NCBI GenBank assembly: GCA_023213315.1
Contig: JAKCPI010010606.1
Coordinates: 62,001 to 126,000 of the forward strand
DNA length: 64,000 bases
Direction: 5' to 3'
Source of the DNA: Euborellia annulipes
Lineage: Eukaryota; Arthropoda; Insecta; Dermaptera; Anisolabididae
Positions 1-64,000 of the stretch are shown here, piece by piece. The notes under the pieces are model-generated. The model was not told where the DNA came from. It did not search any database and worked only from the letters and a program-made list of their open reading frames with translations. Both the position numbers and the translations under genes were made by a program. Each line of letters begins with the position of its first letter. Position 1 is the first letter of the stretch.

Positions 1-300
1 ATGATAGATTTGCAATGGAGATAATAAAATTTCTTAGAAATTAATTTAATTGTTATTTCCAAGAATAGCAGCCTGTCTCGGCATCGACAATGCCTGGAGG
101 GGAGGTGCAGGCGGCACTTCCCCTCGTCTGGTCATTTCTTAAGCCTTTAATAAAATACGAGATAAAAATTAAAAACTTCGAAACTTAAATTGCGTAGAAC
201 TCGCAAACTATGGGACCAAATTTTATGGGATTTTTTTTAATAAGCTCAGAATTTCATAGACAAAATGCAGCTGATAATAAAAATTTAAAAAATTTTCATT
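1..300 (+). repeat. Left copy of a duplicated 300-bp block
   Basis: This block is almost identical to 61351-61649, about 61.35 kb away in the same orientation, with only a handful of substitutions visible by eye. Both copies run directly into the 5' end of a family D element. The middle (about 60-135) is much richer in GC than its surroundings and forms two hairpins. The left limit cannot be seen because the window starts inside it. It could be an older segmental duplication or part of a larger repeat; no coding function is recognised. Confidence 0.85.
80..125 (+). other. Tandem GC-rich hairpins in the duplicated block
   Basis: Two adjacent inverted repeats. Bases 80-94 are GGCAT-CGACA-ATGCC (5-bp stem). 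Bases 97-125 are GAGGGGAGGTGC, a 5-base loop, then GCACTTCCCCTC (12-bp stem with one G-U pair). The identical structure is at 61430-61475. In such AT-rich DNA a retained GC-rich stem is notable. It could be a structured RNA element or an old transposon end; no known RNA family is recognised. Confidence 0.5.
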
Positions 301-812
301 TTTACTTTCTCTTACCTCTAAATATGTTTATATATATAGAGAGAAAGTATTTGGTTTATGTCAAAAATTCGATTACGAAATTTTGATGGATTTCACGTTT
401 TAGGTCCCCTGAATCTAAAAAAGTTGTTTTTTTTTCGTTGTTCTATCAGTCTGTGAACAAAAAATCTCAAGAACGAAAAGAGATAGGAGGTTGAAATTTT
501 ATATTTAATTTAGGTACCCTACTGGGACGTAACAGGAAGCTTTTGATTAAAATCGGCCAAAAAGTACTAGTACTTTACTGATGTACTTTGTTCAGTTCTA
601 ACGATTTTCATTAAAATTCATAAATCATTTATTCTTTAAAATGTATATTTTCATTTGCCGTCAAAATTATTTGAAGCACACTTTACTTTTGTACTTCATA
701 GGAAAAATAGGGGAAATCGTTGCCATGGTAACAAAATACAAAAAAATATTTTTCCTTGTTTATATTTATAAATTTTACATCTTGAATTCTAAGGCACTGC
801 CGGAAACTTAAG
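298..812 (+). mobile_element. Family D repeat, 3' hairpin missing (D1)
   Basis: Starts with the ACTTTCTCTTACC stem and its GAGAGAAAGT partner around a TA-rich loop. It keeps the AAAGTACTAGTACTTT-type palindrome near 565-580 and a perfect GTTGCCATGGTAAC at 719-732. It stops after the GGAAACTT segment, so the terminal TCTGGTGTGAC hairpin is lost. No coding capacity. Confidence 0.85.
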
Positions 813-1041
813 CCAAGTTTAAGATAAATTTAGTTTAAAACTAATTAGAAAAATAATCATATTGTTTATTGTTCAAAAATATCATGCCGGTCCGTCGTAG
901 AGCCTGAAGTTTAATAATGTCATAAAAAATAAACTCGACTAATGAATTCCTGATTGCCAAAAGTCAAATCCTTTATTTAATTTTTTTCTTTCCAAATAAA
1001 AAATTAATAAATCCTTCGTTCATTCATTTTTAAAATTTTAA
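813..1041. other. AT-rich spacer
   Basis: Lies between two family D copies. I see no open frame, splice signals or repeat ends in it. Confidence 0.5.
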
Positions 1042-1936
1042 TTTTTACTTTCTCTTACCTCTAAATATGTTTATATATAGAGAGAGAAAGTATATATTCA
1101 TGTAAAAAATTCGATGTCGAGATTTTGAGGGATATACACGTTTTAAGGTCCCCTGAATCCAAAAAAGTGGTTTTCGCGACATGGTCTGTCTGTGTTCAAT
1201 TTTAAGCATGAAGTAATTGAGCTATGAGGCTGATATTTTATATTTAAGTTAGGCACCCCATGGGACGTGACACGAAGCTCTTAATCAAAATCGGCCAGGA
1301 AAGTACTAGTACTTTACTGATGTACTTTTTCACTTTTTTTCGATTTTATCAAAATTCAAAAAGAAAATATTTTTTTGATTCTCTTTAAAATGTATATTCT
1401 CATTTTGCCCTGAAAATTGTTTGAAGCACACTCTACTCTTGTACTTAATAGGAATTATAGGAGAAATGGTTGCCCTGGTAACAAAATATAAATATTTTTC
1501 TATGTTTATAAATTTTATTTTAGCCCTCGGGGCATGGCGTAGAGGTTAGCGTGCTAACCTCATATACCAAACGTCGCGGGTTCGGACCCCAGGCAGTCCG
1601 ATGATTTTATTTAAGCCAATTGGATACCAAATGGCTTAAATAAGAATGCCTGGACCCCATATATGTATATTTATCAATAACGGATATCGTAAAAAGTCTT
1701 ATATGGCCTGAGATGCCGAAAAGACTGTGTGATGTGTGTGAGTGTGAATGAGAAAAAAGTGTGAATGTTTTTTTATAAAAAAAAAAAAAAAAAAAAAAAT
1801 TATTTTATTCTAATATATCGGCGGAAACTAAACATATCTCAACACAAAAAAAATCTGGTGTGACAATCACAGAACATAACTTTAGATTACCGAAGGTAAG
1901 AAAAAGTTGTGTCCTGTGTAGTCACACCAGATTTTT
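1042..1936 (+). mobile_element. Family D repeat split by a SINE (D2)
   Basis: The 5' stem starts at about 1044; the body continues to about 1526, is interrupted by a tRNA-derived SINE, and resumes at about 1805 to finish with the complete 3' hairpin (TCTGGTGTGAC near 1855 to GTCACACCAGA near 1920-1930). The first 190 bp are closer to the copy at 61650-61841 than to other copies. Confidence 0.9.
1527..1804 (+). mobile_element. tRNA-derived SINE inserted in family D
   Basis: The head has RNA polymerase III internal promoter boxes: A-box-like TGGCGTAGAGGTTAG (about 1534-1548) and B-box-like GGTTCGGACCC (about 1579-1589). A tRNA-unrelated body follows (GCCTGGACCCC, then GAGATGCCGAAAAGACTGTG), with a GT-rich stretch and a long A-run at 1780-1799. 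The flanks read TTTTATTTTA before and TTTTATTCTA after, a plausible target duplication from the host D element. The same tail is found reversed at 2578-3115 and in divergent form at 35.7 and 52.3 kb. Confidence 0.85.
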
Positions 1937-2155
1937 TAAAATGTATATTCTCATTTTGCTTTGAAAATTGTTTGGAGCACACTTTATAGGAAAGACAGGA
2001 GCCATGCTATTAAAAATATAAACATTTTTTTATGTTTATAAATTCACTATAAAAATAATATAAATATATGACAAAATAAATGACAAGCTCAGAATATAAT
2101 TTACCAAATGTAAAAGAAAGTTGTGTGTTGTGCGTTAAATCACACCATATTCCTC
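1937..2155 (+). mobile_element. Family D 3' fragment (D3)
   Basis: Starts in the conserved AATGTATATTCTCATTTTGC segment and ends in a degraded 3' hairpin half (GAAAGTTGTGTGTTGTGCG, then TCACACCATATT). It follows D2 directly and lacks the 5' half. Confidence 0.75.
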
Positions 2156-2577
2156 CACTCCACCCACGCCTTACCCCCTCCTATACTCTTTGACTTCGCG
2201 CCTCTTTGAGGCGGGCGGCCAGGCGTCCTGCAAGCATCAGTTAGTTGGCTTCGCCCTCGCCAGCCGTTTACTAATCACTCGCGTGTGTTATTACAAAAGT
2301 TTTTTTTATTTTGTGAATATCAGTGCTTATCAGTGTTTTAATTAGTGCCCTTGGATTATGGAAAATTATTTTTCGTCATCTTTCTTCTCTTCGTCTTGGT
2401 CTCACACTGCGGGGTCACCAAAGGATTATTTTAATGGTATTTATATTTAGTTTGATTAATCTCCTTCTCTCTCTCTCTCTTATTCTATTAATTCTCTCGT
2501 GGGTACCATGAAGTTTTGTACCATCCAAGTATATATTTAATGAATGTCCTATTTCTTATTATTTATTATTTTATTTT
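2156..2577. other. GC-rich block of unknown origin
   Basis: 2160-2290 is unusually GC-rich for this window and contains a perfect CGCCTC-TTT-GAGGCG hairpin near 2200. Downstream is pyrimidine-rich sequence with a CT microsatellite (about 2466-2480). Short open frames exist (2323-2511 and 2516-2884, the latter running into the SINE) but show no recognisable domain. It could be a promoter-like region or the end of an unrecognised retroelement. Confidence 0.3.
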
Positions 2578-3115
2578 TTTTTATAAAAAAAAAAAACTTT
2601 TTTCCCATTCACATACACACCCACACACACAGTCTTTTCGGCCATATAAGACTTTATACGATAACCGTTATTATGAACATCGGGGTCAGAGTTGGGTTTT
2701 ATACACGATTTTGCAGTTTTATACAAAAATTGCGGATAAAACTTGTATAAAACGTATAAAATGTATTAAGCGTATAAAATGTATAAAACTTGGATGCGCA
2801 TGCGCAAACCCGACGAGGAAGGAAATTCAAATAAAATTTCATTTTTCAATTATTAACATTTTGATTATATTATTCACTAAATAAAAAGCAAACAACATCG
2901 ACAATGCTTTAGAACATTATAAAATATGAAAAGGTTTTAAGCTGTTTTTTCAGGGGGAGGGGGTTGGTTTTTTACAGTTTTATACCTTTTATACATCGGC
3001 CTAGTTTTATCCGTGATAGTTTTATACATGTATAAAACAGTGTATTATACTCGGCGGGATAAAACTTGCCAACTCTGATCGGGGTCCAGTCATTCTTATT
3101 TAAGCCATTTGGTAC
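2578..3115 (-). mobile_element. tRNA-SINE tail, minus strand, split by a hAT MITE
   Basis: On the minus strand this is the same tail as the SINE at 1527-1804: AAATGGCTTAAATAAGAATG, GGACCCC, then ATGCCGAAAAGACTG-like and GTGTGTG segments and an A-run (the T-run near 2572-2595 on the plus strand). The tRNA-like head is missing. It is interrupted at 2687-3077 by a MITE with an exact target duplication. Confidence 0.75.
2687..3077. mobile_element. hAT-type MITE with 8-bp TSD
   Basis: The ends are CAGAGTTGG and CCAACTCTG, flanked by the exact 8-bp direct repeat ATCGGGGT (2679-2686 and 3078-3085). An 8-bp duplication with a CAG-starting TIR is the hAT superfamily hallmark. The interior lacks any transposase. 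Both sub-terminal regions carry many copies of GTATAAAAC or its complement GTTTTATAC (about six on the left, five on the right), like the clustered transposase-binding motifs known for hAT elements. Confidence 0.85.
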
Positions 3116-3394
3116 ATGTCATAAATCATTTTAATAATCAGTTATTAATAGATTTTCTAACATTTGCCATTTTACTTGAATGTCAATTGTATAAGAGAAT
3201 CAAATCATACAACAACAACCTTGTTCTTTAGTTCGGATTCTCCCCGCTTGGTGCGCTTCCCTCGAGATGATATCCAAGTCTCTTTCCTTTTTTTTTTTTT
3301 TTTTTAATACTGCACAATTCAAAATTAATCTTTTCTTAAAATGAATTTGTTTTCTTTAAATTTCATATTGAAAGCAAGGGCGGATCCAGAGGTG
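3116..3394. other. AT-rich spacer with a K-like end
   Basis: A T-run at about 3287-3305 and no coding signal. At 3376-3392 the sequence AAGGGCGGATCCAGAGG resembles the end of a common MITE class (compare family K), here cut by the following D fragment. Confidence 0.35.
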
Positions 3395-3556
3395 TTTTTC
3401 AAGAGGGGTCATATAAAGATAAGAGAAATGGTTGACATCGTAACAAAATATAAATATTTTTCTGTTTATAAATTTGACATCTTGAATTCTAATTTACCGT
3501 AGTGTTGGAAATAAATGTCTCGACATAAAAAATCTGGTGTGACTGGTCGCACCAGA
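3395..3556 (+). mobile_element. Family D 3' fragment (D4)
   Basis: Carries a degenerate X-box-like palindrome (GGTTGACATCGTAAC), the CTTGAATTCTAA segment and a shortened 3' hairpin in which TCTGGTGTGAC is followed almost at once by GTCGCACCAGA, so the inner stem is deleted. Confidence 0.8.
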
Positions 3557-3625
3557 TTTTATATATTTTGTTACCATTGCAACCATTTCTCATATCTTCC
3601 CTATAGTACAAGACCTTCAATTTAT
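3557..3625 (-). mobile_element. Family D fragment, inverted
   Basis: Immediately after D4 the sequence turns into the minus-strand version of the middle of D (TATTTTGTTACCATTGCAAC, then CTATAGTACAAG), giving a head-to-head pair. Only about 70 bp are recognisable. Confidence 0.6.
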
Positions 3626-4115
3626 TTTAATGAAATTTAAAAGACAGAAAAATATTTTTTTTTAAACATTTTCACTTAACTTATATAAAAAATATTTTCA
3701 TAACAAAGATTTGAATATTAATCTTCGATTAAATATTAATTCGATTGTTTGTTTCTAAATTTGTGTTTATACTCGGCTTCTATCGATTTTTGATCTGACC
3801 ACAAATTAGATAAAATTATTAAATGTTTATATAGAAGGAATGAATAGCAATTAACTCGGTTGGAAATCAATTTCGGCTTTACCACGAAACGATTAAATTT
3901 GGTTAATTAAAGATTCTTCCATTTAAACGATATGTACATGGAAAATTTCAATTTTGTTTCATTATAAGCCTACTATAAAGGACAAAGAAATATTTATTTT
4001 GCAATGATTTTTCCATTTATTCCAGGATTGATTGAAATAAAAACAAATTTCATATTCATATTTTCAATTATCATACCATAAGTTAACTTATACAGCATAT
4101 ACATATGCTTATGCT
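3626..4115. other. AT-rich spacer
   Basis: No open frame above 60 codons, no repeat ends and no splice motif pair that I can support. Confidence 0.5.
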
Positions 4116-4740
4116 CAGTTGAGTAGGCAGGATTTCTGCTTGGGGGGGGGAGTTTTATGAACACCGGGGGGGGGGGGTTCTCCCTCCATTTCCAAGAAGC
4201 TTAAAATGGAGAAACCTTTTTTTTTAGATAATATAAGAATTATAAATAAAAAACAAATAAAATAAAATTGAATCCTTCTCAACCTTCTCGATTGGCCTCC
4301 TCAATATGATTTATGCTAATAAAATTTTAGTAACAAATAAATCTTTGTTCGAAACGTCTAGAAATTTGACGTTTATTTAGTATACAAAGGCTATCTATCC
4401 TCTTACTACCAATGCCTTCTCTTTAGCTGATTTCTATTTCTTTTATGATAGACTTATTCTTAAACAAATCAGTTATAAGTGTTCGTTTCATTTTTTTTTT
4501 TTAATAGTTATTTAAATTTAACACAAAGAATAAAAATATTAAAGATTTTTCCATAATAAGTTTGTTTGTTTTTTTTAGAATTTATGAGAGTTAATAAAAT
4601 AATTATTACAAAAAATTTTTTTTCTTATATTTCTTAAAACGCATATAAATAGAATTATTTTTTCATTAGGGAAAACAATAAGTATTTTTTGTTTTGACGA
4701 AGTCTTTGGGGGGGTCCTCCCCCCTCTGAATACGCCACTG
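4116..4740. mobile_element. Family K element (GGGGG-flanked MITE)
   Basis: The left end CAGTTGAGTAGGCAGGATTT and the right end (reverse complement CAGTGGCGTATTCAGAGG) match a widespread non-autonomous class whose ends read CAGTGGCGTAGCCAGG followed by a G-run. G-runs sit inside the left end (4142-4180) and C/G-runs inside the right (4708-4726). Flanks CTTATGCT and CTTAAAAA suggest a decayed 8-bp duplication. The interior is AT-rich and non-coding. Confidence 0.6.
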
Positions 4741-5274
4741 CTTAAAAACTAATTATAAAATCCAGTGTGAGACAAAATGAAAACAAGAAAATTGAACAAT
4801 ATCTCTGATCAGGATAATACATACGTTCATGTAGCTTCAAAGAAATCTGGCCAAATAAAAAAAAAAAAATATATAGAATTTATTTTTATTTTATAAATCT
4901 ATAAATATTTTATAGATATTTCATATTATAAAAAAATATTGACTCCTTAAAAAATTTTATACCACAAAATTTGTATAAAATGTTTGTTATTCATTTTATT
5001 TATTTATGAGTGATAGATTTAAAATAAAGATAACTTTACAGGTTTCTCAAAGGTTTACACTTGTTCGCTTTTACCCCAAACCGTTTGCTCTCTCTACATT
5101 GGATAAAGCACCCGTTGGGTTTATTTTATTAAAATTTGTCATTTGGCAACTAATGACTTAATTTGTTTTCCAACGAATTGGCAAAAAAATTAAAAACTAT
5201 GGCCGATAAGGGTCACCTTGCAGTTGTCCGATTGACCTGACGTTTTACAAAGTTTAAAAATCTTGCGTGACTGG
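4741..5274. other. Spacer, partly GC-richer near the end
   Basis: AT-rich to about 5040, then a more balanced stretch (5040-5250). No frame, repeat or RNA signature is recognised. Confidence 0.4.
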
Positions 5275-5825
5275 TAATTGAAAGTTGTCACACCAGATTT
5301 TTTGTGTCAGAGGATATTTAGTTTCCGACAGTACTCAGTACGACAGTATTCAACATATAAAATTTATAAATGTAGAGAACTTTATATTTTGTTACATGCC
5401 AAAGATTTCTTCTATCTTTCCTATGAAGTACAAGAGCAAAGTGTGCTTCAAACTATTTTGAGATCAAAATGAGAATATACATTTTAAAGAGCATCTAAAA
5501 AATATTTGATTTTTGAATTTTAATCAAAATCGTTTGAGCGAATTTTGAGAAGATCGAAAAAACTAAAAAATGTACATCAGTATATTACTAGTACTCTTTG
5601 GCTGATTTTGTTCAAAAGCTTAGTTTCATGTCTCAGGAAGGTACTTAATTTAAATATAAAATTTCAACCTGCTCGCTTTTTTTGTTCTTGAAATATTTTG
5701 TTTAAAGTCATATGCGGGACCCACATTTTTGCACTCAGGGGACTTAAAAACGTGTATTTCCATCAAAATTTCGACATCTTATTTTTGATTGCAATACTTT
5801 ATATATATATTAAGAGAAAGTAACA
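5275..5825 (-). mobile_element. Family D repeat, nearly full length (D5)
   Basis: On the minus strand it runs from the 5' stem (AGAGAAAGT at 5812-5820 on plus) through the body to the outer 3' hairpin arm GTCACACCAGATTTTTTGTG (5288-5307). The distal half of the 3' hairpin is cut. The short open frame at 5278-5472 is an artefact of the repeat. Confidence 0.8.
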
Positions 5826-6540
5826 AGATAATTCATCAATCGAACTAGCAGACAAATTAAATATTCAAATATGAAATTTGAAAATTGTCAAAGATTATAA
5901 AATTATTCTACTAGTATAGAAATTAGAAGCGAACCCGGGACCCCTGACACGAGGAGCCCGACTCCTTTATAAATTAAATAATCACTTTATTAAAATTATT
6001 AACTTCTTTTTAAACTGTCGATGCATACATAAATTCTATTAATCAAAATACACTTTAAAGAAAATAATTTAATAAATTACCTTTAATATTTATTTTGAAA
6101 TTTTATATTTTGTTACTCTTGGTTGTTATTAATAAGGTGACAAAAGTAATTTTCCAAAAATTTGTTATTTTCAAATAACTAAAAGGAAACTCACATTCAG
6201 GATGGAAAATGATTAGACGAAAAGAGATTTATTTCACAGAAACTTTTCACCGCCCCCTTTAATTACGTTAAAAGCTATAGGGGATAAAATTATGACACAC
6301 GTTAATAATTAAAACGCTGCCCTTTCTTTTAGTGAATTACAATTTTGACCTTTCAAATAAAAGAAAAAAAAAAAAATAGTTTCTAGTGATTTAAGAATAA
6401 AAATAATATTTTAAAATATCCTAATAATATTATCTCATTATGTTATTTTAAAAATTGGGTGATCTACCTCGATAAAAAATTTATTAATCGTGGTCAAATC
6501 ACTTTATAAAATTTGCTTGAAATATGTGTGGATTTCATCC
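5826..6540. other. AT-rich spacer with a tRNA-like fragment
   Basis: At 5930-5972 the minus strand reads like part of a tRNA (AAAGGAGTCGGGCTCCTCGT, then GGGTTCGCTTC). It is too short and degraded to fold as a tRNA, and is probably a SINE remnant. The rest shows nothing I can support. Confidence 0.3.
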
Positions 6541-6548
6541 CAAATAAT

Positions 6549-6849
6549 CAGGGGTGTAGTGGAGCGGGAACGCGTGGGAATGGGGTTCCCACACTGGTTT
6601 CACTCATTAAAAAAAAATAATAATAACAAATAAAATTAAAATTATTTACGCAAGTAAATAAAATAATACTTTACAAACTTTCGTGAGTGCCTCAATTTAG
6701 AGTCATATTCTGGGTAGTCCATAGTCTAGAATTGCATCATTTCACTTTTAATTTTTCCCCGGAGGGCCCCCGAAAGCACCCCCCGCCCCTCCATTGGTAA
6801 GTCATGTATTTAGCGTTCCCACACTGAAAATTTTGCCACTACACCACTG
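6549..6849. mobile_element. hAT-type MITE with perfect 8-bp TSD
   Basis: TIRs CAGGGGTGTAGTGG (left) and CAGTGGTGTAGTGG (right, reverse complement) enclose 301 bp. The flanks are an exact 8-bp duplication, CAAATAAT, at 6541-6548 and 6850-6857. Further in, both arms share GTTCCCACACTG. There is no coding sequence; movement would need a hAT transposase supplied elsewhere. Confidence 0.9.
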
Positions 6850-6904
6850 CAAATAATGCTCTAATGAACGCGAATCCTATATCTAAAAGCTTATTTTCGC
6901 GCCT

Positions 6905-7082
6905 TAGTGGAGTTTAAATATAAAATTTCAACTCACTTCCTTCATACTATTATTTATTTGGATCACAAACGGGCACACAGACTCACTTTTTTGGGCCCAG
7001 GAAACGTGTATTTCCATCAAAATCTCGGCATCGAATTTTCGACTTAAATCCAATACGTTATCTGCAAGAGAAAATAAAAATA
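6905..7082 (-). mobile_element. Family D 5' fragment (D6)
   Basis: Contains the minus-strand versions of TTTAAATATAAAATTTCAAC, the ACGTGTATTTCCATCAAAAT block and a decayed 5' stem ending near GAGAAAATAAAA. The 3' half is absent. Confidence 0.75.
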
Positions 7083-7689
7083 TCAAACTGTGACAAATAA
7101 TGTTTCCAAACTGAATTTTTACTTAAAGCCATATTTCTTGAACTTTAAACTTTTGTTATTACTGTATTTAATTCCCAAATCAAGCATAAGAGTTGTTAGA
7201 TAAATTCCCCCTCTGCAAAGAAAATGTTCCAAGTTGGATTGCAAGTAAATTAGATATGGACGGGGTGGGGAATTGTTTAATTTGTCGCTAATCGACTTGC
7301 ATCAATTGTAACGCCTTGGGAAGCTGGGTCCAGATACGAGGAGGCTGCACTGCTTGCCTGCGCCTTGCCAAACCCTGAGCCCCATCTTTTAATTAACTTT
7401 CAGATAAAAAGGCACACACCCCTCCATTCGGGTTTTGCACTCACTGCTATTATCAACCAGAGTGGAATTTCTTCCACCCTCATCTCTGATTAATTTGCTG
7501 GAAAAAATTTTAACTTGCATTCTGTTGTTCCCACTGGATTATCATTACACTGGTTTACATCATTCTAAAAATTTTATATCACTTAAAATTTCTAATTACA
7601 AATATTTGTTTTTTAATAAAAAAAAAAAAAAATTAATTTGATGTATAAATAAATTCAAGAATTTATTTAAATGAAATTTTATAAATAGG
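7083..7689. other. Spacer with a GC-richer stretch at 7260-7450
   Basis: The 7290-7440 interval is closer to balanced composition and may be old unique sequence. The frame at 7435-7641 ends in an A-run and has no recognisable features. No repeat ends are visible. Confidence 0.35.
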
Positions 7690-8268
7690 ATTTTTACTTT
7701 CTCTTACCTACATATATCTTATTAATATATATAGAGAGAAAGTATTGATTTATGTCAAAAATTCCATGTCGAGTTTTGATGGATATACACGTTTTGACGA
7801 CCCCTGAGTTCCAAAAAGATCTGTATGTGTGTGTGATCAAAATAAAGTATGAAGATAATGAGGTTTAAATTTTATATTTAAGTTAGCTACCTCGCGGAGG
7901 CTAGAAAATAAGCTTTTAAATAAAATCCACCAAAAAGTACTAGTACTTTACTGATTTACTTTTTAAGTTTTTTCCTATTTTCTCAGAATTGGCTCAAACG
8001 ATTTTGATTAAAATTCATAAATCACTTATTCTTTAGATGCTCTTTAAAATGTATATTCTCACTTTGCTTTCAAAATTGTTTGAAGCACACTTTACTCTTA
8101 TACTTCATAGGAAAGATAGAAGAAATTGTTACCATGGAAACAAAACAAAAATACTTTTATATCTTTATAAATTTTATATCTTGAATTCAAATGTCGGAAA
8201 CTAAATATGTGTCGACACAAAAAAAGATAAGACAAATTTGTGTACTAGTTACACCAAATTTTTTAAAA
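7690..8268 (+). mobile_element. Family D repeat, full length with shortened hairpin (D7)
   Basis: Has the complete 5' stem (ACTTTCTCTTACC at about 7696, GAGAGAAAGT at about 7735), the AAAGTACTAGTACTTT palindrome (about 7936), a GTTACCATGGAAAC X-box-like site (about 8128) and a degraded 3' hairpin ending ACACCAAATTTTTT. Confidence 0.85.
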
Positions 8269-8659
8269 ATAATTTAAAATAAGTGAATGACTTTTTTACT
8301 GGAAAAAATTTGATTATTTTGATTAAACCAAAGAGCCTGAAAATGATTTTACACTAGTACCGAAACATCACTTTAAGTTCATAAATTAATTTCGTCCTGA
8401 TTGCTTCATTTTCTTTTAAAATTCTTACAATTTATTAATTTTTTTTAAATATGAAATTTCTAGATTATTTACAATTTATAAATCTATCAAAGGAAATAAA
8501 GGAGTGTGATTTTATATTTGCGGTCAATGAATAGGTCTTTTTTAAATGAAAGTCTAGTACACTCACTATAAAAGTAAAAGAACAATTGCACTCTCCCCAG
8601 AATTATATGTAAATATTTAAAAACAATTAATTTGAATGAAACATACTTTAAAAAATTTA

Positions 8660-8875
8660 TTACAATTCATAAAAGGAGAAAGGTGCTTCAAATCTATGTA
8701 TACTTGTTAACCTTTGTCCTTTCTCATAAATATGTATACGCATTATATCTGTTCTCAATTGCTCCTTGTTAGATGAATCTATTGACGTTGTTGGAATGCC
8801 AAAACGAACTCGCATGCTTGAACACCCTGTGATTCTTTCACCAATTGATTTACAGCTCACGCTCTCAGATTCCAA
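8660..8875 (-). CDS. Candidate terminal exon, unknown protein
   Basis: A 71-codon open frame on the minus strand whose composition differs from the surrounding repeats: mixed residues, no homopolymers, several Arg, Ser, Glu and Ile codons (MRVRFGIPTTSIDSSNKEQL-type stretch). The stop is followed at once by AATAAA, which could serve as a polyadenylation signal. The frame opens with TTG rather than ATG, and an upstream stop limits it to a few more codons, so it would have to begin at a splice acceptor. No strong polypyrimidine-AG acceptor is visible, which is the main weakness. No domain is recognised. It could be a 3' exon, a decayed gene fragment or chance. Confidence 0.25.
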   Translation of the reverse strand: MESESVSCKSIGERITGCSSMRVRFGIPTTSIDSSNKEQLRTDIMRIHIYEKGQRLTSIHRFEAPFSFYEL

Positions 8876-9348
8876 ACCTCTCGATTTATTCAGATGATTA
8901 TTTTATCTTGAAAATGTATGTCTGTGAAAGGCTCTGGAATTTTATAAACTCCCCCTAGGGCTGTGGATTCATCTGTTGTGACTTTGGAGATTAATAGATG
9001 TAGAAAAAGTTTTTTACTTAAATAGTTTAATTATTCATTTAAACCAGTCGGTTCCCTAAAACAAAAATTAGACCATAAAAGTATAATAATCATGATTTAT
9101 TTCATTAAGCAAAAAAAACAGAGGAAAAAGATTTTTCAAAGCCTAGCAAAGTAAGAACATTAATTGTGGAAATGACGTGAAAGAATTATATATGCTCTAA
9201 CCACAAGCATTTTATATTTTGGATAGAAAAATTAAAAATTTCTACTTATATAATTTTAACAAAATCGTTTCTTATTCCTAGTATCAATAACTATATAACA
9301 TCTTAATTAATTATAGTAATAAATCATTAATTTAAAAAAAAATTATTA
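8876..9348. other. AT-rich spacer
   Basis: Nothing recognisable between the candidate exon and the first family C copy. Confidence 0.4.
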
Positions 9349-9600
9349 TGAGCGTTTTTAATTATAGACCACATTTTGTATTAATTATTTATTAAAAATA
9401 TAAATATTGTACAACGTTTCGACTGCTTATTTTGCAGCCGTCACAAAGTACTGTGCACTTGCTCCGACTCAGATGACGTAACCGTTTCGACCGTTACTTA
9501 CATTTTATATACAACGACGTCAGCGCCATCTCAGTCATTCCTATGAAGTTAGATACAAATTTCTACAAATATCTACACTCATTCCTATTATGTTAGTTAA
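9349..9600 (+). mobile_element. Family C MITE, left arm only (C1)
   Basis: Shows the family C left arm in order: TTTTTAATTATAGACCACAT, TTTATTAAAAATATAAATA, TACAACGTTTCGACTGC, AGTACTGTGCACTTGCTCCG and GACGTCAGCGCCATCT. The mirrored right arm is absent. Confidence 0.85.
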
Positions 9601-9649
9601 AACAATCATCAAAGCAAATATTTACATAAAATGTATGATGTTACTATAA

Positions 9650-9882
9650 GTTTTTACTTTCTCTTACCTATGTATATATGTAATATATATATACATAGAG
9701 AAAGTATTGGATTCATTTCAAAAATTTGATGTCGAGATTTTGATGGATATACACGTTTTGAGGTCCCCTGAATCCAAAAAAGTGGTTTTCACAACATGTC
9801 CTGTCTGTCTGTGTGTCTGTCTCTTACCAAAGGTAAGAGAAAGTTGTGTGCTGTACAACCAGTCACTCCAGATTTTTTATTT
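9650..9882 (+). mobile_element. Family D, internal deletion derivative (D8)
   Basis: Keeps both ends but lacks the middle: the 5' stem and the ACACGTTTTGAGGTCCCCTG block pass directly from GTGTGTCTGTCTCTTACC into the 3' hairpin, ending GTCACTCCAGA. The CTCTTACC motif is shared by both ends, so recombination or slippage between the two copies of it explains the deletion. Confidence 0.85.
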
Positions 9883-10519
9883 TTAATTATCATAAAAACT
9901 AATTCTATAGGGATGTTTATATATATATCATCACCGATTATCAAAAAATCTCTTTAATATATAAATATAGATAAAAAATGATCTTTGAGCTCTTATCAAT
10001 AAAGACAAAGAAAATTAAATTATTTTTTGATAAAAAATTCTTATTAATATTTTTTTTTCTTTTTTAATTCAAAATTAAGAACAAAAGCAGATTAATAAAG
10101 TTGATGGAATCAACAAATTCTCTATTCTCATAGAAAAAAAAAAACATCTCAACTTTATTTTTTTTACTCTTATCAAAAACCCGGCTTCTTTTTATAAATA
10201 AATGATTTTTTGAGATTCTAAAATAAATCGGTCAAGTTTAAAAATATTTTTAAACAAAGTCAAGTATGGTCAGTTTAGAATATTTACAAATAATTTATTT
10301 AAATTTCTATCCTGGCAGTCAAACGTGTCATTCTCCCTCCACTATTTTAATATACTTGATACCAAAAAAAGCTTAGATGAAATTTTTTTGAACAGCCCAG
10401 TATATAAATATCCCTCAAATCACTCATGCAGAAAGGCAAAGGCACCTTTTTTTACATATGGATGAAGAAGTATATTTACTCAATCTGATGTCCTCTTTAT
10501 TTATTTAGGGAAGAGGATA
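9883..10519. other. AT-rich spacer
   Basis: No feature recognised; homopolymer runs and short stems only. Confidence 0.4.
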
Positions 10520-10690
10520 AGTTTGGATAAGGATCTCAGAGAGTAGGGATTAAAGTTTCTGGACTCGGGATACGATACCCAGGTTCCAGGTTCGATCCTC
10601 CTTCAATATTAAATTACTAAAAGTTAATAGAGTGAAGTGGAAATTTCGTGCTTGCCAATTCACTTCCAACCATGACACTAACAACCATAG
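10520..10690 (+). mobile_element. Possible tRNA-derived SINE remnant
   Basis: CAGGTTCGATCCTCC at about 10588-10602 is a good B-box match (GGTTCGANNCC) and follows a degenerate tRNA-like stretch. There is no clear A-run or target duplication, and the body differs from the SINE at 1527. Confidence 0.3.
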
Positions 10691-10865
10691 AGAAATTAAA
10701 TACCTCTATGGATTACTTATCTTTTTGAAGTAAAATATAATTGGTGCGAAATTTTTCAAAAAATATGTTTAAAACTTTTAAAACTAATTTATATTCTGGA
10801 AACGAAGAAATTTTAAAATTATATATCGGATTTACAATGACGCGTTTTCTTTTCCTTCCCCAACC

Positions 10866-11200
10866 GCGACACTTAAATACTACTTTTCAACATAACTACC
10901 ATACAAATTGAGGCAGTTATCATAGTGTTGAACAAGTTGAACAGTTCCGCCTGTCCGTAGGCCTAATTCACGTCGTTGTCAAAGCGCTGTGTTGTGAGCC
11001 AGGTCTTCATTGCTAAAAACAAGTAATAATCACATGGCGTCAGATCTGGACTGTATGGTGGATGAGGAAACACCTTCCACTTGAAACCATCCAAAACTGA
11101 TACGTGCGATATGTAGTGTATAGTTGGTCGATGTCATGCAAAAACAAAATTTTTGAGCTCAGCTTTCCTCTATTCTGAATCTTAGGTTTTGAAATTTATG
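10866..11200 (-). pseudogene. Mariner transposase remnant, C-terminal half
   Basis: Read on the minus strand, several short in-frame blocks match the catalytic end of mariner-family (Tc1/mariner superfamily) DDE transposases: an LHD block with the second catalytic aspartate (about 11150), then FKWKVFPHPPYSPDL and TPCDYYLF with the third aspartate (about 11040-11090), and a C-terminal CLNLYGSYVEK-like block (about 10880). At least one frameshift lies between the LHD and PPYSPDL blocks, and stops follow the DYYLF block and YVEK. The N-terminal DNA-binding half and first aspartate are not visible and no TIRs are evident, so it is a dead, truncated copy. Confidence 0.8.
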
Positions 11201-11258
11201 TATTCTTGAATAGTAGAAAGTGGCTGTAGCTATGTTGAATAGGGAAGAGGATGCTGCC

Positions 11259-11349
11259 AATTAATTGAGCCTCTATTTAGTTATAAAACAATCCGACCCA
11301 AACGTTCTGATAAATAGTGTTTTGTTACAAAATAGAGGCTCAATTAATT
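11259..11349. repeat. 91-bp hairpin element
   Basis: Near-perfect inverted repeat, AATTAATTGAGCCTCTATTT at the left and its complement at the right, enclosing about 50 bp. The flank just left (GAAGAGGATGCTGCC) resembles the end of family J at 12.8 kb, and the sequence just right resembles a Helitron interior. Confidence 0.6.
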
Positions 11350-11440
11350 GAGAATTCTTTGCAATTGTCAATATCGTGATGTTAGCAATGGGAAGACATT
11401 CGCGTATTCTTTTTATTGTCAATGCTAATGAAAAGCTCTC
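11350..11440 (+). mobile_element. Helitron interior fragment
   Basis: ATTCTTTGCAATTGTC, CGTGATGTTAGCAATG and CATTCGCGTATTCTTT match the interior of the Helitron-like copy at 15616-16060. Neither terminus is present here. Confidence 0.55.
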
Positions 11441-12805
11441 CTACATTGAACTCATTTTTCTAACTCAATCATCTCTTCTAATGAGCTGCTAGTTACAATA
11501 ATAATATTGATTTAAAAATCCCAAATTTCATTTCTATAAAATGTATTATTATAATTTAAAGTTTAGTTCAAAACTAATATATCTATGAAACTATCTAGCA
11601 TTTTGATTTAAATTATTTGGAAAATTTTATTTGATCATATAAGTTTAAAATTAATTCCCTTCATCGCTATTTGTAAACCAAGTTTAATAATTTATATGTT
11701 GTCTATAGATAAATATAGGAAACTATTTGGTTTAATATAATTACAAAATTTAATGATCGAATATTTGTAGTTTTTGTTTTTTATTTTCTTTTTATATCAA
11801 AGAAAAATTTTAATATTTTATCATCTCATTTATTTATGCTTTTTTTATTGCGCTACACTTTTTTTTGTCAGTATTAAAAATATTCCCTGTCCCAGAGACG
11901 AAGCCCTCACTCGTCATTTTGGCACTTGTATAAATATTGTTGTAAACATCTTAATTACCTCAGTCTGTTTTTCTATTTATGTGTCAAGTTAATTAGGATG
12001 GGGATTTCGCAGTAAACGGACTGGAAATTAAAGAGAGCAGCGGGTCCTGGAGGACCCTTTATTTTTATTTTTTTTTGTTTCTTTTAAAGAACCAATTTGT
12101 GGACTTTCGAAAATCTGAACTCGAAAGCTAGACGAACTGTCATCATCAATTTAAAAAAAAAATTCATAAAAACTTATAATCTGCAGTCCTGGTCTGAGTC
12201 AGCCTTTTTTGTTTATTTCGATAAGGGCAAGAATAGTGAAAAGAAAAATGATTTATGATTTTATCGACAAATAGGTTTTAATCTCTTTTTTTTTCTGATA
12301 AAAATACTCCCTTTCCGACAATTGACACCAAAAAATCAAAATGAAAGAGTTCAAACTTTTGTTTCTGTCGTTTTTTTTTTTTTTAATTAAAACATCGGAT
12401 TTCAAAATCATTTAGGAGAATCGAGCAAGTTCATTTGAAGTGAACATCAGCGTTTTATTTATTTATTTATTTTTTACTTTATAAACTCATCTATTTACAA
12501 AATATTTTCTTTATTTTTGGGACTGACAATAGTCATGTCCCAGGACGTTGGGGATGGGGCTTTTCGCTTCTACACCCCCCAGGGGAGTTCGCCATCGAAA
12601 TACATCTCACCTTTGGAACGTACTAGGCTTTCTTTATTCTAAACTAATATAACAATTTATCAGTAGAAAATGAAATTATTCTAGAAACATATTTTCACCA
12701 TTTCCTTATCATCTCTCAAAAGAAAAAAAGAATCTTAAAGTATCCCCTTTTTCTTATCTTTAAAATTATCTTTAAACACTATGTAATATATATAGAAAAA
12801 GATTA
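11441..12805. other. AT-rich spacer
   Basis: No coding signal. At 12042-12057 a GGGTCC-TGGA-GGACCC hairpin precedes a T-rich run. 12520-12620 is GC-richer with no recognised origin. The 11774-11992 frame is hydrophobic and low-complexity and is not credible as a gene. Confidence 0.35.
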
Positions 12806-13148
12806 AGGAAGAGGGGATGCCAGCCAAACAAAATAGCCTCTATCAAATGAAAATCCCAATACAAGAAAACATTTCGGCTTTAATTAGATAATGCTATCAT
12901 CAGGTCTTATCAGAATATACATTTGAGACTTCGCTATATAATCTAATGAGCATACGTCACCTTATGTAGGTATATATTTTATATAAATTTGTATATGTTT
13001 ATATATAACAACTCCATTTGCAATAGTGTATACTTTGATATTGTCAATATTCTCATAAGAACTGATGATGGCATTATCTAAGTAAAGTCGAAACGTTTTC
13101 TTGTATTGGGATTTTCATTTATATCGTCTTTGGCTGACATCCTCTCTT
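12806..13148. mobile_element. Family J palindromic MITE
   Basis: Long imperfect palindrome. The left end reads GAGGGGATGCCAGCCAAA and the right end, on the minus strand, GAGAGGATGTCAGCCAAAGA. Inner arms share TGAAAATCCCAATACAAGAA. Each arm contains a CTGATGA...GAAA core pointing outward (12871-12903 minus, 13062-13095 plus). No coding content. Confidence 0.8.
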
Positions 13149-13314
13149 AGTAATAATTTATTCATTGAATAGACACTTCTCTCATCGACATATAGAGAGA
13201 CAGTATTGCGATCATGTCAAAAATCGAGATTTTTTTATTTATTTTTAATTATTCTCAACTTATCATCTCTTGACTAATTGAAACTATATGAAATATTAAA
13301 GCTTATTTAGCTAA

Positions 13315-13600
13315 ATATATAAGCTAATGTTTGTCTGTCTGTCTCTCTCGCTCTATTTGGACAATTTCCCTTTGGAATTTCGAAACCAAATTTTATATGC
13401 TTGATGAGGGCCTTCCAGGGATTACAGGAAAATTATTTTCGTCCCGGAATTCCCATAACTAGAAATTTATGTATTCTTTGTAATATTCTCTTTACAATTT
13501 TTTTATTTATGTTTAATATTTTAAAATAAAAAAAAATATATTCTCTCTTTTATTCGCCTTGAAAGTTTACAAATATTTATTAAAAGCAATAACTGGATAT
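13315..13600 (+). mobile_element. Helitron-like fragment, 5' part
   Basis: ATATATAAGCTAATGTTTGTCTGTC, read in parts, then CTCTATTTGG and TTATTTTCGTCCCGGAATT match the 15616 copy and the reverse of the 41.1-41.7 kb copy. The 3' terminal hairpin is not seen. Confidence 0.6.
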
Positions 13601-14124
13601 AAGGTGGGGGGAATTTATTGAAACTTCAAATCTTAAGAATATTTAAAACCTTTTCTAAAGATCTCAATTCCAATTTATAAATCAAAGAATGGATAAAAAA
13701 AAAAAAAAAAAAACATTCTCAGCAATAATATACTTTTCATTTTCGGAAAATTTTTCAAGGAAATATTCAAATTATTCTCAATAATAACAGAGTTGAAATT
13801 TTTATATAAAACGTATATAAAAAATCTTAAGAAATTTAACAAAAACTTTTTTTTACTTTTTTTCTTCAGAAACCTTCTTCCGACTTTAAGGATTGAATAA
13901 TAAATAGAAGAAAGAGGCACAAACAGCAAGACTAAGTTAATTTAAAATTTTTTTCTGATAATAAGGACGATAACAAAAAAAACATTAAAATTTTTATATA
14001 GAAAGACAATTAATAAAATAATATACTACTTTATATGTATTTTTACCAGGACCAGCTCATTATAGGGATTAGGCAATGTTTGTAAGAAGTATTGTGTTTA
14101 CAATAATTTTAATAAATCAATCTC
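13601..14124. other. AT-rich spacer
   Basis: Dominated by A and T runs, including 13690-13713. The minus-strand frame at 13675-13929 is a poly-Phe/Lys translation of such runs and not a gene. Confidence 0.45.
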
Positions 14125-14746
14125 TTAAGGGGGAGTGGACCTCTAAACGTACTTTAAAAAAAAAACGTCTATTATAAGGAATCTTTCAATTTGGTCTTTT
14201 TTTAAATGAATTAAATTTATAAGGTATTATTGGGACAGAAAATTATAATTTTTTTAATGACTTATTAAAAAATTATTGAAATTAATTTTTTTTTGTTATC
14301 AAGCAAATACAGAAAAACAAACTTACAATTTTTTTTTTAATTTAAAAATGAATTTATTTTAATTAATAATCACATATTAATTAAAAACAATTGAAAGTAA
14401 CCTTAGATGATTATTTAAAACTTAACTGTCAAATAGTTCAGCACTCTTGCAAAAGATGGCAGGCTAGTCCAACAGCCGGTATTATCAGTTCCCCTATTAG
14501 CCTATACTGAACCCATATTTATATATTTTTATGCTTTAATAAATGATACTATATAATACCATTTATAAAGTATTCATTGTTAAAAGATCAATGAAAATCA
14601 ACCAAATGCATTAGACTATTAGCTACCATTCTGACATCTCTTGGCAAATTTTCGTAATAGGTGGTTTTTTGGCTTACTTTTTAAGACACATAACGCCATC
14701 TTATCGGCAAAAACATGCGTAACAACTTCGCTCGTACTCCCCCTTA
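14125..14746. mobile_element. Family H element, copy 1
   Basis: Starts TTAAGGGGGAGTGGAC and ends GTACTCCCCCTTAG. The interior CAAATAGTTCAGCAC, AAAGATGGCAGGCTAGTC, CAACAGCCGG and ACACATAACGCCATCTTAT blocks are shared with copy 2 at 44815-45440. The only symmetrical part is the short TTAAGGGGGAGT end. No transposase frame, so it is non-autonomous. Confidence 0.75.
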
Positions 14747-15615
14747 GCAAGTCGAATGTACAAAAGTAGAGGTCGTTTGCACTTTTTTCCCATCCAATAG
14801 GGGGGAGTGATCAACACTTTTAGGAACATCCAGGGGCAACTTGTAAAAAAGAGCTAGATAAAATTTAAAGTAAAAATTAGAACTCCCTATTAGAGCCGGA
14901 ATTGGTTAAAAAAATTGAAGGAAAATAAATTTACGGTTGGGTTAAAAAATAAATTTTATAAACAAGAAATTTTCGCTACGAATTTTATCATGATCTTTTC
15001 ATAAATAATGATAGTTTCATTCGAAACCTTTTTATTTTTCACCCCGACTAGACATAATAATAAAGGGCTGTCCGCGTAAACACTGGACATCTGGCAACCT
15101 AAGATATCTAGTGATATGATTTATTATATTCGTGTTAAATTTATTATTTTAAATTTGACTATTTTTAAACAAGCATTATTCAGGAACTACTAATATAAAA
15201 TTCAAAATTGATTTCTAACTCTTGATTTATTCTTAAGTGATGCGAACAAGAATTTAAATCTCTTTCACCTCCAAACATTGTTCTTAGTAGTAAAATATTT
15301 TATAGGTTATAAAATATGCTAAGTAGACTATCTTCTTAATTAAATTTAATTAATTATTCCTCTATCTATTTGGCAACTTAATGAATTATTATTAGCACCT
15401 AAATAACTTTGGAAACACGGGAAGTCAAGAAACTTCCTTGAGATTAGCTCGAATATATAGGAATTTTATTAAAATTTCCTTTAGAGCCATTACTAAGTAA
15501 ATAATCCCATATCATTTTTGTATTAAAAGTTAATATACAATATGGCTTTAATACCCTCTCCGGAGAGTGATTGATATGTCCTCTATAACGTATATTACAA
15601 AATGTTATCAATATC
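14747..15615. other. AT-rich spacer
   Basis: Moderately GC-rich near 14760-14830 and 15040-15100, otherwise AT-rich. No recognised element. Confidence 0.35.
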
Positions 15616-16060
15616 TATATATATACCAGTATAATTCGCTAATGTCCGTCTGTCTCGCTCTATTTGGGAAACTTTCCATTGGAATTTCGAAATCCAACTT
15701 TATATACTTAAAGAGGACCGTCTAGGGATTAAAGGAAAATTATTTTCGTCCCGAAATTTCTATAACTTTTTGGGTTATTAATTGCTGAAGTTACCTAGGA
15801 AATGTATGAAGATATTAGTAATGAAAAGCAATTTATGTATTCTTTGCAATATTAGTAAATGTTTTTTTTTTTTTTATTTATCTTTATTCATTTAAAATTA
15901 AAAAAAACATATTCTCTCTTGTATTCTAATAATATTTCTATTTTCTGGTATATTTACTTTTATTTCTTTTAAAACATGAAGACCTTTAAGTATTCTTTGC
16001 AATTGTCACTGTCGTGATGTTAGAAATGAGAAGGCATTCACGTATTCTTTCCATTGTCGT
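15616..16060 (+). mobile_element. Helitron-like element, 5' end and interior
   Basis: Begins ATCTATATATATACC (5' TC after an A, as Helitrons do), then ATAATTCGCTAATGTCCGTC, TTATTTTCGTCCCGAAATT and ATTCTTTGCAATTGTCAC blocks. It shares these with the complete copy at 41102-41732. The 3' hairpin with CTAG is not recognisable here, so the right limit is approximate. Confidence 0.65.
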
Positions 16061-17237
16061 GAACAATATATCCCGAGACGAGGCCAGGGTCTATCGTGGG
16101 TGTATTTATAATTATAACAAACAAAATCTTTTTGATTGTGATAGCTGAATATTTTTTGAAATTCCCATTAAAAATTAATGAGTTCATTTCTTTATTGGAA
16201 AGTAAAAATGAACTAAAATTGTAATGTACTAGGTATATAGGCTGCATCTAATATATCAATTCGATAGCTCAAACTTCGTAATTTGTAAAACTTAGAGGGA
16301 GTATAAATAACCATCTGACAGATAGAGACATATTCTGCTGAGTTTGACATGTCGCCAGGGTAGGAAAACTTTCTAACCCTCTAACTTTTAGCAGGTGTGT
16401 CTTCTACACTTCTCTACCCTTGGCATCGTGTCATGTTCGTAGCCATCTCCCATTTTTAAGGGTTGCTCTCTGTCTTTGTAAATTAGTTAATACCGTGTTG
16501 CTGTCAAGAGCAAAAGTGTTCCTTCTCCCTTTGATTCGTTTTATGCTAATTCAATTCGATGGACAGCTTTTATTAATAATGCTGCCACACTTGCAAAATT
16601 ATAACTTAACTAAATTTTTTATAATCAATTCAAACACTCAATTGAATATGTTTTCCTTTTATTCTAAAAGGAAAATAAAAAAGTTTAGATTTGATTTCAG
16701 TATGTTTGATTAAAAAAGAAAAAAAAAACCGCAGAATACAAGTGTAATGGTGGATTCTTAATCCCAAAATATAACAACCTCTTCATTAAAAATTCGACAA
16801 ACGAATATCTCTAATCGTTGATTAATTTTTATTGAAATTCTTTAATAACGATAATAATCTATATATTATAATATTTTTCCAATAATTTTAATCTTATATT
16901 AATTTTCTCCGACTTGAATTCTTAAATTCTGTACTTTTATCAAAGAATCATCTCTCTTCGTCATCATTATACTCCAATTATTATAAGAATAAAACAATCG
17001 AATATCATATCGCATTTTCAAATATTGATATTTTTTTTTCTTCCCCATTTAATTATTTTCCTCTAGTCAATGTTAAATTCAAATTTGTTTTTCCTTTCGA
17101 CTGAGATTTTCCATTTTTTTTTTGTTTTTATTTATTCTAGTAAGGTTAGTAGAGAATACTCCTTTATCGGAAAATATTTGCTAAATAAAAATCTACTTGG
17201 TTTAATAAATGTCAAAAAAAGATTTTAATTTTTCCAG
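16061..17237. other. AT-rich spacer
   Basis: A mixed-composition stretch (16300-16580) covers a 97-codon open frame on the plus strand (16420-16713). It lacks recognisable motifs and passes into AT-rich sequence. I do not call it a gene. Confidence 0.35.
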
Positions 17238-17302
17238 GTCATTGCTCGGGCGCAAACACTTATCCCGAATCAATAGATGAAGATTTCTTCAAATCTCGAT
17301 AG
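17238..17302 (+). CDS. Candidate terminal exon, unknown
   Basis: A good splice acceptor (TTTTAATTTTTCCAG ending at 17237) opens a 20-codon frame, phase 2, of normal-looking composition (CSGANTYPESIDEDFFKSR) that ends at TAG 17300-17302. The following 17303-17480 is clearly GC-richer than the surroundings and could be 3' untranslated sequence. The exon is too short to recognise and may be chance. Confidence 0.2.
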
Positions 17303-17879
17303 CACGCATATTAGAAAGGGTCCTAAATTGGGACGAAAAAATTCTACGGATTAACCCTCCAAATACTTATCAATCCCTATAGAGAGAAGTTTACCGCCCG
17401 TAGGGGGAACTGGTAGAGGACGGAGAGAGCGGGATTAAGGAGCCAATTTTATGGGCGGTCGGTTATCGGCATCCACGGAAAATAAAACCACCTCCTTGTA
17501 ATTTCTCTTCATTCATATACAAAAATTGATTCAGAATTATAATTAGATTCAGAATATTCTTATTTTATTTGTTCAACTAACCGTATTAAAATTTTTGCTT
17601 CTTTCAATTTTATATCATTATGCATTTTGTTTTATTATTTTTATAATTTTATTTAAAATTAATAATAACGATAAGGGGGTCGCCCATGTGAGCACGTGCA
17701 CGGTAACCACGAGATACCCGCATTGGCATTTCTGTTCTTTATCCTATCGCCATCATGTCATTATAAATTTTACCTCTTGATTAATTGATTTAGACTTCAG
17801 GATTATTGTTATTATAAATAAAAGACATTTTTTTTTTGTCATAAATCGCAGTTTATTCTAGCTAATAATAATAATAATA

Positions 17880-18470
17880 CAAAAAGTGTTATTAATTAAA
17901 TTAAAATACAACATTTCGGCAGCTAATTCTGCTGTTGTCATCAGGTAGATACATTCACTTCCAAAAATGAACACTAACCAGGGAATAAACTAACTGAGGA
18001 TTTGGTGTTATTTATATGCGTGGCTAACTTCGTCTCGCTTACATTCGTAACCAACTTCACTTCATTCACATATTTTGCTCACTTCACATTACCAACACAA
18101 ATGAATCTTAGACTATTAAATTTGACAAATTTAATTACTCTTTCGTGCCTTTCTGTAACACACACAAACAAACATACACACAAACACCATTATATACAGT
18201 ATATACTACAAAAACAATTTCTAATAATTCTAGAAATGAGACTTCCATATTCTGTTGAGGATAAGACTGTCATCCATCATGTTTCCTGGATGTTTTTCAA
18301 TTTCGAGGGCCTCTTTTACTAGTCTCTTAAACCAATTTCCTTCTGCAGCTAAGACTCTTTTTATATTTCACTGTATTTTGTGACCCTTTGTTAAAGCATG
18401 CTCAGCCACTGCACTTTTTTAGGTGTGTTTGAGCCCTTTGATGTTCCTCCAATCTTGTTTTGATACTACA
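17880..18470 (-). pseudogene. Penelope-like retroelement 3' end
   Basis: On the minus strand 18236-18470 encodes the C-terminal part of the GIY-YIG endonuclease region typical of Penelope-like retroelements: KTRLEEHQRA, then after one frameshift AVAEHALTKGHKIQ, an in-frame stop replacing an expected Trp, NIKRVLAAEGNWFKRLVKEA, LEIEKHPGNMMDDS and a terminal stop after WKSHF. The conserved EH, GH and VKEAL positions are kept. About 290 bp downstream, at 17911-17944 on the minus strand, is CTGATGA, a hairpin and CGAAAT, the hammerhead-like motif that the literature places in the terminal repeats of Penelope elements. The reverse transcriptase part is missing and a family D fragment abuts the upstream side. 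Confidence 0.8.
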
Positions 18471-18520
18471 TAAGACACACAAAATTTGGTGTACTGTGTG
18501 GTCAGTCACACCAGATATTT
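18471..18520 (-). mobile_element. Family D 3' hairpin fragment (D9)
   Basis: Only the hairpin remains: CACACAAAATTTGGTGTACT, then GTGGTCAGTCACACCAGATA. It adjoins the truncated upstream end of the Penelope remnant. Confidence 0.6.
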
Positions 18521-19174
18521 TTACTAATGAGATTTTCTTTCTTCCTATCAACAACAAAAACCTAATTAAATTTAATTACTCATATAATATCAGAAGATTC
18601 ATCAACATCATGCAATTCCTCCAACATTCACCCTTCAATTTGCATAAATTTTCTTCCTTATCATGCATTTTATATAATTTAAAACATAGTCAACATTAAT
18701 TTCCTTTCTTTACAAAAAATTCGATATTATATTATTATATGAATGGATATTAGAGTAAGTGAATTAAGAATGGCTTAGATATTGATAAAAGCTTTGAAAT
18801 AAAAGAAAAATGAAGGCGCCGTAAAAACGACCGAAAGCATAGCAGCTGACTGATTTAAATATTTCTAATTCATTTTCTTGGTTTACGACAGTTTTATGAT
18901 GCTTTTTTAAACCACGGGGATTTTTTTTCACTCTTATGTCTATAAGATGAAGAATAAAATGAAATAAATTAAAAATTAATAAAAATGATCCATGTCTCTT
19001 TGGTATTCGAACCAATTTTAAAGAACCGGAAGAAATTTTATTTTTAAATTTTTTATTAATTTACTTGTAATTAATTTTTTACTTCGAATGTTCTAGCTGC
19101 GAGTTTTACAATTTTTTCCTAGAAAAATTTTTCTATAACCTGGAAATTGAGTGTCGTTTTAAACTTATTGATGG
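18521..19174. other. AT-rich spacer
   Basis: Frames at 18460-18699 (plus) and 18764-19015 (minus) are AT-driven, with no domain. No repeat ends are recognised. Confidence 0.4.
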
Positions 19175-19176
19175 TA

Positions 19177-19419
19177 CAGTCTGCGCCATAAATGCCTGAT
19201 GTGCTCTAGAGTGGAGCCTATGAGCTTAGGGAACCAAAATGCTCGAGAGTGGCGCTTTGAGCTTAGACAACCCAAATGCTTATCTATGTTGTCTTAAAAG
19301 TAACTTTTCCCTTTCAGTTCTATTAAAAAAGATGATATATTTATTTTAAAAATATTTGTTTGGTTGCCTAAGCTCAAGGCTCGTCTCTCGAGCACATCAG
19401 GCACTTGTAGCCCCCACTG
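19177..19419. mobile_element. Family L MITE, copy 1 (TA TSD)
   Basis: Flanked by TA on both sides (19175-19176, 19420-19421). Ends CAGTCTGCGCCATAAATGCC and, on the minus strand, CAGTGGGGGCTACAAGTGCC are followed by TGATGTGCTC and a GAGCTTAGGCAACC-like inner repeat. CAGT ends plus a TA duplication place it with Tc1/mariner-type non-autonomous elements. The centre is AT-rich, non-coding. Confidence 0.85.
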
Positions 19420-19421
19420 TA

Positions 19422-20822
19422 CTGATATTTATTGGGCTCTGTCTGATATATCTTGAGTTGCAACACACCAGAAAGTTATGTGATGTTCGTTTCTCACACC
19501 AAGTTTTTGATTATATCTTTATAAATGGGAATTTATGTATTTTATAATCCTCTTTCTGCTGATTCAACATTGAGATTGTTTTGTCCATTTAAATATTAAT
19601 TTTAACAAGCTACATTCAAGTTTTTTTTTTTTTTAATCAAATATTAAATTTTTTTTTGCTAGTGGAAAAAAAAAATATTCAATCACTTTATAAGAGAAAT
19701 AAAAGTCTTTTTTTATTTGCTTGTAAAATATAATTAAAAACTGAAATAGATTGATTCTCTCTTCATTTTTTTTTAAATTGTTTATTTTTCGAAAGCTCAT
19801 CAAATTTGTATTTTTTTTTTTTCTTTTGGTGATTTATCCGTTTATTTTCGCCTATGTCTTAATTTCAGATTTTGTTTTGGCCCTTAATCATCGTTTTCTC
19901 CCTTTGCAATTTTTCGAAAACCCATTCTCAATTTATTTCCCTTCTTTATCCTATTATGTATATTAAAAAAAAAAAAAACTTGTTTTCAAACTTTCTTTTT
20001 TAAATTTAACATACATTTTGCCAATATCATATATATAAAAAAAAGATATCTAATTATAATGAAATTTATTATAGAATTTATACATTAGCCTCACACTCTA
20101 TAATAAATTAATTCTTCTTCTTAAAAAATTTTGATTTAAATTTTTTTGATTTTCAAAAATATGAATAAAATTTGTTTCATTTCGTTATACTCTATTCGAA
20201 TTTACATATTTTGACGTATAAATCTGCATACAAATTATATGCAAATATAACAAATTTTTTATTGAAACTTTTATATCAATACATAATATGTTAATTTAAA
20301 TACCAATGCAGTTAGTATTAATTTTTAATTTAATGTTGTAGACATCTGACATAAGTAGTCAAATAGAATTAAAAAACTTTCCGGCGGTTCCCATCCCTCT
20401 CTCAAAATAATTATGATTTATTCTAAATTTTGATAATTTATATGATCAAAAAAGTGTGGGCCGTTCAAAAAACGGTTATTTACTTTCAAATTTTCAATTA
20501 AAATCTCCTCTTTCTTTAGGTAAAAGAGGAAAAAATCGAAACAGTGACTCGTTGAATAAACAGGCGTCGGGTTATTAATCCTGGGATTGATCGATGGGCC
20601 CCCAAAGGGCCGATTTACGTCAACATGTTTACCCCAAATAGTCTTGTCTTAAAGCACCTCCCATCCAGCTTTTGTTTACTTGGACTTTTGTTTTCAAAAT
20701 AGTGTCGACTTTTACTTTGAAGTTTTTCCAATTTGATAAACGAATAATTTGGTAATACTCTACAAACTAACTATATACTAAAATACATTTAATTTGTTTA
20801 TTAAAGTTTTTGTGGTTTGAAT
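19422..20822. other. AT-rich spacer
   Basis: T-runs and hydrophobic pseudo-frames only (for example 19751-19966). A GC-richer patch at 20560-20680 is not assigned. Confidence 0.35.
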
Positions 20823-21050
20823 TATTATTATTAGGAGAATTTTTAATTATAGACCACATTTTTGTATTAATTATTTATTATAAATTATATATATATATTA
20901 TATATTATAAATTATATTATCAAGTACTGTGCACTTGATAACGGCTGCAGAATAAGCAGTCGAAAAGTTGTACAGTATTTATTTTTTTAATAAGTAATAC
21001 AAAAATGTGGTCTATAATTAAAAATTCCCCTAATAATACATTTAATTTCC
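20823..21050. mobile_element. Family C MITE, short palindromic copy (C2)
   Basis: Both ends are present: AGGAGAATTTTTAATTATAG on the left and CTATAATTAAAAATTCCCCT on the right. The middle of the left arm is replaced by an AT palindrome, and only the right arm keeps GGCTGCAGAATAAGCAGTCG. Confidence 0.85.
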
Positions 21051-22606
21051 TTTTTAGATTTTATGTACCTTATTCAAACTCCCTCCGTAGCACCGTCACT
21101 GTAAATGCTTGACTTAATGATCAGTTATAAGTCATTTAAAAAGAAATTGTAAAATATAAAACAAGTGGGACCTCGTAGCCGGCAAGTAATTTTCTGTCTA
21201 TATTATCATGAGAGATAGCTAATCATAAAAATGCATTAATTTTCAATTAATTTCCAATATGTATTAAGCGATATTATTAATTATAATAATAGTTAGTTAT
21301 CTGACGAAGTGAGGTTATGTTATAACTTATAATAGGCCAGGATAAATATCAATTTTTATGTAGTTGGCCAGTTGACCGCAAGGGCGTATTGTATCATTTA
21401 TAATTTCACACATGACATAGAATTTGATCCTAATTTCACTTGCATTTCTATTTCCCCGATTGTTTATTTTTATTTAATATTAATATTTCAATAAAAAAGA
21501 TTTTAGATGAATATCAATAATTAATACATTTTTAAAAATCCAACTATATTAATGCATTTTTATGTTTAGCTGTCTCTCATGATAATATAGACACTAAATT
21601 AATACAATAGGTAATATCAGTCTTCTTCTATTAAAGATTCTTTATAGTTTAAAGATTGGAATTTTCACCAAAATATTTTAACGAACCAATACTTTGAAGA
21701 ACGTTCATTCAACCATACATAAATTTATTTAACGGAAGGTTTAAAGGACTAAGAGCATTTAACGGATCTCTAAATACGTTCTTGGAAACCACCGCTACTA
21801 TTTCTGCTGCTGACTTCATGTTTCTAATCACTTAAGAACCCAAATGTCTTGAGTGTGTATTTTAGAAAATTTGTTATTATTAATCTAACATAATATTAAT
21901 GATTTATTAGATAAAATATATAATTAATTCTAATATACTGACATAGCACTTAGTAGAGAGTAATAAGGAAAATAATTATCTTTTGACTAAACTCTTGTTA
22001 TTAACAATATACCTTATAATTTATACTTATTTACATATTAATTCTCACTTGAATAAATTAGTCTATTTGCTTTTTATAGTAATTTCTTTTAGTATAAAAT
22101 TTATATAAAAATTTCTAATATTTAATAACAAATATCTTGAAACTAAGGGCGTGGCTACAAAATCTCCCTTGGGAGCAGGAAGATAAATTTATTCTTATGT
22201 TTTTTTTTTTATTTTATTACAACAGAATGGGAGGTTTATAATTAATTAAAATAAACAATGTTCTCCGTAAGAATAAAGTTATTATTTCTAATTAGGTGAA
22301 GTCAATGATAAATGAAAGCTCAATAATTGTTTTGTTACTGATCTCGTAATGAGAGAGATAATCATTTGACATTTGCGGAGTTTGATGGATAAGCATGAAT
22401 ACTGGTCTATATACTTATTTTCATATTGGAGTTTACATACATTATACGTGTGTGTATCAGTGGATAAACTGAAACATGTGTATCTAATACTATTTGATCA
22501 TTCAAGCTCTATAATAAATTTCAATTTTGTTTTCCTGGTACATTTATATGAATGTCTATAAATATTCTCTTGGTTTTTGAATAAATATAACTAATTACCG
22601 TAGACA
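21051..22606. other. AT-rich spacer
   Basis: No supported element. 21170-21240 and 21520-21600 share an inverted word (AGAGATAGCTAATCATAAAA, TAGCTGTCTCTCATGATAAT in part), suggesting a decayed 430-bp palindromic element (about 21190-21590). Confidence 0.3.
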
Positions 22607-22828
22607 AAATAATTTATTAAAAATATAAATACTGTACAACGTTTTAACTGCTTATTCTACAGTCGTTTTGAAGTACTGTGCAGTTGCTCTGTCTCAAGTG
22701 AACTAACTTCTTAAGAGACTGTTACGTGCATTTTATATGCAACGATGTCAGCGCTATCTACAGTCATTATTTCTGTCAAGCTTCATGAGAATGAATGTAG
22801 CTGGCGCTGACATCATTGCAAAATCGGA
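22607..22828 (+). mobile_element. Family C MITE, left arm plus inner turn (C3)
   Basis: Starts inside the arm (TTTATTAAAAATATAAATAC), passes GTACAACGTTTTAACTGC and GCAACGATGTCAGCGCTATC, then turns at ATTTCTGTCAAGCTTCATGA and begins the mirrored arm (GTAGCTGGCGCTGACATCAT), which is cut short. Confidence 0.8.
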
Positions 22829-22890
22829 TTTTTACTTATCTATCCATCTTTATGATAAAATATTCTAATTTTATTATAGTTCCGGGATGG

Positions 22891-22906
22891 CCGAGCTGGA
22901 GCTCGG
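22891..22906. repeat. GC hairpin CCGAGCT-GG-AGCTCGG, copy 1
   Basis: Perfect 7-bp stem in AT-rich context, followed by a T-run. The wider word GATGGCCGAGCTGG also resembles a tRNA A box. A second copy with the same context lies at 23132-23147. Confidence 0.6.
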
Positions 22907-23131
22907 TGGTTTTTTCTTTTGATAAAATTGGAAAAAACTATATATATTATACCTCAGTAAAGTTATCCTAGTCGCACAGCCAACAACTTTTTTGTACCTT
23001 CCGTATTTGAAATATTTTTTGTAACGATATGTACTTTTAGTTCAGGCAGAACGGTACAGTGCATTTAGATTCATTTTTTTTTTTTTTTTTTAATTTATTT
23101 ACTGCCAGTTTCAAAATTAGTTTCGGGTTGG

Positions 23132-23147
23132 CCGAGCTGGAGCTCGG
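23132..23147. repeat. GC hairpin CCGAGCT-GG-AGCTCGG, copy 2
   Basis: Same hairpin 241 bp downstream of copy 1, again preceded by a CGGG(A/T)TGG word and followed by T6. The surrounding bases otherwise differ, so only about 30 bp are shared. Confidence 0.6.
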
Positions 23148-23656
23148 TCGTTTTTTAATAATATTAATAAAATATTGATAAAAAATTTAGGAATCTAATA
23201 AAATAATTGTTTTAAATAAAATATTTCCGTAATTTTTCCCACTCAATTATTCAGTACATTTATTATATTTTTTGGTCGTTTAGTCTTTTTTTTTCTGTTA
23301 TTATTCTTTATGAATAGCTGTCAAGTTAGTTTATTTATGTCGTTTGATTAAAAGATAGAAATACATTAAAGTGCAATGAAATAAATTAATCTCTTTTATT
23401 TATTCTAATAGTTCAATTTCTCGAACATTCAAGTTGAAATAAATAAAAATCTATTCGGTTAATAATATCTATCAACAGATCAATTTAAAATCTAAATTAA
23501 TCATTATAAAGCCATTGAATGCATTGGACTCTGAATAGAACAGAACTTAGTAACTTTAAGTGGAAAATTAAGCAAAAACAAATCATATGGGTATAATTAA
23601 TTGCACGATTCATTTTTTAACACAAAAGAACATTTCTGTCGAAATCTTTATCATCA

Positions 23657-24482
23657 ATTTTTACTTTCTCTTACGCTATATATGTAATATATATAGAGAG
23701 AAAGTATTGCGATCACGTCATAATTTCTATGTCGAGATTTTGATAGAAATACATGTTTTGAGGTCCCCTGAGTCCAAAAAAGTGGGTCCCGCAAATTGGT
23801 CTGTCTCTCTGTGTGTAACGATTTTTAGCATGAAGGAATTGAGCTACCAGATTGAAATTTCGTATTTAAGTTAGGTACCCTCCCGGACACTCCAAATAAG
23901 CTTTTGAACAAAATCGGTCAAAAAGTACTAGTACTTTACTGATGTACTTTTTTAGTTTTTTTTTTCAATCTTCTCAAAATTCGCTCCACCAAAATTGCTT
24001 AAAATTCAAAAATTCATTATTTTTTACATGTTCTGTAAAATGTATATTCTCATTTTGCCCTTGAAGTATTTTCTAGCATACTTTACTCTTGCATAGGAAA
24101 GATAGGTTGCCATGGTAACAGAATATAAATCTTTTTCTTTTTAGATTAAAATTCATATAAATCAAGATTAGATTCTCATTAAGAAGTTCTATTTTTCGTG
24201 AAAATTGTTTGAAGTACTTTAGTGATGTCCAATTTTTATAAAATTTTGTATTTTTTTTTGTTTATAAAATATCCAAATATGAGATTAAAATTATGAAAAA
24301 TAACTATAGTTTATTTCAAGTAGTCAGCATTTAAAACGCAAGTTTGGAACGAAGGTGCTTTGGGAAGCTAAATTTATCTCGACTCAAAAAATCTGGCGTG
24401 ACAAGCACAGTGCACAACTTTCTCTTACCGAATGGTAATATAACGTTGTGTGCTATGCGCCAGTCACACCAGATTTTCGATT
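23657..24482 (+). mobile_element. Family D, mosaic long copy (D10)
   Basis: Complete 5' stem, standard body with AAAGTACTAGTACTTT (about 23924) and a perfect X-box palindrome GTTGCCATGGTAAC at 24106-24119, then a different 3' body (GAAAATTGTTTGAAGTACTT, TATAAAATATCCAAATATGA, CAAGTTTGGAACGAAGGTGC) before the common 3' hairpin. The alternative 3' body is shared with copies at 31.1, 43.3, 52.5 and 56.3 kb. Confidence 0.85.
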
Positions 24483-24837
24483 TACTTAATACTATAGTGA
24501 AATCGAAACTAGCAAATTCATAGCACATTAAATAACACTAGCATGATGAGAAAAATTACAAAGAATTATAATTATGTTTCACTTGTATATTAATATTTAC
24601 ATTTTTTTGACCATTCACTAGCATAATTTAAATATCAAGAAAGGAGCGAATTATAATATTTGTTCTTAAATATATAGGAGGAGTTTATGATTATTTTTCC
24701 TATGCTGCTTCTTATTTCTCTCACAATTGTCAGTGCTGACCAAGCGACTTTCAAATAAGCTTCCCTAAATGGGAGCTGAATTATTAAATCAGCTACTCAT
24801 CCATAACCATTCCATTGGTTCCTTTATTTTCAAAATA

Positions 24838-25110
24838 TTTAAAAAATAGAAAAAAACTGAAAAAGTACATTAGTAAAGTACTAATACTTTTTGGCCGATT
24901 TTGTTCAAAAGTTTCTTGTTACGTGCCAGTGAGGTGTCTAAACTCCTAACTCTTTACGTTCTTGAGATATTTTGTTAACAGACAGTTCATTTTTTCAAAT
25001 TCAGTATTTTAGACACAAGTCCTCAAAACTTGTATTTCCATCAAAATCCCGACATCGATTTTTGACATGATCGCAATACTTTACTTATATATAGGTAAGA
25101 GAAAGAAATA
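24838..25110 (-). mobile_element. Family D 5' fragment (D11)
   Basis: Minus-strand 5' part from the GGTAAGAGAAAG stem at about 25096-25107 (plus coordinates) back to the AAGTACTAATACTTT region. The 3' half is missing. Confidence 0.8.
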
Positions 25111-25903
25111 TAATCTTTTTCTCATTGCTATATAGACAAATCTTAGACTTGATAACAATAATTTGTATTAACAAATGTTCAGAAAATTAAAATTTTAATT
25201 TTAATCCATTTCAATTAGCAATTTTTTTTTTTTATATCATGCTTTAAAAATGCGATATAAAAACATGTTTTGATTTCATCATATATTTGCTTATTTGTAA
25301 AAAAAAAAAAAAAAAAAAAAATTGAAAATTGATTTTTTTTTCCTCTATTCACCTAATTGCTTTTTTTTAATGCAAATAGAATATTAAGTTAAAATTTACA
25401 TCCTAAAAACAAACAAAATCCATTGCGTTATCTCTTCACATATAACTAAACATCTGTTATTATGACATTATTTTTAATTCTAAAAAAAAAAAAAATATTT
25501 AAAATATCGAAAGAATATTAAAAAAAAAAAAAAAAACATTAATATTATATAATTAAATTAAAAACAATTGGGAATACTAAGGTAACATATAGATCTACTA
25601 CAACTCTTTCCTAATCTGAATTATTTCGCTATAACAAATTTTATTACAAATTTTAAAATTAAAAATAACATTTTTTTAAATTATGTACTCTTTAACAACG
25701 GTTCGGTAACAAACAATCATTTTCTGCCATCAAATTCTTCAGAAACAAACTCTCTTAAGCAAAATCTCAACTCCACTTTTTGGACGAATTACTAAACTTC
25801 TAATACCATTTTAACCATCCTTGAATGGAATGGCTAATTATAGATAAATAACACTAGGTTAAGTTTCAAAAGGTTTTTATTATAGCTGTCAGTCAGGTCT
25901 ATT
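25111..25903. other. AT-rich spacer
   Basis: Many A and T runs (25299-25321, 25483-25495, 25519-25536). No supported feature. Confidence 0.45.
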
Positions 25904-26300
25904 CTCTAAAAACAGGGGTTAAAATTTAAAATAAACAAATGAGTGTTAAAAAGTAATGTAAAAATAATCAGCGTTAAAAAATGTAAACAAAGTTTTAACA
26001 GCGGCGTTAATATGTTGCTTTTATTTCAAAGCTATCAAAATCATAACCTTACTTCTTAGTTTAAGGACGCCATTTTTATTTTAAACACGACGTTAAAATA
26101 TTAAAGGCACCCCTAGACATGGCATTAATTTTTAACACAATTTACTAAATGTTAACGATTTGGCTTTAAAGTTTTTGTTTACATAATAGCTATTTGAGGC
26201 AAGGAAGTGATTTTGAATAGCATTTTTTAACGCTGATTGTTTTTAACTTACTTTTTAATACCCATTTGTTTATTTTAAATTTTAACGACTGTTTATAGAG
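25904..26300. mobile_element. Family G palindromic MITE, copy 1
   Basis: About 400 bp with long arms: the left starts CTCTAAAAACAGGGGTTAAA and AATAAACAAATGAGTGTTAA; the right is the mirror, ending TTTAACGACTGTTTATAGAG. Asymmetric middle blocks (GTTGCTTTTATTTCAAAGC, TTAAACACGACGTTAAAATA) are shared with copy 2 at 58.8 kb. No coding frame. Confidence 0.85.
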
Positions 26301-26326
26301 GATATACCTGAGTTTGTGTCATAGCT

Positions 26327-26353
26327 CTGAAGATGACGTATTAACGTTGAAAT
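26327..26353 (+). other. Hammerhead-like core CTGAAGA / hairpin / GAAA
   Basis: CTGAAGA, then ACGT-ATTA-ACGT style hairpin, then GAAAT. It starts 27 bp after family G copy 1 and belongs to no recognised element here. See the finding on the recurring core. Catalytic activity is unproven. Confidence 0.35.
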
Positions 26354-27107
26354 TTGGTGCCACGAAACACACTTTAGAAACAGTTGGTCTATAATATTAA
26401 TATAAAATTTGAAATATTATAATTCGACATAAATTTTAATGTCGAATATCTCAAAAACTATTCTACATGTCGAAACCCACTTAACAATGCTTCTTTATTA
26501 TTATTTAAAAACATCGAAACATTTTTCGTCACTAATGGAATTCTAGATTACAGTAATGAATGGAGTTCTTGATACAAACTTTGCTTCCTTTTTTTTATAT
26601 ATAAAATTTTTTATCGTTTTTGTGTGATATCTGTCCGTTCGTTGTCAAAAATGAACATCGTTATTAGATATAAGACAAAATCCCGAATATTATTAAAAAC
26701 CTTTTTTTTTTCACTTGATTTTATTTACTTTTACAAATATTAAATAAAAACTTTTATTAATTTTCTTTAACCCTCAACAACAAAGAAAATTATAAAAATT
26801 TCCCTTCCATCTCCAAGCGACGATTCAGGCGTGAAATTTAATCCTTGTCAGGTTCGGGAGAACTTAAACCTTTAATCCTGTGATCCATCTTATACAAAAT
26901 TTGAAAATACGCGTAGATCTCCGTCTTTTTGGTTGCTATGGAGACTACGAGATTTGAAAGCCATCGCCACGTCTTGCAAGCTCACAATTTAAGCCCTTAA
27001 TATTTGTTTGCTCATTTTTTTTTTTTTTTTTCTTAAACTTAACATTATAAGTATTTGCAATTATTTATATACTAATATAACCAGAATAACTATTACTGCA
27101 TTTATTC
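26354..27107. other. AT-rich spacer
   Basis: No element recognised; a GC-richer patch at 26810-26990 has no assignable frame or repeat. Confidence 0.35.
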
Positions 27108-27703
27108 CATTAAAAAATCTGGTGTGACTGGCCGCACAGCACACATATTTCTCTTACCTTCTGTTGTCTTCTGTGCTTGTCACACCAGATTTTTTGTGTC
27201 GACATATATTTATTTTTATAGTTTCCGCCGATATATTAGAATTCAAATTGTAAAATTTTTAATCATTATATTTTGTTACTATGGCAACCATTTCTCCTAT
27301 CTTTCCTATGAAGTACAAGAGTAAAGTGATCTTCATAAGATTTCAAGAGCAAAATGAGAATATACATTTTAAAGAGCATCTAAAAAATAATTGATTTTTA
27401 AATTTTAATAAATATCGTTAGAACGAATTTTGAGAAAATCGAAAATAAACTAAAAAAGTGCATCAGTAAAATACTTGTACTCTTTGGCCGATTTTGTTTA
27501 AAAGCTTATTTTCACCCCTCAGGGGGAGTGCTTAACTTAAATATAAAATTTCGACCTCCTAGCTCTTTTTGTTCTTGAGATATTTTGTTCACAGACAGAC
27601 ATACAGACCATGTTACAAAACCACTTTTTTGGACTCAGGGGATCTCAAAACGTGTATATCCATCAAAATCTTGACATCGAATTTTTAAATAAACCCAATA
27701 CTT

Positions 27704-27738
<35 letters not shown>

Positions 27739-27757
27739 GGTAAGAGAAAGTAAAAAT
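27108..27757 (-). mobile_element. Family D repeat, full length (D12)
   Basis: One of the most complete copies. Minus strand: GGTAAGAGAAAGT stem with a long (TA)n (27712-27737), standard body, X-box-like GTTACTATGGCAAC at 27275-27288, and a full 3' hairpin from GTCACACCAGA (27179-27189) to TCTGGTGTGAC (27118-27128). The open frame at 27124-27324 is a read-through of the repeat. Confidence 0.9.
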
Positions 27758-27901
27758 GATTTTCAATTGATTGACATGTAAGCCTAACCTTCGGTTTGTT
27801 ACTAAATTATCAAGGTCTTTATTAAATCGATATTAAAAGGATATATTTGTTTTAGGATTTCGAAACTCGGTCGATTTACTAATCTAATTAATAATTAAAA
27901 T

Positions 27902-28466
27902 ATAAAAAATCAGGTGTGACTAGTCGCACAACACACAACATTCTCTTAATCTTTAGTAATTAAAAGTTGTTTCACACATTTTGTGTCGAAATATATTTAG
28001 TTTCCGCCATTACGGTACATTATAAAATTTATAAACATAGAGAATTATTAATAATTTTTGTTACCATGGCAACCATTCCTCCTATCTTTCCTATGAAGTT
28101 CAAGAGTAAAGTGTGCTTCAAACAATTTTGAGATCAAAATGAGATTATACATTTTAAAGAGCATCTAAAAAATAATTGATTTATTAATTTTAATCAAAAT
28201 CGTTACCGCGAATTTAAAAATAAAAATAAAAAAACTGAAATAGTACTTTAGCAAAGTATTCTTTGGCCGTTTTTATTTAAAAGCTTATTTTCTTGGGGTA
28301 CTTAACTTAAATATAAAATTTCAACCTCGTATCTAATTTATTTTGTTTACAGACAGACACACAAACCATTTTTTTGACTCAGGGGTCCTCAAAACGTGTA
28401 TTTCCATTAAAATTTTGACATGACGTCAATACTTTCTCTTCATTAATATTAGATAAGAGACATTAA
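27902..28466 (-). mobile_element. Family D repeat, full length (D13)
   Basis: Same orientation as D12, 145 bp away. It holds a perfect GTTACCATGGCAAC at 28060-28073, a partly decayed 3' hairpin (TCAGGTGTGACTAG, TTTCACACATTTTG) and a decayed 5' stem (TTCTCTTCATTA, AGATAAGAGACATT). Confidence 0.85.
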
Positions 28467-29562
28467 AATTGTTTAATTGAAGTAAATTACTAAGTGATAA
28501 AAAATTTTAGTGAATTAATTTTATTAGGACTAAAATTTATAATATTTATAAAAATTCATATTCCAAATTCTATTGAAATTAAAATATGACTGAGAATTAT
28601 TGATTTAATAAAATTTAGAAATTGAAATTGAAGCGTACGATATTCCATAGAATTTTTTTTTTTTATTTAATATAAATATATTAAATGAAATAAATTTCCA
28701 AAGAAATTGCGGAATTCTCGCCATGTGGATTTTTTTCCATTTAAATAAATAGACCAATAGAGTAGGCTACGCGTCGATTCTATTTAATCTTTCAACATTG
28801 ATTTAATTTATTATTAATGAATAGGATTAACAAATTAAAAACAACTCCATATGAAATGGGAATTAAATTTCCTCCTCTCGTAAACGAAAACAATTCAGCC
28901 CTATTCCAATTTCATTTAAATAACAAAATTCTCTATATTCCCTTTTTTTTCTATAAAAACAAAATATTTATAATAAAAGTTTTATTAAAAAAATAGATGG
29001 AATATAAGAATTTTATGTTTATTGACATAAGAGCTAAAATGATTATTTAAAAACAAAATTTATTATTTTAAACATCAAATATACACTTTAAAATAAATAC
29101 GAATGCCATTTCGGACACTTTCAAAGTTATCTTTAGATTTTTATCGTAAAGTAAAATATCAAAATTTATATCTTAAATTATTTTTTTTTTCCCCTCGGGT
29201 TATAGTGCGAGAATATTTATTTTTACACTTCAAAACCTATGTGGTTGTTGGCAAAAATGGTATAAAAATTATATTCAAGTTTATTTAATAAAATAACACA
29301 ATTATTTTATTCTTTTTTTTTATTATTTATTTTTTTGCACCTGGCTTGTATTTCTGCATAAACATTTGGTCATTTTAATTTTAATACACTTTTGACCTGA
29401 CAGTATTTTTAAACAACAAAATTTTTTTATTCTAATGAAAATCAATTATAAAGAAGTTAACTCTCGGAAAATTGGTTTGCAAAAATTATTTTTTCTCAAA
29501 TACAAATGTAATTAAAACACCCCCCCCCCCCCCTTAACATAAATGATGAATATGTTCATGTA
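28467..29562. other. AT-rich spacer ending in a C-run
   Basis: No supported feature. A C-run of about 16 bases lies at 29518-29533, the longest C homopolymer in the window. Confidence 0.45.
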
Positions 29563-29605
29563 AAAATCTTATGTGCATTGTAGCACACAACTTCTTATCT
29601 GTAAT

Positions 29606-30042
29606 TGAAAATAGGGCTGCGCAAAATAAACGATTAATCGATTATTCTTTTATTATAAAAAAAGAATCGATTTATCGATTATTAAAAAATAATCGATTTA
29701 TCGATTATTAAAAAATAATCGATTTATCGATTATTAAAAAATAATCGATTTATCGATTATTAAAAAATAATCGATTTATCGATTATTAAAAAATAATCGA
29801 TTTATCGATTATTAAAAAATAATCGATTTATCGATTATTAAAAAAATAATCGATTATATTCGGGAAACATGCGTTTGAAAAGATGGGATAAGACTCGTAT
29901 GGTAAAAAAAAGGTCAAATGATTTTCACGGAAGGGAAAAAATAGATCAAATGATTTTTGTGAGAGGGAAAGATGGAAATTTTATATAATCGATTATTTTT
30001 TTTCATAATCGATTTTTTCCCCATAATCGAACACCATTAATT
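29606..30042. mobile_element. ATCGAT-rich inserted element
   Basis: Begins TAGGGCTGCGCAAAATAAAC and ends near TCGAACACCATTAATTG; the word TAATTG flanks it on both sides. Both ends carry AATCGATT-type blocks. It resembles widespread non-autonomous elements with internal TCGAT palindromes, possibly hAT, but the TSD length is uncertain. Confidence 0.5.
29664..29856. repeat. Tandem array of a 26-bp palindromic unit
   Basis: About seven head-to-tail copies of AATCGATTTATCGATT followed by ATTAAAAAAT. Copies are nearly perfect; the last has one extra A. The unit contains two ATCGAT palindromes, so the array can fold on itself. Confidence 0.9.
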
Positions 30043-30486
30043 GTAAGTTCTGTTCTGTGCTTCTCCCACCAGATTTTTTTATGTCGACATATATTTAGTT
30101 TCCGACAGTACGGTACATTTTAATTCAAAATGTAAAATTTATAAACATGAGGAAATATTTATATTATGTTACCATGGCAACGATTTCTTCAATCTTTCCT
30201 AAAGAGTAAAATATGCTTTAATCAATTGTGCTAAATGAGAATATACATTTTAAAGAGCATCAAAAGAATATTTGATTTATGAATTTTAATCAAAATCGTT
30301 GAAGCGAATTTTGAGAAATTCAAAAAAATGAAAAAAATACTTCGTCTATTTCTTTTATACTTTAATTTGAACACAGACGGACCATTTTGCCGGACCCACT
30401 TTTTTGGACTCAGGCGACCTCAAAACGTATATTTCCATCAAAATCTCGACATCGAATTTCAGGCATTTAAGGAAAAGTAAAAATAC

Positions 30487-30856
30487 CTACCGATAAAATT
30501 TTGATTTTTTTAATAATTCATTATTCTTTTCGATTTTCCTAATGAATGCTACCCCCACCCCCACCCCTGGTGATATTTGTAGCTTCGCACATTTGTAAAC
30601 TTGATAGCAACCTAAATAGACACAAACTCCAAACTCTGCTGAAAATTGAACTGACATTACTATCCTTTCATTGTCTACAATAAAAGCGGACGTGACTGTC
30701 ACACTTAAATTGGTCTAATGGTTCATCAAAATAGATGGGTCAAAGTCAAAACATTTCATTGCACCAATACAACCAAATTAATCTGATTTCACTCTTTTTT
30801 TTTTCTTCAGTTTTACAAATTAAAGTTAACAGACTTATCAATATTTACTATTACCT
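30487..30856. other. Spacer
   Basis: A CCCCCAC-type run at 30550-30567. The minus-strand frame 30487-30702 (71 codons, M-T-V-T-S-A-F start) is of mixed composition but ends in Lys-rich AT sequence and has no recognised motif. Confidence 0.3.
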
Positions 30857-30862
30857 TATCCC

Positions 30863-30936
30863 TGCAATGGATAGCACCCCTATGCCCCTGAAAGGCTGGA
30901 GATCCTGGGTTCGATTTCCGGGGGCCATGGGATGTT
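30863..30936 (+). tRNA. Degenerate tRNA-like sequence
   Basis: TGCAATGGATAGCACC resembles an A box and GGGTTCGATTTCCGGGGGCC a T-arm with acceptor strand; the spacing is tRNA-like. The 5' acceptor strand and anticodon stem do not pair cleanly, so this is a tRNA pseudogene or the head of a SINE rather than a working tRNA. Confidence 0.35.
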
Positions 30937-31135
30937 TGGCCTCGCCAATAAATAACACTCACAGCTTTGTTGGATATATATCTATATGACTTAACTATAG
31001 TTAAGTCCTAAAAGAATCGAGATGTTTTGAATACTAATATCTAATTCAAATAAAAAAATCTCGAAAATATTTAACTATTTTTTCTAAGTTCTTTAAAAAG
31101 TATTGATATATTAACTTAAGTTTTTTACTAAAACG

Positions 31136-31332
31136 TGTTACTTTACTGATGTAGTATTTCAGAATTTTTTCCAATCGTAGCTCAGCGCCATCTATGAAAC
31201 TCAAGTAGTCAATTATGGAACTAAATTGCTATGGTCAACAGAAAAAATCTGGTGTGACAGTACACAACTTTCGATTGCCGAAGATAAGTTGTGTGTTGTG
31301 CTTAAAACAAGTTGCAACAAATTTTTCTGAAT
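31136..31332 (+). mobile_element. Family D 3' end, alternative body (D15)
   Basis: TTTACTGATGTAGTATTTCAGA and the GGAACTAAATTGCTATGG segment match the alternative 3' body seen at 52.7 kb. It is followed by TCTGGTGTGACAGTACACAA and a decayed second hairpin arm. Confidence 0.7.
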
Positions 31333-31565
31333 TCTAATGATACTTGCTCGCACACGCTATGACTATTGGAAATAAACAGTGAGGGTCGCGGAGTTGCGTG
31401 AGTGCGTTAAGAATCAAAAGAGGGGAAGGGATGAACAGATCCCGCACTCCCACTCCCACCACTTGATTTTTTTTTCTATCCCCTCTCTCTAACCCATTGA
31501 GACTAGTTGGTTGCCTAACTAAAAGGCGTTCCCATATTTTTATTTTCCATTTTAATTCTCTATCT

Positions 31566-31780
31566 CAGAGGTTCCCAAACTTTTTTGTCCACTTGTCATG
31601 TTTTTTGATTTTGGATAGACCCCCTATTAAAAATGCGATTTTAATACCCTTAATTGAATATTTAATTTTTAACGCTTGCGGTGTGGGTTTCAAGTGAAAC
31701 CTTTGTTCTTATTTGAATAATTTTCTGAAAATTTTCAGTTAAACGCCTATGATCCGAAAAAAAAGTTTCACTTGCATCGT
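31566..31780 (+). mobile_element. hAT-like terminal fragment
   Basis: CAGAGGTTCCCAAACTTTTT is the widely conserved terminal sequence of one hAT group (CAGNGGTTCYCAAAC type), followed by the usual GACCCCC-like word at 31618. The opposite end was not found, so the right limit is a guess. Confidence 0.45.
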
Positions 31781-31901
31781 GGTTTCATAAAACCACACAA
31801 TGATTTTTTTTTAGTTTTCTTAATGATTTAAAATAAATTTAATATTCCATTTTTTACTTCATCACTTGAAGCAAATATTAATTTATTTTCTTTTGTTCCA
31901 G

Positions 31902-31946
31902 GTAAGCGACTTCAACATCTTTCAAATGGTTTTTCCCATGCTCTAT
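31902..31946 (+). CDS. Candidate 45-nt microexon or recursive splice point
   Basis: TTTATTTTCTTTTGTTCCAG (ending 31901) is a strong acceptor. It is followed directly by GTAAGC, so the junction also reads as a perfect CAG/GTAAGC donor, the layout of a recursive splice site. A second donor, TAT/GTAAGT, starts at 31947. The 45 nt between are open in frame 1 (VSDFNIFQMVFPMLY) and frame 3. Length divisible by three, a strong polypyrimidine tract and a strong donor are all consistent with a coding microexon in a long intron of an unseen gene on the plus strand. Protein unknown. Confidence 0.35.
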
Positions 31947-33322
31947 GTAAGTTTATACAATTTTTTCATTCTTTTGTGAAATGTATAAAAAAAAAAAAAA
32001 TAAAAAATGAATTTGATTGATTAAAGAATTAGTGCTTGATAAAAAAAAAATACTATCTAATGCTAATCAAATATTCCTATTAAAAATCAAGAAAAGTTTT
32101 TTTTCTGAGTCCATCCTTCCGGAATTTGTCCTGATTGTACGTGCAGATACTATTGATTTCTTTTAATTTAAATTCTCTCATATTCAATTATTACCGTTTT
32201 CAAAAACATCGTTTTTTTACAATCACAATAATCACGCGAATGACGAGCTCGAGTTACCAGAGCCAAGGCTCCGCTTCCCCCTCCCTCACTTCATCACTAA
32301 AATATATTTTTTTTTTGAAATACAAAAGTAATTGGTAGAAAATTGTTTTTCAATACTCGAGTTGAGTTTGATAAAATAAATAATTTTAAGAAGAAGCAAT
32401 TCATTTCGAAACTCTTCTTTACTATATTATTTATTGTCTTATTTTTGGACCATTTGATCCACTTTCGCTCGTTGTAATTAAACTCAAATCAAGTGGAATT
32501 AATTTTAACTTTGATCGATTTCATTTCATTCTTCTTTATAAAATAACATTTTTTTATTGATTCATTCACTCATCTATTAAATTCAATGAAGCATCATTGC
32601 TTTACAACTGGAGAAATGAAATTTATTTCAATCTGAATCTTAAAGGAAATAAAATTTCTGACAAACAATTCAATTTAAATAAGAAAGAACAAAAAAAAAA
32701 AATTAATATTTTTAGATTTCTTTATTTTATTTAAATAAAAAAAAAAAATAAATTACGATAATTATTTCTACATCAAATATGTAAATAATCCATTTAGAGA
32801 CGGCACACGTACGACAAAATAATATTCTTTGAGATCTCACGTCTAAAGTTCGAAATTTAATCACTCTTTTTTTTCCTAAGGGACAAAACTGAAATTTTTT
32901 TTGCAAAAAAAAAAGTTTCATTGTCGAAACGAATTTATTTTCTCTTGCGATTATTCGATTTGCAGCAAGTTTTGGTCAAAGTATTATTTTATAAAATTTT
33001 TTTATTGTGAAAGAAAAAAAAAAAAACTAAGTTCTGCTAACAAGAGAGAAGGGATTTCGTTGTAACTTAAGGGAGAAATTCGAGGACAGTTGAAAAAATT
33101 TGACAATTGAAATTTTATCCTTAGGCAAGGGAGTTTCGACTGTTTCTTGTTATAGACTACATTTTCGTGATGGTCGTATTAACTATTTTCAAATCAAATT
33201 TAAAGTTCTTTTATTTTTTGCTCGATACATACACATGTGCAAAGAAAGAAGAATCATCATTGCAAACAACACTAAAGAGCTTGTTTCTTAAACTATGGTC
33301 AATTAACCATTGGCTAAGCGAC
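31947..33322. other. AT-rich spacer
   Basis: Homopolymer-rich. Small frames at 32135-32338, 32727-32921 and 33100-33379 lack recognisable features. Confidence 0.4.
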
Positions 33323-33325
33323 TTA

Positions 33326-34636
33326 GGGCCGGTTGCTTCACTTATAGTCAGTCAACTAGCAAATTTATCCAACCTATAAAAATAAAAATAAATAAATAAT
33401 AAGTAATCTAAATAATGAACAAGAACACGATTAACCTTCGAGCTAAAAAAACGAGTTTTTTCACATATAATTATCTGAAGAGATTTGTGAAGTTAGCAAC
33501 TTAATAAAGACATAACTTATAAAAATTATTAAAAATAAAAATTGAAATTAATTTAAATAATTATTAAAAATTAAAATAATTAATTAAAGATAATTAATTT
33601 TTTTTTACCAAAATTTAAAAATTTCCAAAAAAAAAAAGCATTTTAATTGCCAATTGTTCCAAACTTCACATTGGCTTTGTCAAGCTTGTGTTTCTAATTT
33701 CACTTCTTATCTTCACATCTAGTTAAACCTTATTAACCTCGACCTGTGTTCTTATTTAATCATATGATTAGCTTAACTAGATTTGAAAATACTCAAAATT
33801 CTTAACCAACCAGCTTATCCGAGGGATATGATAGCAGGTTAATTAGAAGGGGAAAATTTCCAAAAAAATAAATAAGGTTTAATAAAGGCTTCTTATTCCA
33901 ATTTGCCAATCGTTCCAAACTTCACATTGAATTTGACATATCGACACTGGCTTGATGCTTGTGTCAGATTTCTGTTTCTAATATCACCCCTTTGTTAATC
34001 GTTTTACAGAACAATGGGCATTTGCCAACTAACTTCGGCCAGGGATCTTATTTAATCATTTGATTAGCATAACTAGACGTGAAAATACTCGAGCTAAGAC
34101 CCTAAGGCTACTAAGGAGTGAAATTAGGAACACAAGCCTTGTTTATTTATTTTTTTAGACATTTTTAAATTTTTTTTTTTAAATTAATTAGTTTTAATCA
34201 ATTATTTTAATTTTTAATATTTATTTTAATTAATTTTAATAATTTTTATAATTGATGCCTTTATTAAGCTAACTTCACAAAACTTTCCTTACACCTCAGA
34301 TAACTAATTTTATGTGAAAAACTCATTTTTTTAATTTTAACTCGAAGGAAAAGCGTGTTATAGGCATATTTATCACGAATGTGTTTATTAAGGCTTTTGT
34401 GCTTTGTATTATTATTATTATTATTAAGGGAGTAGACCACATTTGTATTAATTATTTATTAAAAATATAAATACTGTACAATGTTTCGACTGCGCTGAGA
34501 ATTCGAAACGTTGTACAGTATTTGTATTTTTAATAAATAATACAAAAATTTAAGCATGTTGTTTATTAATAATATATCGATGATTTGATATTCCTCGGAT
34601 AAGTTTGCTAGTTGACTATAAGTGAAGCAACCAGTC
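33326..34636. mobile_element. Family A element, complete, with nested C copy
   Basis: TIRs GGGCCGGTTGCTTCACTTAT (left) and GACTGGTTGCTTCACTTATA (right, minus strand), continuing GTCAACTAGCAAA on both sides. Flanked by TTA (33323-33325, 34637-34639), which with the GGGCC-type end suggests a PIF/Harbinger-like element. Arms are long and AT-rich; the middle (33640-34110) contains repeated words (CCAAACTTCACATTG twice). A family C element is inserted in the right arm. No transposase seen. Confidence 0.7.
34426..34550. mobile_element. Family C MITE nested in A (C4)
   Basis: A collapsed palindrome keeping only the outer arms: TAAAAATATAAATACTGTAC, AATGTTTCGACTGC, then CGAAACGTTGTACAGTATTT. All inner sequence is deleted. 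Confidence 0.8.
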
Positions 34637-34686
34637 TTAAAATCCCTTTTATTACTAAATCTTATTATTAACTAATCATTTTTTTT

Positions 34687-34926
34687 GGAGTCAGGAGGTA
34701 TAAAATCAGCGTTGTCGAACACCTTTACACTTTTATTTTATGCAGACGTTGGTAACCCTAACAGTTGCCATCTTCAGTGCCAAAGAAAGTATTTTAAGGT
34801 AGACAGGGACACGTTAAAAAACTTTCATTGGCACTGAAGATGGCAACCGTTAGGGTTACCGAAACGTCTGCATAAAATAAAAGTGTAAAGGTGTTCGACA
34901 ACGCTGGTTTTATTCCTCCTGACTCC
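34687..34926. mobile_element. Family M palindromic element
   Basis: A 240-bp near-perfect palindrome. The left starts GGAGTCAGGAGGTATAAAAT, the right ends TTTTATTCCTCCTGACTCC. Arms share GTGTAAAGGTGTTCGACAAC and GCACTGAAGATGGCAAC. The right arm has an intact CTGAAGA...GAAACGT core (34834-34867); the left copy has lost the GAAA block. Confidence 0.85.
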
Positions 34927-35530
34927 AATCTCACATACCCCGCATACAATTTAATCATTTTTTTATTGAAAAGAAAATATAACAAAGATTTTTAATTCTT
35001 TTAATAATAAAATGATGAGATGTGATATTTTGTATTGAAGATAGTCATTTTTTTTTAAAAGGCCAATTCGCTTAACCAAAAAGTGCCATGGATGAAGAAA
35101 CCTGCCTTTTAATCAACTCACAACACATCAAAACAATTGACTTCGATTGTTCCAATTCTTTTTTTTGTTTTATACAGTTTATTAATTTAATTTTTTTATA
35201 AAGAGAAAATTTTTTAATTAAATTTGTATATGATTTCTTGTATGCTGAGAAGGGACTGAAAAATAATAACGATGATGAAATTTTTTCTGTCTTATAGAGA
35301 GATCTCTTTATTTCTTCCAATTCCTAACAATTTTTTTTTTATTTATTTAATTTTTTTTTTTTTTTTTTTTTTTTCATTATTATTCGCTCATATTTTTTGA
35401 TCACTGAAAAATGTCTTTTGTAAGGCCATGACCTTTTATTTCAATTTTACAACATTTTTTTTTTTTTAAATTAAATGAAGGAATGAATTGAAAAGGCCCT
35501 TTGAAGATTCTTTGTTCTCGTCAAACACCA
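34927..35530. other. AT-rich spacer
   Basis: Long T-runs (35331-35374). The minus frame 35072-35320 is Lys/Ser-rich, AT-driven and not credible. Confidence 0.4.
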
Positions 35531-35580
35531 AGGGCGTAGCTGGAGGGTAGTGACAATCGGGGACTCATATCATTAGCAAA
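35531..35580 (+). mobile_element. Family K-like terminal fragment
   Basis: AAGGGCGTAGCTGGAGGG matches the GGCGTAGCCAGG-type end seen at family K, without a matching right end. Confidence 0.35.
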
Positions 35581-35703
35581 TTTTTCATTACTTTCGTATA
35601 TAATTTCATATATATATATATAAAAGGTAAATTCTTTTAATAACCAAATTGTGAATAAAATATCGTCTCATCTTTGTCAATTTTTTTGCTTACCACCCAA
35701 ATA

Positions 35704-35842
35704 CTTTTTTTTTTATTTAAAATCATTTTCGGCATCTGAGCCTATTCAGACCTCTATATCCAATTAAAATTCTCGCCCGGGACGGGATGCCGAATCCTTA
35801 ACCTTTGACACCAGAAGCGAATGCTCTACCTTTGAGCTTTGA
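35704..35842 (-). mobile_element. tRNA-derived SINE, minus strand
   Basis: Minus strand: AAAGGTAGAGCATTCGC (A-box region), GGATTCGGCATCCC (B-box region), a body with TTGGATATAGAGGTCTGAAT and the family tail CAGATGCCGAAAATG followed by an A/T-rich end. Same tail family as 1527 and 52264. Confidence 0.7.
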
Positions 35843-36815
35843 AAAAAAAAAATATAAATTTTCAATCGTTTTTCATATACTTGAATTTTAATATACCCAC
35901 TTTGTGAAATCAAATTCCTAAACTAGTCTATTAAGGAAAAAAGAATATGAATCACAATTAAGTAGCTTAAAAAATATGCTATTCAAAGTAAAAAGTCGAG
36001 ATGGTAAAGGAGTCATACATTTGAAGGGAAGAAACTAATTGTTCGAGTTCACATCTCTAGAGGGACATTTTTTGTTAACTAGTCTATGAAATTTGTCATA
36101 AACCGGTTTATGAAACTTAATAAATTGGTTTATGAAAGTTCATTTTGAACTTTTCATATACCCGAATGTAAAATTTATAAACACTTTGTGTAACAGACTT
36201 CATATACTTGTTTATGAATATCCCTTGATAATTATTAACAGTGTAGGTCATCCAAGTACTTGATTTATAAAAATTCTTAATAATATAAGCGAAGTTTTAA
36301 TTTTTTTTTTTTTTTTTAACGTTAATTAAAACATTCATTTCTTTTGTTTTCTTATTTTATCAGAAACATTTCATTAATAAAATTTAATTAACAAGTTAAT
36401 TTAAAACATATAATCAATATATAAAAAAAAAAAATCATAACAAAAGGAAGCAAGTATAGAGAAAAAAAAAATAATATCAAAGAGAATTTCCTCTCCAAAT
36501 AATTTCAACATTTTATTTGATTTTATTATGATTAAAAATTAAAACAAAAGGTACTTTCATACTTACTTTGATCTCCTGAACATTTTTGATCATTAGCACC
36601 CTAAAATGCAGTGAAGAGAAAAGAAGAGCTCATTAAAAATAAATAAATTAATTAATTTAAAAAAATGTCTTTCAATTTTTTTTTTTACAAAAGACCTTTT
36701 TTTAAATGAAATTGTTATTCAGAAAATTTTAGTTTTACTGACCGATATACACAATTTGTCATATTTCCACTTGTTTATTTAAGATATATATTAGTGTGTG
36801 TCTGTCACCTATTAT
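35843..36815. other. AT-rich spacer with TTTATGAAA words
   Basis: 36070-36215 repeats GGTTTATGAAA or its complement several times around the palindrome CATAAACCGGTTTATG. No TIR or TSD is found. The remainder is AT-rich. Confidence 0.35.
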
Positions 36816-37172
36816 TATTATTATGGGAGTTTTAAATTATAGACAACAATTTGCATTAATTATTTATTAAAAAAATATAAGTACTGTGAACGTTTAACTA
36901 CTTATTTGCAGTCGTTTAAGTACTGTGCACTTGCTCCGATTCATTCGAACTGACCTCAAAGGGTCACCTACATGAAGTTAGTAAAATTTTATTGAAGTTA
37001 GCAATATATACAAACATCCCCATGAAGTTAGACACCATCATCACACCAAAATAAAATAAGCAAGTGCACAGTACTTGAAAACGACAGCAGAATAAGTAGT
37101 CGAAACGTTGTATATTTTTAATAAATAATTAATACAAAATGTGATCTATAATTAAAAACTCTCATAATGACA
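36816..37172. mobile_element. Family C MITE, both arms (C5)
   Basis: Left end ATGGGAGTTTTAAATTATAG, right end ATAATTAAAAACTCTCATAA. Inner words TGTGCACTTGCTCCG and AAGTGCACAGTACTTGAAAA mirror each other; the GACGTCAGCGCCATCT core is mostly lost. Confidence 0.85.
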
Positions 37173-37567
37173 TTATCCAGAGCTCAGGAAAAATAATCGA
37201 GTTCCCAAATCTCATAATGGAGAGGCTGAACAAATTTTTTGAAATTCCAGAATTATGAAAAATCAAAAACAATTATAATAAAAAACTAATTAAATCTCTC
37301 AATTGAAAAATAATCAAGATTGTTAATTACAATTTCTTCTTTTTTTTCATTTGATCTTGATAGGAAAATATAGATACAATAGTTTATAGTTTTATGAAAT
37401 TATTATTAATATTAATATTGATAATTTTTTTAAGACAAGTGAGGGGGCGTATATATTTTTTATGAACCAGATATTTAGATCTCAATAATTCTGAAAAATT
37501 GCGGGACATGATAAAAAAAAAAAAATGCAAGGATTCGTCGCAAGTGTGCCGCGGGGTTAGTAGATAA
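37173..37567. other. AT-rich spacer
   Basis: No element recognised. The word GAACCAGATATTTA at about 37464 recurs at about 38841 inside family B. Confidence 0.4.
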
Positions 37568-39167
37568 TAGGGGTATTCATGATCTTGAGTTTTGTCGTAA
37601 ATGTCCTAAATCGTAAATAGTTTAGCACAAAAGTTAACGAATGGACCAAAAATAAATTTGTCCTATGTCGTATTTGATGACTATCGGTGAATTCGAACAA
37701 CATTCATAACCTACTAAAAGTCTTTTTCTTTTTAAAATTGTATCACATATCTCATTCATTTTTATTTTATAAATAAATAAGAGAAACAAACAAAACAACA
37801 CACTAAACACTTGAAAACAAAACACAAACTGCACAAACACTTTTTAGGTTAGAAAAACTTTGACATTTCTAATGGCGGAAATCGATTTACAACATACGAC
37901 ACCGATATCAAGAGACCTATGACAGTCGTATGTACTATTTAGCAATACGAGAGGTAAATGTCTTAAACTATGGTCAATTAACCATTGGCTAAGCGACTTA
38001 GGTTGCTTCACTTATAGTCAGTCAACTAGCAAATTTATCCAACCTATAAAAATAAAAATAAATAAATAATAAGTAATCTAAATAATGAACAAGAACACGA
38101 TTAGCCTTCGAGCTAAAAAAACGAGTTTTTTCACATATAATTATCTGAAGAGATTTGTGAAGTTAGCAACTTAATAAAGACATAACTTATAAAAATTATT
38201 AAAAATAAAAATTGAAATTAATTTAAATAATTATTAAAAATTAAAATAATTAATTAAAGATAATTAATTTTTTTACCAAAATTTAAAATTTCCAAAAAAA
38301 GCATTTTAATTGCCAATTGTTCCAAACTTCACATTGGCTTTGTCAAGCTTGTGTTTCTAATTTCACTTCTTATCTTCACATCTAGTTAAACCTTATTAAC
38401 CTCGACCTGTGTTCTTATTTAATCATATGATTAGCTTAACTAGATTTGAAAATACTCAAAATTCTTAACCAACTAGCTTATCCGAGGGATAGCAGGTTAA
38501 TTAGAAGTGGAAACTTTCCAAAAAAAAAAATAAATAAGGTTTAATAAAGGCTTCGTATTCCAATTTACCAATCGTTCCAAACTTCACATTGAATTTGACA
38601 TATCGACACTGGCTTGATGCTTGTGTCAGATTTCTGTTTCTAATATCACCCCTTTGTTAATCGTTTTACAGAACAATGGGCATTTGCCAACTAACTTCGG
38701 CCAGGGATCTTATTTAATCATTTGATTAGCATAACTAGACGTGAAAATACTCGAGCTAAGACCCTTAAGGCTACTAAGGAGTGAAATTAGGAACACAAGC
38801 CTTGTTTATTTATTTTTTTAGACATTTTTAAATTTTTTTTTGAACCAGATATTTAATTTTAAATCACATATCTCATTCATTTTTATTTTTAAATAAATAA
38901 ATAAGAGAAACAAACAAAATAACACACTAAACACTTGAAAACAAAACACAAACTGCACAAACACTTTTTAGGTTAGAAAAACTTTGACATTTCTAATGGC
39001 GGAAATCGATTTACAACATACGACACCGATATCAAGACGACCTATGGCCGTCGTATGTACTATTTAGCAATACGAGAGGTAAATGTCGTATATCGTATAC
39101 TCAAATAAGACATAGGAGACTTTTAAGACGATAGGACGTCGTATATACAAGATCATGAATACCCCTA
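37568..39167. mobile_element. Family B element containing a copy of A
   Basis: Ends TAGGGGTATTCATGATCTTG and, on the minus strand, TTAGGGGTATTCATGATCTT. The interior holds a 230-bp segment twice (37742-37971 and 38865-39092: CACATATCTCATTC through CAATACGAGAGGTAAATGTC) with a truncated A between. The right part continues to ACGACGTCCTATCG-type sequence (minus). No transposase. Confidence 0.75.
37970..38840. mobile_element. Family A, right-truncated copy inside B
   Basis: About 870 bp nearly identical to 33290-34150, including about 38 bp that lie outside the A TIR in the first copy (CTTAAACTATGGTCAATTAA). The right arm is missing. Sharing of flanking DNA shows it was copied from that locus, or a sister of it, rather than moved as a clean transposon. 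Confidence 0.85.
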
Positions 39168-39719
39168 ATATCGCCAAACTAAATCGTTTTTTTTTTTCTC
39201 TTTCAAATAAAAAAAAAAAAAATATGGATAAATATAGAAACTCAATTCATTGATTAAAAAAAAAAAGGTAAATGATAACATTTAAACAATTTAATCAAGT
39301 GCTCTCACTGTCCTCTGCCATTTAATTTAATAACATTATGTTAAACTCTACAATAAAAAAATCTTTTAAAAATACAATAAATTATTATACGTATATGAAT
39401 TAAGTCACTAAAGGCTGGATAACAAATTGATGTTTCAAGGGTCATCGGAGGGATTCGAATCTTGTTCATCCTGTCAATCAATAAAACTGTAGATCTTACA
39501 TTTATTTATATAATAGGAAATGATTTAAATACATTTTTGATGATAAAATCATGTAAGCCTTACTGGACAGTTTTCACATGAGTGATACAATAAAGGAAAT
39601 TTATTAATTGTTTTAAACTTTCTTGATTATTATTATTAGAATATTGGGAATTAATGACTCTGTGATAATTTAGATGTAGGCAGCCAACAAAGAATAAAAA
39701 CATTATTAAAATATCGTTG
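39168..39719. other. AT-rich spacer
   Basis: 39420-39500 has a weak GATTCGAATC palindrome but no tRNA-like fold. Nothing else supported. Confidence 0.4.
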
Positions 39720-39850
39720 ACGTTTCGAGAACGCATCGTTCCCATCTTCAGAACGATAAAGTCTTTTCATCTTGGCTAGTCCTGATGTTTCGGGCCCATT
39801 TGACAAAAAATACAGCCCAGGCACGTACTGCAATTCTCGTATACAATTAA
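39720..39850 (-). mobile_element. Retroelement terminal fragment with ribozyme-like core
   Basis: Minus strand: CTGAAGATGGGAACGATGCG, TTCTCGAAACGTCAACGAT, with an inner GAACG-ATG-CGTTC hairpin and an outer ATCGTT/AACGAT pair. Upstream lies GGGCCCGAAACATCAGG. This combination resembles the terminal repeats of Penelope-like elements, but no reverse transcriptase or GIY-YIG sequence is seen beside it, so the assignment is tentative. Open frames on this strand (39560-39854) are short. Confidence 0.4.
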
Positions 39851-39937
39851 ACATACATCTAATGGTATATGCAAATTTGTGTTAAAATTTTTTATGACTT
39901 TTTAAATAAAAATATTTTAGGTTTTGAAAATTCTTCG

Positions 39938-40412
39938 ACATCCATGTCAAAAATTCGATGGTGAAATTTTGATGGAAATACACGTTTTGAGGTCTTTCTG
40001 TGTTCAATTTAAAGCACGAAGAAAATGAGATACGAGGTTGAAATTTTATATTTGAGTTAGGTACTCTCCTGATAAGCTTTTAAATAAAATCGGCAAAAGA
40101 GTACTTTACTGAAGTATTTATTCAGTTTTTTTTTTTTTTTTTTTCGATTTATCAAAATTCGCTCAAACGATTTTGATTTAAATTCATAAATCATTTATTT
40201 TTTAGTTTCTCTTTTTTTTTTGCCCTCAAAAAGGGTTCTTGTAAGATAAGAGAAGGCAAATATAAATATTTTTCTGTTTATAAATTTCATATCTTGAATT
40301 CAAATGTACCGTTATGTCGGAATCTAAGTATATATCGGCACAAAAAATTGGTGTGAAAAGCACAGAACTCAACTTTCAATTACCACAACTAAGAGAAGGT
40401 TGTGTGCTGTTA
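39938..40412 (+). mobile_element. Family D repeat, 5' stem missing (D16)
   Basis: Starts at TGTCAAAAATTCGATGGTGA, keeps much of the body, lacks the X-box region (deleted around 40240) and ends in a partial 3' hairpin (GGTGTGAAAAGCACAGAACT, GAGAAGGTTGTGTGCTGT). Confidence 0.8.
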
Positions 40413-40526
40413 GTAATAGAGTTTTATTGAATCGTCATTATACACGTATGACTGACTATATTGTATGATAAAATTTGCCGATATAACTATATTTTATTAA
40501 AAACCGACATTAGATATCTCGATCTA

Positions 40527-40557
<31 letters not shown>

Positions 40558-41101
40558 ATCTTCTTCGTTGAGTTTCCTTAGAAATATCATTTGATTTTTG
40601 TTATATATTTTTTATTTCCTCACTTTTCTTCATTTTTTTTTCTCAATCTCTTGTTACCTCAAAGTCGACTTATAGATACATATATATATAAATCGAACCA
40701 CGTCATTCAACTGACACTTACTTAAATAAATTCGACCTGGATTTAAATAAAATAAATCTTCAACGGTATTTAAATTTTATTTCCGTAAGCAACGACTCCC
40801 TAACGACTTTTCGAGTTTACCCATTTCGGCTTGCAATATCCATATAAATAAGAAAAAAAAAAGAAAAAACATGAAAAGAAAAAAAAAAATAAATAAATTT
40901 CCATTGCGATATTAAAAAAACCAACTATTGTCAAACATGAGGTCTAATGCTTGAAATGTTCGATGGAATTATAATTTCAGATTTTGCTAAAAGCTATTAT
41001 ATTAGGCTTGGTGTTAACTCCAATTAAGAGGAATTCGGAAATTTAACAACTTATTTGTCTATTTTTTTAAATACTATTTTAGGGTTATTTTTTAGAACAA
41101 A
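40413..41101. other. AT-rich spacer
   Basis: T-run 40530-40553 and A-runs near 40850-40890. No supported feature. Confidence 0.45.
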
Positions 41102-41732
41102 CTAGCCCCCCGGCTTCGGAGGGGCTTGTGCCTGGTGATTTCTCGAGATATGTTTAGTAGTTGTAATTAATACGATTTTATTTAAACTCAACTTAATATA
41201 AATAATAAGATTTAATATTATTAACTATTGTTGAATTGAAATTTTTTTATTTGAAATTAGGAGACCTTTTTCATTAGCATTCATTGACAATGCAAAGAAT
41301 ACTTAAATGTCTTATCATTTCTAACAGCACAACACTGACATTTGCAAAAAATACTTAAAGGTCTTTTAAAAGAAATAAAAGTAAATATAATCCTAATATT
41401 AAAAATATTATAATTAAGATAGAATATAATGTTTTTAATTTAAATTATTAAATTAAATAAAAAAAAATAAAAAATTCATTCAAAACATAATATTTCAAAG
41501 AATTATGTATTCTTTGCATTTCTAATATCTTGACAGATTCCCTAAGAGAGAAACAGTAAACTACAACAATTAATAACTCAAATTTTATAGGAATTTCGGG
41601 ACGAAAATAATTTTCCAATAATTACTGGAAGGTCGTCTTTAAGAATTTAAAATTTGGTTACGATATTCTAACGAGAAGTTGCCCAAATAGAGCGTGACAG
41701 ACAAACGGACATTAGCGAATTATATACATAGA
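41102..41732 (-). mobile_element. Helitron-type element with both ends
   Basis: Minus strand: 5' A/TCTATGTATATAATTCGC at 41733-41716, then CTAATGTCCGTTTGTC; the 3' end is a strong GC hairpin, GCCCCTCCG-AAG-CCGGGGGGC, directly followed by CTAG and a flanking T (41102, T at 41101). A 5' TC, a 3' hairpin, CTRR and A/T flanks are the defining Helitron features. About 630 bp without a Rep/helicase frame, so non-autonomous. Confidence 0.8.
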
Positions 41733-43292
41733 TGTTTTTTTTTTTGAACGAAGTTCAAGGCGGGAAATTTTTTTCTTTCCTTACGTGGAAATCATTTGAC
41801 TTTTTTTTGCCTGCGAGTCTCATCCTATCTTTGCAAACGGCTGCTTTTTGGCCGAAACCGAAACCGAATATTCGGTCGGTTCCTAATAATTCCCCCCACA
41901 CACTTTTATTATTACTTTTTTTTACACCATAATTGAATTATCTTTTTAATAAACTAATTTTTTTCGTCTCTTAATCACGATTATTTTATTTTATTTACAT
42001 GATATACCCTCATTTAAATATAATTGACATCTTCTTTTGAGATAGTTTAAAACTTTTTTTTATATATTTATTTTTTAAAGGATCGTTCGTTATTTAAAGT
42101 AGCTTCATAATATTTATTCCGATTGTATGATGTTCAACTTTTAAGTAGAACTCGAGTTGGACATTTTTTTTTTCCTTTTCACATAAATTTTTTTACAATT
42201 CAGGTCTGTTTTTAAGACTCCATCATTAATAAATGCAACTCACAAACTTGAGTATCTCTTATTTTTTTTTTTTTTTTTTTTATTATGGTTTGGTTTTTTA
42301 TTCCAATCATACTTTTGAAATAATATTAACACGTTTCCTTTACAAAAATAAAATTTGATAACTTTTTTTTTTTGATGTTTGAATTTTAATAAAATTTTCA
42401 TTTAAATTAAAATATGAAATCTCTGGTCTATTATTATTTCGTTTTCTGGGAATTTTAGCTTTTATAATTGTTTTTATACATATTAATGTACAATAATATT
42501 TTTACTTTCTTGTCAGAGTCGGTTTTTGTTTGTTTTGTCGAGCCCTGTGAAAAACATTTATCATAAAAGAAAAACACAAAAATTTCCAACATTGAATTTA
42601 AGTCAACAATTTTATTCTAACTTCAAAATTTTCGTTTAATTTTTACCCCTCAAATGTATGATTTTTTTTCGCTATTAAATTACTTTTTTCTTAAATATTT
42701 TATCTTATTAGATAAACCTACCTACAAAATTTTAATAAAATTTACATTTCTGAACTAAAGTCTGAATTAATCTGTATTTAATTCCGATTTATATTTTATA
42801 CAATTTTTAAATTGAATATATACATATTAACTTTTTTCTAAATAAAAAAAAAAGTTTTCTATAAATAAAAAAGTTTAATATATTAAACTAGTGATCGAGT
42901 TGAAAATTGTAGTCGAGTCACTGATAAACTACTTGTATAATAAATTTCTCGAGCTTTAATTTTAGTTCAGATATCTCAAAGGAAATCCGAGAAGGCCCAT
43001 TTCAAAGTTCAAGGCCTTGGATTGATAAAGTATTTCCAAGTAAATGGATACTTTCACCCTGAAGTGATCCTTATTTGATAATATCACTATTACATACATA
43101 CTTATACATAATTTATAGGAATACTTTCAAGGGCTTTTTTTTTTACTTGGTGAAAATTTTCTCTTAAACATATTTTATTATAAATGTCTGAATATAAATT
43201 ATTTTATGTCAATAATAATTGTGAAATGGGTGATTGTTTATTAGTAGATTCCAACCAGGAATTTGTCATAGAAATTATAAAAAAATTTTCAT
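41733..43292. other. AT-rich spacer
   Basis: A GAAACCGAAACCGAATATTCGG word at 41855-41880 contains a palindrome. Long T-runs (42260-42283). No gene or element supported. Confidence 0.4.
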
Positions 43293-44345
43293 GATTAAAA
43301 AATCTGGTGTGATCGGTCGCTTGGGAGATATATTTAGCTGCCCATAGCACCTTAGTTCCAAACTTGAGCGCTGAGCTACGACTGCAACTATTTTTCATAT
43401 CTTTCCAATGAAGTACAAGAGTAAAGTGTGCTTCAATCAATTTTGACAGCAAAATGAGAATACAAATTTTAATCAGCATCTAAAAAATAGTTGATTTATG
43501 AATTTTAATCAAAATCGTTTAATTTTGAGAAATTCGAAAAAACTAAAAAAAGTACATCAGTAAAGTGTACTTCAAACAAATTTCAATAAAAAACTAAGTG
43601 ATATACTTTTTAAGAGCATCTAAACATAGTCGATTTATTAATTTAAATTCAGGTTCCAGTCAATTTTGAGAAATTCGAAAAAACTTAAAAAGTACTTCTG
43701 TAAAGTACTAGTACTTTCGATTTTGTTCAAGAGCTTATTTTAACTGTCCGAGAGGGTATCTATCTTAAGGTGCGCGTCTCGGAAAACCGTTAAAACACGA
43801 TTGACTCGAGGCGGCACCAGATGGCGTTAGTGTTCCCCCATTGGATAACACGCAACTTGTTCCATTTCATTCTAGACTTTCCAGCTAATTAATTAAAGGC
43901 AAAAAATTAATTATTTTTTAACACAATGATTACTAATTTAATTATCTACAACTTATAGAGCTCCTTTTTTTAAAATATCTTTTATTTAATGCCATTAATC
44001 TAAAAAAAATTTTTTTTTTTTTCGAAAATCAAAAAAAGGGCTTCTATAAGTTGTAGATATTTTAAATAGCTTTAATTTAAAAAAATTTGAGGTCGATAGC
44101 TTCAAAATTGTGGCCGCTGGAAAGTCCCAAAATTATCACCCCGAGACGCGCACCTTAATATAAAATTTCACCCTCGTAGCTGATTTCCTTTATGCTTAAA
44201 ATCGTCAACCACATACCGGGACCAACTTTTTTGGATCTCAAAACGTGTATTTCCATCAATATCTCAATATAGAATTTTTAATACCATTGCAAAACTTTCT
44301 CATTATTTATTAAATATAAATATATATGAGTATGTGAAAGTAAAA
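43293..44345 (-). mobile_element. Family D, mosaic copy with E inserted (D17)
   Basis: Minus strand. The 3' hairpin is nearly lost (TCTGGTGTGATCGGTCGC at 43302), the alternative 3' body follows (TGCCCATAGCACCTTAGTTC), then two partly repeated middle modules. At 43769-44154 family E interrupts the ACTTAAATATAAAATTTC block; the 5' part resumes to the stem near 44335. Confidence 0.85.
43769..44154. mobile_element. Family E MITE with TTAA TSD
   Basis: 386 bp with TIRs GGTGCGCGTCTCGG, flanked on both sides by TTAA (43765-43768, 44155-44158). The host D sequence supplies exactly one TTAA (ACTTAAATAT), so the duplication is real. TTAA targets are typical of piggyBac-type elements, though the GGTGCGCG end is not the usual piggyBac CCC end. 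Inner arms share CTATAAGTTGTAGAT (right) and ATCTACAACTTATAG (left). No transposase. Confidence 0.9.
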
Positions 44346-44814
44346 ATAGTAGTTTTGAATGAATAAAAGACTTATCATAATGGTTTATTTTGAATAAAAG
44401 AGTTATTTGGTATAATTAAACCCACTCAATTAAAGAACAGGATTATGAAAACTATAATTGACTCTCCCCTTTCAATTGTCATCCATCAGGAATCCAAATT
44501 AACGAAATAAAATTAGGGCTAAATAAAAGATATAATGACATTTGGATGACCGAAAATAGATAGAAATCTAAGCACTCTCTCACCAGATGACATAATATCA
44601 ACAAGATTAAACCAACAGATAAATGAAAGCTTTTTTTTTTATTCGTTTTCATTTTTCCCCCATTGATAAAGCTATTTCACTTATTGACCTGATGTTTAAG
44701 TCTCAAGCCATGAATAAACAAAATTATTGATTAATTACAATTTACTTTTCCATATTAGTAAGAAGCTGATTTTATCACTTAAAAATTTTTAATTTTGTTT
44801 TTTATAAATAAAAC
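44346..44814. other. AT-rich spacer
   Basis: No feature recognised. Confidence 0.45.
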
Positions 44815-45440
44815 TTAAGGGGAAGTAGGAGTGGCCGTTTAAACGTACTTAAAAAAAAAAAAAAAAAAACAGATAGGGCTTATAATGAATTTTTCATTGC
44901 TGTTTTTTTTTTTTAATGAATTAGACTAAATTCAATAATTTAAATTTTTTTTTTTAATTTGAAAATTAATTTATTATTATATTATATTATTAATTACATA
45001 TTAATTAAGAAAAATTTAAAGTACGTTTAGATGATGTATTTAAAAATTAACTGTCAAATAGTTCAGCACACTTGCAAAAGATGGCAGGCTAGTCTAACAG
45101 CCGGAATTATCAGATTCCCTATTAGCCTATATCTGGCCTAAATTTATATATTTTTTTATGCTTTTATAAATGCCACATAATAAATAAGGCAGTCCTTCAG
45201 TTCTTTGTATGTCTGAGACAGACTTCCTTCCTCTTTTCAACAGGCGTCAGACCGTGCGACGGGCCGGCCTGTCCTTTTTCTTCAGGTCGCAAAAACGCAT
45301 TATTAGCTACAATTCTGACATCTCTTGAAAATTTTCGTAATAGGTGTTTTTTTTTTTTTTTTTGGCTTACTTTTAAAGACACATAATGCCATATTATTGG
45401 CAAAAACATGCGTAACAGCTTTGCTCTTACTCCACCTTAA
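44815..45440. mobile_element. Family H element, copy 2, with GC-rich insert
   Basis: Starts TTAAGGGGAAGTAGGAG and ends CTTACTCCACCTTAA. Shares AAAGATGGCAGGCTAGTC, AACAGCCGG and CATGCGTAACA blocks with copy 1. Differs by a GC-rich segment at 45185-45298 (AGACAGACTTCC, GACGGGCCGGCCTGTCC) that copy 1 lacks. Confidence 0.8.
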
Positions 45441-45504
45441 ATTTCAAATTTCATTGAGCTAGAATAAAGGAAAAAATGTTATAATATTATATTCCTTTGA
45501 AATT

Positions 45505-45855
45505 TCATTTCTCTGCTGGACCAAAACTGATTAGACCCTTTCCGTTTCTCGATGTATAACACCCTCCCCAACCAACCCAATAATCAATGGGTCCAAAACA
45601 AAGGCAACCGGAATTGGTATCTGTCTCATTGGCGTCAACGGGAGAAGACGTCCACCGGAAATGAAAAACCTCTTCGTCTCCAATGACAGCGACAAGGGAC
45701 GGCGAAAAGGTCGAAAGAGAAGAACAAAAAAAAAAAAAATAAATTGAAAGATGTAAACAAGACAAAGTATTGTAAGATAAAGAAAGCAGGCGAGATCTAT
45801 TTTCTAAAAGAAATATATGTAAAATAGATTTGACAGAACCAAAAAGAGAGCTCAT
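45505..45855 (-). CDS. Unassigned 116-codon open frame
   Basis: ATG-initiated frame on the minus strand, the second longest in the window. The N-terminal half is hydrophobic and includes a Phe run translated from an A-run (45725-45739 on plus), which argues against a real protein. The C-terminal half (SPVDANETDTNSGCLC region, then a Gly/Trp-rich stretch) lies in a GC-richer block, 45520-45720. No domain, signal peptide cleavage motif or homology is recognised. It may instead mark unique non-coding sequence. Confidence 0.15.
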   Translation of the reverse strand: MSSLFGSVKSILHIFLLENRSRLLSLSYNTLSCLHLSIYFFFFCSSLSTFSPSLVAVIGDEEVFHFRWTSSPVDANETDTNSGCLCFGPIDYWVGWGGCYTSRNGKGLISFGPAEK

Positions 45856-46028
45856 GTTTATATTTAATGAAATTGATGGATACTAGAGAGCCACAAAAAG
45901 TCTCAATTCAAAGTTCTCTTCTATTGAAATATTTTCTTCAAAGAGTGTCGGACCCTTAGTCAAATACCTTGCATTTAAATCAATAACAATAGCCATTTCT
46001 AAATGACTTAATGTTTTTATTAAAGCTT

Positions 46029-46195
46029 TTGTGGTTTGATTTATTATTTTTAGGGGAATTTTTAGTTATATAAGGCCTACCACATTTTTGTTATTAATTA
46101 TTTATTAAAAATATAAATACTTACAACGTTTTGACTGCTTATTCTGCAGCAGTTTCCAAGTATTGTGCACTTGCTCCGATTCAAGCGAACTAACG
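46029..46195 (+). mobile_element. Family C left arm joined to a mariner remnant (C6)
   Basis: AGGGGAATTTTTAGTTATAT through CTTGCTCCGATTCAAGCGAA, the usual left arm. It then passes into the reverse-strand transposase remnant at 46196-46540 instead of the GACGTCAGCGCCATCT core. Confidence 0.75.
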
Positions 46196-46540
46196 TAACA
46201 TGCCTTTTTCATAAAAACGCTTCTTTCAATCTTCGAAACATTTATAATATTCGATTTCCGGGATGGCTTTGGTCGCTTTCTTTGATGCCTCTTTTATCTC
46301 CTCGAAACGATGACCACGAAGTGGTTTTTTGTGTTTCGGGAACAGCCAGAAGTCAGACGGAGCCAAATCAGGAGAATAGGGCGGTTGCGGAACTATATGA
46401 GTGAAACTTCGCGAACAACCAAAACCGTGTAAGATGGCGCATTAATGTGAAGAAAAAACCAGTTGTTTGCCCACAAATTTGGCATATTCCTGTCATGAAA
46501 TTTGATATAGATTTCAGTAAAGATGGCATCAATATAGAAA
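46190..46540 (-). pseudogene. Mariner-type transposase remnant, C-terminal part
   Basis: Minus strand, a 30-plus codon frame contains PPYSPDLAPSDFWLFPK, with the third catalytic aspartate of Tc1/mariner DDE transposases (APSDF, about 46350), then a basic LRGHRFEEIKEASKKA tract, an in-frame stop replacing the usual Trp in CFEDW and a short tail. Upstream, HINAPS replaces the expected HDNAPS, so the second aspartate is lost, and the frame is disrupted between the blocks. It is truncated and inactive. The coding end runs straight into a family C arm. Confidence 0.85.
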
Positions 46541-47388
46541 AAAAATTTGCATTAAGATAAACCCGGTGTTTTAAATTTAAGACTAATTACTTTTTGATCA
46601 CAGTAGTATATCTATTTTCCCTTTAAATAATTCATTATTGATTTTTAATTTAAATAATTTATTAACACTTAATTTTAAACATATAGAAACTGATCTGGGT
46701 AGGAGTGGGGGCAAGTGAGAAGAAGGATTTAGAATTCCATTAGTGTCACCAGAGAAACGAAGGAGGTCTGCTTGTGCCGTCTGACAGTCGACGAGGCAGT
46801 GGTCCAGAGAGACTGATGACTGGGGAGAGAATTGGACCCCCAAACCTGACATGTCAGTGTCAGGTTTTCAATAATTCCAAAGGCGTGGTCATTTTGAAAA
46901 TTTGCATCTCAGTGAACATGAGAAAAGCACAAATAGACATTATTCACACTTACACCTTAAAATGAATAAGTTAAAAATAAAAAAAAAATAAAAATTCGAA
47001 TACTACTAATTTAAAAATTTTCATTTAGATATTAATTAATTGAAATTTATTTGCAATTAATAATAAGAAAAATTACTTAATAATTAGCCTGGAATTCGGA
47101 ATAGGGAACAGTGACATAGATTTTAAAAAATGTCTATTTAATAACAAATGTTACAACTAGGAACATTTACGATATAAATAAATAAATTTATTTTTACTTA
47201 TTAATTTTCGGGTCGCATCAACTACAGAGGCTATTAGTGGCTCACACTTTATAACAAAAATACAAATATATAAATTAATAATAAATAAATAAATAATATT
47301 AATTAATTAATATATTCTCATATAAAATATTTATCACAAAACATATTAATAATGTTGGTCTGTTTATTAAAGCCTTTGTGGATTGTAT
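46541..47388. other. Mixed spacer with a GC-richer patch
   Basis: 46670-46930 is closer to balanced composition. A plus-strand frame from about 46735 to 46965 follows a TTAG, with reasonable residues, but no clear acceptor, donor or domain. The rest is AT-rich. Confidence 0.25.
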
Positions 47389-47665
47389 TATTATTATTAT
47401 GTGACTTTTTAATTATATACCACATTTTGTATTAATTATTAAAAATATAAATACTGTATAACGTTTCGACTGCTTATTCTACTGTCGTTTTCAAGTACTT
47501 GCTCCGATTCAAGTGAACTAACCGTTACGTGCATTTTATATACATCGACGTTAGCGCCATCTACAGTCATTCCTCTGAAGTTAGACACAATCTTGGTACG
47601 TTATTTGTTTTTAATAAATAATTAATACAAAATTTGGTCTATAAATTAAAAACTCCTATAATAAT
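47389..47665. mobile_element. Family C MITE (C7)
   Basis: Left arm with ATAACGTTTCGACTGC and GACGTTAGCGCCATCTACAG, then after TGAAGTTAGACACA a jump to the outer right end (TTTTTAATAAATAATTAATA, AAAAACTCCT). The inner right arm is deleted. Confidence 0.8.
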
Positions 47666-47792
47666 ATTAAATATAAATGCAAAATATTATCCTGCCACTC
47701 AGTGGCTCACATCTTGTGAATGGCGAGTACGATTTACCCGAGCTAAGACTGGCATTCCACTTCATTTGTCATTCTCCTTCCTTCCTTCTTTA

Positions 47793-48000
47793 TATATATT
47801 AATATAAAGCGCTAGTGGCTGACTTCCTGTCCCTGTGTGTGTGTGTGTGCTTGTTTTCCCGCTGATTGGCTAGAGTTACAGGAAGTGGAGCGGGAGAGGG
47901 AAATATTAAAATTTAAGTCAGAGAGGTGAGCAATAATAAATTTGATGCATTAGTAGCTTCCTGGCAAGCGGTGAAGCCCGCCGAAGGCGAACTTTAACAC
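47793..48000 (+). mobile_element. Possible second Helitron-like element
   Basis: Starts near TATATATTAATATAAAGCGC with a CTTCCTGTCC...(GT)n stretch; near the end GAAGCCCGCCGAAGGCGAAC could form the 3' hairpin region. Neither the CTRR terminus nor the flanks are clear. Confidence 0.3.
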
Positions 48001-48697
48001 TTGTATACTTATAATACAATAAAAATATCTAATTATATAATTAATTTAAGACAATATTATTTTAAATAATTGCAAAGTCACGTCCAAAACAGAATAAAAC
48101 TGGAACATGTTATAATAAATAACAAAAAAAAAAAAAAAAAAAAAAAAACCTAGGGAAAAAGGTAAATGAAGCGAGAATTATGGGTCACTGACTCACTTAG
48201 AATCCATGAAAAAGGTAACCATTCGGAAATAAACAAAATAAATAAAGTTGTTGTTTCAAAGCAAATCACCTTAATTTTTATACTGTATATAATAAAAAAA
48301 AAGCAGTTTCATATAATTTTTCTATATATAAAATAAGCGAGATTCCGGTGGAAAATTAGAGCAAATATTTTTTTTACTTAGTTTTTAATAATCAACGTTA
48401 ACTTCTTATATATAATTCTGCCTGTCTACGATTCCCAAAACATATAAATCCATATTCTTGTTGTTTTATTTTGTCGGTCACTGAAGTTTCTAGCACTCCC
48501 TAGGATCCACCTGTCAACTTCCGATTAGAAAGTGAATGCTGTTAGTCACACCAGGTTTTTTAAAGCTAATTTTGAACTTACACCATTTTTTTTTATTTTG
48601 ATCGCTCTACGTATATTCTTTTTTTAGAACAATTTAATAAAGCTTTTAAATGTTTCTTGTTTATATTTACCGGTATAAGGAATTTCCTTCTATTTGC
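48001..48697. other. AT-rich spacer
   Basis: A-run 48125-48147. A small D hairpin remnant (GTTAGTCACACCAGGTTTTT) lies at about 48541-48561. Confidence 0.45.
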
Positions 48698-48990
48698 AAT
48701 TTTTACTTTCTCTTACCCAGTCATATAGGGAATGTATTGGGTTCATGTCATAAATTCGATGTCGATATTTTGATGGAAATACACGTTTTGAGGTCCAAAA
48801 AATTGGTTCCAGCAAAATTGTCTGTCTGACTGTGATCAAAATAAAGAATGAAAGAAATTAGCAATGAAGTTTAAATTATATATTTAAGTTAGTTACTCCA
48901 CTGATACACGGATGAATGCTTTTAAATAAAATCGGCCAAAGAGTACTAGTACTTACTTACCTGACGACGTATTTTTTCAATAACTCATTA
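48698..48990 (+). mobile_element. Family D 5' fragment (D18)
   Basis: ACTTTCTCTTACCCAG stem start, ACACGTTTTGAGGTCC, CTGTCTGACTGTGATCAAAA and the GAGTACTAGTACTTAC palindrome region. The 3' half is missing. Confidence 0.8.
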
Positions 48991-50094
48991 TCCGTTGAAA
49001 AAAAATTAAATTAGGACTTATCTATTTTTGCTTCTGAACGATTCATATAATAGTCCTTTTTCATGTCACCCCTTTCAAGATGTGCTCAACTTATAGAAAT
49101 AAGGAAATTACTCGATTGGCTTCTGGGAAATTCAAATGAAACGTTAATAGTAAGCATTTTCAATGCTTAAGGGATTGAAATAAATTTTTTATCATCCAAT
49201 TTATCCAATTTATCTGTATTCATTATAACTATTTAATGAGAAAAGTGGTCTCTTCTGACAAGTTTGAATGTCTTTTAATTGAATAGAACAGCTCTTTGAA
49301 AAGCTGATCTTTGCAGCTGTATGTCTTTTGGTCCTACTGTATATAGATAAAGTTTTGTTAAAGAAAGACGGACGTCCATTCGAACATTTTCACAATTTTA
49401 TAAATAAATATATAAATATAGATATAAATTTATGTTCCTTAGCGAAACCGCAAACATGTCTTGACTTAGAACCACGGGCATTGATGACGTTGAAAGGCGG
49501 CCAGAATCTGATATCGGAATTCTAAAGAAAGGAATCTATTTAATTAGAATTCCTAAGAGAGCCCTTTGAACTTGACTGGCTCCCACGGGCTCTTAAAGAC
49601 AAAACTTTGCAAAACATTTGAGGTGGGGGGAGGGGGGGAGGTGGAGCTCTCTTTTTTTCTTTCTCTTTCTCTCTCTCTCTCTCTCGACCTGTCGTCTACC
49701 CTCAAAAAACAATTCCCTTGTCACAAAAGAACGACTAGGAGAAAGAATTAACTCCAATATGTATCCAATTTTCATAAAGGTTAATTTTACTTTTTTTTTT
49801 TTTATTAAGATTTAGCCGTGGGGTCTTTGCCTCCGAACTTTTCTTTCAACTCAACTATAGACAGCTCGTAAAAAGTTTTCTTTTAACAATATTGCTTTTT
49901 TTTAATAATTTTGCAAAAACATTGATTTAAATATTATATTATTGGAATAATTTAATAATAATCTTTTGTATTATCCTTGTTAAAAAATCAAATTCAAAAA
50001 CTTATTGTAATATATGCAAATTTTGAGAAAATCGAAAAAAAAATATAATGCAGGAAATATATGTCATATTTTAATATAAACACTTGCTTTTATG
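48991..50094. other. Spacer with pyrimidine tract
   Basis: 49640-49684 is a long CT tract; the frames overlapping it on both strands (49566-49815) are its translations. 49330-49525 has an unremarkable 65-codon frame. No element recognised. Confidence 0.35.
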
Positions 50095-50358
50095 ATTGTG
50101 TCTAACTTTATGAGAATGATTGTAGATGGCGCTGATTTTTGTATCTTATTTCATGGAAATGACTGTAGCTGGCGCTGATGTCGCATTTAAAATGCACGAA
50201 ACGGTCCCTTAGAGATTAGTTCACTTGTGATGGAGCAAGTGCACAGTACTTGAAAACGACTGCAGAATAAGCAGTCGAAACGCTGTACAGTATTTATATT
50301 TTTAATAAATAATTAATAACAAATGTGGTCTATAATTAAAAACTCCCATAATAATATT
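50095..50358. mobile_element. Family C MITE, right arm (C8)
   Basis: GTAGCTGGCGCTGATGTCGC, GAGCAAGTGCACAGTACTTG, ACTGCAGAATAAGCAGTCGA and the end AATTAAAAACTCCCATAATA. The left arm is absent apart from two inner words. Confidence 0.85.
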
Positions 50359-50937
50359 AAATATTAACATTAATACAGTGCATATTATTCAAAATTATAC
50401 AGTAGAAAGAGCAGACCATTAAATTTAATAATATCAATTTTAAAGAATTTCAAACTTTTTTTATTTTTTTTTTAACTCTTATTCCTCAGGCTTTGCTCCT
50501 AAAATCAAATATATTGAGTGTTTAAAATACTAATTAAAAGCATAGGAGTATTTTAAACAGCCGTATTGTCCACTGTCTTTTGATAAAATTGAATAGCTCC
50601 ATGTACGTATTGTGATATTGAGGTCACCCCTCGTTAGGGAAACACATGTAGCATGACCCAAATAAGTTGTAGTTTATTAGAGCGACGATTGTTGCAATTA
50701 TTATTGTTTCTCTTCCTATATGTTCCCTGGTGGCTTTTACTTGACATTAAAATCAAAGAAACATAAGGATAAGTTAAACATATTTATTTTTACAAGTTAT
50801 GACAATTATTGATTTATAATCTATGTACGGTATATATAAACGATAATTGTTTTTTTAATAATACAAAAAAATCAAACCAATTATCCATACTACACACTAG
50901 GAAGTGAATTTTATACTCAAAATTAACATTCAAGATT
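50359..50937. other. AT-rich spacer
   Basis: No feature recognised. Confidence 0.45.
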
Positions 50938-51657
50938 GAAAAAAAAGAACTGGTGTAACTAATCGCACAGCAGATTTTTGTTTCAACATTTACTTAGTTT
51001 TTGATGGCACGTACAGTGAACGCCACAATTAAGTCTCCACCTGGCCATAGCTAAAGCCTTAAGTATATGGTGTATAGTGAAATAATTTTAATGATCGAAA
51101 AGGTAAAACGTAAAATCTGGTACAGATTATTTTATTTTACCTTTTCAAATTTAAATTTATTTCACCATATACCATATACTTGAGGCTCTATCTATCAGGT
51201 GGGGACTTAATTGTGGCGCTAACTGTACATTAAAGTTGGCCACCATTTTTCCGACTTTCTTATGTAGTACAAGATTAAAATGTGCTTCAAACAATTTTAA
51301 AGGCAAAATGAGAAAATATATTTTAAAGACCATCTAAAAAATAATTAATTTATGAGTTTTAACCAAAAAAGTTTTAACAAATTTTTAGAATATCGAAAAA
51401 AATTGAAAAAGTACATCAGTAAAGTACTACTCTTACAGTACTCTTTACATATTTTAAATGATTATTTTCGCGACTCAGTGGGAAATATAAAATTTCAACC
51501 TCATTGCTCTTTTCCTTTATACTAAATTTTTATCACATACAAGCAGACATATTCACTTGTTTGGACTTTAAACGTGTATTTCCATCAAAATCTTTACATG
51601 AATCCAATACTTTCTTCCTCTCCATATATATATTAACATATATAATAGAAAGTAATA
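50938..51657 (-). mobile_element. Family D repeat with F inserted (D19)
   Basis: Minus strand: 5' stem at about 51610-51655, standard body, and a decayed 3' hairpin (AACTGGTGTAACTAATCGCA). At 51014-51225 family F interrupts the GGCACGTACATT segment. Confidence 0.85.
51014..51225. mobile_element. Family F MITE with TA TSD
   Basis: 212 bp, almost entirely palindromic. Ends CAGTGAACGCCACAATTAAG and, on the minus strand, CAGTTAGCGCCACAATTAAG; flanked by TA at 51012-51013 and 51226-51227. CAGT ends and a TA duplication indicate Tc1/mariner-type mobilisation. No coding frame. Confidence 0.9.
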
Positions 51658-52263
51658 AAACAAGAAAGATAATTAATAAAAAAAAAATATTTTATAAGAC
51701 AGTATTTTTCAAATTTCTCAAAATGACAGCCTTAATGTTTTTTAATTACCAAGAGAATTTCATTTTCATTAATGAATAATATTAATAATTAAATACTGAA
51801 TTGGATTAAGTCTATATATCATGAGAAAATCATTTTTTTTTGTCTAATATCATCGTTGATCTAAACAAATTTCCTTTGCAGAATTGTTTGATCCAATTAA
51901 ATATTTATAATACTGATGTCTTTTGCTCTTGTTGGTGAAAAGAATATCTAATATAATGACTGAGATGAAAGATCCAATTAAACATTTTAATTATAGCTTT
52001 TATCTGAAGACTGTTTTATATTATCAAATAAAAAATTACGGCCGTTTTTTTTTTTTTTTTTTTCGTTCTTTATTAAAGAACACTTGTCAAAAGAATTAAA
52101 ATCAAATTTTCCAGCAAGGTGTTCAAACAGATAAATAATAAACGTTGCAAGGAATGTAAAATGAAATCGTCCTCTATTTTATTAATTGTTAAATTACTAT
52201 TTAGAACGAGATTAAAAACTTATTTCAAAGAACTTATTATTCTTTAAGTTAAATATTTACCCT
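51658..52263. other. AT-rich spacer
   Basis: T-run 52046-52063; otherwise nothing supported. Confidence 0.45.
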
Positions 52264-52440
52264 TGACCTTTGGCTCAGAGGTAGAGTCATGGCCTCTGGT
52301 GCTAAAGGTCGAGAGTTCGCATCCCGCCCCAGACAAAAAATGTTTTCAATTGGATTAGATACCAATCAATTTAAATAAATAGGGACGGGGTCTAAATGTT
52401 TTCAGATGCCGCAAAAAGACCTTAAACAAATTAAAAGAAA
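52264..52440 (+). mobile_element. tRNA-derived SINE
   Basis: TTTGGCTCAGAGGTAGAG (A box), GAGAGTTCGCATCC (B box), body CAATTGGATTAGATACCAAT, GGGACGGGGTCTAAATG, family tail CAGATGCCGCAAAAAGACC and an A-rich end. Confidence 0.75.
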
Positions 52441-52462
52441 AAAAAGTTAAATATTTAAATTA

Positions 52463-53098
52463 TTACTTTCTCTTACCTATATACCAGAAAGTATTGCGAT
52501 TATTCATTAGGTGGTCTACACTCCAAGACAGTTAAAATACGCATTATAACAAAATCGCCCAAAAAGTACTAGTACTTCACGGTCCTTTTTCAGTTTTTTC
52601 GAATTTCTCAAAATTAGGTCACACTATTTTCATTAAAATTCATATTTTTTTTAGATGTTCTTTAAAAAGTATATCAGTAAAATGTTTCGTGGAAATTGTT
52701 TGAAGTAAACTTTACTGATGTAGTATTTCAGATTTTTCATATTTTCTTCCTTCCATAGAGCCAATGTTAAATCCCTATGGGGATTTGCATGTTAATTTCG
52801 ATTCAAAAGGGGGCCCCTTTTGAAATTTTTACATATTTAAAAAAAATTTTACCATTTCTTATTATTTAGTATTTTCTATTGTGTATTAAATATCCATATA
52901 TGAGATTAAAATTTTGAAAAATAACCATAGTTTATTTCAAGCAGTCAATATTTAAAATACACATAGCTTGTGGAAGTTTTGAATAAATTTTTTACTTATG
53001 AACCGCAGTGCTCAAGTTTGAAACTAAAATGCTATGGGAAACTAAATATATCTCTTCATAAAAAAATCTGATGCACTCACACCACATTTTTTATTCTA
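52463..53098 (+). mobile_element. Family D, alternative 3' body (D20)
   Basis: Short 5' stem (ACTTTCTCTTACC, CCAGAAAGT), a deletion after the stem, the AAAGTACTAGTACTTC palindrome, then the alternative body (TATAAAATATCC-like, GCAGTCAATATTTAAAATAC, GGAAACTAAATATATCTC) and a much-reduced 3' hairpin. Confidence 0.8.
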
Positions 53099-53439
53099 CA
53101 TTTTTACATAAATAAAAAATTGATTGTTTTTTTTTTTCTCAAAACAAATATCGTTTATTAAAGCTTTCTCTAATTATTGTCAAAATAGCGTGCTCTTTGT
53201 AGATTATTTCCAAGAAGAACCCAATTGATTTTAAACACAATATATAAAAAAAATTAATTTCTTTTTTTTTATTATTGATTATTATACCGAGATTAATTTC
53301 CATTTAATTATAATATCTAATATATATGCTATGTGAAAAAATTAGTCAAGTGCTCATAAGGATGAGTACGACCACGAATTACCCCAGCTAAGTATACAAT
53401 TTTTAGGATATCCTTTATTAACACTATTATAAAAAAATT
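53099..53439. other. AT-rich spacer
   Basis: Nothing recognised between two convergent D copies. Confidence 0.45.
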
Positions 53440-54062
53440 CCCAGCACCTAAAATAATATGGGGTGACTGGTCGCACAGTACACAACTTTCTATTACCTTG
53501 CTTGTCACATCAGATTTTTTTGTGACGAGATATATATACAATAGTTTCCAACAGTATGGTACATTTGAATTTGAAAAATTTATAAACTATTTGTTTATTT
53601 ATATTTTGTTACCATGGCAACCATTTCTCCTATCTTTCCTATGAATTACAAGAGTAAAGTGGTCTTCAGAAGATTTCAATGGCAAATTGAGAATATACAT
53701 TTTAAAGAGCATGTAAAAAATAATTGATTTTTGAATTTTAATTAAAATCGTTGAAACGAATTTTGAGAAAATCGAAAAAAACTGAAAAAAGTACTTTAGT
53801 AAAGTACTAGTACTTTTTGGCCGATTTTGATTAAAATATTTTTTCCACGAACTAGGTGGGTGTCTAACTTAAATATAAAATTTCAACTTCCTAGCTCAAT
53901 TAGTTCATGCTTTAAATTGAACACACATAGACCATGTTGCGATAACCACTTTTTTTGGATTCAGGGGACCTCAAAACGTGTATATCCATCAAAATCTTGA
54001 CATCGAATTATTGACATGAATCTCTCTATATATTAACATATATAGAGGTAAGAGAAAGTAAT
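53440..54062 (-). mobile_element. Family D repeat, full length (D21)
   Basis: Minus strand, complete: 5' stem GAGGTAAGAGAAAGT (54045-54059), AAAGTACTAGTACTTT (about 53799), GTTACCATGGCAAC (53608-53621) and the 3' hairpin with its outer arm at 53507-53520. Inverted relative to D20. Confidence 0.9.
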
Positions 54063-54657
54063 ACGTTCAAATATTGCAATAAATTTGATATTAAACACGA
54101 TCCTATTTATATTTTTATTTATGATTAGGTACTATACCAGCAATAAACTATTTTATTATAACAATATATTTATGAATAATTATAGTAATTAAATGCATTG
54201 TTAAATTATAAAGATTCAATCTACTTCTCTATTGATAATTATGAAACAACCAACGTGAATATAATTATTCTAATCATTAATAGATTTTCACTACATATAT
54301 AATGAAAATTTTATCAACAATATAATTCTACGTACATTTCTCTCTCTGATATCATATAATCTTTGCATGTGTTAATTTTTTTTTAATAGACATTGGATAT
54401 AATTTTTCATTAACTCTGTCACCCGTTACCTGTCCAGTTGAAAGCTTTTCGTGTTGTTTTCCTGTCAAAGCCTTATTTGAATTAAAAAAAAAAAAGTAAT
54501 TAAACCCCTGGCCATCCTCAGAAGTTAATAATATCAGAGCTGATCCCATTTTTGTTTTAAATATTTTGAATATTAAGCGTGTACTACCAGAAATATTATT
54601 AATATTATTATTGGAAATTTATACACAAATAGCTAGAGGAAGATAAATATTTACTAT
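54063..54657. other. AT-rich spacer
   Basis: A short minus frame at 54352-54549 spans a homopolymer and is not credible. Confidence 0.4.
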
Positions 54658-55248
54658 TTTTTACTTTCTTTTATATATAGGCCTATATATATCTTAATAC
54701 ATATTTTATGTATACTGTATAGAGAAAGCATTGGATTCGTGTCAAAAATTCGAGATTTTAATGGAAATACACGTTTTGAGGTCACCCATGTCAAAAAAAT
54801 CAGCTCCCTTTGTCTGTGAAGAACGAAAAGAGCTACAAGGTTGAAATTTTATATTTAAGTCCCACTGGCACGTTCATAAAGCTTTCGAACAAAATTGTCC
54901 AAAGAATACTAGTATTTTACGTATGTTCTTTTTCAGTTTTTTCGTTTTTCTCAAAATTCACTACAATGATTTTGATGATTAATATTCATAAATCATTTGG
55001 TTTTTAGATGCTTTTTAAAATGTATATTCTCATTATGCCCTCAAAATTGTTAAAAGCATATTTTACTCTTGTACGTACTTCAAAGTAAAGAAAGTTGGTA
55101 ACAAAATATCAGTATTTTTCTGTTTATAAATTTTAAATTCTAATATATGTCGACACAAAAATGTGGCATGACAAACACACAACACACTTTCAATTACTGA
55201 AGATAAGAGAAAATAGTGTGCTGTGCATCCACACACCAGATTTTTTTA
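54658..55248 (+). mobile_element. Family D repeat, full length (D22)
   Basis: 5' stem with an expanded TA-rich loop, ACACGTTTTGAGGTC, body, X-box region lost, 3' hairpin from ACAAAAATGTGGCATGAC to ACACACCAGATTTTTTT. Confidence 0.85.
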
Positions 55249-56309
55249 TATTGATATTGATACTCGCGAAAATTGCTGACTTACTCATAAAATAAGGTTC
55301 GAAAATCCATAAAACGTGTTGTCCAGGTCAATACAACGGAATTCGAGGGGGAAATTTGAGTGCTCCAAAATAATTTGATAATACTTGACTTAATTAGTAA
55401 ATTATTCCAAACTGATATAACTGTTAAAATGTATGTGAGAACCATGTATGCAGATGATATACTGTAGATATGTAAACTACTCTTCTTTTGGACTCTCGTG
55501 TTTAAGTTTTAAAGTTCCAATTAAAATAGTTCAGATTTTTTTTTAATCATAAAGCAAAAAAAAAAAAGAATATTGCATTTAATAATATTAATTATGATAA
55601 TCATCATTTTGAAATTTCTTTGTTTTCTGTTCTTTTTTTTCCTTTCATCCATACCTAGACTTTCTTGGGCATAAATCAGAAATCCAACTGATTCTCTTAT
55701 TTCTTTCTCGAAACAAATGGATTGATGTTTACACCAAGATTTTCTAAGTAAATACTGAATAGCGGCCGAATTACAAAAAAGCCCATAATAACATGATATC
55801 GGAGCTTCTTATGTTACCTTTGAAAGGTAATAATATATCTTTATGGAGTAAAGACCATCAAAACAAGGAGACGCATTGATATCTCAGGTATCATGGATAT
55901 CTTGCAAAAATAACTAAATTCAAAAGAGATATTGACATCACTCTATTATCTTGCTCTTTCTTTTGTCTCTTTCTTAAAACTTCTTATTCTAAATAACACT
56001 TTATTATTTGCGCTTAGGGTTAATACCCCAATATGTAACTTGTTACACCTTTTCAATAAGGACTTCTATCGTATAACGATTTCTCATATATTGGTTCTAA
56101 CTGATCTGGGTCAACTAACAGCCCTAGAAAGCAGAATCAAGGACATGTTATGAAATTCTTTTAGTAAATATATTCTTAAATTCTTTAAATCCGATCGCGT
56201 GCGATATTTTAATAAAATCTAGAACTTATATTTCCGTTGAAAGTTTTTGCATAGAAATTATTTTCGATTGCATATTTTCTTGGCTACTATTTTAAATAAG
56301 ATAATATTA
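55249..56309. other. AT-rich spacer
   Basis: A 73-codon plus frame at 55932-56153 is of ordinary composition (ILNNTLLFALRVNTPICN region) but shows no domain and no convincing splice sites. Confidence 0.3.
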
Positions 56310-57074
56310 TATTTTTACTTTCTCTTATCCTATATATGAAATATATAGAGAAAGTATTGCGATCATGTCAAGAATTCGATATCAAGATTTTGAGGGATAT
56401 ACACGTTTTTAGGCCTGAGTCCAAAAAAAATGTTTCGTTACATGGTCTGTTGGTGGTCAATTTTAAGTATGCAGGAATTGAGCTATGAGGCTGAAATTTT
56501 ATATTTAAGTTAGACATCCCCCTGGAGCTTGAAAATAAGCTTTTAAACAAAAAGTAGTAGTACTTTACTGATGTACATTTTAAGTGTTTTCAACAAATTT
56601 GTTTGTTTGTCTGTCTGTGTGTCTGTGAACAAAATATCTCAGAAACTAAAAGAGCTGCGAGGCTGAAATTTTATATTTAACCTAGGCACCCCTCCAAGGG
56701 GTGAAAATAAGCTTTTGAACAAAATGGGCCAAAAAGTACTAGTACTTTACTTATCTACTTTTTCACTTTTTTTCGATTTTCTCAAAAATCTCCAACGATT
56801 TTGATTAAAATTCATAAATCAATTATTTTTTAGATGCTCTTTAAAAAGTATATCAGTGAAATTTTTCGTGAAAATTGTTTGAAGTACACTTTTCTGATGT
56901 GGAAGTATCCCTAGATCGAATGGTCAAGTTTGGAACTTAGGTGCTAACGGCAACCAAATATATCTCGACACAAAAAATCTGGTGTGGCAAGCACAATACA
57001 CAACTTTCTCTTGCCGAAGGGTAAGAGAAAGTTGTGTGCTGTGGCGTCCAGTCACACCAGATTTTTTTTTATTA
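56310..57074 (+). mobile_element. Family D, duplicated module copy (D23)
   Basis: Complete 5' stem and a complete 3' hairpin (TCTGGTGTGGCAAGCAC to CCAGTCACACCAGATTTT, with the CTTTCTCTTGCCGAAGGGTA loop). The GAGGCTGAAATTTTATATTT module appears twice (about 56485 and 56661), and the alternative 3' body follows. Confidence 0.9.
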
Positions 57075-57585
57075 AAATTTTCCAATTTCATCATTTCCAG
57101 TTTTAAATTTCGTCTAATTTACCTCTCTCTATTCTATTAATATATTCTCCCTGGCTATAAATCTTTAGACTAATTAATATGAAATTTTGAAAATGTTTTA
57201 TTATAACCTGAGGCAGAATATAGATTAGAAAGAGAGAGAGAAGGGCTGTCCAAACTCTGACCAAAAAGAGTAAGGATCATTCAGCAAAAGTTCATATTTC
57301 AATAAAGCCCTAAAGCCAAAGGCTCAATATCAAAACTTTGTTTTTATTAAAAAAATTTCTGTTTACTAACATTAATTTGAATATATCGAACTACCAAACA
57401 ATCAATTTATTTAATCAACTGATTTTATACTTGTCTTAGTATATTTAAAAAAAAAATCTAATGTGACGAAGATAATATTCACATCTGCTGTTTTAATCTT
57501 CACCTACTTAATTACAACAACTGCAGACATACAAAAAAAAAAACTCAAACGAGATTCGAATTCTAAAAAATAAAATAAAATTATT
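57075..57585. other. AT-rich spacer
   Basis: No feature recognised. Confidence 0.45.
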
Positions 57586-58022
57586 AGGAGAATTTTTAAT
57601 TATAGACCACATTTTTGTATAAAAATACATAATTACTGTACAACGTTTCGACTGCTTATTCTGCAGTCGTTATCAAGTACTGTGCACTTGCTCCGACTCA
57701 AGTGAAGCAACTGTCATGTCCGTTACTTGCCTTTTTATATACAGCGACTTCAGCGCCATCTGTTGGCATTTCTAACCTCACAGAAATGCCAACAGATGGT
57801 GATTTCTGTGAAGTTAGAAATGCAAACAGATGGCGCTGACGTCGCTGTATATAAAAAGGCAAGTAACGGACATGATAGTTAATTCACTTAAGTAGGAGCA
57901 AATGCACAGTACTTGATAACGGCTGCAGAATAAGCAATCGAAACGTTGTACAGTAATTATATATTTTTAATAAATATTTTATACAAAAATGTGGTCTATA
58001 ATTAAAAATTCTCCTAATAATA
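57586..58022. mobile_element. Family C MITE, most complete palindrome (C9)
   Basis: Left end AGGAGAATTTTTAATTATAG to right end CTATAATTAAAAATTCTCCT. Arms of about 200 bp mirror each other through CAACGTTTCGACTGC, GTACTGTGCACTTGCTCC, CAGCGCCATCTGTTGGCATT and the centre near 57800. No coding sequence. Confidence 0.95.
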
Positions 58023-58802
58023 ATAACTCAAACCACAAAAGCTTTAATAAACACATTCGTGATAAATATAAAAATAAAATTATTATTTAATATGGTTATT
58101 ACATATTCAAAATTATTTTTTATTTAAATCAACGGATTTTTTCACATATGAGTAATTTATACATATATTATTACACATAATATTTATTAACTCAAACATT
58201 TTACAATTAATATGCCTGAATATTGATATTAATTGGGTTTTAAAACCAATACATGATATATTTAATTTATTATATATATTATCACATTAGAATTGAATTT
58301 TTTTTAAATTTCTTAATCCTTTTAATTTTTTATTAGCATTTTATATCGACCCGTGACAGTTTATTTTAAATTTAATATAATTCAATCCTTTTTTGATGTA
58401 TTCCTTTCCTACATTAGATGTATACATTTGCACTAAAGAAACACATTAATCCGTGGGAGGTTTTTGCAAAGTGGATCATTTCCTCAGATCACGTCCTGAC
58501 ACCTGTTCAAGAGCTTTTCACAAGACGACTCTAATTCATACATTTCAATATTCAATCGATAAAATCGATAGAGATGAAACTTTTAAAAGGTTTTTATAAA
58601 GGTGCAAAAAAAAAAAAGTTCGTGGTAAAAAAAGCTGTCTTACTCAGATAAACTCTCTAAGAAAAAATTTTATAATACAGAATATATGAATTTACTACAT
58701 TATTTAGAATATAATATACTTTCCAGCATTATAGCAAGACGATAAAAACAAACTTGCATGGTATTATTAACTTTTCCGAAAACGGGAAAGTTTTTCCACG
58801 TC
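58023..58802. other. AT-rich spacer
   Basis: A hairpin ACTTTTCCGAAAACGGGAAAGT lies at 58770-58792. Otherwise nothing. Confidence 0.4.
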
Positions 58803-58810
58803 TGAAGGTC

Positions 58811-59202
58811 TCTAAAAACAGACGTTAAAATTTAAAATAAACAAATGGGTGTTAAAAAGTAATGTAACAACAATCAGCGTTAAAAAATGCTATTTTCTAA
58901 ACTAAGTTTTAACAGCGACGTTAACATGTTGCTTTTATTTCAAAGCTATTAAAATCATAACCTTACTTTTTAGGTTAAGGGTGCCATTTTTATTTTAAAC
59001 ACGACGTTAAAATATTAAAGCTCTTGACATGACATTAATTTTTAAAACTATTTACTAAATGTTAACGCTTTGCCTTTAAAGTTTTTGTTTACAGAATAGC
59101 TATTTGAGGCAAGAAAGTGATTTTGAATAACATTTTTTAACGTTTACATTACTTTTTAACACCTATTTGTTTATTTTAAATTTTAACGTCTGTTTTTAGA
59201 GA
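58811..59202. mobile_element. Family G palindromic MITE, copy 2
   Basis: CTCTAAAAACAGACGTTAAA on the left and TTTAACGTCTGTTTTTAGAG on the right. The middle blocks match copy 1, with a few small indels. The arms are better preserved here than in copy 1. Confidence 0.9.
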
Positions 59203-59494
59203 ATAAACTTGCTTGTGCTTTTTAAGCACTTTTTTTCCATATTTTTTTGCTTTTTTTGTCTGGTCTTTAATTATGATGTTTATTTGTTTGTGCTTGTATT
59301 GGTTACGAACGTTTTAATAAATATTTCGTGGAAATAGAGAGCCTTTGTTTCTATTCTTAAGATATTACATTTCAAACATATAATCATCATAACACTTAGA
59401 CACAACACAAGTCGATATTTACTTGTTATTTTTATAAATAATACCAGCAAAATGATTTTTTTTTATATCAAATTTTTTATTATTCCTGCAATGT
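59203..59494. other. AT-rich spacer
   Basis: No feature recognised. Confidence 0.45.
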
Positions 59495-59738
59495 ATATGT
59501 CGGGCCCACAAATGCCTGATATGCTCTAACTTGGAGCCTTAATTTTAGGCAACCAAAATGCCAATTTGTCCCCGGGCGTGTTGTCTGAGAAGTAACTTTT
59601 TTTTTTTTTGCTTTCTCTTATTTTTTAATACAACTGAAAAAAAAAATTAAAAAAAGATGATTTATTCATTTTAAAAATATTAGTTTGATTGCCTAAGCTT
59701 AAGGCTCCACTCTCGAGCATATCAGGCACAACAGTACA
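59495..59738. mobile_element. Family L MITE, copy 2
   Basis: Matches copy 1 from CCCACAAATGCCTGATATGC to CTCTCGAGCATATCAGGCAC, including the inner TTTAGGCAACCAAAATGCC. The outermost CAGT ends are decayed, and a T-run has expanded near 59599. Confidence 0.8.
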
Positions 59739-59910
59739 GTCAATTAAATAAAAATGTTAAATTTTGAGAAAAAAAAAAAAAAAAATAAAATGTTGGAAAT
59801 ATATGTCAAAGCAAATGAATTTAATTATTGTAAAAAACAAAATAAAATAATTAGAATATTTATGAGAAAGGTCACATCTTCAATTACTATTGTTCTATAA
59901 GCATTAAGGT

Positions 59911-59942
<32 letters not shown>

Positions 59943-60399
59943 CATTTTATAAAAAAATATTTATTTATTTGTTAAATTATGCGAATTTCAAATTATTCAG
60001 AGCTAGAATATAAAAAAAATTTTATTGAAATTTTGTCTGTAATTAGAGAAACGGAATTTTAAGTATTCTTCCTCTCAAGAGACAGAATAAAAAATTCTTA
60101 CTTGTCGGCTCGAATCACGTTCTCATGGCAGAGTAACAAGTTGTCAGAATATGTTTACAGGTGTTCGCTAATCGGTTATCGTTAAAGTAATTTTATGCAT
60201 AAATTATACTTAATTATATATATTGTATGTTCCTTTTCTAAATTAGTGTTTAATTTTATAACATTTTCGTTTGTTTTCAATCATTTAAACATACATTTAT
60301 TAGAGTAGATTTTTTAACTCCAAGAGAGATAAATATTGATAATATTAATTTAAATAAATATGAGATTTCTATCAATGGTCTCTTAACCTCCGGGATCTT
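59739..60399. other. AT-rich spacer
   Basis: Contains the longest T-run of the window (59913-59942). No other feature. Confidence 0.45.
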
Positions 60400-60956
60400 C
60401 AGCGAATGCTTGTCACACCAGATTTATTTATTTATTTTTTGTGTCGACATTTATTTAGTTTCCGACAGTACGGTACATTAGAATTCAAGTTGTTAAACAG
60501 AAAAATATTTAAATTTTGTTACCATATCTTTCCTTTGAAGTACAAGAGTAAGTGCTTCAAAAAATTTTGAGACCAAAATGAGAATATACATTTTAAAGAG
60601 AATCTAAAGTTTTTTTTTTTTAATTTTAATCAAAATATTTTGATAAAAAAAAAAAAAAAAAATCTGAAAAAGTACATCAGTAAAGTACTTGTACGTTTTG
60701 GCCAATTTTCTTAAAATCTTATTTTCAAGCATCAGGGGGGTATTTAAGTTAAATATAATATTTCAATCTCTTAGCTCATTTCCTTCATACTTTATTTTGG
60801 TCACAGACAGGCAAACAGACAATTTTGAGGATCTCATGTTTTTGAACTCAAAACATGTATTTCCTTCAAAATCTCGATATAGATTATTTGACATGAATCC
60901 AATACTTTCTTTCTCTCTATATATTATCATATATATATAGGTAAGAAAAAGTAAAA
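60400..60956 (-). mobile_element. Family D repeat, 3' hairpin half lost (D24)
   Basis: Minus strand: 5' stem with (TA)n at 60915-60953, body, and the outer 3' arm TTGTCACACCAGATTTATTT at 60410. The X-box region is deleted. The frame 60689-60940 is repeat-derived. Confidence 0.85.
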
Positions 60957-61027
60957 AAAAAAAAAAAATATTTAAAATTAAATGGCTCTAAAATTAATAA
61001 AAACTATATATACCGGTAAATATTAAT

Positions 61028-61150
61028 TCTTTTTTACGTTCTCTTACCTCTATATATACGTTAATATATAGAGAGAGAAATTAGTGGATTCATGTCAAAA
61101 ATTCGATGTCGAGATTTTGATGGATATACACGTTTGAGATCCCCTTAAAA
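61028..61150 (+). mobile_element. Family D 5' fragment (D25)
   Basis: 5' stem (GTTCTCTTACCTC, GAGAGAGAAAT) and ACACGTTTGAGATCCCCT only. Confidence 0.75.
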
Positions 61151-61350
61151 TAGATTAGCGGCCTGTGCATTCTAAGAGAGAAAAAAAAAATTTAAATCGA
61201 GAGAATATTGAAAAGAGAATAATTAATAGCGCTTTAAAATAAATAAATACTAGTCGTTTTATACGATCCATCCAAGAGAGAGCATTATTTGTTGTAACTT
61301 AACAACAAACTAGATTTTTCTCTCTGGGTCTAATAAATCACTTTATTTAG

Positions 61351-61649
61351 ATGATAGATTTGCAAAGGAGATAATAAAATTTCTTAGAAATTAATTTAAT
61401 TGTTATTTCCAAGAATAGCAGCCTGTCTCGGCATCGACAATGCCTGGAGGGGAGGTGCAGGCGGCACTTCCCCTCGTCTGGTCATTTCTTAAGCCTTTAA
61501 TAAAATACGATATAAAAATTAATAACTTCGAAACTTAAATTGCGTAGAACTCGCAAACTATGGGACCAAATTTTATGGGATTTTTTTTAAAAAGCTCAGA
61601 ATTTCATAGACAAAATGCAGTTGAGAATAAAAATTTTAAAAATTTTAAT
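61351..61649 (+). repeat. Right copy of the duplicated 300-bp block
   Basis: Begins ATGATAGATTTGCAAAGGAG, matching window base 1, and runs in register (offset 61350) to the start of a D element. The left flank of this copy (61151-61350) is AT-rich and shows no repeat end. Confidence 0.85.
61430..61475 (+). other. Tandem GC-rich hairpins, second copy
   Basis: Base-for-base the same pair of stems as at 80-125, including the G-U pair. Confidence 0.5.
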
Positions 61650-61890
61650 TTTTACTTTCTCTTACCTCTAAATATGTTTATATATAGAGAGAGAAAGTAT
61701 AGATTCATGTAAAAAATTCGATGTCGAGATTTTGAGGGTTATACACGTTTTGAGGTCCCCTGAATCCAAAAGAGTGGTTTTCGCGACATGGTCTGTCTGT
61801 GTTCAATTTTAAGCATTAAGTAATTGAGCTATGAGGCTGATAAGGGTAAGAGAAAGTTGTGTGCTGTGCGCCAGTCACACCAGATTTTTC
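61650..61890 (+). mobile_element. Family D, internal deletion derivative (D26)
   Basis: The 5' part to GAGCTATGAGGCTGATA joins directly to AGGGTAAGAGAAAGTTGTGT and the last arm of the 3' hairpin (CAGTCACACCAGATTTTT). This is a second, independent internal deletion between the two ends (compare D8). Confidence 0.85.
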
Positions 61891-62218
61891 TTATTACACA
61901 CATTTGCATAATACTTCATTTTTAAGAATCGTCTTATACGAGGTATTTTATACCCCAATATAACGAGAAAATTACAAAAAATCTTTCTCGGTTCGAACTT
62001 CTTACCTGCTTTCTATTTCTCTCTCTACTTTCCAATGTAATTAATATACAATACAAGTTTACCATTTAAGTTTATTGTTTTGTTGCGTTATGTAAAAAAA
62101 AAAAAAAAAAAATATTAACCAATATTTATTGAATAAATAAATTTTAAAAAGTTGCCAATTTCGCCGCTATTAGTTCCATTGAAAAATTGTTTTTGAATCA
62201 TGCATACTAATATCGTAC
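61891..62218. other. AT-rich spacer
   Basis: No feature recognised. Confidence 0.4.
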
Positions 62219-62400
62219 GTTGATATGATTTGTCGGAGCCTTGCGGTCCGATGAGTCCCACAGTCAGGACTAATTGCAGTATTAAGATTTTCTCAATTAA
62301 TCTACGGCCAGGAATTCAACTCGAGACATCGCATTTGCCTTAGAAAGCCTTGTTTGGTTAATTGGTTCGAGACTGATTACTCCAACCCTAAGCGAACAAG
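62219..62400 (-). mobile_element. Possible SINE, minus strand
   Basis: On the minus strand, GGCTTTCTAAGGCAAATGCG and GAGTTGAATTCCTGGCC look like degenerate A and B boxes, followed by a body containing GACTGTGGGACTCATCGGAC. On the plus strand the same body reads CGATGAGTCC-CACAGTCA-GGACTAA, close to a hammerhead stem II but with core changes. Confidence 0.3.
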
Positions 62401-62707
62401 ACAGCCGTGTTATTTCATGTAAAGTAAATTATTCTTGCTTCTATTTCCTCTCTAAAGCTCCTCAACCTTTTTGCCAACTTTAATTATTAGTAAAATATTT
62501 CAACACTTCTTAAAGGCTTCTTACCATTTTCTAATAATATAAATATTAACTTATACGACAGTCCAGAATTTACATCTTTTTGTTACTTCGTTTTACTTTA
62601 TATTTACTACCACCAACCCAAGAACACTAAAATATTCTCTTTTTAATAAATCTCCTTTTAATAAAACTTTGTGCTTCATTTAGGGTCTATAAAAAAATTG
62701 TAAATCT

Positions 62708-62738
<31 letters not shown>

Positions 62739-63784
62739 ACAATATAAGGTGAAAATAAAAAGTGGATCATCGCCAACAAAAAGTAAGACCCCTCCTCCCC
62801 TTCCACTTTGACATTGTCAAGATTGGGTCTGAATGAGAAAAAAATTTCACTCACAACATGATAAGTTCAACTGCAAAAAACTTCCAATTTTTTTCCGGTT
62901 TGAAATTTTATTATCTTTTTCCCTGTTTCATTTTGAAACGCTCTCTACTGGCAACCCTTTTACAATCTAAAACATAAGAAATGATTTTAAAGTTCACAAT
63001 CAGACTCCAAAGAAATAATATTTATACGATTTATCGTATTTTCATGTAGAATGTAAATATTTTATTTATCCTCTTTTCAGCTAAATTTTTTAAATTTTTA
63101 TTTATTTAGATAGAATCTTTCAACATGTCTTGTTTTCTCATTAAGTAATTGATATAAAGATAAATCTGATATTATTTTACCAACTAGAAAACTCATTAAG
63201 TTAATTAGATAAACAAAAACATAAACTGTCTTTTTGATTTCGTTTTCATTCCACGTGGATGGATTTTACCTGAACTCTGATAAACAACCTTTCAATTGAG
63301 ATATTGTAAAAATCTGCCCGTGTTATGACGGAAGAGACCTCAGAAAATGAAAGAAAGAGCATTTCTTTTTTATAGAAAGGCAAAATGCGGTAAATTGCTT
63401 CTTTTTTTTTTTAAATAATCGATAATTTTTTTTTTTTTCATTTCTTGCTTGGTTCACCAAAAAATAATCCCAATTTCTATCTTCCAGTGTTTTTTTTTTC
63501 TTTGTATAGAAATTTTAGTCTGACAAGGACGCAGCTGAGAAAGCCTTGAAATAAACTTTACTGTATTGTGCCCTTCAATTGTCTATTTGTAGTTTCTATT
63601 TCGTTGAGTTCATCACTCAGTACTACTAAAGTTATCTTGCTTACTTTCTTGTGACAGTTTATTTTTTATTTTATTTTCTAAATAAGTTTAAACTCGGACA
63701 AGCTTAAACAAGAATAGTTTTCATTGTTTATTCGCCGGTAAAGAAATATTGGGAAACGGTGAATTACCTATATATGACACATGG
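62401..63784. other. AT-rich spacer
   Basis: A-run 62709-62730. No coding or repeat feature supported. Confidence 0.4.
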
Positions 63785-63845
63785 GTTGACGGGAGGATAC
63801 CTTATTTAAATATAAAATTACAATTTACTGAGCTCATTTATCATA
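63785..63845 (-). mobile_element. Family D fragment (D27)
   Basis: GGAGGATACCTTATTTAAAT, ATAAAATTACAATTTACTGA match the minus-strand middle of D. The neighbouring parts are not recognisable. Confidence 0.5.
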
Positions 63846-63880
63846 ATAACATTTTTAAGTAAAAATAAATTTTGTTTTAA

Positions 63881-64000
63881 GGTGCGCGTCTCGAAAAACC
63901 GTTAGAAGACGATTCAGTAGCTAGTTACTCTAGGCCGCAAGAGATGGCGTTAGTTTTTCCCATAATGAAACAAGGGATTTATTCCATTTTTGTCGACATT
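63881..64000. mobile_element. Family E MITE, left end, cut by the window
   Basis: Preceded by TTAA (63877-63880). GGTGCGCGTCTCGAAAAACC, then GAGATGGCGTTAGT, match the left arm of the copy at 43769. The right end lies beyond the window. Confidence 0.85.

What the first reader, a model, noticed from the sequence alone, without database searches (positions are those of the whole stretch)
12871..39751. Hammerhead-like core recurs in unrelated elements
CTGA(A/T)GA, a short hairpin, then a GAAA block is seen at 12871-12903 (minus) and 13062-13095 (plus) in J, 17911-17944 (minus) in the Penelope remnant, 26327-26353, 34834-34867 in M, and 39720-39751 (minus). Family C carries a degenerate form (CTTGATAAC or CTTGAAAAC, GCTGC/GCAGT hairpin, CGAAACGTTG). 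CUGANGA and GAAA are the conserved hammerhead ribozyme bases, and hammerheads are established in Penelope-like elements. That palindromic DNA elements share the core suggests either capture of a ribozyme or repeated origin of MITEs from Penelope terminal repeats. The GAAACGT end is also conserved beyond the core.
Basis: partly seen in the sequence, partly recalled or inferred. Interest (0 to 1): 0.75.

Follow-up and report, generated by a model that had tools for sequence, protein, structure and literature searches.

The report
Hammerhead-like motifs ending palindromic Penelope elements
Short palindromic repeats in this large genome look like shrunken relatives of Penelope retrotransposons whose ends carry an RNA motif built like a self-cutting hammerhead ribozyme; the motif is a known kind, but its abundance and its back-to-back placement in small palindromes are worth following up.

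Summary
The motif is real at 5 of the 6 listed sites and in family C; 26327-26353 is chance-level. It is a hammerhead core of the reduced type reported for Penelope-like elements (PLEs): CUGANGA, one extra nucleotide, helix II, GAAACGU, then a GUH site. In 40 sequence clusters from this genome helices I and II covary and position 17 is never G. CTGAWGATG..CGAAACGT occurs 31,085 times in the 903-Mb assembly, 0 times reversed. Rfam models find no hammerhead in the window or in the 15 loci tried.

The palindromes are not DNA MITEs. They are head-to-head PLE terminal repeats: in 16 of 23 pairs a tail lies on one side only, and 12 of 17 scored pairs have 10-15 bp target-site duplications. Window M (13 bp) and C (14 bp) have them too. 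Pair L078 encloses a GIY-YIG domain; a longer M copy, L067, encloses a related endonuclease end.

Family C is not simply degenerate: its core has the paired change C3-G8 to U3-A8.

Self-cleavage is untested. Neighbouring copies are mostly inverted, and the full palindrome is predicted to mask the ribozyme.

The parts
39711..39759 (-). Hammerhead motif, helix I 7 bp, helix II 7 bp, GUC site
   Evidence: E 2.2e-10; training row; MFE forms both helices, but also pairs the extra U with G12
39648..39669 (-). Probable PLE-type tail 3' of that single terminal repeat (ATTATCACAGAGTCATTAATTC), resembling the tail of genome locus L061
   Evidence: compared by eye
13054..13105 (+). Hammerhead motif of element J, right arm
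   Evidence: training row
12860..12911 (-). Hammerhead motif of element J, left arm (partly decayed)
34687..34951 (.). Element M: palindromic non-autonomous PLE-type element, tail on the right
   Evidence: bounds read by eye
34673..34685 (.). Target-site duplication of M, left copy (TAATCATTTTTTT)
34952..34964 (.). Target-site duplication of M, right copy
34826..34876 (+). Hammerhead motif of M, right arm
34737..34785 (-). Hammerhead motif of M, left arm, two bases of GAAA lost
17902..17952 (-). Hammerhead motif downstream of the Penelope coding remnant
   Evidence: training row
18233..18412 (-). Penelope endonuclease C-terminal remnant ending at a stop codon about 290 nt before the hammerhead motif
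   Evidence: 42% over 38 aa to L078 endonuclease, E 8e-4
57586..58070 (.). Element C: palindromic PLE-type element
   Evidence: bounds read by eye
57572..57585 (.). Target-site duplication of C, left copy (AAAATAAAATTATT)
58071..58084 (.). Target-site duplication of C, right copy
57634..57684 (-). U3-A8 hammerhead motif of C, left arm
57905..57955 (+). U3-A8 hammerhead motif of C, right arm
37067..37117 (+). C copy, U3-A8 core
47452..47502 (-). C copy, U3-A8 core
50242..50292 (+). C copy, U3-A8 core
20927..20977 (+). C copy, U3-A8 core, changed after GAAA
9413..9443 (-). C copy, partial, mutated core

Best explanation
The motif is the reduced type I hammerhead of PLE terminal repeats (pLTRs). 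M and C, and probably J, are non-autonomous PLE-type retroelements: two pLTRs head to head, their hammerheads pointing outwards, with little between, copied in trans by a PLE reverse transcriptase/GIY-YIG protein. Shown: hammerhead architecture by covariation across clusters; inverted pairs; one-sided tail; target-site duplications; endonuclease remains inside two longer pairs, one an M copy. Inferred: the tail marks where reverse transcription starts; the inverted arm arises by self-priming or template jumping; transcripts of a single arm cut themselves after GUH, as an intermolecular dimer through the self-complementary ACGU that replaces stem III or with the PLE protein's help; in a full palindromic transcript the opposite arm pairs with and silences the ribozyme. 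The confidence given is for the identity (hammerhead architecture in PLE-type elements); for actual cleavage I would say 0.6.
For:: 40 clusters, selected on the core only: helix I positions 1.1-1.4 paired in 35, 35, 32, 26 of 40 (128/160; shuffles mean 69.0, sd 6.4, max 90 of 2000); helix II with exactly one extra nucleotide 38/40, 35/40, 32/40, 31/39; position 17 is C 29, T 10, A 1, G 0. (39 of those rows): covariation score 0.671 against 0.202 (sd 0.025), 0/500 shuffles; slid registers at most 0.220; 15576+15509 exact cores, reversed control 0+0. (18 neighbour pairs within 2 kb among the first 100 listed places): -+ 15, +- 2, ++ 1, -- 0. (23 unique inverted pairs): tail motif on one side 16, both 0, neither 7; background 2.5% per 60-mer. 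(17 pairs with a one-sided tail): TSD at least 8 bp in 13, against 9.9% of 272 crossed flanks. PF01541 GIY-YIG 7.5e-6 (26.6 bits, cut-off 22.6) inside pair L078; the M-family pair L067 encloses a peptide 52% identical over 42 residues to L078's endonuclease; short M copy L013 keeps 76 bp (93%) of L067 sequence, most of it beyond the arm.
Against: No cleavage was measured. Of 8 window motif stretches folded alone, only 39720(-) has an MFE with both helices, and there the extra U pairs with G12. The measure 'pairs with a change on both sides' does not exceed shuffles (9 against 8.7). Some of the 40 clusters look related to each other, so they are not 40 independent origins. Families with broken cores also multiplied: C3 with a non-G8 base, 1654+1482 matches, control 30+39 (39 of the first 100 have A8 and a helix II). 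J shows no TSD or tail. 7 of 23 pairs lack the tail motif; 4 of 17 have a TSD under 8 bp. Only 30 of the first 100 listed places lie in -+ pairs within 2 kb. The L067 peptide matched no Pfam family above cut-off. No intact PLE and no RT was retrieved: those genome searches did not complete.
Confidence: 0.85

Rival explanations
1. The palindromes are DNA-transposon MITEs whose inverted repeats contain a DNA hairpin; the hammerhead likeness is convergent.
For: Long inverted repeats and very high copy number.
Against: A hairpin explains helix II but not helix I covariation or the absence of G at 17. A tail on one side only and TSDs of varying length and endonuclease remains between the arms are not MITE features.
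Confidence: 0.06
2. DNA transposons captured a PLE hammerhead.
For: Many pairs have only 62-340 bp between the motifs, too little for a gene.
Against: The M family runs from short copies to L067 with endonuclease remains, same pLTR and tail.
Confidence: 0.03
3. Active tandem retrozyme-like units giving circular RNA.
For: Small non-autonomous type I hammerhead elements exist in animals (PMC7229834, passages).
Against: Neighbouring motifs are mostly inverted (15 -+ against 1 ++ and 0 --).
Confidence: 0.03
4. Fossil only (compatible with the PLE identity): the core is inherited from PLEs and plays no part in spreading the palindromes.
For: Core-mutant families multiplied; whole M and C transcripts are predicted to bury the right-arm ribozyme (31 of 34 and 33 of 34 nt paired with the other arm); PLE insertion in vitro did not need the ribozyme (PMC11167929, passages).
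Against: Covariation across clusters and the coupled U3-A8 change suggest past selection on the fold.
Confidence: 0.3

Closest known systems
Minimal type I hammerheads of Penelope-like elements (Cervera and de la Pena 2014; Lunse et al. 2017)
   Same: Core, lack of stem III, location in PLE terminal repeats (as told in PMC7761336 and PMC6155905, passages)
   Different: Here, among the places listed, mostly opposite-strand pairs rather than tandem; an extra nucleotide after A9 as the best helix II register across the 40 clusters; U3-A8 families. The two papers are not held, so whether they report these is unknown to me.
Penelope elements with inverted pLTRs and optional 31-bp tail (Adineta vaga, PMC3846280, passages)
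   Same: Head-to-head pLTRs, tail at the 3' end of one of them, TSD of 8-10 bp, pLTRs sufficient for trans-mobilisation
   Different: Here reduced to short palindromes in many copies; 12 of 17 scored TSDs are 10-15 bp
Poseidon PAc element (PMC11167929, passages)
   Same: Hammerhead at the pLTR, reverse transcription starting in an AC-rich stem-loop mirrored in a genomic tail, AT-rich targets
   Different: Full-length, tandem; its ribozyme needed protein in vitro
Metazoan retrozymes (PMC7229834, passages)
   Same: Non-autonomous, type I hammerhead
   Different: Tandem repeats and circular RNA; here inverted

Membership tests
Hammerhead ribozyme | CUGANGA and GAAA core | tested here: met
   selected for, so only its recurrence in differing clusters is evidence
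Hammerhead ribozyme | Helix I with covariation | tested here: met
Hammerhead ribozyme | Helix II with covariation | tested here: met
   one extra nucleotide before it
Hammerhead ribozyme | Helix III | tested here: not met
   Between GAA and position 17 stand only A15.1 C G U16.1, so no hairpin; self-complementary ACGU could pair between molecules. This lack is the mark of the PLE subtype (PMC7761336 passages)
Hammerhead ribozyme | NUH cleavage triplet | tested here: met
   C 29, T 10, A 1, G 0 of 40
Hammerhead ribozyme | Match to Rfam hammerhead models | tested here: not met
   window; 15 of 80 loci
Hammerhead ribozyme | Self-cleavage | not testable with these tools
   needs transcripts
Penelope-like element | RT plus GIY-YIG protein encoded | tested here: inconclusive
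   GIY-YIG in L078, related peptides in L067 and the window remnant; RT was not searched for with an answer; most pairs are too short to encode it
Penelope-like element | Inverted or direct pLTRs | tested here: met
Penelope-like element | Short tail at one side | tested here: met
   16 of 23 pairs
Penelope-like element | Variable TSD | tested here: met
   13 of 17 at least 8 bp; M and C; none for J
DNA-transposon MITE | Fixed-length TSD and symmetric ends | tested here: not met
Retrozyme | Tandem hammerhead units | tested here: not met
   1 ++ and 0 -- of 18 neighbour pairs

The most novel reading that the evidence does not exclude
The dispersed 'orphan' minimal hammerheads of animal genomes are largely the ends, or left-over ends, of a separate class of compact palindromic retroelements that ride on PLE machinery. 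The inverted layout puts a ribozyme on whichever strand is transcribed and, through pairing of the arms, makes its activity conditional on single-arm transcripts or PLE protein; core drift can proceed through coupled C3-G8 to U3-A8 swaps. Against it: only 30 of the first 100 places lie in close -+ pairs, and one genome was seen.
Probability: 0.3. Interest if true: 0.65.

Novelty: new variant of a known kind. Interest (0 to 1): 0.5.

Why it matters
A review calls most animal minimal hammerheads dispersed motifs and their role in PLEs a mystery (PMC7761336, passages). In this genome at least a part of them (30 of the first 100 listed places) are ends of definable PLE-type insertions, many with tail and target-site duplication, so they can be annotated, dated and tested. 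The inverted layout sits badly with the statement that dimeric cleavage in eukaryotes needs tandem motifs (PMC6466107, passages). Dozens of families in one genome, a few with natural core changes, make a ready series for testing which core pairs are tolerated.

Tried and rejected
Rejected: 26327-26353 as a hammerhead (E=0.46), although it passed the strict descriptor. ATGAAGA 'A3' cores: the two commonest were a family with one base inserted between C3 and U4 and a register artefact (CTGATGA-AGAGTGC..). Canonical hammerheads without the extra base, tested with one fixed spacing, CTGATGAGN12CGAAAC: 7 matches against 3 in the control. Rfam matches at high E-values were miRNA-type hairpin and other look-alikes. 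A TSD for J: no shared word of 8 or more. AATAAA within 40 nt 3' of the motif, 14 of 40 against 11.5% background, is only suggestive.

Not obtained: intact PLE copies, genome-wide counts of U3-A8 cores, a covariance-model scan of the genome, host identity. Paper searches whose listings showed no palindromic hammerhead PLE derivatives: (of the papers listed, passages or one section of nine were read); the two key papers are not held.
Full report
Check of the observation. The quoted strings are all at the stated places. The form CTGANGA..CGAAAYG occurs 5 times in the window against a mean of 0.03 in 60 Markov-1 simulations, max 1. A stricter descriptor in the same call, with uninterrupted helices, passes only 39751(-) and 26327(+), against a mean of 0.18 and a maximum of 2, so most window copies have interrupted stems. 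Rfam finds no hammerhead in the window at gathering scores or at E up to 10, nor in 15 of the 80 genome loci. I take the missing stem III to be the reason; this was not tested.

Genome context. The window lies in a 903-Mb assembly of 25,949 contigs. CTGAWGATGN{8,26}CGAAACGT has 15,576 forward and 15,509 reverse exact matches; the reversed pattern has none. The core without the extra base, in one fixed-spacing test, has 7 against 3 in the control.

Is it a hammerhead? From loci L001-L080 and the window I took every CTGANGA..CGAAAYGT hit (102, 75 unique), with no demand on stems, grouped them into 40 clusters by the variable parts, and used the first member of each. Some clusters resemble each other (for example those of L001 and L060), so they are not 40 separate origins. 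Helix I: 35, 35, 32 and 26 of 40 paired at 1.1-1.4, sum 128 of 160 against 69.0 (sd 6.4, max 90) in 2000 shuffles; slid registers give less. Helix II is in register when one nucleotide (T 31, A 7, C 2) follows A9: 38/40, 35/40, 32/40, 31/39, 27/39; five pairs 164 of 200 against 120.8 (max 139). The C of the first pair was part of the pattern, so that pair is half forced. Position 17 is C 29, T 10, A 1, G 0, as the NUH rule demands and though it was free in the search. On 39 of these rows (L034, with a very short helix II, left out) the named structure gives 79.7% paired cells against 52.3 (sd 2.0), covariation score 0.671 against 0.202 (sd 0.025), 0 of 500 shuffles reaching either, and at most 0.220 when slid; one measure, pairs with a change on both sides, does not exceed the shuffles, 9 against 8.7. 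Relatedness among elements makes the shuffles lenient; the slid control keeps relatedness.

Folding of single window motifs. Of 8 stretches folded, only 39720(-) has an MFE with both helices, and in it the extra U pairs with G12; the others fold otherwise or only in part.

Model search. A covariance model from the 39 rows recovers J (both arms), M (both arms), the Penelope site, 39711 and family C in the window, and puts 26319 at E=0.46 and an unassigned site, 8329(+), at 0.19. Three of the window hits were training rows.

What the palindromes are. Among the first 100 listed genome places, 18 neighbour pairs lie within 2 kb: -+ 15, +- 2, ++ 1, -- 0. The motif thus points outwards from both ends of an inverted repeat; 70 of the 100 places are in no such -+ pair by the exact pattern. 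In 23 unique inverted pairs (window J and C included; window M is not, because its left motif lacks two core bases) the arms run on for 25-97 nt past the motif; 16 have an AC-rich tail motif (CAGCCA and like) on one side, none on both, 7 on neither; background 2.5% per 60-mer. The motif list was drawn up by looking at such pairs, so the one-sidedness is better evidence than the count. For 17 pairs with a one-sided tail (one gained by also allowing CGGCCA) the flank beyond the other arm recurs after the tail, with a few bases of play at the boundary: lengths 0, 7, 7, 7, 8, 10, 11, 11, 12, 12, 12, 13, 13, 14, 14, 15, 15; mean 10.6 against 4.4 (max 6.4) with flanks exchanged; 13 of 17 reach 8 bp against 9.9% of 272 crossed combinations. 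In the window M has TAATCATTTTTTT and C has AAAATAAAATTATT on both sides; their tails were read by eye. J shows neither TSD nor tail.

Link to Penelope. In the window the motif lies about 290 nt after the stop of a Penelope endonuclease remnant. Inverted pair L078 encloses a GIY-YIG domain (PF01541, 7.5e-6, 26.6 bits against a cut-off of 22.6). The M-family pair L067 has 201-bp arms at 99.5% and encloses a peptide 52% identical over 42 residues to that endonuclease, though it matches no Pfam family above cut-off. The short M copy L013 shares 76 bp (93%) with L067, most of it beyond the arm. M is therefore most simply an internally deleted PLE derivative. [quoted passage not shown] reverse transcription starting in an AC-rich stem-loop that is mirrored in the genomic tail (PMC11167929, passages).

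Family C and the core. C reads UUGA(U/A)AA: with stem I in register (GUAC/GUAC) this is C3 to U together with G8 to A, the tertiary pair of the core. A second family with a different helix II (TTGAAAA-T-GGCTCC..) does the same. In the first 100 non-C3 matches (genome total 11,203+11,871; control 239+264), 21 are U3-A8 and 11 U3-G8 with a helix II under a loose rule. With C3, non-G8 matches total 3,136 (control 69), of which 39 of the first 100 are A8 with a helix II under a stricter rule, against at least 31,085 with C3 and G8 (a narrower pattern). A8 thus goes with U3, but the sample is dominated by two families, the rules differ, and C3-A8 families also multiplied. Natural C3-G8 to U3-A8 covariation is already known (PMC3088659, section 8).

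Mechanism. Shown: architecture, inverted pairs, tail, TSD, PLE coding remains. Inferred: trans-mobilisation by PLE protein; the tail as start of reverse transcription; the inverted arm from self-priming or template jumping; cleavage. Stem III is replaced by ACGU, which could pair between two molecules; two copies of the 39720 arm co-fold at -33.9 against -27.6 kcal/mol for two monomers, but the predicted co-fold is not shown to be an active dimer. Dimeric hammerheads in eukaryotes are said to need tandem motifs (PMC6466107, passages), which the pairs listed here mostly lack, so a dimer in trans or protein help (as for PAc) is the likelier route. In whole M and C transcripts 31 of 34 and 33 of 34 ribozyme bases pair with the other arm, so activity there should be low.

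Comparison and novelty. The ribozyme is the known PLE kind. One- or two-nucleotide insertions next to CUGANGA occur in known alignments (PMC10085705, passages). What I did not find in the listings of the held library is abundant compact palindromic PLE derivatives as carriers of dispersed minimal hammerheads; the two most relevant papers were not held, so this is a weak negative.

Noticed in passing
L078:350-1361; also L015, L043, L048, L079, L080: A hammerhead family (helix II GGTCGCATAGTCGACC and like) with one base apparently inserted between C3 and U4 multiplied and encloses a GIY-YIG domain in L078.
   Followed up: partly
genome places: Families with C3 and a non-G8 base (for example CTGATAAAGGTCGTGATTGGAGACC, five of the first 100 places) also multiplied, so core integrity is not required for every amplification.
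   Followed up: partly
window:1-300 and 61351-61650: Direct duplication at 97% identity.
   Followed up: no
window:33331-33604 and 38001-38274: 274-bp direct repeat with 100% identity, 4.7 kb apart.
   Followed up: no
window:29600-29871: 26-bp tandem repeat rich in ATCGATT.
   Followed up: no
L024, L029, L042 (long open stretches): Stretches that look like C2H2 zinc-finger coding sequence (by eye, no family search) close to the hammerhead repeats.
   Followed up: no
L059, minus strand: 276-residue open stretch with a ligand-gated channel domain (PF00060, 1e-8); an ionotropic receptor of an arthropod-like host is a guess from memory.
   Followed up: partly
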